Assembly (NCBI GenBank): GCA_020086605.1
Contig: JACBWW010000017.1
Coordinates: forward strand, 6,360,907 to 6,424,906
Length of the DNA: 64,000 nucleotides
DNA from: Lanius collurio
Lineage: Eukaryota; Chordata; Aves; Passeriformes; Laniidae
Direction of reading: 5' to 3'
How positions within the stretch are numbered: position 1 is the stretch's first letter; each line of letters begins with the position of its first letter. Shown one piece after another: positions 1 through 64,000 of this stretch. The notes below the pieces were generated by a model. It made no database searches. It saw only the letters and a list, made by a program, of their open reading frames with translations, and had not been told where the DNA came from. The position numbers were made by a program, and so were the translations under genes.

Positions 1-3000
1 CACAAACACTTGCTGCATGTAAGAAAATCCTGCTGGGCACATCCACGATGTCTTTCAGGGCAGAATTCCTGGAGCTGGCTGGGTTGGGAGTACCAAGCAT
101 GAGAGACAACATCAGGGAGGAGGAAGTTTGTACCAAAGCATCTGGTGACACTCCTTGAGTCCTCCACAGTAACAACACCAAGGAAATACCACAATATTTC
201 TAATTATCTGGATGTCATTCAGCATTTTGGTAAAAATGAGCAGGACCTAGGGTTTAGGATGGGTTGGTGTGATAGAGTGAGCCAGTCACAACTAAAATGC
301 TACTAAATTCCTGCTCTCCAGGGGCTTATCCTTGCAGGTGGAATGGGATTTCCCTCTTGATAGAATGCTGAGGAACCCTGACTCCACTGTTTTGTTTGTC
401 ACCTTAACACCCACTCTGTAGGGCACAAAAGGGGACAAATCTGGCTCTCCTGCAGCCTCTCCCCTGCTCCTGTGTGCAGCAGGCCAGGGAGGGGATGCAG
501 ATGAATTGGGCAGAGCAGAACCACACTGGGCACACAAGGCTGAAATGAGCAGACACGAGGATTAATATTGCAGCAGAAATTTTGTTATCATGTGTTTAAA
601 ATCACAGCGTACCAGCACACACATTTTACCCACCTGGTCCTCTCCTTTCAACCTCATGTGTGAACACATTTGTACATCAGAACCATCGTGTCCTAGAGGG
701 AGACTGTCCTTCTGTTAGCTGTCCCAGTCACTTGATTATTCAGGGTTGAGAGATGAGTGCTGGCTGACTTAGCAGCAGCCGTCAAAGCTGGCAGCAAAAG
801 GGAATATATGTCAATAACTCAGAAAAGGGAAGCAGAGACAACTTGGAGAGAAGTCATTGCTACACCCACATGAAGCAAAATTGAAAGCCCTGTTTATCAT
901 AATTTAGTGTCCTTTACTTTGCATCTTACAGATGTCTGTCCTTCCACAGGTAATTGATATGTGCAAAGCCAAATCATTGTCCTGCAGAAAGGGCTGGAGC
1001 ACAAAGGAAGGGTCACGCTGTGGAGGGACCCCGGGGGACAGATGGGGGACTGTGTGCTGCTGTCAGATGGCACAAAGGGCTGTGCTTTCCTGTCTTTGTG
1101 TTGTGGCTGCACACGGTGGGCTAGCCAGGGAACAGAGAAATGGGGGAGAAACAAAGTTGGGATCTATAATGAAAACCATGCATTTGACCCCTCTGTCTGG
1201 GGACACAGCAGAAATCTCATTGTTGGCTTTAAACTGACAGGATCATGTCCTCTGCCCTCAGTTCTTAGTCCTTTCCCTCTGACCGGGTTTGACACGTGTG
1301 TATTGGACCTTCCATGGGATGCAGAAGCTCTGGTACTGACAGATTTCAAGGAACCAGACTGTCCTTGGTCATGGGGACATGGTGATACACAAATATTCAA
1401 CTAATCCCTCCTTTCCAGAGCAGGTACCCATGGGCTGCACCAGTTATGGTCCAAGATCTCAGCAGGCTGCTGAGCAGTTCCTATCCCAAACTGCTGAGAG
1501 AGGTTGGGCTCAGCCCCAGGCAAGGGCCTGCAGTGCCATTGAACCTATAGGAAGCCAACATACAGCTCAGTTGTCCCTCACTGATGCCAGAACTTTTGCC
1601 TGCATCTCTCTAGGGAGCTCCAGTGCTGCCCAGGGTGAGCTGCAGTATCAGAATTTATCCCTTTGCTGGTCTCAGGAAATGGAGGTGGGGTGGCCTTGCA
1701 AGACAAGCAAGCACAAACAGCTAAAAAAGCAAGATAAATATGGGACATAAATATGTGATGGTACAGGAGGCGGTACCATAAACTTATTTTATTGCCACTT
1801 GTCTGCAAAAGCCAGCATAACTCACTCCCTTTGCCTCGCTCTGTCATTCGTGAGTAATGAGATGGCCCAAACACACGCCAAGAAAAACCTCCTCACACCT
1901 CACACCTGGGTAAGGAATAAAGCAATGGGGAATTTTAATAATGATCAATGCCCTGCTCTCTGTATCGTGCATACCTGATGTGGTTTGTACTGATTACCAA
2001 TAAATCTGGTCATTTATGGTAGCTCCTCTGCTCTGCCCTCTGACTTAGCCCCTATCTCAGGAGTTCCTCAGGGGTGACACGAGTACATCAGAGCCCAGAT
2101 TCTGCAGTCAGAGGGTCACAGTGTCTCATAAACAGCTCCCAGCCAGCGCAGCCCATACCATGGGCTGAGCAGGTTTGTGCAGAGACAGCACATTGCACAG
2201 TGGCAATTCCTTCCTGGGGCTGAATTAGCCCATCCTGCCTCCCTTTTGTCTTCTTTTGGTTCACCACCAGCCATACAGGAGTACTCACAGAGCCAGGCTG
2301 TGCCCAGAGGTGCTGACAAGGGCTTGACCTGTGCCTCCAGCGGGAGCAGGGAATCTGCCTCATGGTTTTAGAGAACTGCAAACACTGTGCTAGTCATACT
2401 GGCAGATGAGAATTCAATATTTACTACCCTTTAGCTGAAAATCGTCTCTTTCCAACCTGCCCCAGAGGACTGCGAATACAGGTGGTGTTCTCCTCCCTCC
2501 CTGCCCTGGCCAGGAACGTACCCACAGCCTGCTCCAGCCTCTGCAAAAGCCAACATCCACCAGGAAATGTGAGAGGCATGTGTGGGATTGACTGTGCCAG
2601 AGCCAGAGAGGAGAGGTGGGTCAGCCTCGCGGCTATGCAAAGCCACAGAGAGGTTCCTGGTGCCCGTGGTGGGGCTGCACTCCCCAGCCCATCACTCTGG
2701 CACACACTGGATGTGTGGGCATGCCAGAGGCCACATCCACACTGCCTCTGACTCCCAAGGGTTCAGAGACACGGGATGGGTCTGCCCTGTGCTCGAAGCC
2801 CGAGCCTTGACAAGCAGGAGGAGGAGTCAGAGCCAGAGTCGCTCACCCTCTGCCAAAGGGCAAAGCAAGAACGAGACGGTGAAACAGGAAACGGGTCAGC
2901 AAAGAGAGCAGAGTCTTTTTCCAGAGCACAAGAGGGAAAACTGCTGTAACGCCATGCACAGGGCATCGATGGGCAGGAGGTGCCTGCTGGATGAGGCACA

Positions 3001-6000
3001 GGCAGAGAGCTGGTCCCCAGCACTTTTCCCCCTGTTACAGTCCAGCACTTCTGAGCCATCGTGGTCCCAGGGACAAGGGAAAGCACACGGTTCTTGCTAC
3101 AGTCCCACGAGTGGGTGAAAGCAGCACTTCCCCCGCTTGCTCAGGCTGTATCACCTGCTCCATCTGGGCTGAGAGCTGGAAGCTGTAAATCAAGGTGTCC
3201 AGTGGAGGTTGTAAGGGGATAAAGCATCCTCAGTAAAATTTCTCTGACAAGTAGTCACAGCTGAGATATCACTTGATGAATGGCAGCAGAATTCCCAGTG
3301 CAAGGTGATGGATTCCCTGTGGCTGCGAGCAGGCTGAGCTCTGTTGAGGCTGACAGGGCTGTAGGACATCTGTCACTCGAGCAGGTACATGTGAGGACAC
3401 ACCCAGCTGCACACCCCTGGGATGTCCCCCTACACCCCTCAGCAGGAGCAGCTTTTCTCTTCCAGTCACTTCCAGCTAGGGGGGGCTGACTTTGTCATTA
3501 ATCCATCACACATAGGAGCATTAGTATTACTCCTATCTGGAGTACTTTTCTCTGGTCCGCTTCATGGCCCATGTAGATAAAAAAGAAGTAGGTAATTGCC
3601 TCATCTATCAAGGGTGGTTTCTCCAGAGCAGAGCCTACAAGCAGTGACAATCAAAATAGGCACCTCAAAGTGGTTTGATCTCTCTGGATTGGTTTGTAGC
3701 AGATTGAAAAAGTGCTAAAAAGTGGAGATACATGGACCATGACACCCACACTAGGTACCAGGACATGGGGCTCACACTTTAGCAGATTATGTCCCTAGAA
3801 CTGGAGCCAACACCACAGCTAAGTTCTGCCATAAAGGGAAAGTTCCAAGTGATACAGGAGGAAATTCATGTCCTGTTAAAAGCCAAGCACCCCAAGGGTT
3901 ATTTTCAGGATGGTGGGAATGTCCTCTGTCTCATGGAACAATCTCCAGCCAAATCAGGATGTGCAGCCACCCTGCAATAAATCCTCATCCCCATTTATGA
4001 CATGATTATAAATGTTATAGCAGGAACTGTAATAGAGAAAATAATCCCAGATATAGCTTGGAAAAAAATAATCAGGGCAAGGCTTTCCATTTCTTTTTGC
4101 TATCCTGGAGATACCAGGAAATTCAATAGATGTGGTACATCTCTGAGATACTCTGATACCCTGCCTGCTGAGCAAGAGCCCTAAAAATTATTTCGGCTGT
4201 AAAGAAGTGAGGTTGTCATAGGCATCTTCCCAGAACTAAAGAATTGCATTTCAACTTCAAAACCACTTATAGTATCTCAAAAATAAAATACAGGAGCCTA
4301 AATTCACTCAGCTGGAGCACATATTGGGTGGGGTTTACTTTGTTTGTTTGCTTTCTACCTTCAGATTTTCTCTCTGCCAGCTTCATGTGGCTCAATGTCC
4401 TGACTCTTAATCCTCCATCTGGGCACATGTTGCCAGCACTGCCTGGATGGAGAGGTCCCACTAAGAGCCAGCTCTCACTTAGAGAACAATATCAAGGCCC
4501 TGTTCTACTCATGACGCCAGTATGCCCACTTTGGTCTCAGAATTGTCTCATACATTGGGCAGGAAAAGTCCTGAGAGGTGAGGCCCATTTAGCAGCTCAA
4601 GATTTCAGTGCTCAACAGATGTGCTTAATGGAAGAGGAATTTATGCAAAAACACTTTCTTCTCAACAAAAAAAAAGCAGTATGTTTAAATCTCGTTTGTT
4701 CTTGGGAAAGGTCCAGTGTCATTTTGTGACTGGCTGTGGGTGATGCATGACTCAAGCATGCTGGAAAACCAATCTGGTTTGCCCCAAGGGACAAAAATGT
4801 GCATTACAACTGAGGCCTTTCCATCCATATCTCCTTTCTGCCAGGCCCAGCCACAGAAGCTTGTTCAGCTGAGGAGGGGAGAAGCAGAGCAGCTTTGATG
4901 AGTGTCTGGCATCCAGTCAGGGTCACACACTACAGCATGCTGTGGTGATGCTCTAGATACAACCTGCACTTGGCAAAAGTCTGTAATAAAAAACACTGAA
5001 AGGCAATCCCTCTCATTTCAAGGAGACTCTTCTCAAAGAAAGAAAAAAAATTTAAGATCCAGAAATGAAGGAAGGAAAACACAGAGTAAGATGACACTTG
5101 GATCAGGTCGTATTTTAGGTTCTATTAGCTGGAGCAGAGATCCAGGCTGTATTGTGGGATGTCCAGGCCTCCAGGTGAGGGACTTCTGAAGAGCCTGGAA
5201 GTCACTGTTTGAGTGCCAGGAGCTGCTAAGCAGCATCTGGGAGCTACAAAAAGTTACAAAGCCTCCTAAACTCTCTTCTTCCTTTTCTGGATAAGGACAA
5301 ACTTTTTGGAGGACTGAACTGACCTTGTACTTGCCTCCCTTATCCTTCCACTCACTCTCACTGTGCCCTTCCCTAGGTTTGGTACCAATCTACAGTGACA
5401 GCACATCATTTAAGTGAGGGGAAGGGTGACATTTCCTAAGCAGTGGGACTTTCTGAGGTTTGATAGAGATGACAAACTTCATCAGGATGAAGATCTGGGC
5501 TTTCTTGTGCAGGACCCTAGAACAGGGAGCACAAGAGACTCACATCCTTGGCAGAGGGAGCATCAAGGTGAAATTGTTTGCTGGCACCAAGTCCTCAAAT
5601 AGACCCCACTGGTGTGACAACCACCTCCTTGGGGAGCACCAGGGTCTGCTGAGGGAGCTGAGATGTATGAACATCTAAAACAGGGGTCAGCTCAGGCACT
5701 CAGGAGGATCCCAGCTGTGCTTCCTAGCAGGTGATGCTCAATGACATCCTTCTGACAGACACTGAGTTGGACTTGTAATCCAAAATCTGTCACTGCTACA
5801 GAAACTGCCACACAGGAAAAACCCTCATGTGGCTGTTACCCCTTAGCACTTTGGCTTTATCTTCACAGTAACTTGCCCTCCTGCTGATATAGATTAGATT
5901 AACACTGACAAGGAACATGATGGAGTCTAACCATGTCAGACAGCTGGAGAGCTGCTCTGATGATGTTTAAACCAATCAGTACATTTTTGGGGGGGGGAGT

Positions 6001-6232
6001 TGGTTTAATGTGGAGAACAAGACCAACCCAAGACAAGGGGAATGAAGAGTCCCTGATAGTTTCCAGGCATCTTTGCCTATATCTGTATTTTCCCCATGCA
6101 TTTATATGTCCTTAAAATCTGCAGCCGAAGTGAGAAATTCCTAGAAATGCCTCTTACCTTTTAAGACCCTCTATCTCCAGGGTCACATCATCAACTGGAG
6201 TACACGGAGCTACACTTAAATACTCTTAACAA
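1..6232. other. Intergenic DNA, no supported gene
   Basis: Open frames here are short (under about 180 codons), occur on both strands and have no recognisable domain or consistent splice sites. I see no repeat family with confidence. CX3CR1 is the neighbour on this side of XIRP1 in mammals, but its single-exon receptor frame of roughly 350 codons is not present, so that gene, if linked, lies outside the window. Confidence 0.5.
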
Positions 6233-6420
6233 TGAGGATGGTGAGGCCCTGGCACAGGTTTTCCAGAGATCCTGTGGCTGTCACATCCCTGGAAGTGTTC
6301 AAGGAGAGCTGGATGGGGCTTGGAGCAACCTGAGATAGTGGAAGGTGTCCCTGCCAATGGCAGGGGGTGGAATGAGATGATCTGTAAGGTCCCTTCCCAC
6401 TCAAACCATTCTGTGATTCT
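6233..6420 (+). mobile_element. CR1 LINE fragment, 3' end
   Basis: The segment reads like the end of an avian CR1 element in sense orientation: a 'catccctggaagtgttcaagg' type stretch, then 'ggtcccttcccactcaaacc', then the terminal 'attctgtgattct'. It is 5'-truncated and non-coding, as most CR1 copies are. Confidence 0.85.
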
Positions 6421-7560
6421 GAGATGCAGCTGCAGCTTGGAGTCTTTGCAGAGGTTGGTGTGGAGCATTTATGTCATGCAGACTGGATACCAAAGAGGTA
6501 ATTATTCCTGTGGGGCATTAGAAGTGTCCTGGGCTCCTTAATGGGATCTGTCTCTCCTACATTAGGTCAAAACCCCTCATGAATTTAAACAGCTGCCATT
6601 TTCAGAAGTGGTGACTGCAGTAACCACCCTTACAGATGCAGCTGCCACTTCCCAGCTGGTGGGAGAGGTTATCAGAGATGGTCATCTTTCAGAGTCCAGG
6701 GATTTGTCTGAACCAACATCTGAAAATCCTTCAGTGCTTTCCTTGGACTTAGGCCACTACAGGCAAGATCCAGGTTGGCAGTGCTGCACTGCATTTTGTA
6801 TTGTTTTGATGTCTGGCTACAGTCTGCTTTGAATAAGCGTCCATGAAAGATGCAGCCCTGATCATATGTTGGAGTCATTTTGGTGTTGGCCAGGGGAAGG
6901 AGGATTAGGATTGGCCTTGGAAGTGCTACTCCCTCTTACTCTTCTTGTGCCAAGTGGCCTTGGTAAACTCACCCAACACTTCTGCCCCATGTTATTCACA
7001 AGAGGAGCATTGCCCTCTCCATCTTTCCAAGACGTGTCCTCTTTCAGTGTTAGGCTTTATCATTAATATTTTTCCTGTTTTCAGGTAAAATACTAACAGG
7101 TTACATCTTGGGGGGAAAAAGTATGAGGACCCTCTTCTGCTTGGGTTTATAATCTCTTGCATACTCAAGGATTGGTGTAATTTAAATAAAAAAGGGGGTT
7201 GGAGGAGAATTCCAGCCTAATTACACATTACAATGGTGTTGTGCTGCTTCTGGGAGACCAGCCAGGCATCTGGAAAGAGATTCAGCTCCCAGCAGGGGTG
7301 AACTGACAGGACAAAGGAGAGAAGGCTGGAGAGTAATTGGACAACCAGAAGAGGGTGGCCCAGCTTCAACCAGGAACTGGCAATATTGCCCCCACCAGGC
7401 AGCATGGACACAGCAGGCACGTGGCCAGCCTCAGAGGTAAATCTGGGTCACAGTGGTTTGAATTCAGGTGCCTGGGGCTGCCCCTTCACTTTGCTGAAAG
7501 CCTGGCACCAGGAGCACACTCAAGTCACAGCTGAGCCCCTCACTTGCCATGAGCCACCTT

Positions 7561-7730
7561 GGAGGTTGTTTTAGTCATCCCAACACAGCTCCTAAGAGCT
7601 CTACTCCCTTTGGAACATTCCAGAGGTTGTTTCAGTTATCCCCACACGGTGCCAAAGAGTTTTGCTCTCTCTGGAACGCCTTGGAGGACCTCCTAACACA
7701 GTGCCCAAGACCTCTGGTTCCTCTTCTATC
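7561..7730. repeat. Imperfect ~60-bp tandem repeat, about 2.8 copies
   Basis: Copy 1 (7,561-7,621) and copy 2 (7,622-7,681) share the order 'gaggttgttt', 'cagttatcc/tagtcatcc', 'cacacggt/aacacagc', 'ctctggaac/ctttggaac'. A shorter, more diverged third copy follows to about 7,730. Its origin is unknown. It is probably a local duplication rather than part of a gene. Confidence 0.55.
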
Positions 7731-10700
7731 AATGCAGCAGCTCTGCAGGTTCTGTCAGAACATCATCCACTTCCAAGATGCTGTTAAATTTATCTCCCAG
7801 CTTCACCCTCTTGCACATTCCCAGAGCAGAGGTGGGACTACAGGACCACCTTCCCCCCACTTTCCCTATATCCATGAGGTTTCCCTGGCTGAGATCAGCA
7901 GCTGAGGGTGGTTAGTAGACACTGAACTCGTGTCCCTTGCAGACAAGGGTTGGTCTGGACTTTCTCAGCATACAAAACCCAAAAGAGGGTGCCCTGGCAG
8001 CTGCATTTGAAAGCTCTGCTCAAGTGACTGTGAAGAGACAGATGGACTCCAGCCCTGAAGACTTGAGTGCCCTATTTAGTGGGGATGCAGTGAGTTTTTG
8101 TGTGCAGGCTGTTCACTGCTCTCCAGCCCTGGTTTGGAGGACCCCATCTAGGCTGGATCTCCAGATCCATTCAGCTCTGCCAACGGACTTGAGGAACAAG
8201 TCTGGGGAGCTGAACAGTGAGGAGCCAACCCATTTCATCAGCCCTTGAGATGGTAACAATCCTTCCCAGCCCACAAGCCTGCGAGCAGAAGAGGGGAAAG
8301 ACTCCAGATTTCATTCTTAATCCTGAAAGTTATTCATCCTACCCCCGTTCCCCAGCATAGGAAGGACAATGCTCCCTTATATGGTGAAGAAGAAGTGGGG
8401 AGTATCTGCAGTACATTCTCACATCTGTGCTCAGCTGAGCCTGGCAGCGCATCCTTGGGAATGCAGAGGTTGGAACCACCAAGAGCTGAGGAGCAAAATG
8501 CCTCCACCATGCTGTGAAATGAGGGATGAAGAGATTCGGGTGGAAACACGGCAAAATGGGTCACATTAAGCAACACTTTTCCATGGGTCTGTGGTATCTG
8601 CTGTGGGATGTTTTCCCGTGCAAGTCTGGAGCCCAGTGGGAAAAGGTGACTTGCAAATGTGAAAACAATTGTAAAAAAACACTGCAGGGCCAACTCTTGG
8701 AGAAGCCACTAAAACGGGACATGTAGATCCCCAAAGGACCCAGAAGGAAACTGATCCTTACTAAAACAAAGAGGTGCAGGTTCCCCTAAAGAATTCCTTC
8801 AACATCTTCTTGTCTGATAGGAAGGTCAAGGTTTGAAATTGGAGAGGCTCAGAAGGAAGAAGGAGGGTTCAGACAAGTTCTCCATGGAAAAATGAACAAG
8901 ACCGTTGGAAAGATCCTTCCAACAGATAGCATTAGGAATATAAAGAGGGAGATGCTGCCACATTTCTCTGCTGATGGAGAATTTTAGAGTTTTAAATACC
9001 TCATGCACAAGAGACATCTGAAGGGTTGCCCAGGCAGTTTTGCCTAATTATTGACAAAGCTCTTCACCACATTAATTACTCACATGCAGGTGTCCAACCT
9101 TCTTTCAGAAAAGATCACTATTCACTAGATGAGTTTAAGTTTTGTAGGACCCTTGTATGCACATTCAAGAGACCTAAGCATGTTCTTAAGTGCAGCCCAT
9201 GAGCTTGAGAGCCCTCTGGGCTAATGAAAAGCCAGCCTATAGTCCTTAATACATGGCACTTATGCCATCCATAAGTGGAACCCAGAGCAGTGTGGTCACA
9301 TCCAAACCACACTCAAACAATGCCTTGGGTCACTCAGTCCCAGGACAGAGCAGTGCCAGGTATGTGCTGCTGGTGGAAATGAGCTTGGCTGTCACCTGCT
9401 GGTCTCAAGAAAGGCTCTTTCCAGGACATCATATCCTGCTCTGCCCTCCTACTATCTTGGCCTTGGCTCTGCAGCCAAAACCCCTCAAGGCAATGGTGCA
9501 GAAAGGAGGCCTTTAGGCACCGGGGCAGCAAGGTGGGCTCAAAGACACCTGGGTTTTCCTTCCTGCCTCCCACATCCTGTCCTACCAGAGGATGTCCCAG
9601 GCCCAAGGACCAGGATGAGATCAGAGGTTACCAGAGTTTTCCTGGGCTTGGAGAGGAGACAGAAAAAACATCTTGACTGCCCCAAATTTCTTTCTTCTGA
9701 TGAACATTTGATTCGACCAGGAATGGGACAGCAGAGAGGAATGTTCTGTTTAAGCCACTTGGAGCTGGCTGAAAGGGACACACATATCTTCAGTACCCAG
9801 CAGTGCTGCCCATAAGTCCCCTCAGCACCTCTCCCCCAAGGATCTATGGATGCTCTGGAAATCAGAGCCTTCCTTTATCAAGTTCCATATTTGCAAAACT
9901 AAACAGAGGCATTCTGATTTTCAAAGGTGCCAAACACTTTCAGTTTCTTTTTCTCCTAACGGCCTTTGTTGCTTTTTTAAAACTAGAACACTTGAAAAAA
10001 CCCTTTGACATGTCACTAGTGTTTGGGGAACATCCTGTTCCAGAATACAGCTTTACACATCAGATAATGGTCTGATTTGCAGGAAAGACCTTTCCTCCCA
10101 TAGAGCAGTTGTTGAAAGACAGGCATCTTAAAAGTGATTCAATAGTCTTTAAAAAAAAACTAATACCAGGCAGTAACCCATCCGATGTCATCCAGCACAA
10201 AAACCCACTACCCCCACATCCTGGAGATTGTGCAGCCCCAGGAAAGCCTAAAGCCCTACTGTTGTGATGAACAATACCCCAGCACTCTGATTTTCTCCTG
10301 CAGGTTGTATGAAGAGATGTGTCTGGCAGCACAGCATGCCTTCTCCAGGTCAGCCCTGCTCTGGCCATAAACACTTTGTCCCTTTCTGCCAGCTCTGTAA
10401 GCAAAAACATCCCTATCCAAACACCTGGAGGGAAAACTGCCTTCCCTGTGTTTGAACTGAAGTGATAGGACAAGGGTGCAGAGGAAAAGTTGGGTGCTGA
10501 CTAATTAGGTTTTATTTACAAGCAGGTAATTAGGTGTAGCTGGTGTAGCAATAATCATAGCTGCAATGAGAGATGTGTTCCTATTGCATGGATGTCCCTT
10601 AACTCTGTGGTTCTCTAGGAGCAGCCTGTCTGGAGACAGCCTTGAAGGATGATGGAGGAGGAAAAGCAGACTCCAAGTCCCAGGAGTGAGCCAGCACAGG

Positions 10701-11520
10701 AAAGGAATTCCAAGACTGCCTGTATTCTACCACTGTCGGACAGCCTGGACTTTCAGGCTGTTGTTCAGGCTCCAGGTATGGAGCTCTTGGATACAGCAGT
10801 GAATAAAATATTCCTTTCACTGCCAGTGCCATGATGTGGGTGTGCTGCAGGTCAGGCTGGGGGTCGGGTCCTGTGTTCTTCATCTCTAGAGCACAGCTGG
10901 GACACAGCCACCAGCAGGTAAAACCTTCTCAGGAAAAGAACACTAGGGAGGAAATAGCCTGGATTAAATGGATTCAGACAAGTTCCCCAGCCTCTGGCAG
11001 TTTTCTTACCTGTTCTGCCTCCTCCTTGGTGGGAGGATGTCAGATGTGTGATGTGCTCACCCTCTGCTGCAGCACTCAGTGAGGCAGTAAGTACAAAATC
11101 CATTCCCTCTCCCTTCACAGGCCCCCAACTCTTGCTTTTAAACCAAATTTCCCCTGGATCCATCAGCTCTGTTACCCTCAGAGAGGATCCCAGCAGTGAT
11201 GCCTTGACGTGTCTGTTTCTCACAGTGAATAATCAAAACCAATGACATATCTCAGTGCTAAGATCCTCTGAGACATCCTCTGAAAATCCACCAGATCCTG
11301 AAGTGGAAAAATCCCTGTTTCACACACATAAATATGATTTATTTTTTTCTGTGAGGCTCTGGGAACGCTGAAAGAAAGAAGCTCCCCTCAGCCTGGTGCC
11401 TTGTAAACACATATAGAGACAAATTCCCTGCTCTAAGGACTTTCACCCAACCTTCCACAGCTCATGGGGTGAAGGCGAGAGAAAATCCTGCTACAGAAAT
11501 TGTCCCCAAAAGTGAGGTGG

Positions 11521-11538
11521 AAGCGCCCTCTTGTGTCC
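11521..11538 (-). promoter_or_regulatory. Candidate CTCF-binding site
   Basis: The + strand reads aagcgccctcttgtgtcc, close to the reverse complement of the CTCF core (AGCGCCCYCTRGTGG). It differs mainly at the G/A position before 'GTG' and one base near the end. Motif match only; occupancy is not shown. Confidence 0.45.
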
Positions 11539-14239
11539 TCGGAGGATGCCATGTGGGATGGTTATCCAAAAAAAGGTGGGTGCACGCTCTCTGCAGATCG
11601 TTTTGCAGAAGTAGGAAACACGTTGGCTACCTAAAGGATAGAAGGTGGAGGACAGGGTGACACTCACAGCGTGACACTGGAGCTCCATCTCTTACTGTAA
11701 ACGCAGTGGAAAAGACTGTGCAGAGGTAGAATGGAAATGAATTCTATCACAACATCAAGAGATGCAGCACAGAGCCCACCCACCACACTCAGGCAGAGAA
11801 CTGTGGGCAGGAAAGTGCCAGATGGGGGACAGCAGTGAGGGGGTTTGAGGAAATAAACAGCACAGAAAGTTAAAATAAACTGCAATTATAGTTTAAGTGT
11901 ATTTTTGCCTTCTAAATCCTATCCACAGAGGGATGTGTTTAGGAGGCTGGCTTAGGACATCTTCTGAGGAAGATTTTATGCCCTGAACAAACTAAGCTGC
12001 TCTAGTTCCTCCCACTCCCCACTCTCTGCTTGGCATAGTCCTTCAAGCACAGGGACAGCAGGGAAGGGTGCAGCACTGATGGCCTCTATCCATGGAAACA
12101 GCTCTGACCAAGGCTCTGCCTTGTCCCTGGACACCTTTGCAAGCAGGACTCTTGAGCATCAATAGAGGAGCCATGCCTTGGGCTCTGCCCCCTTTGCTCA
12201 CTCAGCTGAGATGCATCAGGGAGAGCAGGAGGATCCAGGTCTCCATTAAAAAGCAGAAGCAAACTCTGGGCAGGTGGTTCAGGACAACCCCCACAGTAAA
12301 AAATCTATTTGGGAAAGACCTGTCTGGAAACACCCCCCTGACACCTGACAGTGTCAACCCCAACCCGCCATTTTCCATTGTCTGCCTTCTTTAAACAGAC
12401 AAACTTCCCAAATGCTCTTTGGGGTACCCTTGGCTAATTCACAATAGACCCTCTGAAGTCAGGGGAGCAGTGAACAGCAGTCCTTCGAGGTGAAAAAACT
12501 GCAACAACCCAATATTGATCATGGAAAACATGCAAATCTCATGCCAAGCACCCCATTTAGAGTACATACCTCTGCAGATGTGAAAACAAGACAGAGAACA
12601 GGGCTGTAAACAGAGAAACAAAGCTCAGAAATGCAGAGGTCACAAGCAAGGACAGGAGAGAATGAATCAGGGCTTTGAGCCTCTGCAGTTGGGGGTTTAT
12701 CCACAGCATCTGTCCACGGGTAACCTGAGTGTGGCGTGCCAACAGCAGAAGTTTCTGGTTGAGCAGAAAGAAAAACCAGCCTTCCCCCTGCTGTGAGTGC
12801 TCCAGGCTCGCTGACTCCTCTCCATCAACAGCCCACAGATCCCAGAGGGTTTTGTCATGTCAGAGGCACAACAAGCTCCTGAGGGTACACGCTGCACATG
12901 CCCACTGACACACTCCTCCCTATGTCCCCACATGGCTGCAGACACCCTCCCTCCTGGAGGGCACATCCCCGGGGCTCCGTGTGTGTGGCAGATGTAGGAT
13001 CCCTACAGGCAGCCCTTGACTCCCTAAATGCACCACTTCTTGTGGCCAGAGAGCACTTTCTGTATTTTGAGTAAATGGTGGCACCACAGGCTGGGTGGTT
13101 TCAGGCTTCACAAATCTGTTTGCAGAAGAAAAGAAGAGCAGGAAGCAATCTCTTATTTTTACCTTTTCTGCCTTCCAGACACTCACAGAAGCATGCCACT
13201 GTTAATAATAACAATAATAATAATGCTGAATAAATATCATTCAGAGCCTACTTTGGTATGCAAATGTTCTCTCCTCATTTGCATCTTTCCAAAGATGCAT
13301 GCAGATAGGAAACCAGATCTATTCCTTAACAGTTGTATAAGGTTGGCATGTGAAGACCTTCAAGATAATTACATGGGATTCAGGAATACAGCTCCTCAGT
13401 GAGGACTTGCAGGCATTAAAGTGGAATAACACACATACCCAGCCAGTTCATCTATAATCTGCAAGCCCTTGCAGCCCACTGCAAAAAAACACCATCTGCA
13501 CCTTTCAACCTTACAGTTCCATCTCATGCCTGATCTTGAAGGTCAAACAGGGCTTGATGGAAGAAAATAATAATAAAAAAAGCTGTATTTTAGGCTAACA
13601 TGAGCAGTTTGGAGTCCTGGCACATAGAAGACTGATGCAATTCCCCATCCCCTGGCCCAAACCATTTTCCTTGCTCCTAACCATGCACCAGGAGGGAACT
13701 GAGCCCCAGGACCAAGAGCAGGGAGGCAGTGACAGCTGCCAAGTGCCCCAGCCAGCTGGAGAGAGGCTGAGGATGGAGCAGGGCTGTGTGAGCAGGACCC
13801 TGGGGAGCTGCCCCCGCACCTCCCAGCATCCCTGGATCCCGATGCAGCCGCTGCTCTCCAAATGCACTCAGGGCCAGACCCCAGCTGAGAGCGATGGAGC
13901 AACACACATTTTCCTCCTCGTGAGACAAGGGAAGCCGGGTTTGCTGCTGGGGTTTTGGGAGCAGTGCAGTGATGCAGGACCTGAGCTGCTCCCTGGCTCC
14001 TCGCCCACTCGGCTGAGCCTGGCAGGGGGAGCATCTCCCTCTCACCCAGATACACCCTCACTCACATTCCCCAGGCAGATCGTAACAGATTTCCCACCTC
14101 TTTGCTGCAAGGCTCCTGGTCAGGGCTGGCAAGCAGCAGCTGTTCAGCCAGATCCCCCAGAGCTACTCCCTTTACACTGAGTCTTCATTCTCAGGTATGA
14201 GAGTTTGTGCTGCCCAGAGTTTCTAGTGGAGGCACAGAG

Positions 14240-14260
14240 AAAAAAAAAAAAAAAAAAAAA
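14240..14260. repeat. Poly(A) run
   Basis: An uninterrupted run of 21 A. No retrocopy was recognised upstream of it. Confidence 0.9.
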
Positions 14261-15525
14261 GTAAAAGACACACTCGTGGTCACCAAACCTTTGCACACTT
14301 TTCAAACAACCCAAAAATAAACTGCAAACTGTCCACAAGAGCGTGTTTACCAGGGGGGCTGAGAGGCTGCTGTTGCCTTTCCCCTTCCTTTAGCATCAAT
14401 CAGGGCAGTGTGTATGCTCCAGGCCCTTAAAAAAAACAGGGAGAAGCCTTATACTGTGGCTTTTGCCCCATATTTGCCCACAGAGTACCAGAGCACAGGG
14501 TATGCACACTGTGCAGTTTGCAGACACAGAGCCCCCACAGTGTCTTAGAGGCAGCCAGGAAATATTTCCTCCTCACAAGAAATGTATTCTTGCTGGTTTT
14601 AATTTTCAGAGCTTCCCAGGAGGGAAATAAAAAAAGATACTTTTCAATGAGAAACTGAAGCCTGAACAATCTGCGGTTTCGCGTTTTGCTGGGTGGAAAG
14701 AGGGTGGAAGGAACATCCACCTCCAAACACTTTCATAAAACCATCACAGGCAATCACCCCTTTTCACAGGGAGAAGCCTGTGAAATAAAAACATGATCAG
14801 CCCTAAGGGACTCTGCAGCCCCATACAGTCAGAATATGATGTTTTATACACTAAAGATTGAAAAGATGAGATTTTCCCTTGAGAAAAAGTAGTGCCTGGG
14901 ATGAGCAGAGCCCTCAGCAGAAGGAGAGCCACCCAGCTTTTAGCTGCGTGGGCTTATTGTATTCAGAATTGAAGGTAGCTCTAATTCTTCCTTTCTTTCA
15001 TTCTTTTCTTCCTTCTTTTCTTCCTTAGTTGCACATAAACAGGCAGTCTCCCTGCTGTGATAAATGAGTGAAGACTTAGGGGATGTGACCTATACCCATG
15101 GAAAGCTGTGGGAGAAATCTGGAGGATTTGGGGGATGATCATTTGACTTTGAAAGCAACCCATGGAAGTCTGGGGTGTTGATCCACAGGCACAGCTGCAG
15201 CAGTGTATCCTGGGTGATAACTGATGTTCCCTTCCCAAGCATCAGCATGGGGGACCCATGGTCAATCACTGGATCTAGGAGGGGTGGATTCAGCTCAGGA
15301 TTCCCCCAGAGGGAGACAACCATGGGGATGGGCACAGAACCCACCTGGGAGCAGGGCAAAGCAAGGTTTAAGCAGCAAAATTTTGGGGATGAGTCATGTT
15401 CTATGAGGGGGGGCTGACACCCCTGGGATTAAGATGCACCACAAGAGGCTGTGAGCATCAAGAGGAGCCCATCGAGGTGCAGCATCTGGCCATGGTGGAG
15501 ATGACTGATGACATGGAAGGAGAAT

Positions 15526-15822
15526 GTAGAGAGGTGGAGGTTGGCCTTTTGTCTCAGGTAACAAGGGATAGGATGAGAGGAAATGGTCTCAAGTTGCACT
15601 AGGGGAGGTTGTGGTTGGAAAAATTGCTTCACCAAAAGGATTATGTGGCACTGGAACAGGCTGCCCTGGGAAGTGGTGGGGTCACCATCCCTGGAGGGAT
15701 TTAAAAGCATGTAGATGTGGCCCTTGGGGACGTGTTTCAGCGGTGGACCTGGCAGTTCTGGGTTAATGACTGGATTTGATACTCTTGAAGGTCTTTTCCA
15801 ACCTAAATGATTCTCTGATTCT
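15526..15822 (+). mobile_element. CR1 LINE fragment, 3' end
   Basis: Recognisable CR1 tail in sense orientation: 'aggtaacaagggatagg', 'ggtctcaagttgcac', 'ggaacaggctgccctggga', 'tcaccatccctggaggg', 'ggtcttttccaacctaaatg', ending in 'attctctgattct'. It is 5'-truncated with no coding capacity left. Confidence 0.92.
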
Positions 15823-18800
15823 CTTTCATGCAGAGGGGGGTGCTCTGGTGTGGCAAGGAGAGACATCACCAGGTATTGCTCGAGGCCAGCTCTAGTCCTT
15901 GGGCAGGTGGTGGCTGTGCCTGAGTGCAACCACAAACCATCAAACACCAAATCCCAGCCAACACCAAACTGACTTGCTGCTGTCCCTCAGCTTGGTCCTG
16001 TGCACCACGAGACAGTCAAATCTGGGCAGCATTTCAGGGTATCTTCTGCTCACAAACCTCGTCAGGTCCTACAGGCTGTGCCAGTGCTGTTCTCGAAATC
16101 AGAACCCAAAACTCTAAATGAAGGCCAGCAGAAGCCTTCTCTCCTTTTCAATGCTGGGAGCAGTGTTTCATTTCATACAGTCCACAATGAACTTCACACA
16201 CCCTGAGGTGGTCTATGGGTGAATCTATGGTAACACTGATGTCCTGAGAGCCACACCTTGGCTCCATGGAAGTCCAAGATTTGCTGCATTTCATGTGCTG
16301 AGGCCAAACAGGAGCTGGAGTTGGCCTGGGATGTCCCCATGCCCTGAGCCACCACTGCAACTCAACCACTACCTGAACCTGAGAGCATGGAATCCAAAAA
16401 ACTTCAAAATTTGTATCTTTTAATTTCCTTGGGGAAGCCAGGGGCTTCTTGAAGCAGAAATTGCCACCACAAAACCCAGCAACTACAGAATTTCCCTCAA
16501 AAACCCCAAGCTTTCCATCCTGAATGAAAAAACAAAAATCAGAAAAAAGACTTGGCAATCAGGGAGTACTCAAAGGGAACATGCATTCATGCCGGCTCTT
16601 GCTGCAGTTTTCCTGTGCTTCCCACAGACCAGGCATTTGTGTTCCTACATGTTGGGGTGAAACTGGAGCCCCACAGTCCCAGGGGGCACAGGGTGTGCAC
16701 ACGTGAGGTCCCTCCCCAGCACGTGCCAGGGCTGTGGAAGCTCATTAAAATGGACCAAGAAATGTGCCAGCTGCAAATGCAAAGGCAGGTCTTTTCAAAT
16801 AAGCCCCATTAGTTCCACATGTGCATTTGATAGATAATTTTTTTCTTTTTTTTTCTTCTTTTTTTTGTTATGTAACATTAAACCAATAATTATGGAAATT
16901 ACTGTGAGGACCCAGATAGTCTCCACAAGAAGAAGGCAGAGAGCAGGAGAACAAACAATAACAGAGAGTTTGCAGGGATTTTTCCTCCCCTAATGCACCC
17001 ATCCTTAGCAAACTGCAGAGCCCTACCCAGCAGACCAAAGGAAGGGAATTGGCTCTGGGAGCAGCAGCTCCCTGGAGCTGCACAGGGCCTTCAGCTGCAG
17101 GGTTAAAAGCTGGCTGTGCATTGAGATACCCAGCCCTGAGGCCACACAGGCAAAGGGCTCTCCTCACCCCCCAAAAATGTGGAGAATGTGCTGGAAAAAG
17201 TGCAAAATCTGGTTCTTCCCTCAACTGCATGTAGCTGGTTTGCTGTAAATTCCTTGTTTGGGGATAGAATCTGGAGGAAACAAACACCACAACCAGTATT
17301 TTTCAGAAAACCATTTATGCATCAATCTGTTTGTAACAAATAGCAGAACTCTCTTCACACCCAAACTGATTTATTCTCTCTCCTGCTTGCTCACACCCCA
17401 CCATCCCCACTCACACTTATCTGACAAACAGAGCACAAATCTGCATGCAGCAAAGCTGGGCACATGGGGAGGAAAGAAAGAGGAGCACACAGGTTTTTAG
17501 TGGGAATACAGCTATCAAAACAACATTACAAAATAGGGGGGGAAAACTTTTTTTTTTAAAAAAAGTAGAGGTGATTATGTAAATTGCTGTCCCTGTCTGG
17601 TCAGCACAAATCTTGTGTGGGCTTAGGCCAGTCTGTTTGACACAGCTAGAAATAATTGTCTGTGTTAACCATTAGTAGCTCCCAGTCCAAAGTTCCCTGC
17701 GAGCTGTCCCTGTTCCCTGCCAGTATTCCCTATGTCTGTCTCAGGTAAGATGCAGGCAGCACTGCCCACCCCAGTCCATGTCCATGTTGGAGAGTTCAGC
17801 ACTCCAGCAGGGAATGAGACCCCAAACCTCAGCTTCCAGCCTGGATCCTCCTGGATGCTCCCCAAGGAATGTCTGACCACAGCAAACAATCAGAAAGCAG
17901 AGTTTTTGTTCCTAGAGCAGTGGTCAGGAGATGTCCTGGGCAGGCAGTGAGGTCTCAGAGTGCCTGGAATTAAACTCCAGCCCCTACCCTGGAAAAGTCC
18001 TGGGATGCAGTCACAGGACAAGGAAGGGTGGGTGGTTCTAACAGGTAAAAGTGTGACCCTAAGGAGGAGCATGGCAGTGGCATCATTTGCTGCCTGTGGA
18101 AGCATCTGGAGGATTTTCTACCTCCCTTCTCATACTCTGCAGGGAAACTCCCCTTGCTTGAAGGAAAAGGGTGTGATTTGGCTGTTTGTCACCAAAGGAG
18201 AGAAAAGGAACCTTGGATTCTTAAAACCTCTCAGCTGCCTTTTCTCCTCAGGTGTCATCAGGATGGAGGCACACACAAGTAACGTGGTTGTTCCCACCTT
18301 TCTGCAGGAAAGAGAGGAGATATTTGGGGCTGGCTGCTCCTTCTATCTTGGCCACCAGTTTTTAATTAACATTAAGGACATCTGGAAAGGCCCTTCCAGA
18401 GCTACAGTCAGTGCTGAACTGTTTGCTTCCCTTGGAGAACAGGAGCAGAGCAGCCAGAACACAATCTGTGTCCCAAATATGTCAATGGTTGCTGGAAAGA
18501 GCATTTGGAGACTGCAGGGATGCTGAATGATCCTCAGAGCACTTCTTTACCCCTTGTCCTCCACCTGGGGGAACTGCTTAAGCTCAAAAATCACATCCCA
18601 TCAAAGCTTCAAGTTTCTACAAGTGATCTCTTCCAACTTCTTACAAGGCAACACACAAACAGGAGTCTTCAAGAGTGATTATTTCCCCTCCTTGGTTGCT
18701 GGAAGAAAAGTCCATCCTCTGTCCTCTAACCAGCACCCAACTGCCTTGATTTGCTGCCTGGAGGCAAATCAATGTGATTCAGGCCCCTCTTCTTCGTAAC

Positions 18801-21800
18801 AGCTCAGCATGAAGAATTCCCTCCCATCTTCCCACAGATCTTTGCCAACAGAGCAAACCCAGAGCGCTGCTAATAACGAAGGCTGAAATCACTGTGAGAT
18901 GAGCAAGGCCCCCAGCAGAGACAGTAGCTGAGGAATCAGCCTCAGGCTCTGTAATCCTGGCAAAAAGACTTTCAAAACACACTTTATCTAGTGGGGGTGC
19001 CTCAGAGCTGTGCAGGGAATTGTTTCATGCAGCCCTTTTATGGAGAGAGGAGCTGGAGAGCAGCAGTCCCCGAAATAATTCACGGGGCTTTTAGCAGCCT
19101 CTATTACTCACTATTGGAAGGGCTGAAGTGCTCATTGTTTCATTCTGGCAGCCAAATCCTCTTCCACTGAAATAAATAGCTTACAAGGATGCATCCCAGC
19201 TTCAGAGCTTTGGTTTGTCCACATAATTAAAACCCTTTTATCCTCTATCAAGTTTGTCTCTTGAGAGTCCAGCAGCTGCTACAGTAACAGGTATTTTCCC
19301 ATTACCATGCAGGGCATCCTGCACAGCCCTCCAAGAACTGAACTGTCCATCAGTTCAGGGGGACCCTGGGAGAATGTCTGGCACAAATCTGAACATGTAC
19401 AAAGCCAGGGCTGAGCTCCAGGCTGGTTCTTGGGCACAGCTGCAAGGAGCTCGACTGACACCATGACGAGAGTCCACCATGTGGAACCAAACTTGTATCT
19501 ATCCACTGGACAGAGAATTGAAATCATTAGTGCCTCTCAGTTGTTTTAGATAAAACAACTGAAATAAAAGCTCAGTAAGAAGGTTTGTTCCAGTAAGAGC
19601 TGAATCAGAACAGATGGAGAAGTGCAAGCTATTATTTCATATGGTAATGACACGGACACTCTGTTTGTTTATCCACATCTCTGCCTTGCCCTGACTCACT
19701 GGCTTCTCATCTCAAAGGTTTCTTGCTTAGCTTAGTCATTTCTGGGTAAATTATTTTCCAGGTTTTGATGTCAAATGTAGCTTTTGTTGTTCATTATAAA
19801 CCAACACAGTGATCTGCTCTTATTTGTGCACTGGCTTTGCTGCTTGGTCAACTTTCCAGCGTGAGCAGAATAAAACCCAGGGAGAACTTCCCAGTAACCC
19901 AGTTATTGTTAGGTGCAAAGCAGCTCTTTTAGTGGCCATGGTGCTTTTTGAGAGGGTGAAGGGGTTACTTTTGCCAGACTCTGACTTTAATCAAACGTAG
20001 ATTTTGTCTAAATCAAATCTTCACAGAAAGTCCTGCCCTCTGTTTCCCCTAATGGTGAATTATTTCAATTTATTTCATCTGGACTCTGGCTTGCCTTTCA
20101 TTTTTGCCAATAGGAGCAGTGTATTCCCTGGAGCTGTTAGCACTCCAGAGAGATGCCCTCTCCTGCAACTCATGCAGAACATCCTCAGCAAAGCCACAAG
20201 CCCAGGGGACCACAAATTGAGCTGAAAACACTCTCTGGTTTGGAGTATGGGTATATGACCTGTGCCAAAAGCATCCATTTAAAAATCCCCTTACAGTGGT
20301 GATGAGATTGACAGCTGGACTGACAGTCTCACAGAGTCAGACCCGAAACCAGTCAGAATTAACTCATGAGAATATTACAGTGAAATTCTGCAGCTTTAGT
20401 AAACCCACAGAGAAGGCCAAGAGGGTATCAATGTGAAAAGATGTTCTGGACACAAGGGGAGGATGTTCTTGTTATGAGACACTGAGAGTGCACAAGGAGA
20501 ACTTGTGGAGAATATGTAGCACTCTACTTTGCTTGTATAGCTGATTGTTTTACTGCCTGAGTGGTCATTGTTTGTTAGACAGTTCTGTCATTGTTTGCTA
20601 ACCAGCCAATCTTAAATTAGGCCACAGCCACTGTGAAGAGATGTAAGAATAGCAGTAGAGAAAATAAAAAATCTGTACCTTTCTCGACTGTGGATTAAAA
20701 CTAGGGTGGCTTTTATGTCTGCCTCAACAACAGCTGCACAGTGGAGCTCATTCTGAGACAAGGGGGATTCCAGCAGCTTCCCACCTAAATCAGACTCCAG
20801 CTTTGGGTCTAGATGGCTGTGGGTGTCCCACCCAGGATCTGAACTTATCTGGTGATTTAATGGGGAGAAATGAGACCTCAATAATTGGCAAAAAGCTGAC
20901 AGGAGGAGGGAGGAGGCTTCATCTCCTCCACTCTTCAGTGCCAGCTCTCCAACTCGCACCATCCCCATTTGCACAACAGCTTTTAATATTTAATTGCAGC
21001 TCTACCAAGGGACTTTGCCTCCTCTCTTGCCTAGGAGGGGGAGAGGAAGGAGTCATCAGAGTGGTGCTGGAGAGCCCCAAGGAGACTATCAAATGGCAGA
21101 TCTCAGGCAGAGGGAAGCACTCTAGCATGTAAGTGATTTTACACAAAAACCCCTCCCAGATCACAGGAGATTGAATGAATTAATATCAGAAAAATCCTAT
21201 AAACCCTCAGCAACTGGGGGATGCTGGGCTGGCTGTGGGAACTGTTCAGGGTGGGCTGAGAAGGGTATTTCCATCAACTGCTTGTATTTAAGGTAAGGAG
21301 GGATAGGGAATACTTCCCTCCTAAGAGGCTCATTTTGCCACAAAGTAAATCCCTGGAGGACCCTTAACCTGGAATTGTTTAATGTTAGACATCATGGCAA
21401 AAATGGGAAACAATCCCTGAACTGTGGGAGGTGGGAGCCTGTGATCTGACAAATCTCTCTCTTCTCTAACACCATGGGAAATGACCTCGAAATCAAAAAA
21501 AAAAAAAAAAAAAAAGGAAATTTTTAAAGCAACTAGTGAGAAATATATTTTCCTCCCTCTGGTCTTGATTTCAGATGTCTTAACAGGCATGAGAAAAGAG
21601 GCAGAGAGTCACAAGCTGCTGAATGACATTCCTATCCCCCGAAAATCTGTCCCTTTTGAGTGCATCTGGAAGTGAACACCCAAACATGGGTGGACAGTGA
21701 CTCTGGACACTGAATAATATTCAGGCCAGAGCCACAGAAAACGCTGATGAAACATTTTTTACAAGCACCATGGCTTTTAGAACAAATACTTTCAAAATGT

Positions 21801-22491
21801 AAATATGAGTATTTAATAATCCCATAGTTCAAATGTCTGTGTCAGTAATTAAAAAGCAATTACATATAACTTGTAGGTCCCCAGAGCTCTGTCTACATTC
21901 AGAAAATGAACCCCAGATGACCTAATGTACTTCCAAGTGTCAGATCAGTCACTGTAAATACAATGCCTGAGATTTCTGCTACACATCACTGAAGTCTGGA
22001 AAACAAGAATACTTTTGGCAGAAGAGGCCAAGGGGTGCTTAAATCTCCAGTAACTGTCTGAATCTAGAGCTGGTTCAGGTCTGTGTGACACTGGAAACAT
22101 CAGAAAATTTTAACTAATGGTGCATATACAAATTCCATTAAATAATTTTTAAATTATTTAAAGCTAATTTTCTTCGTGTCTTTTCCCTCTCACTGTCATA
22201 GAGATGAACTTGAGATCCGAGAGAATGAGATAAGTGGTAGGCAGAGTAGAAAGGACCAATGCCCTGCATTAAGTGTGATTTAATTTAACTTGTGTCTGCT
22301 TTAACCCCGTTTTGTTTTTCAGAAGTGAATTTCAGTGATGAGGTTTGCAGATATATCAGTGGAGACAACATTTGTTCCACAGCCCTTTAGAGATGCACCG
22401 GTCCCCTGAGTGGAGATGGACACACTGGTTTTTGGCCTCTTTTCCCTGAGTCTTCACATCCAGCACCATAACCTTTGCTCTCTTGTTTCAG
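15823..22491. other. Upstream region of the A-H gene, no certain exon
   Basis: No coding exon is certain. Two points may matter for the downstream gene: a perfect CArG box at 19,034-19,043, and a possible non-coding exon at 21,000-21,128 (acceptor after 'aattgcag', donor GTAAGT). A poly(A) run of 21 lies at 21,495-21,515. No CpG-rich promoter is visible, so the transcription start of the gene is not placed. Confidence 0.4.
19034..19043. promoter_or_regulatory. CArG box (SRF-type site)
   Basis: The sequence CCTTTTATGG matches CC(A/T)6GG exactly. SRF sites of this type control many muscle and actin-cytoskeleton genes. It lies 3.4 kb before the first coding exon recognised here, so a role in that gene's promoter or an enhancer is possible but not shown. 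Confidence 0.35.
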
Positions 22492-22637
22492 TGCCAGCAG
22501 ACAGAAAACATGGAAAAAGCCGAGAAGCTGAGGCCAGCTCAGTCCTTCCCTTCTCTGTGCCATTCTCCAAGGAGCAATCCAGAGCTCAGGGCAGTTCTTC
22601 TGAGGAAAGCTGTGTCTGTCTCAGAACTGGTTGCCAG
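22492..22637 (+). CDS. Exon A: first recognised exon, start codon at 22,510
   Basis: A strong acceptor (pyrimidine-rich 'ctttgctctcttgtttcag') precedes it and a CAG|GTGGGT donor follows. The first ATG in frame is at 22,510; six codons before it (22,492-22,509) are also open, so an upstream coding exon cannot be excluded. It encodes about 43 residues ending in SVSELVAR, with the last codon split (AG|G, phase 2). The encoded end resembles the N-terminal IVEIFSKYQ segment of EPLIN. Confidence 0.65.
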
Positions 22638-25600
22638 GTGGGTGTTTAGTCTGTGGCTGCAGCTCACCTCAGATCTGAGGGGTTCCAGGGAGAACTCTCC
22701 CTCTCCCACCTCTGTAACAAACAGCTCTCACTCAGATAAGACCTTTCCCAAACACAGGGGAAAATTGCCAGGTCTCAAGTGAGAGGTGGGTGTTTTTTGC
22801 CACCAGTGCTCCTATCTGTTATAGATTTCCAGTGCATGATTATGTCTTGGAAGACAAGTCCTGATTTAAAATCCAGGTACACTCGACAATCTTCACTAAA
22901 TAAAATGACACAGAGGAATTTGCTCGACCCCAAGGACTGGAGCATTCCCTGATGGACAATTAAAGCTTTTAATCTTGGTAGTTTGTAAGGTGCCACAAGG
23001 GAGAGGAGCAAATACTGGAGAGATGAGCTGATGGGAAAGAAAGAGGGGTATGGGCACTGCATCCCCTCCTGGTTTCTCTCAACTGTCTCTCATCAAAAGG
23101 CTCCAGGGAGAGTCACATTTCAGGCCAAGCCTCTTAAGGGCTGATTCCTCTTCTTGTTACACCCCATAACTGAGGTCAGACCAAAACATTGCCAAGCGTG
23201 AGACGAATAAGATTAGGAACAGAACCCAAAGTACATCTCCCTCCATGTAAGAGAGACAGAGCAGCTGTCAAGTCTGTCTCTTGAACTTCCCCGTGGGACA
23301 GTTTCATTCCAAATATCCCAAATTGGTTAGTTTCCACTGTAAATAGCCATCTCTCTGCCAGGGTCTCTGGAGAAAGCTGAGTATGCACTCCCCAGAGTAT
23401 GGAACAGAAGGAAGGTGGTTTCTTCTGCAAAAGTCTCACTCATCACTGGTGTTATATTAGGTTATATTGGTAAATCCCTTTACATTAGGTTAAAGCTGAA
23501 TAAATTGAGCTTCTGGAAAGCCTGACTTCATCTCCAATCTATAAATCAGCAAAGTGCAGTAATACACCTCGTTCAGGCAATGTAAACACATTCCCCACCA
23601 GTGGGGACATAGATGCTCCAGGGACACATCTGCATGGAGCTTGGGAGGAGAGGGCTCACACTGCATCTGGCAGTACTGCCCCGAGCTAAAATCAGTCCTC
23701 TTTGAGAGATTTCTCACATTTCTGTCACTCTTCAAGATTGCCTTTGGAGTCTATTGACTTTGATATTTTCCAGAGGGTGGTGGAAGGCAGAATCAGCCTG
23801 TTCACAGTAAGCAAAAATATATTCAGGCTGAAAAGGGACTGAGGTGCCATCTCCTGTCTTCTCTGCAGGTACCAGCGCATCCTGAATGGTGAAAGAAACA
23901 TGACCAAGCAAGAGCATCCGAAGGTGAGAGCCAAAGGCTCAGAGCTGTTGGTGTGGGTTGTCCTCACAACACAATGCTCCAGTTCCTGTCAATGGGAGAC
24001 AAACAAAAACCCAGCATTTTCTACTGTAACTGGTGCTGTTCTGAGGACACCCCAGCACAGCTCAGACCCAGTTGCCTCTTAGTATGTACAGATGCACTGA
24101 CAAACATAAGATGCTCCAGGATGGAAATTTCATATATAATATTCCAATTGCTATAGAGGGAAAAAAAATGTGGAAGTAGAACCTAATGGAAGACCATCAA
24201 AAATTAAGGACTTGGCAGAGGATGTAGTGCTGGCTTGAAAGTGAGGGAAGGATCCAGCCTGAGGTAAAAGGTGCACAAAGTCATTAAAGCACCCAAAGAG
24301 CCACACTGGGCTGGCAGGGATGGCACTGGGGCATCTCTGCCCTCCTGCACCACCAGCTTGAGGTTTTTTGGTGTTGCCCTGTGTGTCTCAAATTAAGTGA
24401 TTTCTGTCATCCTACCCTGCCATTCTAGCACTGGCTTGGTGCTTTTGACTATAATGGGACTTGGATGTGAAGTTCATTAGTAGATTTTGCTCACTGCTCA
24501 TTTAGGTGTCTGCATCTCAGCATCTTAAATGGAATCCCCCCAGCCAGAAGCTGTGACTGCTGTTGTCACATCATGGCAAAGGGGCACCTCCCACCTGCCA
24601 ATGTCCCTCATCTCCAGATTACAAGCTCATTGGCATAGTGTGCAGTTCTCAGCTCTGTGTTTGCTCATATGACCCTGCTTTGTGATAAGGGGCCTCTTAC
24701 AACCTGGAATAAAAAAGATAAGATAACACTCCAGAAGCCAGATACTCTGGACTTTATCCAGCTTTTCTGCAAAAGAAGGGGTTGATTCCCACTGACCACA
24801 GAAAGATGAATTCCATCTAATTAAAACAAAAGGCAGAATCTGAGAACTTTTATCCAGGTTTCTAAGAAGAAACTGGAGGTTTCCTATGAAATGATAGAAG
24901 GACAGGTGTTTCCAACTGTTTGGGAACACATTTTCAGTAGACTAAGAGGATGGAGATGGGAATAAAGTAATGATACAAGAGGGAAGACAACCACTGGCTA
25001 TATTTTTTCTACTCCAAAGCTTCCTTGCAGGCTCATGGACAAGTCAGGAGGGTTCACTGGAAACAGGCAAGATAGAAACTTCAACACTTCAAAAACAAAC
25101 TAAAGTTTAAATTGCATCCTTGACATTCATTTCAGAGACCATAGAAAGCAGTGGGATACTCCTTCATTCCACAAAGTTAGAAAATAACAGATGTGATGCT
25201 TGAAGTAGAAGAAATTAGAAGAAAAATAAAAATTTCACATGATTTATCATTGAAATTCTGTAAGAACTTATTTCGATGTTTTGGCTGGTTTGGTTTTTTT
25301 TGTAGTTCATGGAATCAAGATATCCATCACAGAACAATGTCATTCCAGTGGGGAAAGACCATGCCTTACCTCGAAGACATCCCTGTGATATGTGCTCAAG
25401 CAAGCCCTTGGAGGGTGTTCCCATCCCTAAGATTGGCGCTCCAGCAAGGAATTTCAGAGGACTCCCAACCAGCTCTGACACCCCTAAAACCACCCCCCAC
25501 TTTAAGAGTTCACACAGTGTCCCACTGAAGGCATCATCTCCCAAAGGCTCTTTGAGGAAGAGGGAGGTTGATCATGCCAGCATCCTGACAACGATCCAGC

Positions 25601-28600
25601 CCCTGAGCATGGAGAGCAAACCCCCCAGAGACCCAGCCTTCCTCTCCCCTCTCCAGAGCATCCAGAGGAAGGCACAATGCAGACCTGCCACTACCACATG
25701 GAGGGAATCTGCTGCAAAGGTCAGTAGGTGCACTCATTCAAAAGGCCCTGGAAATATATTTTACCCTTATAAATTCCTGGACTTTGTGGTGGTGCTTCAT
25801 CACCCACTGATGCTAATCCCTAGGCACAGGGAACAGGCTTCCCTGTGGATGTTTATGCCTAGTGCCACCCAGCTCTGGCTGATTTAGTGGCACCAGAGGT
25901 AAGGTGCTCCACAAACCATTCCTTGTGATGATCCTTTTCCTAGAGGGAAGGACTTGGTAGGAATGGGCAGCCTAGAGAAAGACCTACATCAAGGGAACAT
26001 GGGAAATTGTACCAACCATGTTGATACCATCTGGAATATATATTTTTTGTGGATAAGATCCTATCAGAAATTATCATGTTCCTCTCTTTGCTGTTGATAT
26101 CAGTCCACATGAGGGACTGGTCTTTCACTGGGAGTGCAGAAAAGGGCAACACCCATTGCTGCTGGGTCTGAGACACAAAAATCATTGTGGGAGTTGGTAA
26201 AGGAAATGGATGGATAATCCTGACTCTGAAAGGTGGCCTCAAAATCAAAGATGGGTAGGGGAAATACCATTTAGCTCTGGAAATGAGGTGTAGCATCAAA
26301 AACTGTGAAGCACAGCCCTTGGACAGAACAGAGCAAAGCCAAGGCTGGGTCCTGGCTGAAAAAGAAAACACCTTTGCCTCTGGAAAACCTCTGGTGCTGT
26401 CACTTTCCCCACACCAGGCATTTGAGCAGTTTCTCTCCTCTATTTGTGGGTGCTTACCTGTTTCCCTGCTGTTGTTCCCACACAGGAAGGGAAGCAGTCC
26501 CGGGACAGGCAGGGGATCATCTCCTCGGTGCCAGACACAGCCGATGACTCAGCCACGGGCAGAAGCTGTGAGTCGGGGTTATTTTGGTTGCCAGGCATCA
26601 TTGCTACCCTCCTTCCACCTCTATAGCTGCAGCTGGGAAGGCGCTGCTTGGTCCTTACACGGAGCTGTGCTTCCCACAGAACCCCGCAGCAGACACTGAT
26701 TGGGTGATGCTGGCTGGGGACATGTGGGTCCTGCCAGGACTGGACCTTCGGGAATGTGGCCAAGGATAGGGAGCACAGAGAGCAGACAACCCCTTGACTG
26801 CAGCCCTGATCAGTCCCACTACACAGAGCTGGCAAATCCCTGCACAGCTGGGATCTGGGCCAGTGAGGAGTCCACAGAGCCAGGCCGGCTCTCCCTGTGC
26901 TCTTATCCCAGCAGTTAAAAATAGCTGCTATTAAATACCAAGGCAGAAATACATCCATGTTTAGTTTGGGACTAGTAATATCTCTCTGCACCTCAGCCTT
27001 GAGGAGAGGATGAGGGAGAGGTTCCTTTGTACCTGACTAAGGAGCCTTGGCTGGGCTCCTTTTTGAATTTGGCAGCAGCCGTATGTCAGAGAGAGTCATC
27101 CTTGGCTTAAGATAGAGCATGTAAGTGATCCCTAATGTTATGATATCATCGGGACTAAAGCAGGTCAGGAATATTTCAAGGCAAGAGGCATCTGTCAAGA
27201 TTTGAATGGGAAAGGGTTGAATTCTGCCAAACTTTGCTGTTTGAATTGGGGCAGAAAAAAACAGGTCTCCAAAAATCCCATAATGACTGGATTAGAGACC
27301 ACTGGACCATCCCACGATTTTTGTCCCTGAATCAGGAATCCAGGGTCTCCTTAAACCATGGATTTAGGATTTGTTCTTTTTCCTTTCCATTTCTTTCTTG
27401 CCTGTCACATAAGAAAGAGAAAAAGGATCACATGCTGCCTGGATTTGAGACCTTGTATTTAATTATCCAGCTGCATGGGAAAAGAAGTCTCTTACAGGAG
27501 CACACAAATGATGGAGCTGAGGTTTCCACAGCATTGTTGAGATTATTTTTTTCTTAGTATCAGAGCACATGATGTCACCAGACTATCTAGCTCAACACTG
27601 TCACAGTGTTGTGTGCCTTTCCCAGCGCCTGGAACGTCTTTCCCTCTGGCTGGTGAGGGGTGAATCATGGCCTATCTTGGAGCCTTACAGCACTCCCCAG
27701 CCCCTGACTCAAAGGCCTTGTAATAGCCACGGCTTCGTGTGGTCGTGCTTCATTGGAAGGGCTTTGTGTGAGGTCCTTCTGGGGAGGTAATTCCATCCAG
27801 GGAGCTGGGACAGCTACTGCTGAGGTAGGTGCTGGGTTTGCTCAGAGACAGGAGTTGTAATGCTTCTGAAAAAAGTCCAGGAACCAGCTGTCCAAAATTT
27901 CTCAGGGATCAGACACATCCAAAGCTGTACCTGTGCTGTTTTCCATCATTCCCATGGAGTGAGAGAGATGGTGGTGGTCCACGAGCCCCAGCAGTGTCCA
28001 GGGCAGATCTTCTATGGGAGCCTCCTCACCATCCCACAGGGACAGCCCCACTGCCCTTCCTGAGGGATGAGGAGTGGACATCCAGACTTGGGATGGAGAA
28101 AGCACTATTGAGTGGTTTGAAGCCACACATTAATGTAAGTTAAGCACAGACCACAGTTCTCAGGGGCTGGGATGTCTGACATGGAAGACAACAGCATGGC
28201 AGTGTTCAAGACAGCTCTGCTGACTGGAGTTGGGTTTATCAGCAAACACACGTCAGTTTGGAGCTGAATAATGGCAAAAAAAGCCAAAGCACTGGTGGCT
28301 GCATCTCTTTCCAGGCACAGCATAGTCCCACCTGAGACACTGCTGCAGGTCTGAGCATTGCTCAAACTGGATGGCTGCTACACCCCTGAGAAAAGTACAT
28401 TCCCAGGCAGCCAAACCAGCTGGGCCATGTCCCAGGTCATGCTGGTGATATCAGATGATCCAGAGGAAGCTGCCACCAAAGACGTCACAAAGTCACTAAT
28501 TAAAGAGGTCCAAGTAGCTGTAGTCTGCAGTAATGAGATTAAACTGGGCACTGAAGATTTACACAGCAGAACAAAATTCTTCCTATGAAGGAAGATGGCA

Positions 28601-31600
28601 AATCAAGGAAACATTTTTCCCAAAGGGAAATAGTTGAAAACTTGAGTCCTTTAATATTCAAAAGGAGAAGGCACTGCCTAATTTACTTCAGGTAGTCTCC
28701 TGAGTATTTTGGAATTAAAAATCAACAACTTCTAGATGAATTTTGGCAATCAGAGAGAGGTAATTGTGGCCAAAGAAGAGAAAAGAGGGACACGCACACA
28801 GGTTTGTGCATGTTGTGTTAATACACAATTAACACTTCTCCATTATCCAGGGCTTCCAGCTGAAGGGCACCTGGGGATGTTACCTCAGTGCAGAGCAAAG
28901 ATGAAACAGGAGCCTGAGGTGACTGCAAATTATGGAGCATCCAGGCAGCCTCCAAACCACCTGCAAACTCCTCCTCCCCCATTCTATTCTATTCTATTCT
29001 ATTCTATTCTATTCTATTCTATTCTATTCTATTCTAATGTTCATTTCAACTTCTACAAAAGGGGAATTTTCTAAACAAGGAGAGGAGGCGAAGGAGAGGG
29101 CAGGAAACAGTGGAGTCCCCCATCCTGCAGGCAGGGAGACCCAGGTTTGGTTCGAGGGCTTGCTTGACAGGGGAGGCTTCATCCCTGCTGGCCGCAGCAC
29201 CCGCGGGTTCTGCTGCGAGGGGGTGCGGTGCCATCTAGCGACCAGGGAACTGCCTCACTGCCATCCAAAATCGGGCTCCGCAAGGATGCTCCGCACACTG
29301 TGTGCCAGCCCCAGCGGTGGGGGGAGGCTGTCACCCTCCCTCTCGCCATGACCTGGGGCTTTGCAGCCATCATCCCGCCGTCTGCAGCATGCTGTTCGGC
29401 AGACGGGCTCGGGAGAACATCGCTAGTGAACTGGAAAGGTCTGAAAGGCGGGGGGGGGGAAATGCTGATTTAAGAAAAAAGGCTGTGCTCATGCTACAGA
29501 CGGCTCTGAGTTCAAGGAAGCTCTGGCACTTGCCGTGATAGAGGCTCCTGCAGCCGTAATAATCCTTAAAAGCTCATTTCCCTTTCAGCAGTTTTGCTTT
29601 TCTTGGGCATGACAAGCAGGAGTTGAACGTCAGGACTCCTGTAAGTGGCCAACCTGCAGCTTTCACTGGGTTGTGCCTCTGCAACTCAAGCAGGAGGGAA
29701 ACTTGGGGGATTTGAGCAGGAGATCCATCTTGTCCCCCGACTCAAACACCTCATACTGCAGAAAGAAGGGGCAGCAGGACATGCCACCCATCCCCTGCCA
29801 CTCCTCCCAGCCCCTGTGACAGCTGCTTAGGGAAGCTGGGATCACAGGCATTTTTTGGGGAGGCTGCCATGGGAGCGTGCAGTGCGCACTCTCAGGCAGT
29901 TGTGGAGAGCAGGGGAGGGATCAGCCTCTGCTGAGACTGACAGAGCTCTGCCAACCATCAAAGCAGACAACCTTGTCTCTCCTAACTGGCTTTTCCTGCA
30001 AGCCCCAGTCTCTGCTTTCACTCAGTCTAACCTAAAGAGCCCTTCCCTTGCTAAGACCCTCCTACCCTCTTCACTGGGCCTCCAGCAAGAGCCCAGTCAG
30101 GACCCCATCTTAGTCAAGGGCTCAGGTCTGCCCTCTGCTCCAGAACCCCAGGATGCTGATCTCTCCCATCACACTCTCACTGCCTCTCAGAAAATCCCAG
30201 TGCCTCAGTAATCTTTTTTCTTTTTTTCTCATTTCCTGCCTGCTAATTAGTTGCTGTCTGCCAGACAGGAGGACAACCCCCTTTCCCCAGGAGCTGTGCA
30301 GAGCTGTCAGGTAGCTCAGATTTCTTAGGGCTGCAGGAGCTGTTTGCAGGGGCACTGATGGGGACACGTGGAAGTTACAGCCCACAGCAGAGCAGGTCCT
30401 TCACCTAGAGATGGAGGAGACAGCAGCAGTGTGAACAGCCAGCCATGTGTGCAGACAGAGCATGTATGTGTTGCAGATGAAAAGAGAGCTCCACACAAAT
30501 ATACACACGCAGCCTGTGTGCTCCTGCCAGGCACAGGCAGGCCATGACACACAAATACCCACTGTGAGCTTCTGACTGAGCTGATTTTCTCTGCCCTTCA
30601 CCTCCTGCATTTATGTCCCTCCATCCACATGGAATGAATAAGATATCTCGGTCCCCAGTGTGCTGCTGTGTTTGCAAACACCATTGCCACCCACTTGGTG
30701 CTGCCTGAGCGGGTGTGTGTTTGCTGACAGCCCCTGCCATCCCCAGCCCTCTGCCTGTCTGACCAACAAGGCCCTGTCCAGCACCCTCCTGACAGCTCTT
30801 TTCCTGACTCTCATTTATTGAAGGAAGCAACAAAGAATACAGACACCACAACAGAAGGAGGGGTGATGATCTCCCGAGGCACTGAGCTTAACACAGACAG
30901 CAGGGGAATGGCAACTCATAGCCCTGCAGGATGGCTGAAGAAACTGGGCTATGGTAGAGAGGAGCTGGGCCCTTCCAGGAGCCCCTGTGAAAACAGATGG
31001 TCATCTGCAGCTGGACATGATGTAATGGGATGTGTTGTTGGCAAGGAAACCACACCTCATGCTGAACTGCAGCCTGGCTGATGTGTAGCATCCTCTCCTT
31101 ATACCTACAGAAACACAGGGAAAAGAGAGGGGCAGCAGCCCCTCCAAACACCCCTGTAAAAGTCCAGCAAAACTATTCAGGAGAAGTGCATGAAAAAAAC
31201 TTAAACATCTCAGTATTTAAAGGGAGCTTACAAAAAGAGGGAGAGAAACATTTTACATGGGCACATAGCAAGAGGACAAGGAGGAATTATTTAAAACTCA
31301 AAGAGGAGAGACTTAGATTAGATGTTAGGAAAAAAATTCTTTACTCAGAGGGTAGTGAGGCATTGAAATGGGTTGCCCAGAGAAGCTGTAGATGCCCCAT
31401 CCCTGGAAGAGTTCAAGGCCACATTGGATGGGGCCCTGAGCAACCTGATCTACTGGAAGGTATCCTTGTCTGTGGTAGGGAGTAGGGAACTGGTGGATCC
31501 TTAATGTCCCTTCCAACCCAAACCACTCTGTGAAACTGGAAAATCAGCATCAGTTGCTTGGCACTTCGGAGCAAAGAGTGTGGAGTGTTTTATCTCAGGG

Positions 31601-34600
31601 ACAGGGACTGCTGGTACTGGCACAGCCAACCCGCATCTTTCATTGCCATGGGGTGATGTTCTCAAACACACACTCTCTAAAGGTGTTAGAGAAGCAAACC
31701 AAAGAGAAAGCAGCTGGGACCAGTTTGATATTACTGGATACATCAGTCACATTGGTATCCCAGCCTGCTAAAGGTGGACTCTCAAAATCATGCTCAGAGC
31801 CCTTGGTTATGTTTGCATTTGCAAATTAGCTTGGCCAGGCAGCAACCCCAGCTCTGGCATACAGTTTTACCCACCATTAACATGCTAAAAATGGACTTTG
31901 AGGACATCAAGAGCTCTCCACAGTTGAGTGTTTTATGATTATCCTTCTCCAAACATTTCCCAGAACAGAAGCAGATACCTGTGACACCACATTGCTGCAA
32001 GGATGGGAGCAATTCCCTGCTTACCATAAGGCAGGTAGAGTGGTTGTCCTTCTTTCAGTCACTTACTCAAAGTATTTTTTTTTTTCTTGGTTCTAAAATA
32101 CTGGAATTGATGAGGAAATAGGGCACCAGAAAATGTAGGTAATCCCTGTCACCTTCCCAGCTTTTCTCTTACAACTTTGGCTGTGGCCAGAGGTGACGGG
32201 GGCCTGGCTGTGTGGGTCACAGCCTGAGGACATGACAGTGAGTCAGGGAAATGCCTCTTCCCCATTGCACCATTGCCTGGATGCATCCCCTGTCCCGTAC
32301 CACGTTACACCAGGGGTATTTTGAATGAATAAATTCTGAAAGTAAGCCAGGGCTCCAGCCTTTCCCAACCCCTGTGCAGGATTCCTGGGACTCATGATTG
32401 ACTCAGCCTGATGGAAGAGCAATTTCACTGTTCCCTAAAAATAGACCAAGTGGTTCATCCTCTCAACATAGCCCAGCACTCTGAGATAAAACCAGCTGCC
32501 TTCACTGGGAGGCAGTGAACAGGACCGAGGGTGTGGGGTGTGGAGCAGGGCTCCTTTTGGGATATTCGAAGGGCTGCCTGGCCCTGGGTTTCACACAGAT
32601 TTTCCACCGGGGCTATCTGAGACACGACTCATCTGTTGGGACTACAGAGACCTCCCTGTAAGTAATTTTGGGTTAGATTAGAGCAGGGTGAAGGGCTGCA
32701 TGAATATGAACCTCAGACTCATCCTAAAATGCAGGGCAAAGGAGAATGCTTAGTGTTTCATGCTATGGAAGCAGTGCTGCAGCTCATGAAAAGCCATGGA
32801 TTTTATTCTGCTGGCCCAGAGCTTGGTAAATCCCACTCTGTGCTGCAGAGGGTGTTCCATGTGTGGTGGCTTTGGTTTGGTTCAAGACCATGGTTTGGAG
32901 CACCTGGGCATGTTCTAGCCAGAAACAGAGCATTGTACCTGTGTGCTTTTCCTCTACCCTGAAATACCAAAGTTCACAGCTTTGAGGCTGAAATTCATGG
33001 GGTTTCAGTGTCTACTCTCTCCCAAAAAAACCCACTGTTATTTACCATGACTCTGGTCACTCTGAGCACAAAAAGGGGAAACAATCTGTATGGGATTCAG
33101 TTGAGCCAGAGGGATGCTGGGGGTGGAGGGGGCACCTTCCAGACCCAAACTGTGCTCAGGACTGGTAATGGGTAGACAGCAAAACATAGATTGTTCAGAA
33201 GGAAATGAGCTTTGCTTGATCTTAAATCCTTAGGGAACAGGAGGCCGGGAAGGACTAATTAAAGAGGGAATTTCTTTCCTTGTCTCTTCAATCCCGATCC
33301 CCAGAGAGGGTTGAGAAATGTGTTTGTGATCCTGAGCCAAACGAAGGGCTTCAGGAGCCTGTGGGGTCAGCAGCATTAATATGGCCATACCTCACTGCCT
33401 ATTTGTGCTCACATGTGTGGAAGGACACTCCATAAACCTGTGTCACTCTAAGACGGAGCAGAGATGTGTCCCTGTGTGTGCATGAGTGTGTCTCACACCT
33501 GATTGTCCATTTGCCTTTTGGTTCTAAGGGCTGTCTTGTGGTCACCAGGAGGGCCAGGATTGCAGGTCCAGCCCTGGGGCTGCCCCTCAGTCGCTGTGGG
33601 AAGGGTCTGACGTGAGCTGAAAGCAGTGGTTTTTTCAGCTCATGCATTTGTCAATGGCTGATATTTCCTTCTAAGACACATCCTTCTGATGGCTGTGAGA
33701 ATAACAGAAATTCTGTAGCTTTCCCCAGTTCCTTCCAGGTCTCTAGTTTTCACCCAGATCTTTTTATTAAAAAAAAAAAATGTGAAGTAGCTTCAGATTT
33801 TTGTTAGAAAACAGGGATTTAGGGAAAGAGAGGTGGAGTTGACCTTCTTTCCCTATGCCTCAGGTACAGATGTCATTTCATGAGAAGAGGCAAAATATAA
33901 AAATCCATATTCTTGTCCAGGCAAAGTGGTAGATGATTCACTAGTGGCAATTAAGGGATTCAGCATGGGTGGAAATTTGTAGGAACATCTTACAAAGGCT
34001 GTTTTCAGCCCTTGAACAGACTCAGTATTTTTTAGGATACAAACACTTCCTTTTGGGGGAAACCAGGCAAGGATGCCCTAAACCAGTTACAAGGAGAGAG
34101 AAAATCCTTCTTTAGCACCGGTGAAAGTCCCAGGTCTGGGTCTGAACAGAGTAGTAGGAATCTTTTCTTGAAGTCCTGTACCTTGCTGGTACCTTACTCT
34201 TTCAAGCCAACCATTTCTCTCCTCTCCCATATTCTCACTGGCAGAAACAAATGGAAATTCCCAGGAATCTCAGTAGCTACAAGTGGGTTTGTGGTTTTCT
34301 CTTTAAAGGATACAGCTAATTTGGTTTGGGGTGTGACACTTAAGTCCAAAACAGTATTAAGTTTTCTTGGCTGCTGGTGATAAAGAGCCGACAGCAGCAT
34401 GGAAACACCAGGACAAGAATAGAAAGCCAAGGCACGGCCTTGCAGCTCCTCAGGTCGTGTGGCATCCCTGCAATGCCCCCACGTAAACACCATGGCATGG
34501 CAAAGAAATGCCTGGAGATGCACACCACAGCCTGATCCCAGCTGGGCCCTGCATCCCAGGCAGGATGGGAGGCTGGGGATGCTGAAAGGGCTCGTGCCTG

Positions 34601-37600
34601 CACACACATTCCCAAGGTATCTCTATAGAGGGGTGAAAGAGGGCTTCCCTTAAAAGGTCTGGTATTTGTAGCATGCCAAGAAGCCCTCTGCCCAGGCTGA
34701 GGCTATTCAGTGGGGAGCTCGGTGTTGCTTTCCCTGGGGAAGGGGATTTTAGAGGGAGGGAAGCTGCTATCATGAGGGGTCGTCCTGAACTCCAGGCTGC
34801 AAGGGCTGAGAAGCTGTGCTGCAAGAGGGAAGTTAGGGATAAAAGGGAGAGGGGTTAGAGATAAAAGCAGTGCTGATGATGGGATAGGAGAGATAGAGAA
34901 ACCTGGGACTGGATGTCAAGCAGGGGTGTTTATCACCATTCCAGTGAAAAACGCCTCTGTGAATAGCAGATAAAGAGTCACTGGAGGGTACGAGAACAGT
35001 GCCAGCGTGAGCGGGGCGTGACCCACGATGTGTCATGGGGCAGTGCTGGACACCCCCAGTGACACACAGCCAGGGACAGAATCACTAAACATCCACTCGG
35101 CCTTTATTAACCCTTTATTATCTTAGCAGAGGAACACAGAGAACGAGGCAGTGCCGAGGGGACAGTCGGGGCTGCACCCGCCTCCTCCAGGCCCTTGGTA
35201 CCCAAATCGTGAGGTGATGGGGCGATGCTGGAACCCTCCCTAAGGAAAGACAAGCCCACAGCAGTTGGCCCACTCGGGAAGGACGTGTCCCCAAACAGCA
35301 ATGCCACTCGCAGCTGTCTCTCAGCAGAGCTTCTTGGCATTTTTTTAGCGCCCAGAATAGAGTCCTCCACATTCCTGGATTTTTGCAAAGCCCAGAAATA
35401 GCCCCAAGCTGCCTTGGGGCAGATACTCAGCTCTGCCTGAGGCTAAATTTTCCCAACTCTTCTCAGAAGCTCTTTAAATTACCTGTGGGGTCATGATGCT
35501 GCTCCTGCAAAGAAATTCCAGCTGACACCGAAGAGCCAAAAACATTTGCAGAAGTGACCAAAGATCACAAACCTTCAGTTTGGATGTGCTGTAAATTGCA
35601 AAGAGATCTGATTTTGACAATCAAGGGCAGGAAACAAGACACTTTTTTTTTTTCTTTCACCTCCTCCCACCCTCTAAGATTTGCAAATGCAACTTTATAC
35701 ATGTGCAAAATGTTAATTATTTGACTATAATTAGCAGACAATTCCTAAAGCATGAAATGATAATTTAAATCTTATTTCCTCTTCAACACAGTCTTTAGTT
35801 ACATTATTTTATTTTACTTCTTTGTCTGGCACCTTCCTCTGCTTCTGGTGGTTTTCTTTTCAGCCCATTTCCCACCCCAGAATTCACCTGTTAACTCCAT
35901 GTGCCAGAGCTCCTCTAATAATTGCAAGATATGGCTTGCAGACAGGGAAATCTCTTAAACCCTTTCAAAAGGGAATGATTTCTGTTTATTTGATATGTGT
36001 TAGTCGTTACATTTATGTTCTATACCAGCAATACTCCCCACCTCCAAATCAGGGCTCTATTGTATGTGATGTTGGACAAATTCATTTGAAAGGACAAGGT
36101 GTACTTATGAAAGTTTGGAATCAGAAAAAAAAAGCCTTGTTAAGTCATATGATTTACATTAATCATCCAGCTGTAATCAATGCTGTTCTTACATCTGAGT
36201 TGGTAGGTGAGCATGTGAAAACAGTTCTCACTTTTAAAGGTTGATTCCTAGCCCATACAGTTATAACAGGTACTCTTGGATCAAACCAGTAAAAAACTGC
36301 ATGAATTCTGTGTAAAAAGAACAGGTTTACAATTGCCACTCTGTCACAGAATGGGCCGAGCCATGGCAGAAAGAAAAAGCTTGAATTTCAAACATGCATA
36401 GCCCTTTGTAGGACTGAAAATGAGAGAAAGTACTGCAGTTTGCAAAGAGAACAAAGTGTGATCCGGGCGTCAGGCGGGAGCACCTGTGAGGGCAGCAGGA
36501 TGTTTTGGAGCATGACTGGTCCTCAGTCTTTGCTAGAGCCTAAAATCCCATCAATGCTCCCCATTGCATCTTTGCCCCATTGTTTTTTCCACTTCCTTTG
36601 GAAAAACCAGACAGTATTTTAACATTCTCTAAAGCCTCACAAGTGGGTTGTGAGGGCAATGGGAAATAAAGATGCTCTCCCTTGCCCAAATCCTCATCCT
36701 CCCAGGACTGCCCTTCCCTTGCCCACCCATCACTGAAGCATCCCAGGACCACTCACCTTTTCAGCAGCCTCCAAACTGAGGCAGCAGGGAGCCTGCCCTG
36801 CTTCCCACACCTCCTTCAGCATGTGTCCCCTCTGGCAGAGCTTCCCTGTAGACCAGGGCCTCTGGCAGAGGGGTTAGGGCAGAGATTTAAACCTTTCCCT
36901 GCTGACTGAGCACCCCCAGTGGGCTGCCTGGCTCCCGGATTAAGCAGCAGCACTGGTTTCCCAGCCAGCCTTTGTGGGTGCTCACCCATCCATGCAAATT
37001 ACCCCAGACCAGCCATGGAGCTGTGCCAGTGTTTAGGAGTCACTTTTGTCAGGGAAGGGATTCTCTGGGGAGAAAAAATGGGAGGAGGATGGGACAGATG
37101 TGATTCTGCATGTGCAGCTGCAACATCCAAGGGCAGAGGCACTTAGGAAATGGGTCCCCATCTGCAGGGATGTGCTTCCAACTTTGGGACAGGTCAGTGA
37201 GCTGCTGAAGTTCCACTGGAATGAACAGCAGGGAAAAGCAGGTGGGAATGGGGACATGTTCAGTCACACAGGGGTGACACACACTCCTGGCTCATCAGGC
37301 TGAGCTGGTAGTGACTGTCTGATAGGGGTAACCCATGGCTGATCCCAGGCAGGGAGAAATACCAGCCCCAAATTTCCAGGAAGCAACCAGTCCAGAGCGC
37401 CATAAAGCAGCATCTCCTTGTCAGTTTACCTCCATCCCCTTGGAAAAGAAAACTGCTTTCACAGTTTGAAGAAATCAGCTGTTTTCCTGCCCTGATTTCC
37501 CTGGTGCCAAGGAGCTCCAGGACGTGGCTCCCCTTGCTCTTCCTGGCCTTTGAGTACTGGGTTTGGGTCCTGCCCCATGGGATGAACCAAATGTCTCATG

Positions 37601-40600
37601 GCATCTGAACCACAGTGTAGCCGAGGCATGAAACCACAACACATCTGTGCTCCATGGCACAGGACATGCCAGGCCCAGCAGCCAACATGGCAAACCCAAA
37701 ATTGACCTGCACAGCAGCAATGTCAGTCAGCCACAGAGCAGGGGATTGAGGATGCCAGATCCAAGAGGAGATGCTCTCCCCAGCATTGGTCCCTTCAGCA
37801 AGCCATGGAGAGGGACAGGACCCCTGCAGAACTTGCCCCACAGGGCCATCCCTTTCCCCTGACTTGTGCAAGCCCTGTGCAAGCCCCCATCCAATCCCAG
37901 GCCCCGTTACACAACCCCCAGCCCCCGGAGCGCCGCGGCGACACAAAGGGCTTTGCTTAGCAGCTGTGTTTGCTCAGGGCGGCTGATTTTGGGAGCACAG
38001 CTGATGACATGTGGTTGGCCAGGCGACCCGGGAGACTGGTGCTGAGCTTGCAGCTTCCTTTTTTAATAGGTGACTCAGGCGCTCGGTAGCTCACTGGGGC
38101 TGGTGGTGAGAGCCGGGCTGTGAAGCAGTGCCAGCGGCAGTGGTGGTGGGCACCAACAGGTGGGTAGCATTGTTCGTTCATAGGATAAAGTGGTTTAAAT
38201 AGAAAGCAGAGTGAGACAGAGCTGCCCTGTTACTGGTGAGACGGGGTTTTCTCAGGGGAGGGAGGGGGCAGAGGTTTTGTTGGTGATTTGTTTGCCACTT
38301 GTTAGGAGCTGGCTGCCAGGTGCAAGATGGCTCTGGTTCAAGAGACCTGCAATATTATCTCCAGCAGGAGACAGAGAGTTGAGTGATTTATGGACAATAC
38401 TTGGAGAGGAAGTGAATGAACTTCTGAATTAATATTTTAGCGTCTTCTTCCCCCACTGCCTTGTCTTCTCCCCCTGTGTTTAGAAAGATCAGTGAGTACA
38501 AACGAATACAAGGAATTATTTTCCCCTGTTGCAAGTTTCCCTGTCCTACAGCCCTCCCTGACTGCCTGGGGTGTGACCTACAGGACAGAGAGGCTGTAAA
38601 CCAAGCCCGACCTGCACAAACGTGGGGCAGGGGAAGAGCTCAAGAAACCCGACAGCTCCTTATGGGCAATCCTAACATTGCAACCCTTCACACAAAATGT
38701 GCAGATTCATCCGGCGCCAGACACTGGCACGAAGGACATTTTGCAGACAAACGCCAGCAGGGAGGAGCATTCCCTGTATCCTTCATTCTGACAGCAGCGC
38801 CGTCGGCCGCGGTGCCAGCCACTGGGTGGGATGGGAGGAGGGGAGTTTCAGGAGATCTTTTCCTCCTATTTTAGTTCGCAGGGGATGCTTTAATGCCTGA
38901 AGTATCGTGTTTAACACCCCTGGAGCCGCAGTCCGTGCAGTCAATCAGCGCGGCTCGGGGTGCATCACTCAGCGCTGGAGCGGATGCCAAGCGCGCCACG
39001 CAGCCCTTGTGCTCAGCGAGGCAGAAGTGCGGAGCCCGGCACAGGTTTCAGGCTGGGCTTCCACCTCATACACAGCAAATATCACCGTAAGCCTGGTGTG
39101 CATAGCGACCTTTAGCTGTGCTTCAGCATCTTCAGCTGGGAAGCTCCCGCTCCCTCCCAGGGGATGCTGTGAAGCGGCACCTTGCTCCCAGCTCCCGGGG
39201 TGTCCTCGGTGCCGCTCGGATGTCGCTATCCACGCACATGTGACAACTCAGCCTTCCCGTTAGCGGCACGAGCTGTTGTTCTTCTGTTCTTATCTATAAT
39301 TAGCGATTTAGAGGGTGGCAGCAGCCTGTTTCGTCAGGCAGAGACCAGACTTTGTGCAAGGGCAGAGCCAGCCCAGCGGGTTGGAGCAGCCCATCTCCAA
39401 TGCAGGAGGCTTTGTGAGAAGTGATAAGCAAACGCAGGGCTGTGCACAGACTGTGCAATGCAAAAAAAAATACTCAAATGTGAGAAGGGAAGAAGAAAAA
39501 TAAAAGAAAACAAAGGCAGTTATAAGGGAATGCCTTCAACAAAAGCCTTGTATCTAATTATATCTGTTTTTCAAACAAGCCCTCTGGCCTTTCATCCATC
39601 CAAGTTAACGAGAGAAGGAACGGGCAACACTGATATTGTGCTATTTTCCTCTGCCTGAACTGGAAACCTTCCTTCAGCTGCATTATTTGTTCGTGGCTAG
39701 AGGGGCACATTGCCTTTCTTTGTGCAGTATGTGAACCTACAGGCCTATAGGTTAGTACAAATTTTATCATCTCAGCAGTAATGCCCATAGCCTGGGGTGG
39801 GAGGAGACCATTCAACATCACCAGCCCAGCTCATGGACTTGGGGATGCTTTTGCTAAATGCTTTACACTGAACTAGTTAATCACAGGAACAGTCATGTCA
39901 GCCTAGGCAGGGTTCCTGCCTTGCCATGAGGTGCTCCCATCTCCTAGAGGTGCTGTTCAAGACAGTCAAGGGCTTGTGTTCATTTTCCCAGCCAGAAAGG
40001 CTGCAAATCGGTGCTTGGTTTCCTTTCTACCTTGAAGCTAGCAAGGGTCACTGTGCTCAGTGTTCCCCATTGCTCTTACTGGGGGACTTAGCCAAATCTC
40101 ATTACCATGCAAAGAAGAAACTCTCTGTTTGCCAGACTGATTGGACTCCTTTTTGCCTTTCCAGTAGGTAATTCAGCAATGTGGGAGGAAAGAGAAATTC
40201 CCAGACAAGATTTTTCAAATTCCTCAAAAGGAATTTTTTCAAATTCCTCAAAGCTTTCTGCAGCTAATTCAGCACATGCTGCAAGAACTCTCCTGATGTC
40301 TTTAGGACAAAGGGGGAAAATTTTAAACTGAAAGAGGAGAGATTGAGGTTAGGTATTAGGAAGAAATTCTTTACTGTGAAGGTGGCAAGGCCCTGGCACT
40401 GGCTGCCCAGAGAAACTGTGGCTGCCCCATCCCTGGAAGAGTCCAAGGCAAGGATGGACAGGGTTTAGGGAGCAACCTGGGATAATGGGTGGCATCCCTC
40501 CCCATGGCAGGGGAGTTGGAACGAGATGTTCTCCAAAGTTCTTTCCAACACAAACCATTCTATGATTTCCAGTGTGCTGTCCATCTCAAAAATCCCGGAT

Positions 40601-43600
40601 CTAGTCAAAGTTTGGGGTGTCTTGAGAAAAGTGGGGGGAAATGAAGGAACCAGAGAGTGGTTGCAACCTCACAGCCTATCTCAGGATGCAGTAGGTCTGC
40701 CCCAGCCTTGCCACTGGCTCCAGTGGCTGTAGACAGATAATTCCCTTTGCCTCGATGTTTAAGCTGTGGACAGCAGAAATCAGGGAGAAAGGTGCTGTAT
40801 TTACATGGAGATTTAGCAAAAAAAAAAAAAAAAAAAAAAAGCTTTAAGGAAATATCTTCTTCTGTTTCCTCCTCTGGTCTCCTACTGATCTCCAGCAGAA
40901 CTGGGCAGCTAAATCTGTATTGCATCTAACTGCTTCCCCATGTATCCAGCCTTGGTTCTGCATCAAAATGCCTGCACACCTGCAGGAGCAGCTGGAATGA
41001 AGAACAACAGAAATCTTGGGGTTTGGCACCTGCCAGCAGCACAACTGGCAGGGTCTGACAACTTGCTGAGGTCCCTCTGCTCTTATTATTATGGCTCTTT
41101 CATGCTTGTTTGTGCCTATGGAGACTGGTATTTCATTTGAAGTACCTTTAGTGCACAAAGTTGACTCTTGTCAGTTTAAAATAAAACCTGAGTAAGTTTC
41201 TTTCAGTATTTTAAAGAAAAGCTTGAAAATCTGAACTTAAATGCAAAACCCAAAGAAGAAGAGTCATTAGGTTTGTTGTTTTCTAGTTCTTGAGATTTGG
41301 GGGCTAAGGTTTGAGGGCAAAGAATGATGGAATGGCTGCAGTGCTTCTAGTGTGCATGTATTAAAAAGTATATCAGCCCTTTCCTGGCTGTGCAATAGCT
41401 GGATTTGTGGAGAGAGAGCTCATTGTTCAAACAGAAAGCATTGCAAATACCTCACTAAATCCAAATGCAGCAGTGCAAGCCTGGCAGAGAATGGGAGAAC
41501 CTTCTCGTGTTTTTACAGTGGCAACAGAGAAATTACAGCCCTGACTAACCTGGATGGCTGAGATGCATGCTATAGGTGTAAAGCTCTATACATTATATAT
41601 GGTTGTGATGGGAGGTGGATGGACATGGCCATCCTCACACCTGGCAGATTAATGCAAGAAGAAAGATCTTAGCTACATTTTGGAGTTGCCTCTTTCTTTG
41701 AAACTGAAGCTACAGTGGGGACCCCAAGGGAGCTGGTGCAGCTCAAAATATCAGGTCTGTAAATTCAAAGCAGGATTTGGTCCTCTGGCTCTACCAAGGG
41801 CTCCCTACTATATCCTGGGGCAAGTCTCTCCCTTTTCATCTCTCCAGAAATGAGCTCCAGGGAGAGGCAAAGATAAATGGATACAACTGCTTGTGAGGCA
41901 CACCCACAGGAGAGTGGTGTGGCCACGGAGCGATAAAAGTGGGAATTGGCTGCAGTTGGGTATGTGTAGCTCCTCCATGTCCTCTGACAGGCTCATGTTT
42001 AGTGATGGCCTTGCCCAGGGATGCAGGAATGGGGCATCAGGTCACTGCCAAATGTGTTACTCTCATCCGGGCTCAACATCCATGAAGGAGATGAGAATGT
42101 CCATATTTTCTCCCTGAACCAGAAGGGTGTGATGTTAAGTTTTGGGGGACTGGGGTGGGGCTGTGGGGGGACTCGGTGTGTGGTGTCAGAGGCCTGGCAG
42201 AGCCCGTGGACAGCGGTGCTGGTCCTGCCCTCCCGCCTGTGGCTCGTGGCTCACCACACGCGTCTGTCCCTGTTTCAGGTGATCGGGCACGGTCATTCTT
42301 AGACCCATCAGGCAGCACCAGCCACATACTCCAGCAAGGACGAGGGAGGTCCTCTGCGCCCTCCGTGAAGGAGCTGTCGGCTCTGTATCTCTCCCAGACA
42401 GCTGCTGCTGCTGCCGCCAGCCCCGCACAGCCGGTAAGGACCGGGTCCTGCCCCTCCCCAGCCACCAGCGGCATCCCAGCAATGTGCCGCCCCGGCAAGT
42501 GGCTGTCAGGGGGTGAGAGAGAACATGTCCGGTTCTGTAAATCTGAAGAAACAGTGTTTGGTTTCCCAAAAGTGATCATTTTCCCCTTGTCACTTGCAAA
42601 TATAAGATAAATGTGTACAAACACATGTATCCCATTTTTATTAAATTCACACGTGCACACACACACACCATGCACACACCCTCCCCCCCTACATTCACCA
42701 GACTATACAGCTTACTCATACATAAGATTTCCATTTCCACACATATTCACATACATCAATGGAGGAAATATTTAGTACAGAGTAACGTGCATCTCCGTGC
42801 TATCCTCATTCCAACACACACACTTATATATTTTATATATATATATGTCCATATATGCCACACTCAAGTATAACCTTACAGTGCAACCTCCCTGTGCTTC
42901 TCTTTTTTTATCCCTTTTTCTGGGATCCAGGGATTTAATCCCCCACTCTAGGCTGATCATCAGGCCACTGGATAATTCGGGTTATAAGAGTCACGAGGCA
43001 CATTTTTTTCCCATTTCTCTAGTTTCACTGGTGATCCAGGAGTAACATAGGATGGGATTTTATATCTGGACCCTTCCTGCAGGCATGGTCATGTTTTCCC
43101 ACACTCTCAACCTTTTATCTCAACCCTGTTCAGAGATGCAAGCTCTCGAGCATGTATCAGGGAGAGATCAAGATGAAGAAGTCCCAGCTGAAAATAAATA
43201 AGTGGAGGCTGCATTTGGAAAATTACAAATTGTTAGAAAACCAAGATTTTTTTTTTTTTAAGTTACAAAACCATAAATTACACAATTCATAATGCAATTA
43301 CAAATGTAGATCAGTTTTAGTTTTTGAAATATTGAAGTGTAAGGAAAAATATAGGCTAAATCAAACTTTGGAAAAATCAGTGCTCGTTTTGTTTTTCCCT
43401 TAACTTTAAAAAAATGGGGTTGTGGTTTTATTTGTTGACTGAGACTTTAGAAAACATATTTCTGATCAACCTGGAATAAAATTGTTTTTTCAACTGTACA
43501 GAACTGCCAGTAAACCAAAACAAAAAACCACACCTGCATGGTTTTCAGGTCTCTGTAATTGATATACACATTACTACACATAAGCAAATAAAAATATATA

Positions 43601-46600
43601 TGCAGATAATATGTCTCCCTGTGCAGTTTGATGGCATTTCTCTTCATATCTTTTCCAGAGTACTGTGAAGGACAACTCCATTCAGTCTCCCCACAGAGAG
43701 AAAAAAAGCAAGGTAGGAAATGTTTAAGATAAGCACTCTTATCTAACCAAATATTTGTGGCCTGTGAGTGTGATCTAAATACCCACACAAGGCAGCCAGG
43801 AGCACTTTCATACTGAATATAGCTATCAGCTGCTCAGTTGCCCTTCCTCACATTCAGAAGTTTTTCACAGATTAAAAAAAACCAACCTTATTTTAAAAAG
43901 TGCATTCCAAGTACGTTGGCTCATGCAAAAGATTTGGATTTTTCACTTGCTGCAAAGTATGCTGATTTTGGTGTTCTGAGTGTGGGTTTCTTTTACTAAT
44001 GTTCAAAACTTATTTTTAGCCAGAACAATCTGTGTGTAACAGAGTGAAATAACACTGCGCACCCTTGCTTTGAGCAACAACTAATAATATTCTGGGCATA
44101 ACTCTGCAGACGTAACTGCACAGGCATGCCAAGGGTCAGCAGATCTGTTTACTGAAAGGAAAGCCACCAGGATTACTGTCTCTTTTAGACAATGATTAAA
44201 GGCTTCAGCTACCTTCCCTGTGGATAAATTCCCAGGCAGTGCAGGTTGCAGGTATATAGTTGAGTGTTCAATGCCCAGGATGCAAAAACTCAGGAGAAAA
44301 ATTGCAGAAAGGGAGGTTAAAAGCAAGGCTGGACAACCACAGTCCACTCTGTTCACTTCTGTACCAACACTGCTGTGAATTTGAGATGAGCTCAGTCTGA
44401 CTGAGTATAAACAAGTGTAAATTTCCTGCCCCCCCTCCCCATAGGAGCCACCCCAACCTGTGGTCCTTCAGCCTTGCTTTTCCCTCTAAGGCAGCACAGG
44501 TTTTGGCCTGCTGATTCCAGCAGTTTGCAAACCTTAGTTAGCCTTATGCCTGTACAAATCTACAAGTCAGAAGAGCTTTATTTAAGTCTCCAGCTACATA
44601 AACATCTATCTATTCTTGTGCGAATGGTGACGTGGAGTACACTCCTGAGTGCAACAGAAGAAATCATTAATCAGATGAACATCCTTCCCCAAGCCCTCCC
44701 TCCTGAGCAGTGGGCACCCCATAGTGCTACCAAAAGCTCATCATGTTACCTCACTACCCAACCTTATCAGCTCAGTTTTACACTTTGGCTCCCTCTCCAC
44801 ATTTTCTTCTTGGGATCTCTTCACAAATAGCTCCTTGGCTTTCTCCTGTACCCAGATCCTTTATTCCCAGACTCTCTGCAGGTCCTCAGGTGGGGACACA
44901 ACAGTCCTGCACACTGGCAGCAGGAGGGAGAAGTTAACTTTCATCTGACTTCTCTAAGTCAGCCTTATCCTTCTTGTGGTCATTCTCTCTTGGTGACATA
45001 GACCAAATCAGGCACCTCTCTTGTGCTCTAGCTGGACTGAATCCAGGGAATTGTAGACTAACCACCTCACCTGGATTAGAGACCTCGTTTTGCCGTGGAA
45101 GCAGGGCTAACACCAAGCCTGCAGCGTGTGCAGTGATGTGATGCTTTGGAGTGCTGTGTGCTACTGAACTAAAGGTATGGAGCTTACTGGGTGCATGGAT
45201 TTCCCCCATTGGCTTTTCCCTTTGCCGTTCACTCCATTAACGGCCACGGGGATGGGGGGCTGAGAGGTGATGCTGACGTTTAAAACTGTTTCCCCAAAGA
45301 TGTCAGAAGCTCAGAAATCATCTAAAGTTGCCATCAAGAAAATGGAAGATGACTTGCCTCCCCCTCCAGCCATTGGTTCAGTCCAGGTCATCGCTCCAGG
45401 GGGTCAGGATCTCAATGCACTCCCTGTGCCTCCTCCAAAGCAAGCCTTCTCCAAGTTCTACCAGCAGCGCCAGGTGAACGAGCTGAAGAGGCTCTACAGG
45501 CACATGCACCCCGAGCTCAGGAAGAACCTGGAAGAAGCTGTGACTGAGGACCTGGCAGAAATGCTTAACACCGAGGATCCCAATGCACAGGCCTCTGTGA
45601 ACCTGGATAAAGTTCTCCCAGGAGAGGTTCAGTCCATGCGCTGGATTTTTGAGAACTGGGCACTTGACTCCATTGGGGACCACCAAGCCACAAAGAAGCT
45701 GACAGAAGAAGAGATCATTCCCAGTGGGGATGTGAAAAGCACTTCCCTGAGGTTTGAAAGCCAGTCCGTAAATGGATACAACCTGTCAACATCTGCCAAG
45801 GTGTCAGAAACAGACCTTGCCAGAGGGGATGTTCGCACTGCCCGGTGGCTCTTTGAAACCCAACCACTGGACACATTAAACAAACTGTATTCTGATAAAA
45901 CTGAAGTGCAGGAGGCAGTTCTCAAGGAGCCTGTTCAGGGAGGTGATGTGAAAGGGGCCAAACAGCTCTTTGAAGCACAGTCCTTGGATGCCATAGGACG
46001 CTGCTCCTCAGTGGAGGAGAAGAGCATCCTACAACTCAAGTCAGAAATCCAGGAGCTTAAAGGCGATGTGAAGAAGACTGTCAGGCTTTTCCAAACAGAG
46101 CCCCTCTGTGCCATCAGAGATAAAAGTGGGACTATCCATGAAATCAAGTCTGTCTGCCGAGAAGAAATTCAGAGCAATGCAGTCAGGACGGCTCGCTGGC
46201 TGTTCGAGACTCAGCCCCTGGACACCATCAACAAGGACACTTCCAAAGTGCAGATAATCCGTGGGATTTCTCTGGAAGAAATTGGAAGGCCCGATGTCAG
46301 TGGCGCAAGGTGGATATTTGAAACTCAGCCTTTGGATGCCATCAGAGAAATCACAGTTGAAGAACAGGACTTCAAGGCTTCGACAGATTTTGTCACAGGG
46401 GCAGATGTCACTAAGCAGCGATTGCTCTTTGAGACCCAGACTCTAGACTCTCTGAAAGGAGAAGCTTCGGAAAGTGTTGTAACCAAAGAACAAGTCATTG
46501 GAGGTGATGTGAAATCTACACTCTGGCTCTTTGAAACACAGCCGATGGAAACACTGAAAGACAATTTTGAGGTGGGACGTTTGAAGAAAGTAGAGCTTTC

Positions 46601-49600
46601 AGCAGAGGAGAAGGGAGATGTGAAGCAAAGAAAACACATCTTTGAGACCTGTCCTCTTGGCAGCATCTCCAAGGCATTTGAGGAAGAAATTCCAGCCACC
46701 AGCATGGAAGAGGTAGTGAAAGGGGATGTGAAATCTTTCAAGACCCTGTTTGAGACTCTCCCGTTAGACAGCATTAAGCAGGCTGATGCTGAGCCCACCA
46801 CTAAAGAAGAGGAAGAAAAGATTCCAGCTGGCAATGTCAAAGCCAACCAAATCCTGTTTGAGACAACACCCCTGTATGCCATCAAGGATAGCTTTGGCAA
46901 TTTCCACGAAGTCACCTCTGTAAGCAGAGAACAGATCATCAGCGGTGACGTCAAGAACTACAAGTGGATGTTTGAAACCAGGCCCTTGGACCAGTTTGAT
47001 GAAAGCATCAAGAAAGTAGATATAATACGGGGCATCACAAAACAAGAGGTGGTGGCTGGTGATGTCAGGACAGCCAAGTGGCTCTTCGAAACACAGCCCA
47101 TGGATGTCATTCATCTCCAAGCCACGGAAGGGGAGAAGCATCCCTCAGTGAAGCGAGAGATCTCCCAGAAGGGGGATGTGAAGACCTGCCGGTGGCTGTT
47201 TGAGACCCAGCCCATGCACACCCTGTACGAGAAGGCTGAGAAGAAGCAGGAGGAGGATGGCAGTGTGCCCCAAGCTGATGTAAAGTCCTACACATGGATG
47301 TTTGAGACTCAGCCCCTGGACTCCCTGAAAGGCCAGGAGGAGCAGTATTTGCAAGTCAGTAAGGCTTACAGTCAGGAAGAATTACAAGGAGTGGATGTCA
47401 AAACCGTCCGGCACCTGTTTGAGACCGAACCCTTGGGCAGCAGCACAGTCAGCGAAGCTGACCGGAAAAAAATCATGCGGTACTCCAGTCGTGTGGAGTT
47501 CCAGTCTGGGGAAGTGTCCAGAGTGAAAGAGTTCTTTGAAGCCAAGCCCTTGGACACAGCCACCAAGTCAAAGTCCCAGAAGGATGCTGGAACAATTGAA
47601 GCCGGGTCTGTGCACAAGTTCACATGGCTCTTTGAGAACTACCCCATGGACACCCTGAAGGACAACTCTGAGGGTATCCAGGAAATCCCTCCAGAAAAAA
47701 ATGTCAAGGGGGAAGATGTTGGAGGAAAAAGGTTCATATTTGAGACCTATTCCCTTGACCAAATCCATGACAAAGTAGATGAGACAGAGCTCCAGAAGAT
47801 CCAGAAAGACACCATGAACAAAGCCAATGTCAAGTCCTGCACAATGCTATTTGAAAGCCAACCTTTATATGTTATCCAGGACAAAGAGGGGGGATACCAT
47901 GAGGTCACCTCAGTGCAGAAAGAAGAAATCATGAAAGGTGATATGAAAGGTGCCCGGTGGTTGTTTGAAACTAAGCCCCTAGATCAGATCAAGAAGGAAG
48001 AAGAGGTGTTTGTGATTAGGGCTGTCACCCAAGAGGACATCAAAAAAGGAGATGTCCAGACTGCCCGGTGGAGATTTGAGACAGAGCCTCTTGACTCCTT
48101 CTCAGGTGGAAAGTTGTCTGTGCCCAGAACAGTGGATGATGTGCAGAAGGGAGATGTTCAGTCCAACAAGCAGCTCTTTGAGTCCCAGCAAGTGGGCCAG
48201 AAGAAGTATGTGAGGATGGTCAGTGTCAGTGATGTGCAGCGGGGTGACGTGAGGACATCCACTTGGCTCTTTGAGAACCATCCTGTGGACTCCCTGTACG
48301 GGGATGCAGAAAGAAGCCCATCCATGAGCACAGTGCAGAGAGAGGACAGCCAGAAAGGGGATGTAAAACGCTGCACCTGGTTGTTTGAAACCCAGCCCAT
48401 GGACACCCTTAAGGACACAGAGGTGACAGCCAGTGCTGGGGCCCAAGAAGAGATCCCTCATGCAGATGTGAAAAGCACAACGTGGCTCTTTGAGAGCACA
48501 CCTCTGGATAAATTTAGTGCTTCTGAAGGTAGCATAGAAATAGAACTGAAAGAAAGAACCATGAAGGAGACTTTAGAGACTCTCTGCACTTGCCAAGCTA
48601 TCCAGCACGATGGGATCCTCATTGAGGCTAATGATATGGAGAGTGTGAAGATGGTAAAGTACCAGCTCAGCAGCCCAGGAGCTCCAGAGATCCTGAAAGA
48701 GGAGATTGTGGGAGGCCACTTGCAAAGGATTATGCTGCAGCTCCTGCACAGAACCAATGTGGAAGCACAGAGTGTGTTGGTGGAGGAGGACAGAGAGGGC
48801 AAGATCAAAGTAAGCCCATTGCAGCTGCTAGACCAGAGTGAAGCTGTTAAAGGCAAAGAGGACTTGAGTGGAGATGTAGCCAAGGCCTTACAGGGCCTCC
48901 TCAGTCAAGATGCTTCCATCAAAAAGGGGATGGTCCTACAAGAGACAAAGTCGGGATCAGTGAAGATGACTCTCTACTCCCTCCTGTTCCATTCTGTCCA
49001 GCAGAAAGTCGTCAAGGGGGATGTGAAGTCAACGATTGGGAACCTGTTGGCTTCTTCTCAGGAGCAGAAAGCAGCAGCTACCATCAAGCGTGAGGACAAT
49101 GAGAAGGGAAATGTCCAACTTTTTGCAAGCTGCATTGAGAAGGGAGACCTCAGCTATCTGAAGAATCTCCAACAGGAGTCAGAGATACAATCCCTCATCT
49201 CTTCCCAAGCAGAGGAGGGAGCAGATGACAGCGGCCCACGGGTTATGCAGGGGGCCAACATACACATCTTGCCAAATAAAGAAAAAGTAGAGAAAGTAAT
49301 TGCAGGAGGTGAGCCAGGAGCTATGGAAGGAGCAAAAAAGGGATTTGTATGTGAAAGCATGGGCAGAGAGGGTGTTTTAGAGAAAGAGGCTATGCATGCA
49401 GCAGGTGGGACTTGCACCACTGTGCAACGTCTTGGGAAGCCCCTGCCCACAGTGATGGGAAAGGAAGAAATTCTGTCCGGAGGGCTTAAGGTGACTACAA
49501 AGTCAATCCAAAGGGTTGCAGATGCCAGCAAAAAGGCAGAGAAAGAAGAAGCCACCACTTCCCATTTGAAGGAACCAAAAACTATGATGCAAGGCACCTT

Positions 49601-52600
49601 TCCAAGCCAAGTGGCAGCTCAGAGGGCAGAAGTGGATGGAAAACAGCAGAGTGTGGTGACTGGGGAAGCCAGCCAGACTCAGACAGAAGAAAAGGCCCTG
49701 GGGAGTGATCTTCAGGCTGCAATGCAAAGCCTGAGGCTGGCGACAGCAGAAGCCAAAAACATTCAGCACCATGTTCAGAGCAAGTTCCAGAGGAACAGGG
49801 AGGAGGTCCACACAGCCTGCAGGCAGCAGACAGTCAGCTCACAGGGGACCATGACCCTTCAATCAACCGTACACCAACAGGACTCTTCATCCACCAAGCA
49901 GGAGAGCAGCAGCACTGCCACAAGGACCACCACCACCAGAGTCCAAGAAGCATCCAAGACCCACACAAGCATGTCTCAGAAGAGCATAGCATCACACAAA
50001 AAGGTCAGTGCTTCTGAGGAAGTACAGGGAGGACAACTATTGAGCCAGGAAATCCAAGTTGTGCCCAGTAGAGATTTTAGCATTAAGGATGGCCTTTATA
50101 CTGCCACACCAGTGAAAACCTATATAAACCCTTGTATTGAGTCTGATTACAAAGAGCAATCAGTGCAAGAAGAAAGAGATGTTGGTGTCAGAGGGGATGT
50201 GCAGACAGCTATCAGAGCACTGCAAAGTGCCGCCACAGAACAGCGCCTGGTAGAAAAGGAGGACGTTGTCCGAGGTAATTTAAAAGCCACACTTCAGTCA
50301 CTGGAAAAGTCTAACGTTAATGTCTCCAGAGGGGATTTTAAAGCTGCTATGATATACAGAAATGCAGGGCAGTCCTATTCTGTGTGTAAAAAGAAAAATG
50401 AGACTCAACTCACTAGTAACGAGACTGCTGTAGTGGCTTCAGGGTCGCAGGCTGATAATGACTTTCCTCCTCCTCCCTCAGTTGCTGTGATGAAAGCAGA
50501 GCATTGCCCACCCTCAACTAAAGGAGCAAGAGAAGGTGCCCTTCTATTACCAACCTGCAAAGATGAAGCCCCAGGATGTTCTGCACTACTCCAGACCCCT
50601 CTTCCTGCTCTCCCTCCTCTGTCCTGCAAACCCAGTGATCAGAGTCCTGCAGAGAAGCCCAGGACTCCTCCAAAACCAGAAACTACTGCCCCACCCAGGA
50701 AAAAACCTGTTCCCCCTCCAAAACCTGAGCACCTCTTACACGAGGCACATTCTGCCTCTGCAAATAACAGCACAAACAAATCAGCCAAACCCGTCCCTCC
50801 ACCCCTGCCTCCAAAACCTTCAGGCTTGAGGGAGATTAGTAAAACAAAGCCTTCCCCCACAGAGCTGGGATTAAGCTGTATGGAAATTCATGAACAAATA
50901 GGGTATGAGGAGATTCAGGCAAAATGCTGCAATTTGGAGACATCTGTGAAGAAGTCTGTCACAGTTCAGGGTATAAACCCTGAGAGAAAGCTGCCAAAAT
51001 ACACTGCCAAAACCCCTCTTCAAATAGCAGAAGAAAGGTACAAGGCCAGCAAAGGAGGACAAGGAAAGGTAGAATCAGACAGCGCTAAGACCTCAAAACC
51101 AATGAAAAATGGAGTCGTTGGTTTTGAAGTCAAGCAGGGAATGATGAGTGATAAAGCAGCTGCTCCAAGGAGATGCCCAGGTGAGGTGGCTCAGAGGCAG
51201 ATAGAGTTGTGCCAAGAGGAGAACGGGCACTCTTCACTGTCCTCTCCAACTTGCCCTGGCAGAGAACAGACACAGAATGTGCCAGGACAAACTGAGCCAA
51301 GCACCTCCCCTGTGGGCCACACCATCCCTCCGAAGAGAGGAGATGGCACTGCACAAAATGCCTTATCCAAGGTGGAAAGGGAAAGTGTATCTAATTCTTA
51401 TGGATTGTGGGATAGTCAGAAAGTCATGCAGCAAGTGCATGAGAGAAGGCAAATGTCTCATTCAATGTCCTTCCATCAGCAGTCAGTGAATGCCTTTGAG
51501 GAGCACCAGCAGGGGAATAGCAGGCAACTGAAATGTCCTGATAGGGAGGCAGAGACACCTGCCCAGGAGAAGCCAGTGGTTGTTATGAGAGAAAAAAAAA
51601 AGAGAGAAACAGAAGATGAGCGTCGGAAGAGGTTGTCAGTGCACAAAGAGGAGATCATGAAAGGCAATGTCAAGGAGGCTATGGAGATCTTTGAGAACCT
51701 CAGGAGACAGGAGCAGCTGCAAGAGATCTTGAACCGAGTGAGGGAGTTTGAGGAGGAGACAAGCAAAGTGGATGTGAAAGCTCTTAAGAGCTTCTTTGAG
51801 AAGGTCCCCGAGTGGGTTGTGCACCAGAAGGCCAAGCAACAGGACAAGGCTGAGGCAAAGGAAGATGCTGACAGTGTCTCCTCAGTGGATCTGGTTTTTG
51901 AGGACCTGGAGCGAGCAAGTGCTGAGATTCTCCACCTGAAGGAGCAGACACTTGCCCACATCCAGGACATCGAGGAGGCCATCAAGAAAGCTATTTATGC
52001 TGTTTCTAGTCTAAAGTCTGAGTCAGACATTGCTGGGCTCTCAGGGTTGTTCAAGGAGTCTCTGGGGAGCACCCAAAGCTCTGTGAGCAGTAGCAATATC
52101 CGTAAAATCAGCATTGTCTCAAGCAAAGCCAAGCAAGAGGAAGTCATGCTGGAGACAGGGGAAACAGCATCTGTGGAAAGTGCAAAGGTGGCAGAAAAGG
52201 CTGAAGCAGCCAAGGCAGAGCTAGGGGTCCCCCGCCTCATTCAGTCTCGTGTCAGTTCTCCCTCCTCACCTTCCTACATCTCCATTGAGTCTGCTGCCAG
52301 GAAACCAGCAGAATCACCCAGGACAGCACATTCCCCCCAGGACAGCCCTTCACCAGACTGTCTTGACTCTCCAGGAAAGAGGGATGCTTTTGCTCAGAAC
52401 AGCTTTAGCTCCTTTAACCACCCCTCAGCAGGGTCTGCTGGGCATGACACAAACCCCTTAGAGAAGAGGCCAGACCCCATCCAAACAAAAGCTGGGATGA
52501 GCTCGATGAAACAGCACATGCTTGGCAATGCCAGCCATACAACCAGTGACAAAGAGAAGTGCTCTCTAGACACCTCCAAAGACAGCTGCCACTGTGGGAT

Positions 52601-55600
52601 GAAAGGCAGCTTTTCGGAATACCGCTCCCTGAATGTCCCCAGCCCACAAAATCCACGGAGGCAGAAAAGCATCTTGGAGTTGCAGACAGGGCCTGATGGG
52701 TCCAAGCTCTACGGAGCCACCCGGACTGTGATGGAGCAGTATGAGGAAATGGACCAGTTTGGGAACAAAATCATCACTTCATCCACCACAGTCACCAAGC
52801 AATCTGAGACACAAACATCTTCCACGTGCGATGTGGTTTCTCATCCCCAGTATGAGGTATCTGCTTCACCTGTGTTTCGGAGGTACCTGAAGAGCCCAGG
52901 TGAAGACTTCCACACCAACGGGACTTTTCAGGAGCCAGGAGTGGTCTTTGTCACCTTTGGCAACTCCAAGCCAAAGAAATAGGAGATTCTGGATAGCAAG
53001 AGAGGACTGTATAAGACAAAAGAGAAAGGCCACGACAAACATTTCTCCTGTTTTATCTACATTACACACAGGGATTTGCCTACACCCTAAGGACTTCTCA
53101 GGGTCATCATCTTGGTGTTTGCATACAGACAGGACAAATGCAGCCTGCTTTGACACTGGAGAACAGCCCTCCCCTGGCCAGCCCAATAGACTTGGTGCTG
53201 CACCATAACCCAGAGTCCTGGCACTGTTAGAAGCACAAGGGAAAAATCCATCCATGGGCACCTTAGGGTACTTCCCCCCAGAAATTTTCCTAGGGGCAGT
53301 TGGAGGTGTTGGATCAGGCTTCTCTGAACCACTGCAGAAGGAAGGATAGGTAGGATCAATTAAAGAACCAATCAATCTGGTCATTGGCAAACAAACACCT
53401 TTATGGTACCTTCTTTTTCCAAGAAGGGCATCCTACACACACACATATACATACACAAGTTAATATTGATGGGTGGGTTGGATAGATTTTCTCTTAGCCA
53501 ATAAGAAAAGAAAAAGAAAAAAAAATATTGAATTGATGTCACTCTTGGACTTGGGGGAGTTATTTATCAGTTTGTTTTTCAGTTCCTGGAAAGTGTTTGA
53601 TGATACTGGAAATTGTAAAGGCAAGACCTACAGCTACTATCAATGCCATTCCCCCAAAGAAATATGCTATGAAAGATTCTTGAGTCAGAATGGTTACTGC
53701 TTTCTCTTCTTTATTTCTAGAATTGTAATTTATTATTCAGTATACATGAATCTCTTATTTTAGATTTTCCATGCTTTCCTACATGTTTACTGTTTAAATT
53801 CATTTTGAGAATTTGTAAAGCAATTTTTCTTATTATTATGACTTGTTTTGTACGTTCTCAACTCAAGATTTTAGATATTTTGTGGCTTTTTTTTTTTTTA
53901 ACTTCTATTGCTGCGTTCTGATGGTAAACATTACCTCTAAAAATACTTTGGTCTGGTAGAGTTTCTTTCATTCTGTGCTTGTTGCCTTTCAAAGTGCCTA
54001 GAAATTATATCTTGATGGACCAGTTGAATGAGGGCACTCTGCATCACTGGAGGGGTTTGGTCTACATCTTCTTTAGAATATGGGTGGATCATCAGCCCTT
54101 CGGCAAAGAGTATTCATACTCTTACCTGAAAAATGGGCCCAGGATGATACAGAACCAGGACTCTGTGTAGGAGTGTGGAGCCTGGGCAGGATGTTTACAT
54201 CAGGAATGGTCCGGACACTTGTGTGTACCCATTTTCCCCATGGGAGAAGGCAGCTGAGGTGTTGTGCCTCTACAAGTCTGACGAGGAGGAGCAGCTGATG
54301 ACCCAGCCCTTACTGCTGTGCCTCAACTCGCCTCACACTCGGCTCAGGGATGGGTGGGTGAGCAAGGAGTTTGCTCCAGGTGTGGGGGAATGTCAGGAGC
54401 CTATGGAGGGACGGGATGGCTTCTCACAGAATTACAGAATATCCTGAGTTGGAAGGGACCTCAAGGACCATTGAGTCCAGCCCTGGGCCCTGCACAAGAA
54501 ATCTCAAAAAATCCCTCCATGTGGCTGAGAGCATTGTCCAAACACTTCTTGAGCTCAGGCTGGTGCTGTGACCACTTCCGTGGGAGCCTGTTCAGTGCCC
54601 AACCACCCCCTGGGTGAAGAACCATTTTCTAATATCCAGCCTAAACCCCCCCAGACATAGCTTCAGGCCATTCCCTCAGGTCCTGTTGCTGGTCACAGAG
54701 ATTGGCACGTGCCCCTCCACTTCCCCTCATGAGGAAGTTGAAGACCATAATGAGGTCTCCCCTCAGTCTCCTCTTCTCCAGGCTGAACAGACCAAGTGCC
54801 CTCAGCCACTCCTCATGCCTCAAGGCCCTTCATCATCTTTGTTGCCCTCCTTTGGACACTCTCTAATAGTTTAATGTCCTTCTTTCATTGTGGTGACCAA
54901 AACTGCACACAGGACTTGAGGTGAGGCTGTGGAGCTGTGTCCTACAGCCTAGCTCAGACTGTAGACCTTCTCATTGAACTATAGCCAGCCAGCTCATCTC
55001 TAAGTGCATCACTTTATCTTTCTGAGAATAGGACAGTAAACTCAGTGAAAAAAAAAACAAAAAAAACCACCAAAAAATCAGTAATTTGCTATGATTAATG
55101 TTTGCGTTTTTCCTCTGAGGAAAAGAAGCCCACACTAATGAATTAGGAGCAGGACACTGGAGAGGAAGGGACTGTTCAGAGTCTACCAGTCCACACCCCT
55201 GAGCTCATAGCAAGGTTTCTAAATATCAATTGTCATCTTGCATCGCAAAGACCTTGTTCAAGGTGTTCTAGACCATACTGGAGTCCTGCTTCCTCCCCAA
55301 AAAAGATATACATACCCAGACCTCATTGGTTTACATCTAGAACCCCATAAATTTAAAAGACATGCCAAAAAGAAGAATAGGAACAAAATTTTCAGTTGCA
55401 CACTGAAGGCTGAGCTGGAAGAGCAGATCAAAATAAACTGAGCATATCTATTTTCAGGCAATCGAAATAAAATAACCACTTAGACCCTCCCAATTCCTCT
55501 AGTAGGAACCACTGCAGAAATAAGGGAGAGTTAGTTATCTGGAGACCTTCTTCAAAATTTTTTCAACACTCCTTTCTTAGCCCTGTTTGGTTCCATCTCA

Positions 55601-58600
55601 GCTTCCATCACGCATTGGTTTCATTTCTCTTGAAGGACAGCTGTGGAGCAATTTTCATAAGCTGCAAACAGCTTGCTCAGGCAATGAAAATTATTCCACA
55701 TAAACTCAAATAAACCCAAACATCCTGCACTGCCTCTGCTTAAAAATACCAATCTTATTGTTTGTGTTTCTGGCTTTACAGGATTTCTAAATGTCTCAAA
55801 GAACCATTTATGAGGCTAAGATCATTTAAGACGTGTTTCTTTCATGATAATTCCATCATCTAGGAACTGAAATATGATGAGGAGACAGATGCTGCATTGT
55901 TTCAGCACCATACATGGCTCTTTGGGACACTGAAAGAGCTGGAGAGAAAAAACAAATGCAAAGATTTGAAACTCAAACACAAGCTGAAGAATCAGCTCAT
56001 ATTCTCCGTGCTCCAGACTTTGCAATAATAAACCAGCAGAGCACACAAAAACTTTCAGATCCCAAATGAGCTGTCACAATTTTTCTGTGATTTTTAGGTA
56101 CAAGACATGACATTGTTCACTGTTCTTTACCCTGGTGGGTCTCTGCATTCTCACACAGTAGATATTTTTCAAAGCAAGCAGGCTGGGAGAGTTACCTGGA
56201 CTGGGGGACAGGGGACAGTGGGTATTATCAGAACTACATCTCCTTGAGGGGTCAAAGTACAAGTTTAGCTGCAGGTCTGGTTCTCTTGCAGCAGTGGACA
56301 GGATATGGGCCTCATTTGAAGTGTCCAATATAAGTACTGCCCTTCCCAGCTCTGTCAGTCACTGGCCTCCCTGAGGACACTCAGTCTTCAGTCTGAGAGA
56401 TTCATGCTCACCATGGAATCACAGAATTATTAAGGTTGGAAAGATCATCGAGTCCAACCATTATCCCAGCACTACCAACACACCACTAAACCCTGTCCCC
56501 AAGGGCCACATCTACACATCTTTTAAATCCCTCCAGGGATGGTGACCCCACCACTGTCCTGGACAGCTTGTTCAATGCCTTGCAAGCTTTTCTGTGAGGA
56601 AATATTTCCTAACATCCAGACTAAACTTCCCCTGGCACAGCTTGAGGCCAGGTCCTATCACTTGCTACTTGGGAGAAGAGACCAACCCCCACCTGGCTGC
56701 ACCCTCCTGTCAGGGAGTTGTGGAGAGCCAGAAGGTCCCCCCAGAGCCTCTTTTTCTCCGGGGGGGCTGAGTCCCCCCAGATCCCTCAGCTGCTCCTCAT
56801 CAGCCTTGTGCCCCAGACCCTTCCCCAGATTCTCCACTTATCAATAACACACGCGTTTTCAGGCTGACGTCTCCTGCTATATAAACATTTTAACTCACAC
56901 AAGGAAAAAAAGGTAACAACTGATAAGCCATAATCCAGCTGCAACTTTCAGCACTGCAGTAATCAGCAGTGTGCTGGAAGAGCCATCCAGGAACACCTTG
57001 TAACTGCTTTTCACAGAAGCCTTAGGATAGTTTCCTTGCCCACAGTGCCATTCAATTGCTTCTAATCACCTCTCTATCTTCCAGACCATTAGGAAGGCTT
57101 ATTCCTGGGGCTGCCAAATACACCTCTGAAGGCAAGAGTGTTTGCCATGCATCAGACAATGAGCATTGAAAATAAATCCCCCTATTAAAGACACCAATAT
57201 CCCCCATAAAAGGTTATCCCACTTTGGAAACACACTCCAGGAGTACAGACATTCACTCCCACTTCAGAGGAGAGAGATCCTGCTTGTTTGCTAAACAGCT
57301 CTGCTTCCTTCTTTGGCCAAAATTAAAGGAAAGCATTTTCTTCTTATACAACGCAGATATTTTGAGTTACTCTCTTCTCTGCCAGGACACAGACCCTTGT
57401 GCTGGGTGGGAGCTCGTCACCATCAGAGAAAGTTCTACAGTCACATTGGTGAAATTCATCTTGCTAACAGATCAAGTTTGTAAAACTACATGGGCCTGTT
57501 TCAGGGTAGATGTATCACCCTTTAGATTGCCTTAACTGGACCTCCACCAAAAATACTGGGAGTTCAGACAACCATTACTTCTGTACTCACTTACAGACCT
57601 ATGGTCTGCTCTCTGCAGAGGACTGGAAGAGTGGAGGGGTGCTGGGATCATTGCAGACTGAAGGAAAGACAGGGATTTTGTTTGTATGCTTCCCTCTAGA
57701 AGGAAGGAAGAAAACTCAAGATGTTAAACTCATCTTCTTGAAAGTGTTGTTACAGGAAAACAAAGATGACCTGACCTTAATGATATGATCATACAAAATT
57801 AAATTAAAAGTTAAAAAGTTTAAAATTGTTTCCCCAGGTATGTGTTGCAAGTAAAAGACAGGGTTCTTGTTCCATGTCTTATTCCTGTTTGTGTCAACTC
57901 ATCTGTTTAGATACAGAAACACCTTTGCTGTTTCATAGAAACAGTCATAGAATAGTTTGGGTGGGAAGAGACCTTAAAGATCATCTTCATTCCAATCCCC
58001 TTGCAGAAACACTTTCCACTAGATCAGGTTGCTCCAAGCCCCTTCCAACCTGGCCTTGAACACTTCGAGGGATGGGGAATGCACAGCTTCTCTGGACTAC
58101 TGTTTACTCAAAGCTAAAATCTGGCCAGCAGCCCTCTCAACATGAGACCAGAAAGTAAATTTGTCAGCTGACAATGCTGCAAACCAGCGTAGGAACATAT
58201 GAAAAGAAAGCCAGAGGGATCAGAGACCACCAGCAAAACTGTGGCAAATAACCCCTTACAAAGATGCAGAGTTACCCTGATGTGAGGCACTGTCAGTACT
58301 CAGAGCACTGACCTGTCAGAGTCAGGCTGGGCTCAGCTGGGCTCCTTCTGGGGCTGTGGAAAGACCTGAATTTTCAGATTAACTTGTCAGCTAAGCTGAA
58401 CCTCTGCTTTGCACCAGAGTGAGGAGTGCACAGAGGCATCCTTACTGCCACCTGCACCCTCTGGGTCACTTGACCATGCAGAGTACCTGGAGCTATTTCT
58501 GCAGCTGGGCTGAGAACCAAGATTCTTTCCCCTCTCTCTCTCTCTGCACTAATAAGGCTGGTGCTGGCAATGCTTTCCAGAGGGATTCTCTGGGCTTTTC

Positions 58601-61600
58601 ACATAAAGAGGTGTTTGAGAAATCAGGTCGTGGCACACAACACAATCCAGACAGTAAACATTGTAGAGTAACACCAGATTCACGGAGCTGTGGAAGCTTT
58701 ATGCTGATATGAGCTGCCTTTCCAGGGTTTGGACTATGTGTCTGTGTGAGCAGCCATAAGATACCAGTGATTCCAAGAGCTCACAGAGTTTTTGAGTCAC
58801 AGCAACATTTCTCCCCTTACTCAAGGTTTTTAAATTATTCAACTGAATGAATCATTTACTCTCAATCAAATGAACATATTTTTTTCTCATCAGAGATCCG
58901 AGTGTTCTGTCTTTCTTTTCTGACTGAAAATGAGCACTGACCCCTCCAAGCTGACAGGTAAACTGAACCAGACAAGAATCTGAACTCGCACAACAGATCT
59001 GCAAAAAATAAAACCAAGAAAACGCAACACAAGCAGGAGATTCAGTAAATTACCTTGCAGATGCACTTCCAGGTGGCCGTGATTCAGTTATTTAACCTCA
59101 GTCTCTCCTTCTTCAGCCCATGTTGAAAGAAATGTGTGCCTCCTGCCTGAAGCCTGTCTACCCCATGGAGTGTGTGGTCACTGACAAGGTCTGTGTGCAT
59201 CGCTCATGTTTCTGCTGTCAGGTCTGCAGGAGGAAGCTGAGGTGAGTGGTAGGATGCAAGTGCATTTATTACTAAGGGATGCCCAAGTAGTTTCCATCTA
59301 AATTGCCCTAGGGTAATTCTGAGAGAGCAGGACTCAGGAAATGAGAAAAAAGGGCATGCAGTTTCCCTGTTTCCATCTGCCTCTCCATCACCAGAGGCTA
59401 AAATCTGCTCACCTCAAGATTGCAGATCCCTGTGGATTAGGAATCTGCATGAATGGTGGTGCAAGGGTGAGCTGAAACTACAATAAATATTTACAGTTTG
59501 GGAATACTGATAGGGAATGTAACTGGAGGAGCCATTAGGGTGCTTCCTATGGTCATAGAAACATAGACTCATGAAGGTTGGAAAAGGCCTCTAAGGCCAT
59601 TGAGTCCAACCATTTACCCAACACTCTCCACCACTAAATCGTGTCCCCAAGCATCACATTGAGTCAGGTAGGTTGGAAGGCACCTCTAGAGGTATCCACC
59701 CAGCCTTCTGCAGGCCCAAGGAGAGCAGGAGCTCAGGAACACATTCAGGAGAGGTGTGAATGGCTTCAAGGATGGGGGTTACACAGCCTTTCAGCTGGGG
59801 CCTCTCTTTGAACATCTAACCACCAGTGAAAATGGTTTTTCTTGCATCTCATCATAATTCCCTGTGTTATAAGTTTTTCCCATCACCTCTAATTCTGTCA
59901 CTGCCCCCCTCCAAGAGCACTCCAGCCCTGTCTTCTCTATAACTTCCCATAAAATAGACACACACAGCAGTGAGTTTCTCCTTCTTAACCTTCTCCTGGT
60001 AGGACCTGGCCAACTCATCTCTCAGCCTCTCCTCAGATGACATAGGTCACTCACACTTTGGTGGCTTTTTGCTGAATTCCTTGCTGTGAGGAGCCCAAAA
60101 CTGGACAAAGTACTTCACATGGCATTCTACAAAAGTCAGGTATAGAGGAACATTCACTTCTCTTGGCCATGCAGCTCAGGATGTAGTTGGCTTCCCTGTC
60201 ACCAGGGCACAATGCTGACTTGTTTTCAGCTTGTCAGTCGCTGAGACAGCCACCTCCTGTGAGGCTGCTTGGAATCCTGTTGCCCCCAGCTCTGCAGACA
60301 CTTCCTCCCATCTTGCAGTTGTTATATCATGGGAGCCCTGGGCACTTTTACCCATAAGGTCCACACTTGTGCATACAGGGGCAGAGATGAAGTACTGGTA
60401 TGAAGCCTAGCCTGTAAATGAGAAAGGGATTGCACATAACCTGGGCTACAGTCCCCAGAGGCATTGCAAGGAAATGTTTAATTTTTCATGCGTTTTGATG
60501 TTTGAAAGAAAAATCAAACATATTCTGAGAAAGCCAGTACTACTTTTGAAAGGTTTCATTCTTCAACCTGTTCCCTTCCTTCCCCACTGAAAAATGATTT
60601 TGCTGAAAGCCTGTCCATCAGTGCTCCCCTCCCACACAACCACTGACAGCTGTGCCAATGTGTGTTTTCCAGCTTGCAAAACTATGCTGCCCTCCACGGG
60701 ATGTTTTACTGCCAAGTCCACTACAAGCTGATGGCTGGGGCTGGATGCAGAAGTGAGATGGAAAGGCTGGAGCACCACCAGGTTCAGCATGGACCACAGC
60801 CCTGGGATTGGTGTAACAGGGCCAAAAAGACTGCAACAAGAGAGACATCCGCATCCTTCAATGCACAGTGTGATCTGCAGCTGGCTGAGCACAGGAATAG
60901 CAGGTTTGTTCTCTTAGGGAACAAGCTCAGAGCAGTCTGGCCACCTTCAGAACCAGCCTTTGCTGTCAATGGAAAAGCTGGTAATGGAGTGTGTTCCCAG
61001 AAAAAGCCTGCACTGAACCTGAAAACCTACCAGGCTGCAGGCAGCAGGGCAGGAAGGATGGTGCTCAGGGGTCAGGAGGGAGCAGGGGAGAACGGGAGAT
61101 TCTTACCTGGCATAACCGACACCAGGAAAAGAGAGCAAGTGTGTTCCTGGCCCAAGAACAGAGAGCAGAGAGGCAATGAAGAGACTGGGTATGGGGATGT
61201 GCCTGAAAGGAAGCAAGGGGGGAAGGTGTCCCAGCGAGTGGCTGCAATCCAGCAGGGCCAAGCCCAGCTGAAGAGAGGACCTGCCTGTGCCTCCCTCCCT
61301 TCTGTCCTGGAGCCTGTGAAACCCCTGCCTCGTGGCTCACTTGCTCCCCACCCCACATGCCAAAGCACTAAACCCACCTTGTGGATAGACCTGGAGGGCA
61401 CAGGTGGCTGCATTCTTGCTGACACAGAGGTCCCAGTGACACAAAACAAGGTCTGTGGGTCTCTGAGCACACCCAGCAAAGGAGGCACAATGACAGGCAA
61501 GTCTGAACTGACTGTAGCCACCCCAGATACTGCGCTGGTCAAGCATCGCCTTGGAGAGGGAATGAACAGCACACAGACCATTTGTGTGCTAGAAGAGCCT

Positions 61601-63817
61601 GAAACCAGAAACACCACAAGTACAGAGCTAAAATGTGTAGCTGAGGGTGTTGATTCCCCTGAAAATGAAGCTGAAGAAGCCCATTCCCCCTCTGGTGTGT
61701 TAAGGACCACTTCTGTATCTTCTGGGTCCCTGGAGCCAGGAGGGCTGAGTGTGTCACCTGAGATCACTGAAATGCTGAATGAGAAATCAAAGGCAAACAC
61801 CAGAGAGTTTCCTGGGAAACAGATGCCAGTAACTTTGGGGGAAGCTATGCAACCATCCAGCAGAAGAGATTTGCCTGGAACTGAGAGCAAAGGGGCAGAA
61901 TTTGAGAAGACAAAAGAAGAGAAACCAGTAAGTGTGTCAGGGTCTCTGGAAGAGCCCAGTCCTGAGCACACCTCTCAGGAAAATGAAGCTGAAAAGAGCA
62001 GAGTCTCTTCACCTGGTTCTCCAGACAGGACAGATGATAACCATGTGCCCTCTTTACAAGAAACAGAACCTCAGAACACATGTGGCCCACTGAAAACTAT
62101 CAGTCATGAGGGTATTTGGAGACATGATATGAAATCACCTTGCGAGGGTTTTCCAGTATCAACAGACATTCCTCTGAAAGGATCTTTTGCCACTTGCCCC
62201 TCACATGATGAAGTCAACAACTCCAAGTCAAAGGATTCTAGGGAAGTTCTTAGTGAAAACACCTCACACATTTCTGAGCAACCAGCCAAGACATCGGAAT
62301 ATTCCAAACCAAATATATCCTTGGACAAATCTGGAGGCCATCCAGTAGGTGAAGAGAAGTTGGATCTGAAACTCCCAGAGGAAAGCACTGTGCCTATGTC
62401 ACAGACTGCTGCTCAGAGCAAGGAGGCCAGAAACAGCCAAGCCTGTAGAGAGACATCAGGTAAAGGTTTCAGGCTTGGGAAAAACCCTTTCATTACCCTT
62501 TTTGGCTCTGAAGACAAAGGCAGAGCTCTCAAGAAAGAAACAATAACCCAGAGGAAACCCACAAAGCCCCAGTCAGCCCTTGCCACTTTGTTTGGTCACT
62601 CCTCAGAGAAGAAGCAGAATCCACAAAAAAACCCTGCAGGATCCTCAGAACAAGCAAATACTGATGGCAGAACAGAAAAGGCACAGGGCCTCCTCACCTC
62701 CTCCAGCCAAGCAAAGCAAAAGGCTTCCAAGAATGATCACCTCCCTCAGCCTGGAAAGACAGAGGTGTTCCCTAGACATATCCAGGAGAGCTCTGGAGGA
62801 TTCTCAGGCACTACTGAGGGCAAGGAGATTGATGTCCTGTTGTTAGCTCCTGGCACAAGCATGTCACACGATGATAAACCTGAGAGAACTGAATTTGACA
62901 TTCATGACCAAGAGTTTTTAGATAGTCAAGTTTGGCAGCAACAGGACAGCTGTTGGCCCCCTCTTGTGCCAGCACAGGAAAATCAGAAAGAAGCTGCAGG
63001 AATCTCAAATCATGGAACAAACCCTCTACAGCCTCCTCCAGAGATTATGCCTGTAGCAGACAACAGTGAAAATCTCACCAGGGGAGGGAATCACCATGAT
63101 GCTCATCTGCCAGAAACCCAGAACCTGTTGAGCTTGGATGTCCAGAGCACAGTGGCACAGGATGGGATATTGTTTTCACCAGGCAATTCAGACAAGTCAC
63201 CCAAGGAGGCTGAGCTTCAGTTCAGCAACATGGATTTTCTGGGAGACAGTAACTTGTTCTTTTCTAGAGGACAAGATTTCCCCAGCATAGCAAGAAAAAC
63301 TCCAGATTTGCAAAACTCAGAGGCAGAAACTCCACCTTTCTTTGATCCAAATCCTTCAGATTCATTCCAGGAAATCTCATCAGAAACAAATGCCTCACTA
63401 GAGCTGTGGGATACCACCAGCCTCTCGCTTCTCGATGGGCAGGATGAGATGAATATTAGAGACCTAGAAGGGACTCAGAGCTGTGAACTCCTGCTGCAGT
63501 TGGATCCACAGTGCCAGGCTCCAAAGGCAGCAGAAGAAATGTTTGGAATGGGTCTCACTGCTGAAGGCTCTACAAAAATGTATCTCCCTACGCAGGATGA
63601 CAATTTTCCCTTAACATACATGTTCAGCAGTTGTGCTTCTGAAACCTCTAATCAGGGTGTCTTTGATGTTGATTCAGCCAAAACGGGCCAGGAGGCTTCT
63701 GAAAAAATGAACAGGAGCAGAAAAACATCAGGAGCTGAGGAGGATGATGACAGTCTGTCTTCCGAAGACTTGGAGATGTTAAATTATGACCTTTCAGAGA
63801 AGGAGTTCTTTATATAG
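22510..63817 (+). CDS. EPLIN/XIRP2-like LIM-domain protein, eight coding exons flanking the Xin mega-exon (spliced product 1,385 aa)
   Basis: Exons A 22,510-22,637, B 23,869-23,923, C 25,306-25,719, D 26,486-26,567, E 42,279-42,433, F 43,659-43,712, G 59,117-59,241 and H 60,673-63,817 join in one open frame; every junction has AG/GT borders and matching phase. Residues 1-296 are basic, Pro/Ser-rich and look disordered, with two EPLIN-like segments: [17 protein letters not shown] at the A/B junction (compare EPLIN IVEIFSKYQ) and [16 protein letters not shown] in E (compare EPLIN SIKDRMAKYQAAV). Residues 303-354 form one complete LIM domain. About 70 residues later [11 protein letters not shown] (near 427) matches the KLR-WPP segment after the LIM domain of EPLIN and XIRP2. 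The rest of the tail is acidic, Ser/Thr-rich and unrecognised. By family, an actin-associated scaffold is likely. The XIRP1 exon lies in its F-G intron, as in XIRP2. The 5' end is not established; the frame is open back to the exon A acceptor. Confidence 0.72.
23869..23923 (+). CDS. Exon B of the LIM-protein gene
   Basis: A 55-nt exon between 'tcttctctgcag' and GTGAGA. Its first G completes the Arg codon begun in exon A. It then reads [18 protein letters not shown] and ends in phase 0. The Y-Q that follows the junction is the conserved feature shared with EPLIN (SKYQ) and XIRP2 (ARYQ). Confidence 0.68.
25306..25719 (+). CDS. Exon C of the LIM-protein gene
   Basis: A 414-nt exon of 138 codons, phase 0 at both ends, between 'tttttttgtag' and an AAAG|GTCAGT donor. 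It starts [11 protein letters not shown] and ends WRESAAK. The peptide is basic and rich in Pro, Ser and Lys, with no recognised domain. A long open frame (25,309-25,887) covers it on this strand, with no stop before the donor. Confidence 0.65.
26486..26567 (+). CDS. Exon D of the LIM-protein gene
   Basis: An 82-nt exon between 'tgttgttcccacacag' and GCT|GTGAGT. It reads [17 protein letters not shown] then [10 protein letters not shown] and ends in phase 1. Its length matters: exon C ends in phase 0 and exon E begins by completing a codon with two bases (T|GT), so an exon of this phase is needed to connect them. Confidence 0.58.
28981..29036. repeat. (ATTCT)n microsatellite, about 11 copies
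   Basis: A perfect pentanucleotide array lies between a C-rich stretch and unique sequence. Its length is likely to vary between individuals. Confidence 0.95.
29229..29243 (-). promoter_or_regulatory. Weaker candidate CTCF-binding site in a CpG-rich patch
   Basis: tgccatctagcgacc resembles the variant CTCF core CCACTAGATGGCA read on the - strand, with two departures. It lies in a local CpG-rich stretch (about 29,190-29,420) that contrasts with the surrounding CpG-poor intron. Motif evidence only. Confidence 0.35.
31255..31534 (+). mobile_element. CR1 LINE fragment, 3' end
   Basis: Sense-orientation CR1 tail: 'acatgggcacatagca', 'gagagacttagattagatg', 'aaattctttactcagagg', 'ccatccctggaagagttcaa', 'gtcccttccaacccaaacca'. 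The copy is 5'-truncated and its terminal octamer is decayed. Confidence 0.9.
32435..32444. promoter_or_regulatory. Canonical MEF2 site, with GATA and E-box motifs nearby
   Basis: CTAAAAATAG matches the MEF2 consensus exactly. Within about 70 bp downstream are a GATA motif (gagataaa) and a CAGCTG E-box (ccagctgcc). That set is typical of heart and skeletal-muscle enhancers, and Xin has been described as a MEF2C-dependent heart gene in chick. Function here is inferred from motifs and location only. Confidence 0.35.
35725..35734. promoter_or_regulatory. MEF2 consensus site in an AT-rich block
   Basis: CTATAATTAG fits YTA(A/T)4TAR. It sits in an AT-rich block (about 35,690-35,830) with several TAAT homeodomain-type cores, about 2.3 kb before the candidate XIRP1 promoter. 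In AT-rich DNA such matches also arise by chance. Confidence 0.3.
37950..38159 (+). promoter_or_regulatory. Candidate XIRP1 promoter and non-coding first exon
   Basis: Three E-boxes (CAGCTG at 37,961 and 37,998; CATGTG at 38,008) precede a TATA/MEF2-like TTTTTTAATAG at 38,059-38,069. A CpG-containing stretch follows and ends in a good donor, CAACAG|GTGGGT, at 38,159/38,160. An untranslated exon of about 38,090-38,159 spliced to the XIRP1 acceptor at 45,299 would match the two-exon layout of human XIRP1. The start site is inferred from spacing, not observed. Confidence 0.38.
38780..39270. promoter_or_regulatory. CpG-rich block, possible alternative promoter
   Basis: CpG dinucleotides are clearly more frequent here than in surrounding DNA (for example 'gcgccgtcggccgcggtgcc' and 'gcggatgccaagcgcgccacg'). 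No TATA box or certain exon is visible. It may be a second promoter for XIRP1 or for transcripts starting at exon E. Confidence 0.3.
40301..40568 (+). mobile_element. CR1 LINE fragment, 3' end
   Basis: Sense-orientation CR1 tail with 'ttaaactgaaagaggagag', 'attaggaagaaattcttta', 'tggctgcccagagaaactgt' and a decayed end at 'accattctatgattt'. Confidence 0.92.
40818..40840. repeat. Poly(A) run
   Basis: An uninterrupted run of 23 A, not attached to a recognisable retroelement. Confidence 0.9.
42279..42433 (+). CDS. Exon E of the LIM-protein gene
   Basis: A 155-nt exon between 'ctgtccctgtttcag' and CCG|GTAAGG. Its first two bases (GT) complete the split Cys codon of exon D. It then reads [18 protein letters not shown] and on to [15 protein letters not shown], followed by six alanines (partly GCT repeats), ending in phase 0. 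The [15 protein letters not shown] segment corresponds in position and pattern to EPLIN SIKDRMAKYQAAV and XIRP2 MARYQAAVSRG. Confidence 0.68.
42434..43658 (+). other. Intron E-F with short dinucleotide repeats
   Basis: AT-rich intron with a CA-rich stretch near 42,652-42,690, a TA-rich stretch near 42,826-42,857 and oligo(T) near 43,248. I see no exon in it. Confidence 0.5.
43659..43712 (+). CDS. Exon F of the LIM-protein gene
   Basis: A 54-nt, phase 0-0 exon between 'cttcatatcttttccag' and AAG|GTAGGA. It reads [18 protein letters not shown]. Joined to exon G it gives [19 protein letters not shown], which aligns with EPLIN SPPKAMKKFQAPARETCVEC just before its LIM domain. Because it ends in phase 0, it could equally join the Xin exon at its initiator ATG. 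Confidence 0.65.
43713..45299 (+). other. Intron upstream of the Xin exon
   Basis: Its end is a convincing acceptor: a consensus branch point 'gctgac' about 24 nt before 'gtttccccaaag'. No further exon is recognised. The ATG at 45,267 lies inside this intron end. Confidence 0.55.
45300..52982 (+). CDS. XIRP1: Xin actin-binding repeat-containing protein 1 (Xin, CMYA1), 2,560 aa, single coding exon
   Basis: A muscle protein that binds and bundles F-actin through Xin repeats and sits at adherens junctions/intercalated discs and myotendinous junctions. The start is the ATG directly after a splice acceptor (45,299); an in-frame ATG at 45,267 lies in the intron. Residues 1-45 hold DDLPPPP and LPVPPPK (Mena/VASP-type proline motifs), then [20 protein letters not shown], nearly identical to human XIRP1. 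I count 27 Xin repeats (G-D-V-x6-W-L-F-E-T-Q-P-L-D) at about 107-1073; human XIRP1 has about 16. [20 protein letters not shown] with the following EEIQSNAV and RGISLEE segments separate it from XIRP2. Weaker GDV-x-T-I-x2-LL repeats follow. SH3-type proline clusters lie at about 1780-1842 ([20 protein letters not shown]), Lys/Glu-rich probable coiled coils at about 2095-2236, and [10 protein letters not shown] near 2480. Length fits what I recall for chicken Xin (about 2,560). Confidence 0.95.
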   Translation: MSEAQKSSKVAIKKMEDDLPPPPAIGSVQVIAPGGQDLNALPVPPPKQAFSKFYQQRQVNELKRLYRHMHPELRKNLEEAVTEDLAEMLNTEDPNAQASVNLDKVLPGEVQSMRWIFENWALDSIGDHQATKKLTEEEIIPSGDVKSTSLRFESQSVNGYNLSTSAKVSETDLARGDVRTARWLFETQPLDTLNKLYSDKTEVQEAVLKEPVQGGDVKGAKQLFEAQSLDAIGRCSSVEEKSILQLKSEIQELKGDVKKTVRLFQTEPLCAIRDKSGTIHEIKSVCREEIQSNAVRTARWLFETQPLDTINKDTSKVQIIRGISLEEIGRPDVSGARWIFETQPLDAIREITVEEQDFKASTDFVTGADVTKQRLLFETQTLDSLKGEASESVVTKEQVIGGDVKSTLWLFETQPMETLKDNFEVGRLKKVELSAEEKGDVKQRKHIFETCPLGSISKAFEEEIPATSMEEVVKGDVKSFKTLFETLPLDSIKQADAEPTTKEEEEKIPAGNVKANQILFETTPLYAIKDSFGNFHEVTSVSREQIISGDVKNYKWMFETRPLDQFDESIKKVDIIRGITKQEVVAGDVRTAKWLFETQPMDVIHLQATEGEKHPSVKREISQKGDVKTCRWLFETQPMHTLYEKAEKKQEEDGSVPQADVKSYTWMFETQPLDSLKGQEEQYLQVSKAYSQEELQGVDVKTVRHLFETEPLGSSTVSEADRKKIMRYSSRVEFQSGEVSRVKEFFEAKPLDTATKSKSQKDAGTIEAGSVHKFTWLFENYPMDTLKDNSEGIQEIPPEKNVKGEDVGGKRFIFETYSLDQIHDKVDETELQKIQKDTMNKANVKSCTMLFESQPLYVIQDKEGGYHEVTSVQKEEIMKGDMKGARWLFETKPLDQIKKEEEVFVIRAVTQEDIKKGDVQTARWRFETEPLDSFSGGKLSVPRTVDDVQKGDVQSNKQLFESQQVGQKKYVRMVSVSDVQRGDVRTSTWLFENHPVDSLYGDAERSPSMSTVQREDSQKGDVKRCTWLFETQPMDTLKDTEVTASAGAQEEIPHADVKSTTWLFESTPLDKFSASEGSIEIELKERTMKETLETLCTCQAIQHDGILIEANDMESVKMVKYQLSSPGAPEILKEEIVGGHLQRIMLQLLHRTNVEAQSVLVEEDREGKIKVSPLQLLDQSEAVKGKEDLSGDVAKALQGLLSQDASIKKGMVLQETKSGSVKMTLYSLLFHSVQQKVVKGDVKSTIGNLLASSQEQKAAATIKREDNEKGNVQLFASCIEKGDLSYLKNLQQESEIQSLISSQAEEGADDSGPRVMQGANIHILPNKEKVEKVIAGGEPGAMEGAKKGFVCESMGREGVLEKEAMHAAGGTCTTVQRLGKPLPTVMGKEEILSGGLKVTTKSIQRVADASKKAEKEEATTSHLKEPKTMMQGTFPSQVAAQRAEVDGKQQSVVTGEASQTQTEEKALGSDLQAAMQSLRLATAEAKNIQHHVQSKFQRNREEVHTACRQQTVSSQGTMTLQSTVHQQDSSSTKQESSSTATRTTTTRVQEASKTHTSMSQKSIASHKKVSASEEVQGGQLLSQEIQVVPSRDFSIKDGLYTATPVKTYINPCIESDYKEQSVQEERDVGVRGDVQTAIRALQSAATEQRLVEKEDVVRGNLKATLQSLEKSNVNVSRGDFKAAMIYRNAGQSYSVCKKKNETQLTSNETAVVASGSQADNDFPPPPSVAVMKAEHCPPSTKGAREGALLLPTCKDEAPGCSALLQTPLPALPPLSCKPSDQSPAEKPRTPPKPETTAPPRKKPVPPPKPEHLLHEAHSASANNSTNKSAKPVPPPLPPKPSGLREISKTKPSPTELGLSCMEIHEQIGYEEIQAKCCNLETSVKKSVTVQGINPERKLPKYTAKTPLQIAEERYKASKGGQGKVESDSAKTSKPMKNGVVGFEVKQGMMSDKAAAPRRCPGEVAQRQIELCQEENGHSSLSSPTCPGREQTQNVPGQTEPSTSPVGHTIPPKRGDGTAQNALSKVERESVSNSYGLWDSQKVMQQVHERRQMSHSMSFHQQSVNAFEEHQQGNSRQLKCPDREAETPAQEKPVVVMREKKKRETEDERRKRLSVHKEEIMKGNVKEAMEIFENLRRQEQLQEILNRVREFEEETSKVDVKALKSFFEKVPEWVVHQKAKQQDKAEAKEDADSVSSVDLVFEDLERASAEILHLKEQTLAHIQDIEEAIKKAIYAVSSLKSESDIAGLSGLFKESLGSTQSSVSSSNIRKISIVSSKAKQEEVMLETGETASVESAKVAEKAEAAKAELGVPRLIQSRVSSPSSPSYISIESAARKPAESPRTAHSPQDSPSPDCLDSPGKRDAFAQNSFSSFNHPSAGSAGHDTNPLEKRPDPIQTKAGMSSMKQHMLGNASHTTSDKEKCSLDTSKDSCHCGMKGSFSEYRSLNVPSPQNPRRQKSILELQTGPDGSKLYGATRTVMEQYEEMDQFGNKIITSSTTVTKQSETQTSSTCDVVSHPQYEVSASPVFRRYLKSPGEDFHTNGTFQEPGVVFVTFGNSKPKK
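52983..54424 (+). other. XIRP1 3' untranslated region and downstream DNA
   Basis: Follows the TAG stop. It becomes AT-rich from about 53,480 to 53,970, with many ATTTA-like and poly(T) stretches as in long 3' UTRs. I found no close, clear AATAAA in this part; the first ones I noticed are beyond 55.4 kb, so the cleavage site is not placed. Confidence 0.45.
54425..54935 (-). mobile_element. CR1 LINE fragment, antisense
   Basis: On the + strand it begins with the inverted CR1 end 'cacagaattacagaat' and 'gttggaagggacctcaagga', and continues through 'gaggtctcccctcagtctcc', 'ttctccaggctgaacagacc' and 'ccaaaactgcacacagga'. It is one of the longer copies here, about 0.5 kb. Confidence 0.93.
54936..56412 (+). 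other. Intron F-G sequence, no exon recognised
   Basis: CpG-poor sequence with A-rich patches and several AATAAA hexamers (for example 55,466-55,471), any of which could end XIRP1 transcripts. No coding exon is supported. Confidence 0.4.
56413..56838 (-). mobile_element. CR1 LINE fragment, antisense
   Basis: The + strand shows 'catggaatcacagaatta', 'gagtccaaccattatcccag', 'aaatccctccagggatggtg' and 'cagctgctcctcatcagcct', the inverted order of a CR1 3' region. Confidence 0.92.
57204..57213. promoter_or_regulatory. CArG box (SRF-type site) before the LIM exons
   Basis: CCATAAAAGG matches CC(A/T)6GG exactly. It is 1.9 kb before exon G, whose second codon is an ATG (59,120). A muscle promoter here would give a short protein starting just before the LIM domain. 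This is inference; no TATA box or start site is proven. Confidence 0.3.
57933..58105 (-). mobile_element. CR1 LINE fragment, antisense
   Basis: A short copy starting 'catagaaacagtcatagaat' on the + strand, then 'ggaagagaccttaaagatca', 'aacctggccttgaacacttc' and 'ggatggggaatgcacagctt'. Confidence 0.92.
59117..59241 (+). CDS. Exon G: first half of the LIM domain
   Basis: A 125-nt exon between 'gtctctccttcttcag' and CTGAG|GTGAGT, starting in phase 0 and ending in phase 2. It reads [19 protein letters not shown], then a short linker, then [14 protein letters not shown]. It carries the first six zinc ligands of the LIM domain: C-x2-C, H-x2-C and C-x2-C. KPVYPMEC matches the hallmark (K-x-VYPME) of the EPLIN/XIRP2 LIM domain. 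This exon was not predicted from long frames because it is only 41 codons. Confidence 0.85.
59552..60345 (-). mobile_element. CR1 LINE copy, antisense, possibly two fragments
   Basis: The + strand starts with 'tcatagaaacatagactcat' and 'ggaaaaggcctctaaggcca' (CR1 inverted 3' end). A second start-like segment lies near 59,666 ('caggtaggttggaaggcacc'). The copy runs through sequence matching inverted CR1, including 'cagctcaggatgtagttggc'. At about 0.8 kb it is the longest CR1 here, and it lies within the intron that splits the LIM domain. Confidence 0.88.
60673..63817 (+). CDS. Exon H: second half of the LIM domain and ~1,030-residue tail, terminal exon
   Basis: Starts after 'gtgttttccag' with a C that completes AG|C (Ser), giving [19 protein letters not shown], the second zinc half (C-x2-H) of the LIM domain. 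The frame then runs 3,145 nt to TAG at 63,815-63,817. The tail is hydrophilic and apparently disordered. Visible features are [11 protein letters not shown] (about 425-432), two similar motifs [13 protein letters not shown] (about 943) and [13 protein letters not shown] (about 974), and an acidic end [20 protein letters not shown]. The F-K-S-K-G-N-Y-D-E-G-F-G block that directly follows the LIM domain in EPLIN and XIRP2 is absent. An ATTAAA at 63,834-63,839 could serve as a poly(A) signal. Confidence 0.8.
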
Positions 63818-64000
63818 GTGAAAAAAAAAATAGATTAAAAAAGACACACAGCCCTCTGTGCAGCACAAGTTAGCTGATATGGGATCAAAAGTGATTATTG
63901 AAATCAGCTGTACGGTGATGAGAAAAGAAAAGTGAAATGACTTGCCAAGGTCAAAAGGGCAGAAGAGGGAAATGAACCCTGGTGTCCTGAAGTCTTGGGG
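63818..64000 (+). other. 3' untranslated region of the LIM-protein gene (partial)
   Basis: Begins with an A-rich stretch containing ATTAAA at 63,834-63,839, a possible weak poly(A) signal. The window ends before any clear boundary. Confidence 0.4.

Follow-up and report, generated by a model that had tools for sequence, protein, structure and literature searches.

Does the XIRP1 locus of the passerine bird Lanius collurio code for more than Xin repeats? XIRP1 has hitherto been treated as a single-exon muscle gene: the coding region of human XIRP1 is placed entirely in exon 2 (PMC13267782), in agreement with the statement of an earlier note on this DNA that human XIRP1 lacks LIM exons, and zebrafish xirp1 is coded by one large exon (PMC3280289). 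Searches by title or abstract and by passage, whose coverage is far from the whole literature, turned up no account of LIM exons at the XIRP1 locus. In mouse XIRP2, exon 7 is the Xin mega-exon, exon 8 carries the LIM domain and exon 9 the tail (PMC10259482). We analysed a window of 64,000 nucleotides, in which the earlier note had read eight + strand exons (A to H) joining in phase to a 1,385-residue frame with a LIM domain, laid out as in XIRP2, with the intact XIRP1 mega-exon in the intron between F and G.

The eight exons are borne out by their frame and splice sites and by the Pfam LIM match. Spliced in silico, A to H give 4,158 nt, i.e. 1,386 codons with a single terminal stop and a product of 1,385 residues (Table 1), exon H by itself being open across 1,047 codons. 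All 15 splice sites of the set (8 acceptors, 7 donors) fall within the window's top 6% when ranked against its 5,537 AG and 3,035 GT dinucleotides on the + strand, by a consensus score with assumed frequencies. Since F ends in phase 0, its joins with G and with the mega-exon are both in frame. Exon E, which the earlier note had not placed, was chosen from 13 open, phase-compatible candidates of 155 nt; the one retained is flanked by good splice sites, as judged by eye at either end, and comes fourth in the blind scan described below.

Table 1. Coding features read at the XIRP1 locus (positions in the window)
Feature	Position	Strand	Observations
Candidate alternative exon	21035-21128	+	joins B in phase instead of A; from blind scan and chain search; unproven
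Exon A	22492-22637	+	first coding exon; ATG 22510 in the context AAAACATGG; 3' end in phase 2 (VA-R/YQ)
Exon B	23869-23923	+	55 nt, phase 2 to 0; begins YQ, as the 46-nt exon of LIMA1 does
Exon C	25306-25719	+	414 nt, phase 0-0; LIMA1 counterpart 393 nt, 0-0, without sequence similarity
Exon D	26486-26567	+	82 nt, phase 0-1; LIMA1 counterpart 109-112 nt, 0-1
Exon E	42279-42433	+	155 nt, phase 1-0; motif set beside LIMA1 SIKDRLAKYQAA and XIRP2 SFKERMAMYKAA, likeness not significant
Exon F	43659-43712	+	54 nt, phase 0-0; in frame with G and with the mega-exon ATG
XIRP1 (Xin) mega-exon, coding part	45300-52982	+	2,560 aa + stop; Pfam Xin 3.4e-153
Exon G	59117-59241	+	first half of LIM domain; phase 0-2
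Exon H	60673-63817	+	second half of LIM domain and tail of ~1,000 residues with KLRAVWPP; terminal stop

Most of these exons were also recovered by a blind scan for candidate internal exons of 45-500 nt, over 124 kb and on both strands, scored by splice consensus and by a codon table trained solely on the mega-exon and H, which were both excluded from the ranks. Exon B came first, E fourth, D fifth, C sixth and F seventh, each scoring best in its joining frame; the second and third places went to the candidate alternative exon of Table 1 and to a candidate in the left flank. A came only 17th, another frame scoring slightly higher, and a shorter version of G outscores the full-length one. Taken alone, the codon scores of A and G are weak. 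With a penalty of 12, a phase-consistent chain search, likewise blind, took B-C-D-E-F and the G acceptor on the + strand with a score of 43.1, the best chain on the - strand reaching 7.1; B to F contribute 24.5 of this score, and the remainder comes mostly from spurious upstream exons. With a penalty of 10 the scores were 82.0 (+) and 28.2 (-), the chain then adding spurious exons, of which three fall in the D-E intron and one in the F-G intron. At both penalties the candidate alternative exon precedes B in place of A, and it possibly serves as an alternative first coding exon. The comparison of codon usage in H between its reading frame and the other two was discarded as coding evidence, because stops weigh on the latter. 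The PDB matches of the LIM domain and the blind-scan ranks rule out A to H as chance open reading frames, and the exon set is confirmed as more than chance.

The mega-exon in the F-G intron is intact, as had been claimed: its one open frame counts 2,572 codons, 2,560 of them from the ATG given in Table 1, with Pfam Xin matches in 20 stretches and no match in NCBIfam. The frame is open back to 45264 and holds an extra in-frame ATG at 45270; the ATG at 45300 is not certain to be the start of XIRP1. Joined to F, the mega-exon is predicted to give 2,856 residues in frame, a fusion that is doubtful because the acceptor AG at 45298-45299 is mediocre, reaching the 87th percentile only. The long form of a XIRP2-type split gene continues into the LIM exon in a different frame. 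Here the mega-exon frame ends at an in-frame TAG at 52980, just upstream of which no donor was apparent by eye. A MEF2-like site (CTAAAAATAG, 32435-32444) is found in the D-E intron; it was dropped as a sign of an internal muscle promoter since, with 6 consensus matches on the + strand, it is no promoter evidence by itself. No adjoining gene was recognised from open frames within 60 kb on each side of the window, and the 3' end and the next gene are out of sight because the stretch just downstream (64001-108970) reads N.

We then compared the LIM domain coded by G and H with known ones. It matches Pfam LIM at 1.1e-5 (26 bits, cut-off 22.9) and, in the PDB, LIMD2 at 2.8e-21 and EPLIN at 3.6e-15, the next best match being at 3.1e-10, and all eight zinc-ligand positions are present. 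With an E threshold of 10, a genome-wide LIM search gave 25 matches, exons G and H being two of these, and four loci of the EPLIN kind: XIRP1 on the window contig (C17), XIRP2 (C14), LIMA1 (C130; 5e-44 against EPLIN in the PDB) and LIMD2 (C113; 7.1e-44 against LIMD2 in the PDB). The C14 locus is named XIRP2 from its LIM exon, which is like the mouse one printed in PMC10259482, from an SCN1A/2A/3A-like neighbour and from the human sequence. Within the genome, the XIRP1 LIM is 48% identical to that of LIMD2, 42% to XIRP2 and 39% to LIMA1, and an intron splits the domain at the same residue in all four paralogues (phase 2, AG/C). By the definition in PMC3305314, which lists human LIMA1, XIRP2 and LIMD2 as the EPLIN class, the LIM of G and H is of the EPLIN type. 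Immediately behind the LIM domain, three of the four paralogues (LIMA1, LIMD2 and XIRP2) keep the Eplin motif of 22 residues (LFKSKGNYDEGFG); XIRP1 does not. In exon H, unrelated sequence (60725-60811) stands where this motif would follow. The XIRP1 LIM product would therefore be of the same descent but, by definition, no member of the EPLIN class.

The layout agrees with XIRP2, as had been proposed. The intron that holds the mega-exon directly precedes the first LIM exon, this LIM exon starts in phase 0, and the LIM domain is split in phase 2. Mouse exon 8 begins AAACTG in phase 0 in the repair template printed in PMC10259482, as does the first LIM exon of XIRP2 in this genome; exon G starts in the same phase, three residues further in along the alignment.

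Upstream of the LIM domain, the comparison is with LIMA1. Its first coding exon, of which A is the counterpart, begins MEPSPFNRRQW and ends in phase 2, and is followed by exons of 46 nt (YQ start, phase 2 to 0), 393 nt (0 to 0), 109-112 nt (0 to 1) and 161 nt (with SIKDRLAKYQAA; 1 to 0), then by three exons of 105, 58 and 113 nt in the place that F occupies by itself in XIRP1, and by the LIM exons. The first five junction phases (2,0,0,1,0) are identical in the two genes, and the exon sizes run 46, 393, 109-112 and 161 against 55, 414, 82 and 155 in XIRP1; a rough post hoc estimate of chance, 0.007 for the phases and ~3e-6 for the sizes, rests on assumed phase and length distributions and serves as illustration only. 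An ungapped comparison anchored on the A-B intron gave p 0.013, the register being second-best of 31 offsets. No free local alignment with LIMA1 reached significance (p 0.06 for A+B, 0.12 for E, 0.95 for C, 0.84 for D and 0.42 for F), nor did that of E with XIRP2 (p 0.10), and the offset that aligns the motifs of E and LIMA1 is outside the four best for the whole exon. In the tail, KL(R/K)xxWPP is common to XIRP1, LIMA1 and XIRP2 by eye, and in BLAST, H hit XIRP2 through its LIM half (1.2e-4) and LIMA1 through a low-complexity stretch (7e-4, with composition adjustment switched off). Of the earlier claim of EPLIN-like flanks, the exon structure shared with LIMA1 stands; the sequence similarity of A to F is weak. 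Membership in the EPLIN class needs care, the Eplin motif being gone and the likeness of A to F to EPLIN being one of exon structure more than of sequence.

The neighbourhood identifies the locus. On the window contig, a CSRNP gene is found 0.27 Mb from exon A and the nearest sodium-channel-type exon, among the matches listed, ~0.4 Mb from it; the exon fetched matches SCN10A best, then SCN5A. Human XIRP1 is linked to SCN5A/SCN10A, and XIRP1 here has the orthologous position beside SCN5A/10A-like and CSRNP genes. The single-exon coding region of human XIRP1 is not found, since eight further coding exons surround the mega-exon if spliced as read. XIRP2 lies beside a CSRNP gene and sodium-channel exons, of which the one fetched is SCN2A/1A/3A-like, and LIMA1 beside an SCN8A-like exon, so that, among the matches listed, sodium-channel exons share a contig with three of the four EPLIN-kind genes (XIRP1, XIRP2 and LIMA1), two of these three contigs also carrying CSRNP genes. 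On the LIMD2 contig there is no sodium-channel exon among the 40 matches listed; further sodium-channel-like exons are found on a separate 103-kb contig (C178). Such linkage is the pattern of whole-genome duplicates, and the shared neighbourhood makes the window XIRP1 and not XIRP2. An XIRP2 mis-called as XIRP1 is ruled out, as the XIRP2-like LIM exons are on another contig and the sodium-channel exon on the window contig is of the 10/5-like type.

XIRP2 itself has lost its Xin mega-exon in this genome. In 34 kb around its LIM exons we found upstream exon candidates and an open tail and, between these candidates and the open LIM exons, a relic of 175 codons with 4 stops (C14:14229621-14230145), fragments of which resemble Xin repeats and, weakly, another 12-residue segment. 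The best match of the relic scores 40.0 bits (E 2.4e-5), against best scores of 20.4-26.2 bits in 20 shuffles and of 25.4-31.2 bits, outside the Xin repeats, in four other regions. Genome-wide at E up to 0.001, the XIRP1 Xin region matches itself only, and all 11 Xin-family matches at this threshold are inside it, in both cases among the best first-look candidates scored. The relic is the sole other Xin-like DNA found in the genome. The XIRP2 tail exon extends at least 522 residues from the LIM split and shows no stop up to where the piece read breaks off. A Xin relic in LIMA1 was considered and rejected, its best match (31.2 bits) involving a proline-rich portion of the query and lying on the opposite strand of the gene. 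That XIRP2 of this genome survives as a LIM gene with a decayed mega-exon is new. Chicken has been reported to lack Xin-beta (PMC2478706); at least for the genome studied here, that absence would become the loss of one exon, with the gene itself retained. In Table 3 of PMC6855842, which lists genes from single-cell RNA of the chicken utricle, LOC772075 is apparently paired with XIRP2; the pairing fits, as XIRP2 survives here as a LIM gene.

These observations are best described, with high confidence, by one joint reading: an EPLIN-type gene A to H with the Xin mega-exon in the intron right before its first LIM exon, as in XIRP2, which would yield two classes of transcripts and descend from an ancestral Xin/EPLIN gene. 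The first class would end in the mega-exon and code for the Xin-repeat XIRP1, either from its own ATG or as the A-F fusion. The second would skip the mega-exon and join F to G, a frame-compatible short form with an EPLIN-like N-terminus, one LIM domain and a long tail. The ancestral gene would have duplicated along with its sodium-channel neighbourhood, its descendants each keeping different parts. The exon phases shared with LIMA1, together with the paralogon, support a real XIRP1 locus that would have kept the ancestral EPLIN part; this portion of the earlier claim gains from them, and the portion on loss in mammals is narrowed to human. The likeliest function of the LIM product, by analogy with short XIRP2 or EPLIN, is that of an actin-associated scaffold, whose partner or target may differ because the Eplin motif kept by the three relatives is absent.

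Two nested genes would give a nearly identical picture: an EPLIN-like gene A to H and, in its intron, XIRP1 with its own promoter, a non-coding exon 1 and no exon in common. We hold this arrangement to be a serious contender, if somewhat short of an even chance. It agrees on A to H and differs from the joint reading only by excluding transcripts that join A-F to the mega-exon; the mega-exon's own ATG and stop and its mediocre acceptor are in its favour, as is human XIRP1 coded wholly in exon 2 (PMC13267782), whereas F, ending in phase 0, would join the mega-exon in frame and an N-terminal antibody detects both forms of mouse XIRP2 (PMC10259482). Decay of the EPLIN part, as a silenced remnant or a young pseudogene that is still open since its inactivation is recent, is improbable. 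The Eplin motif that XIRP2, LIMA1 and LIMD2 retain is indeed absent and A to F have diverged past clear similarity, but all 4,158 nt are open with every splice site in the top 6% and every zinc-ligand position present, in contrast to the stops in the XIRP2 relic of the same genome. Least probable is that an EPLIN copy came to surround XIRP1 secondarily in this lineage. Such a gain would spare the separate losses that ancestral retention needs, because the descriptions of XIRP1 in human (PMC13267782) and zebrafish (PMC3280289) include no LIM exons; but the LIM is not nearest to this genome's LIMA1, position and phase agree with XIRP2, and the sodium-channel/CSRNP neighbourhood recurs at paralogous loci.

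If the joint reading holds, the locus would show that the Xin and EPLIN parts belonged to a single gene before the split between XIRP1 and XIRP2, and LIMA1, XIRP2 and LIMD2 would be joined by a fourth lineage. It predicts a second LIM protein in birds besides short XIRP2, the stereocilia-repair protein. Tentatively, and at just under even confidence, we propose that the Xin genes of birds traded parts, XIRP2 becoming LIM-only and XIRP1 retaining the sole Xin repeats together with a diverged LIM protein, an undescribed actin-associated product; the four paralogues would have shared out the exons of one ancestral gene, different parts being kept in different vertebrate lineages.

Among known systems, LIMD2 has the LIM domain closest to that of XIRP1, by identity within the genome and as best PDB match, and is a small LIM-only protein, unlike the predicted product of 1,385 residues. 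Human XIRP1 (Xin-alpha, CMYA1) shares the Xin-repeat mega-exon and the linkage to SCN5A/SCN10A; no LIM form of it is described in the accessible part of PMC13267782, in contrast to the LIM exons found here. XIRP2 (Xin-beta, myomaxin), with its long form and its short LIM form, has the same order of Xin mega-exon, LIM exon and tail exon; it differs in that the XIRP1 mega-exon has its own stop and no donor by eye, in the loss of the Eplin motif from XIRP1, and in a tail that from the LIM split counts 1,047 residues in XIRP1 and at least 522 in XIRP2. According to PMC10259482, short XIRP2 is enriched at the cores of damaged stereocilia, and the isolated tail localises to strained stress fibres in fibroblasts, which neither the full-length protein nor the LIM domain alone does. 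EPLIN-class proteins bundle actin and tie it to cadherin-catenin complexes (PMC3305314). LIMA1/EPLIN itself keeps the Eplin motif, has two more exons before the LIM domain and gave no Xin-repeat match in the 23 kb read, unlike XIRP1, with which it shares the series of intron phases that starts at the first coding exon, the small second exon starting with YQ and, by eye, KLRxxWPP after the LIM domain.
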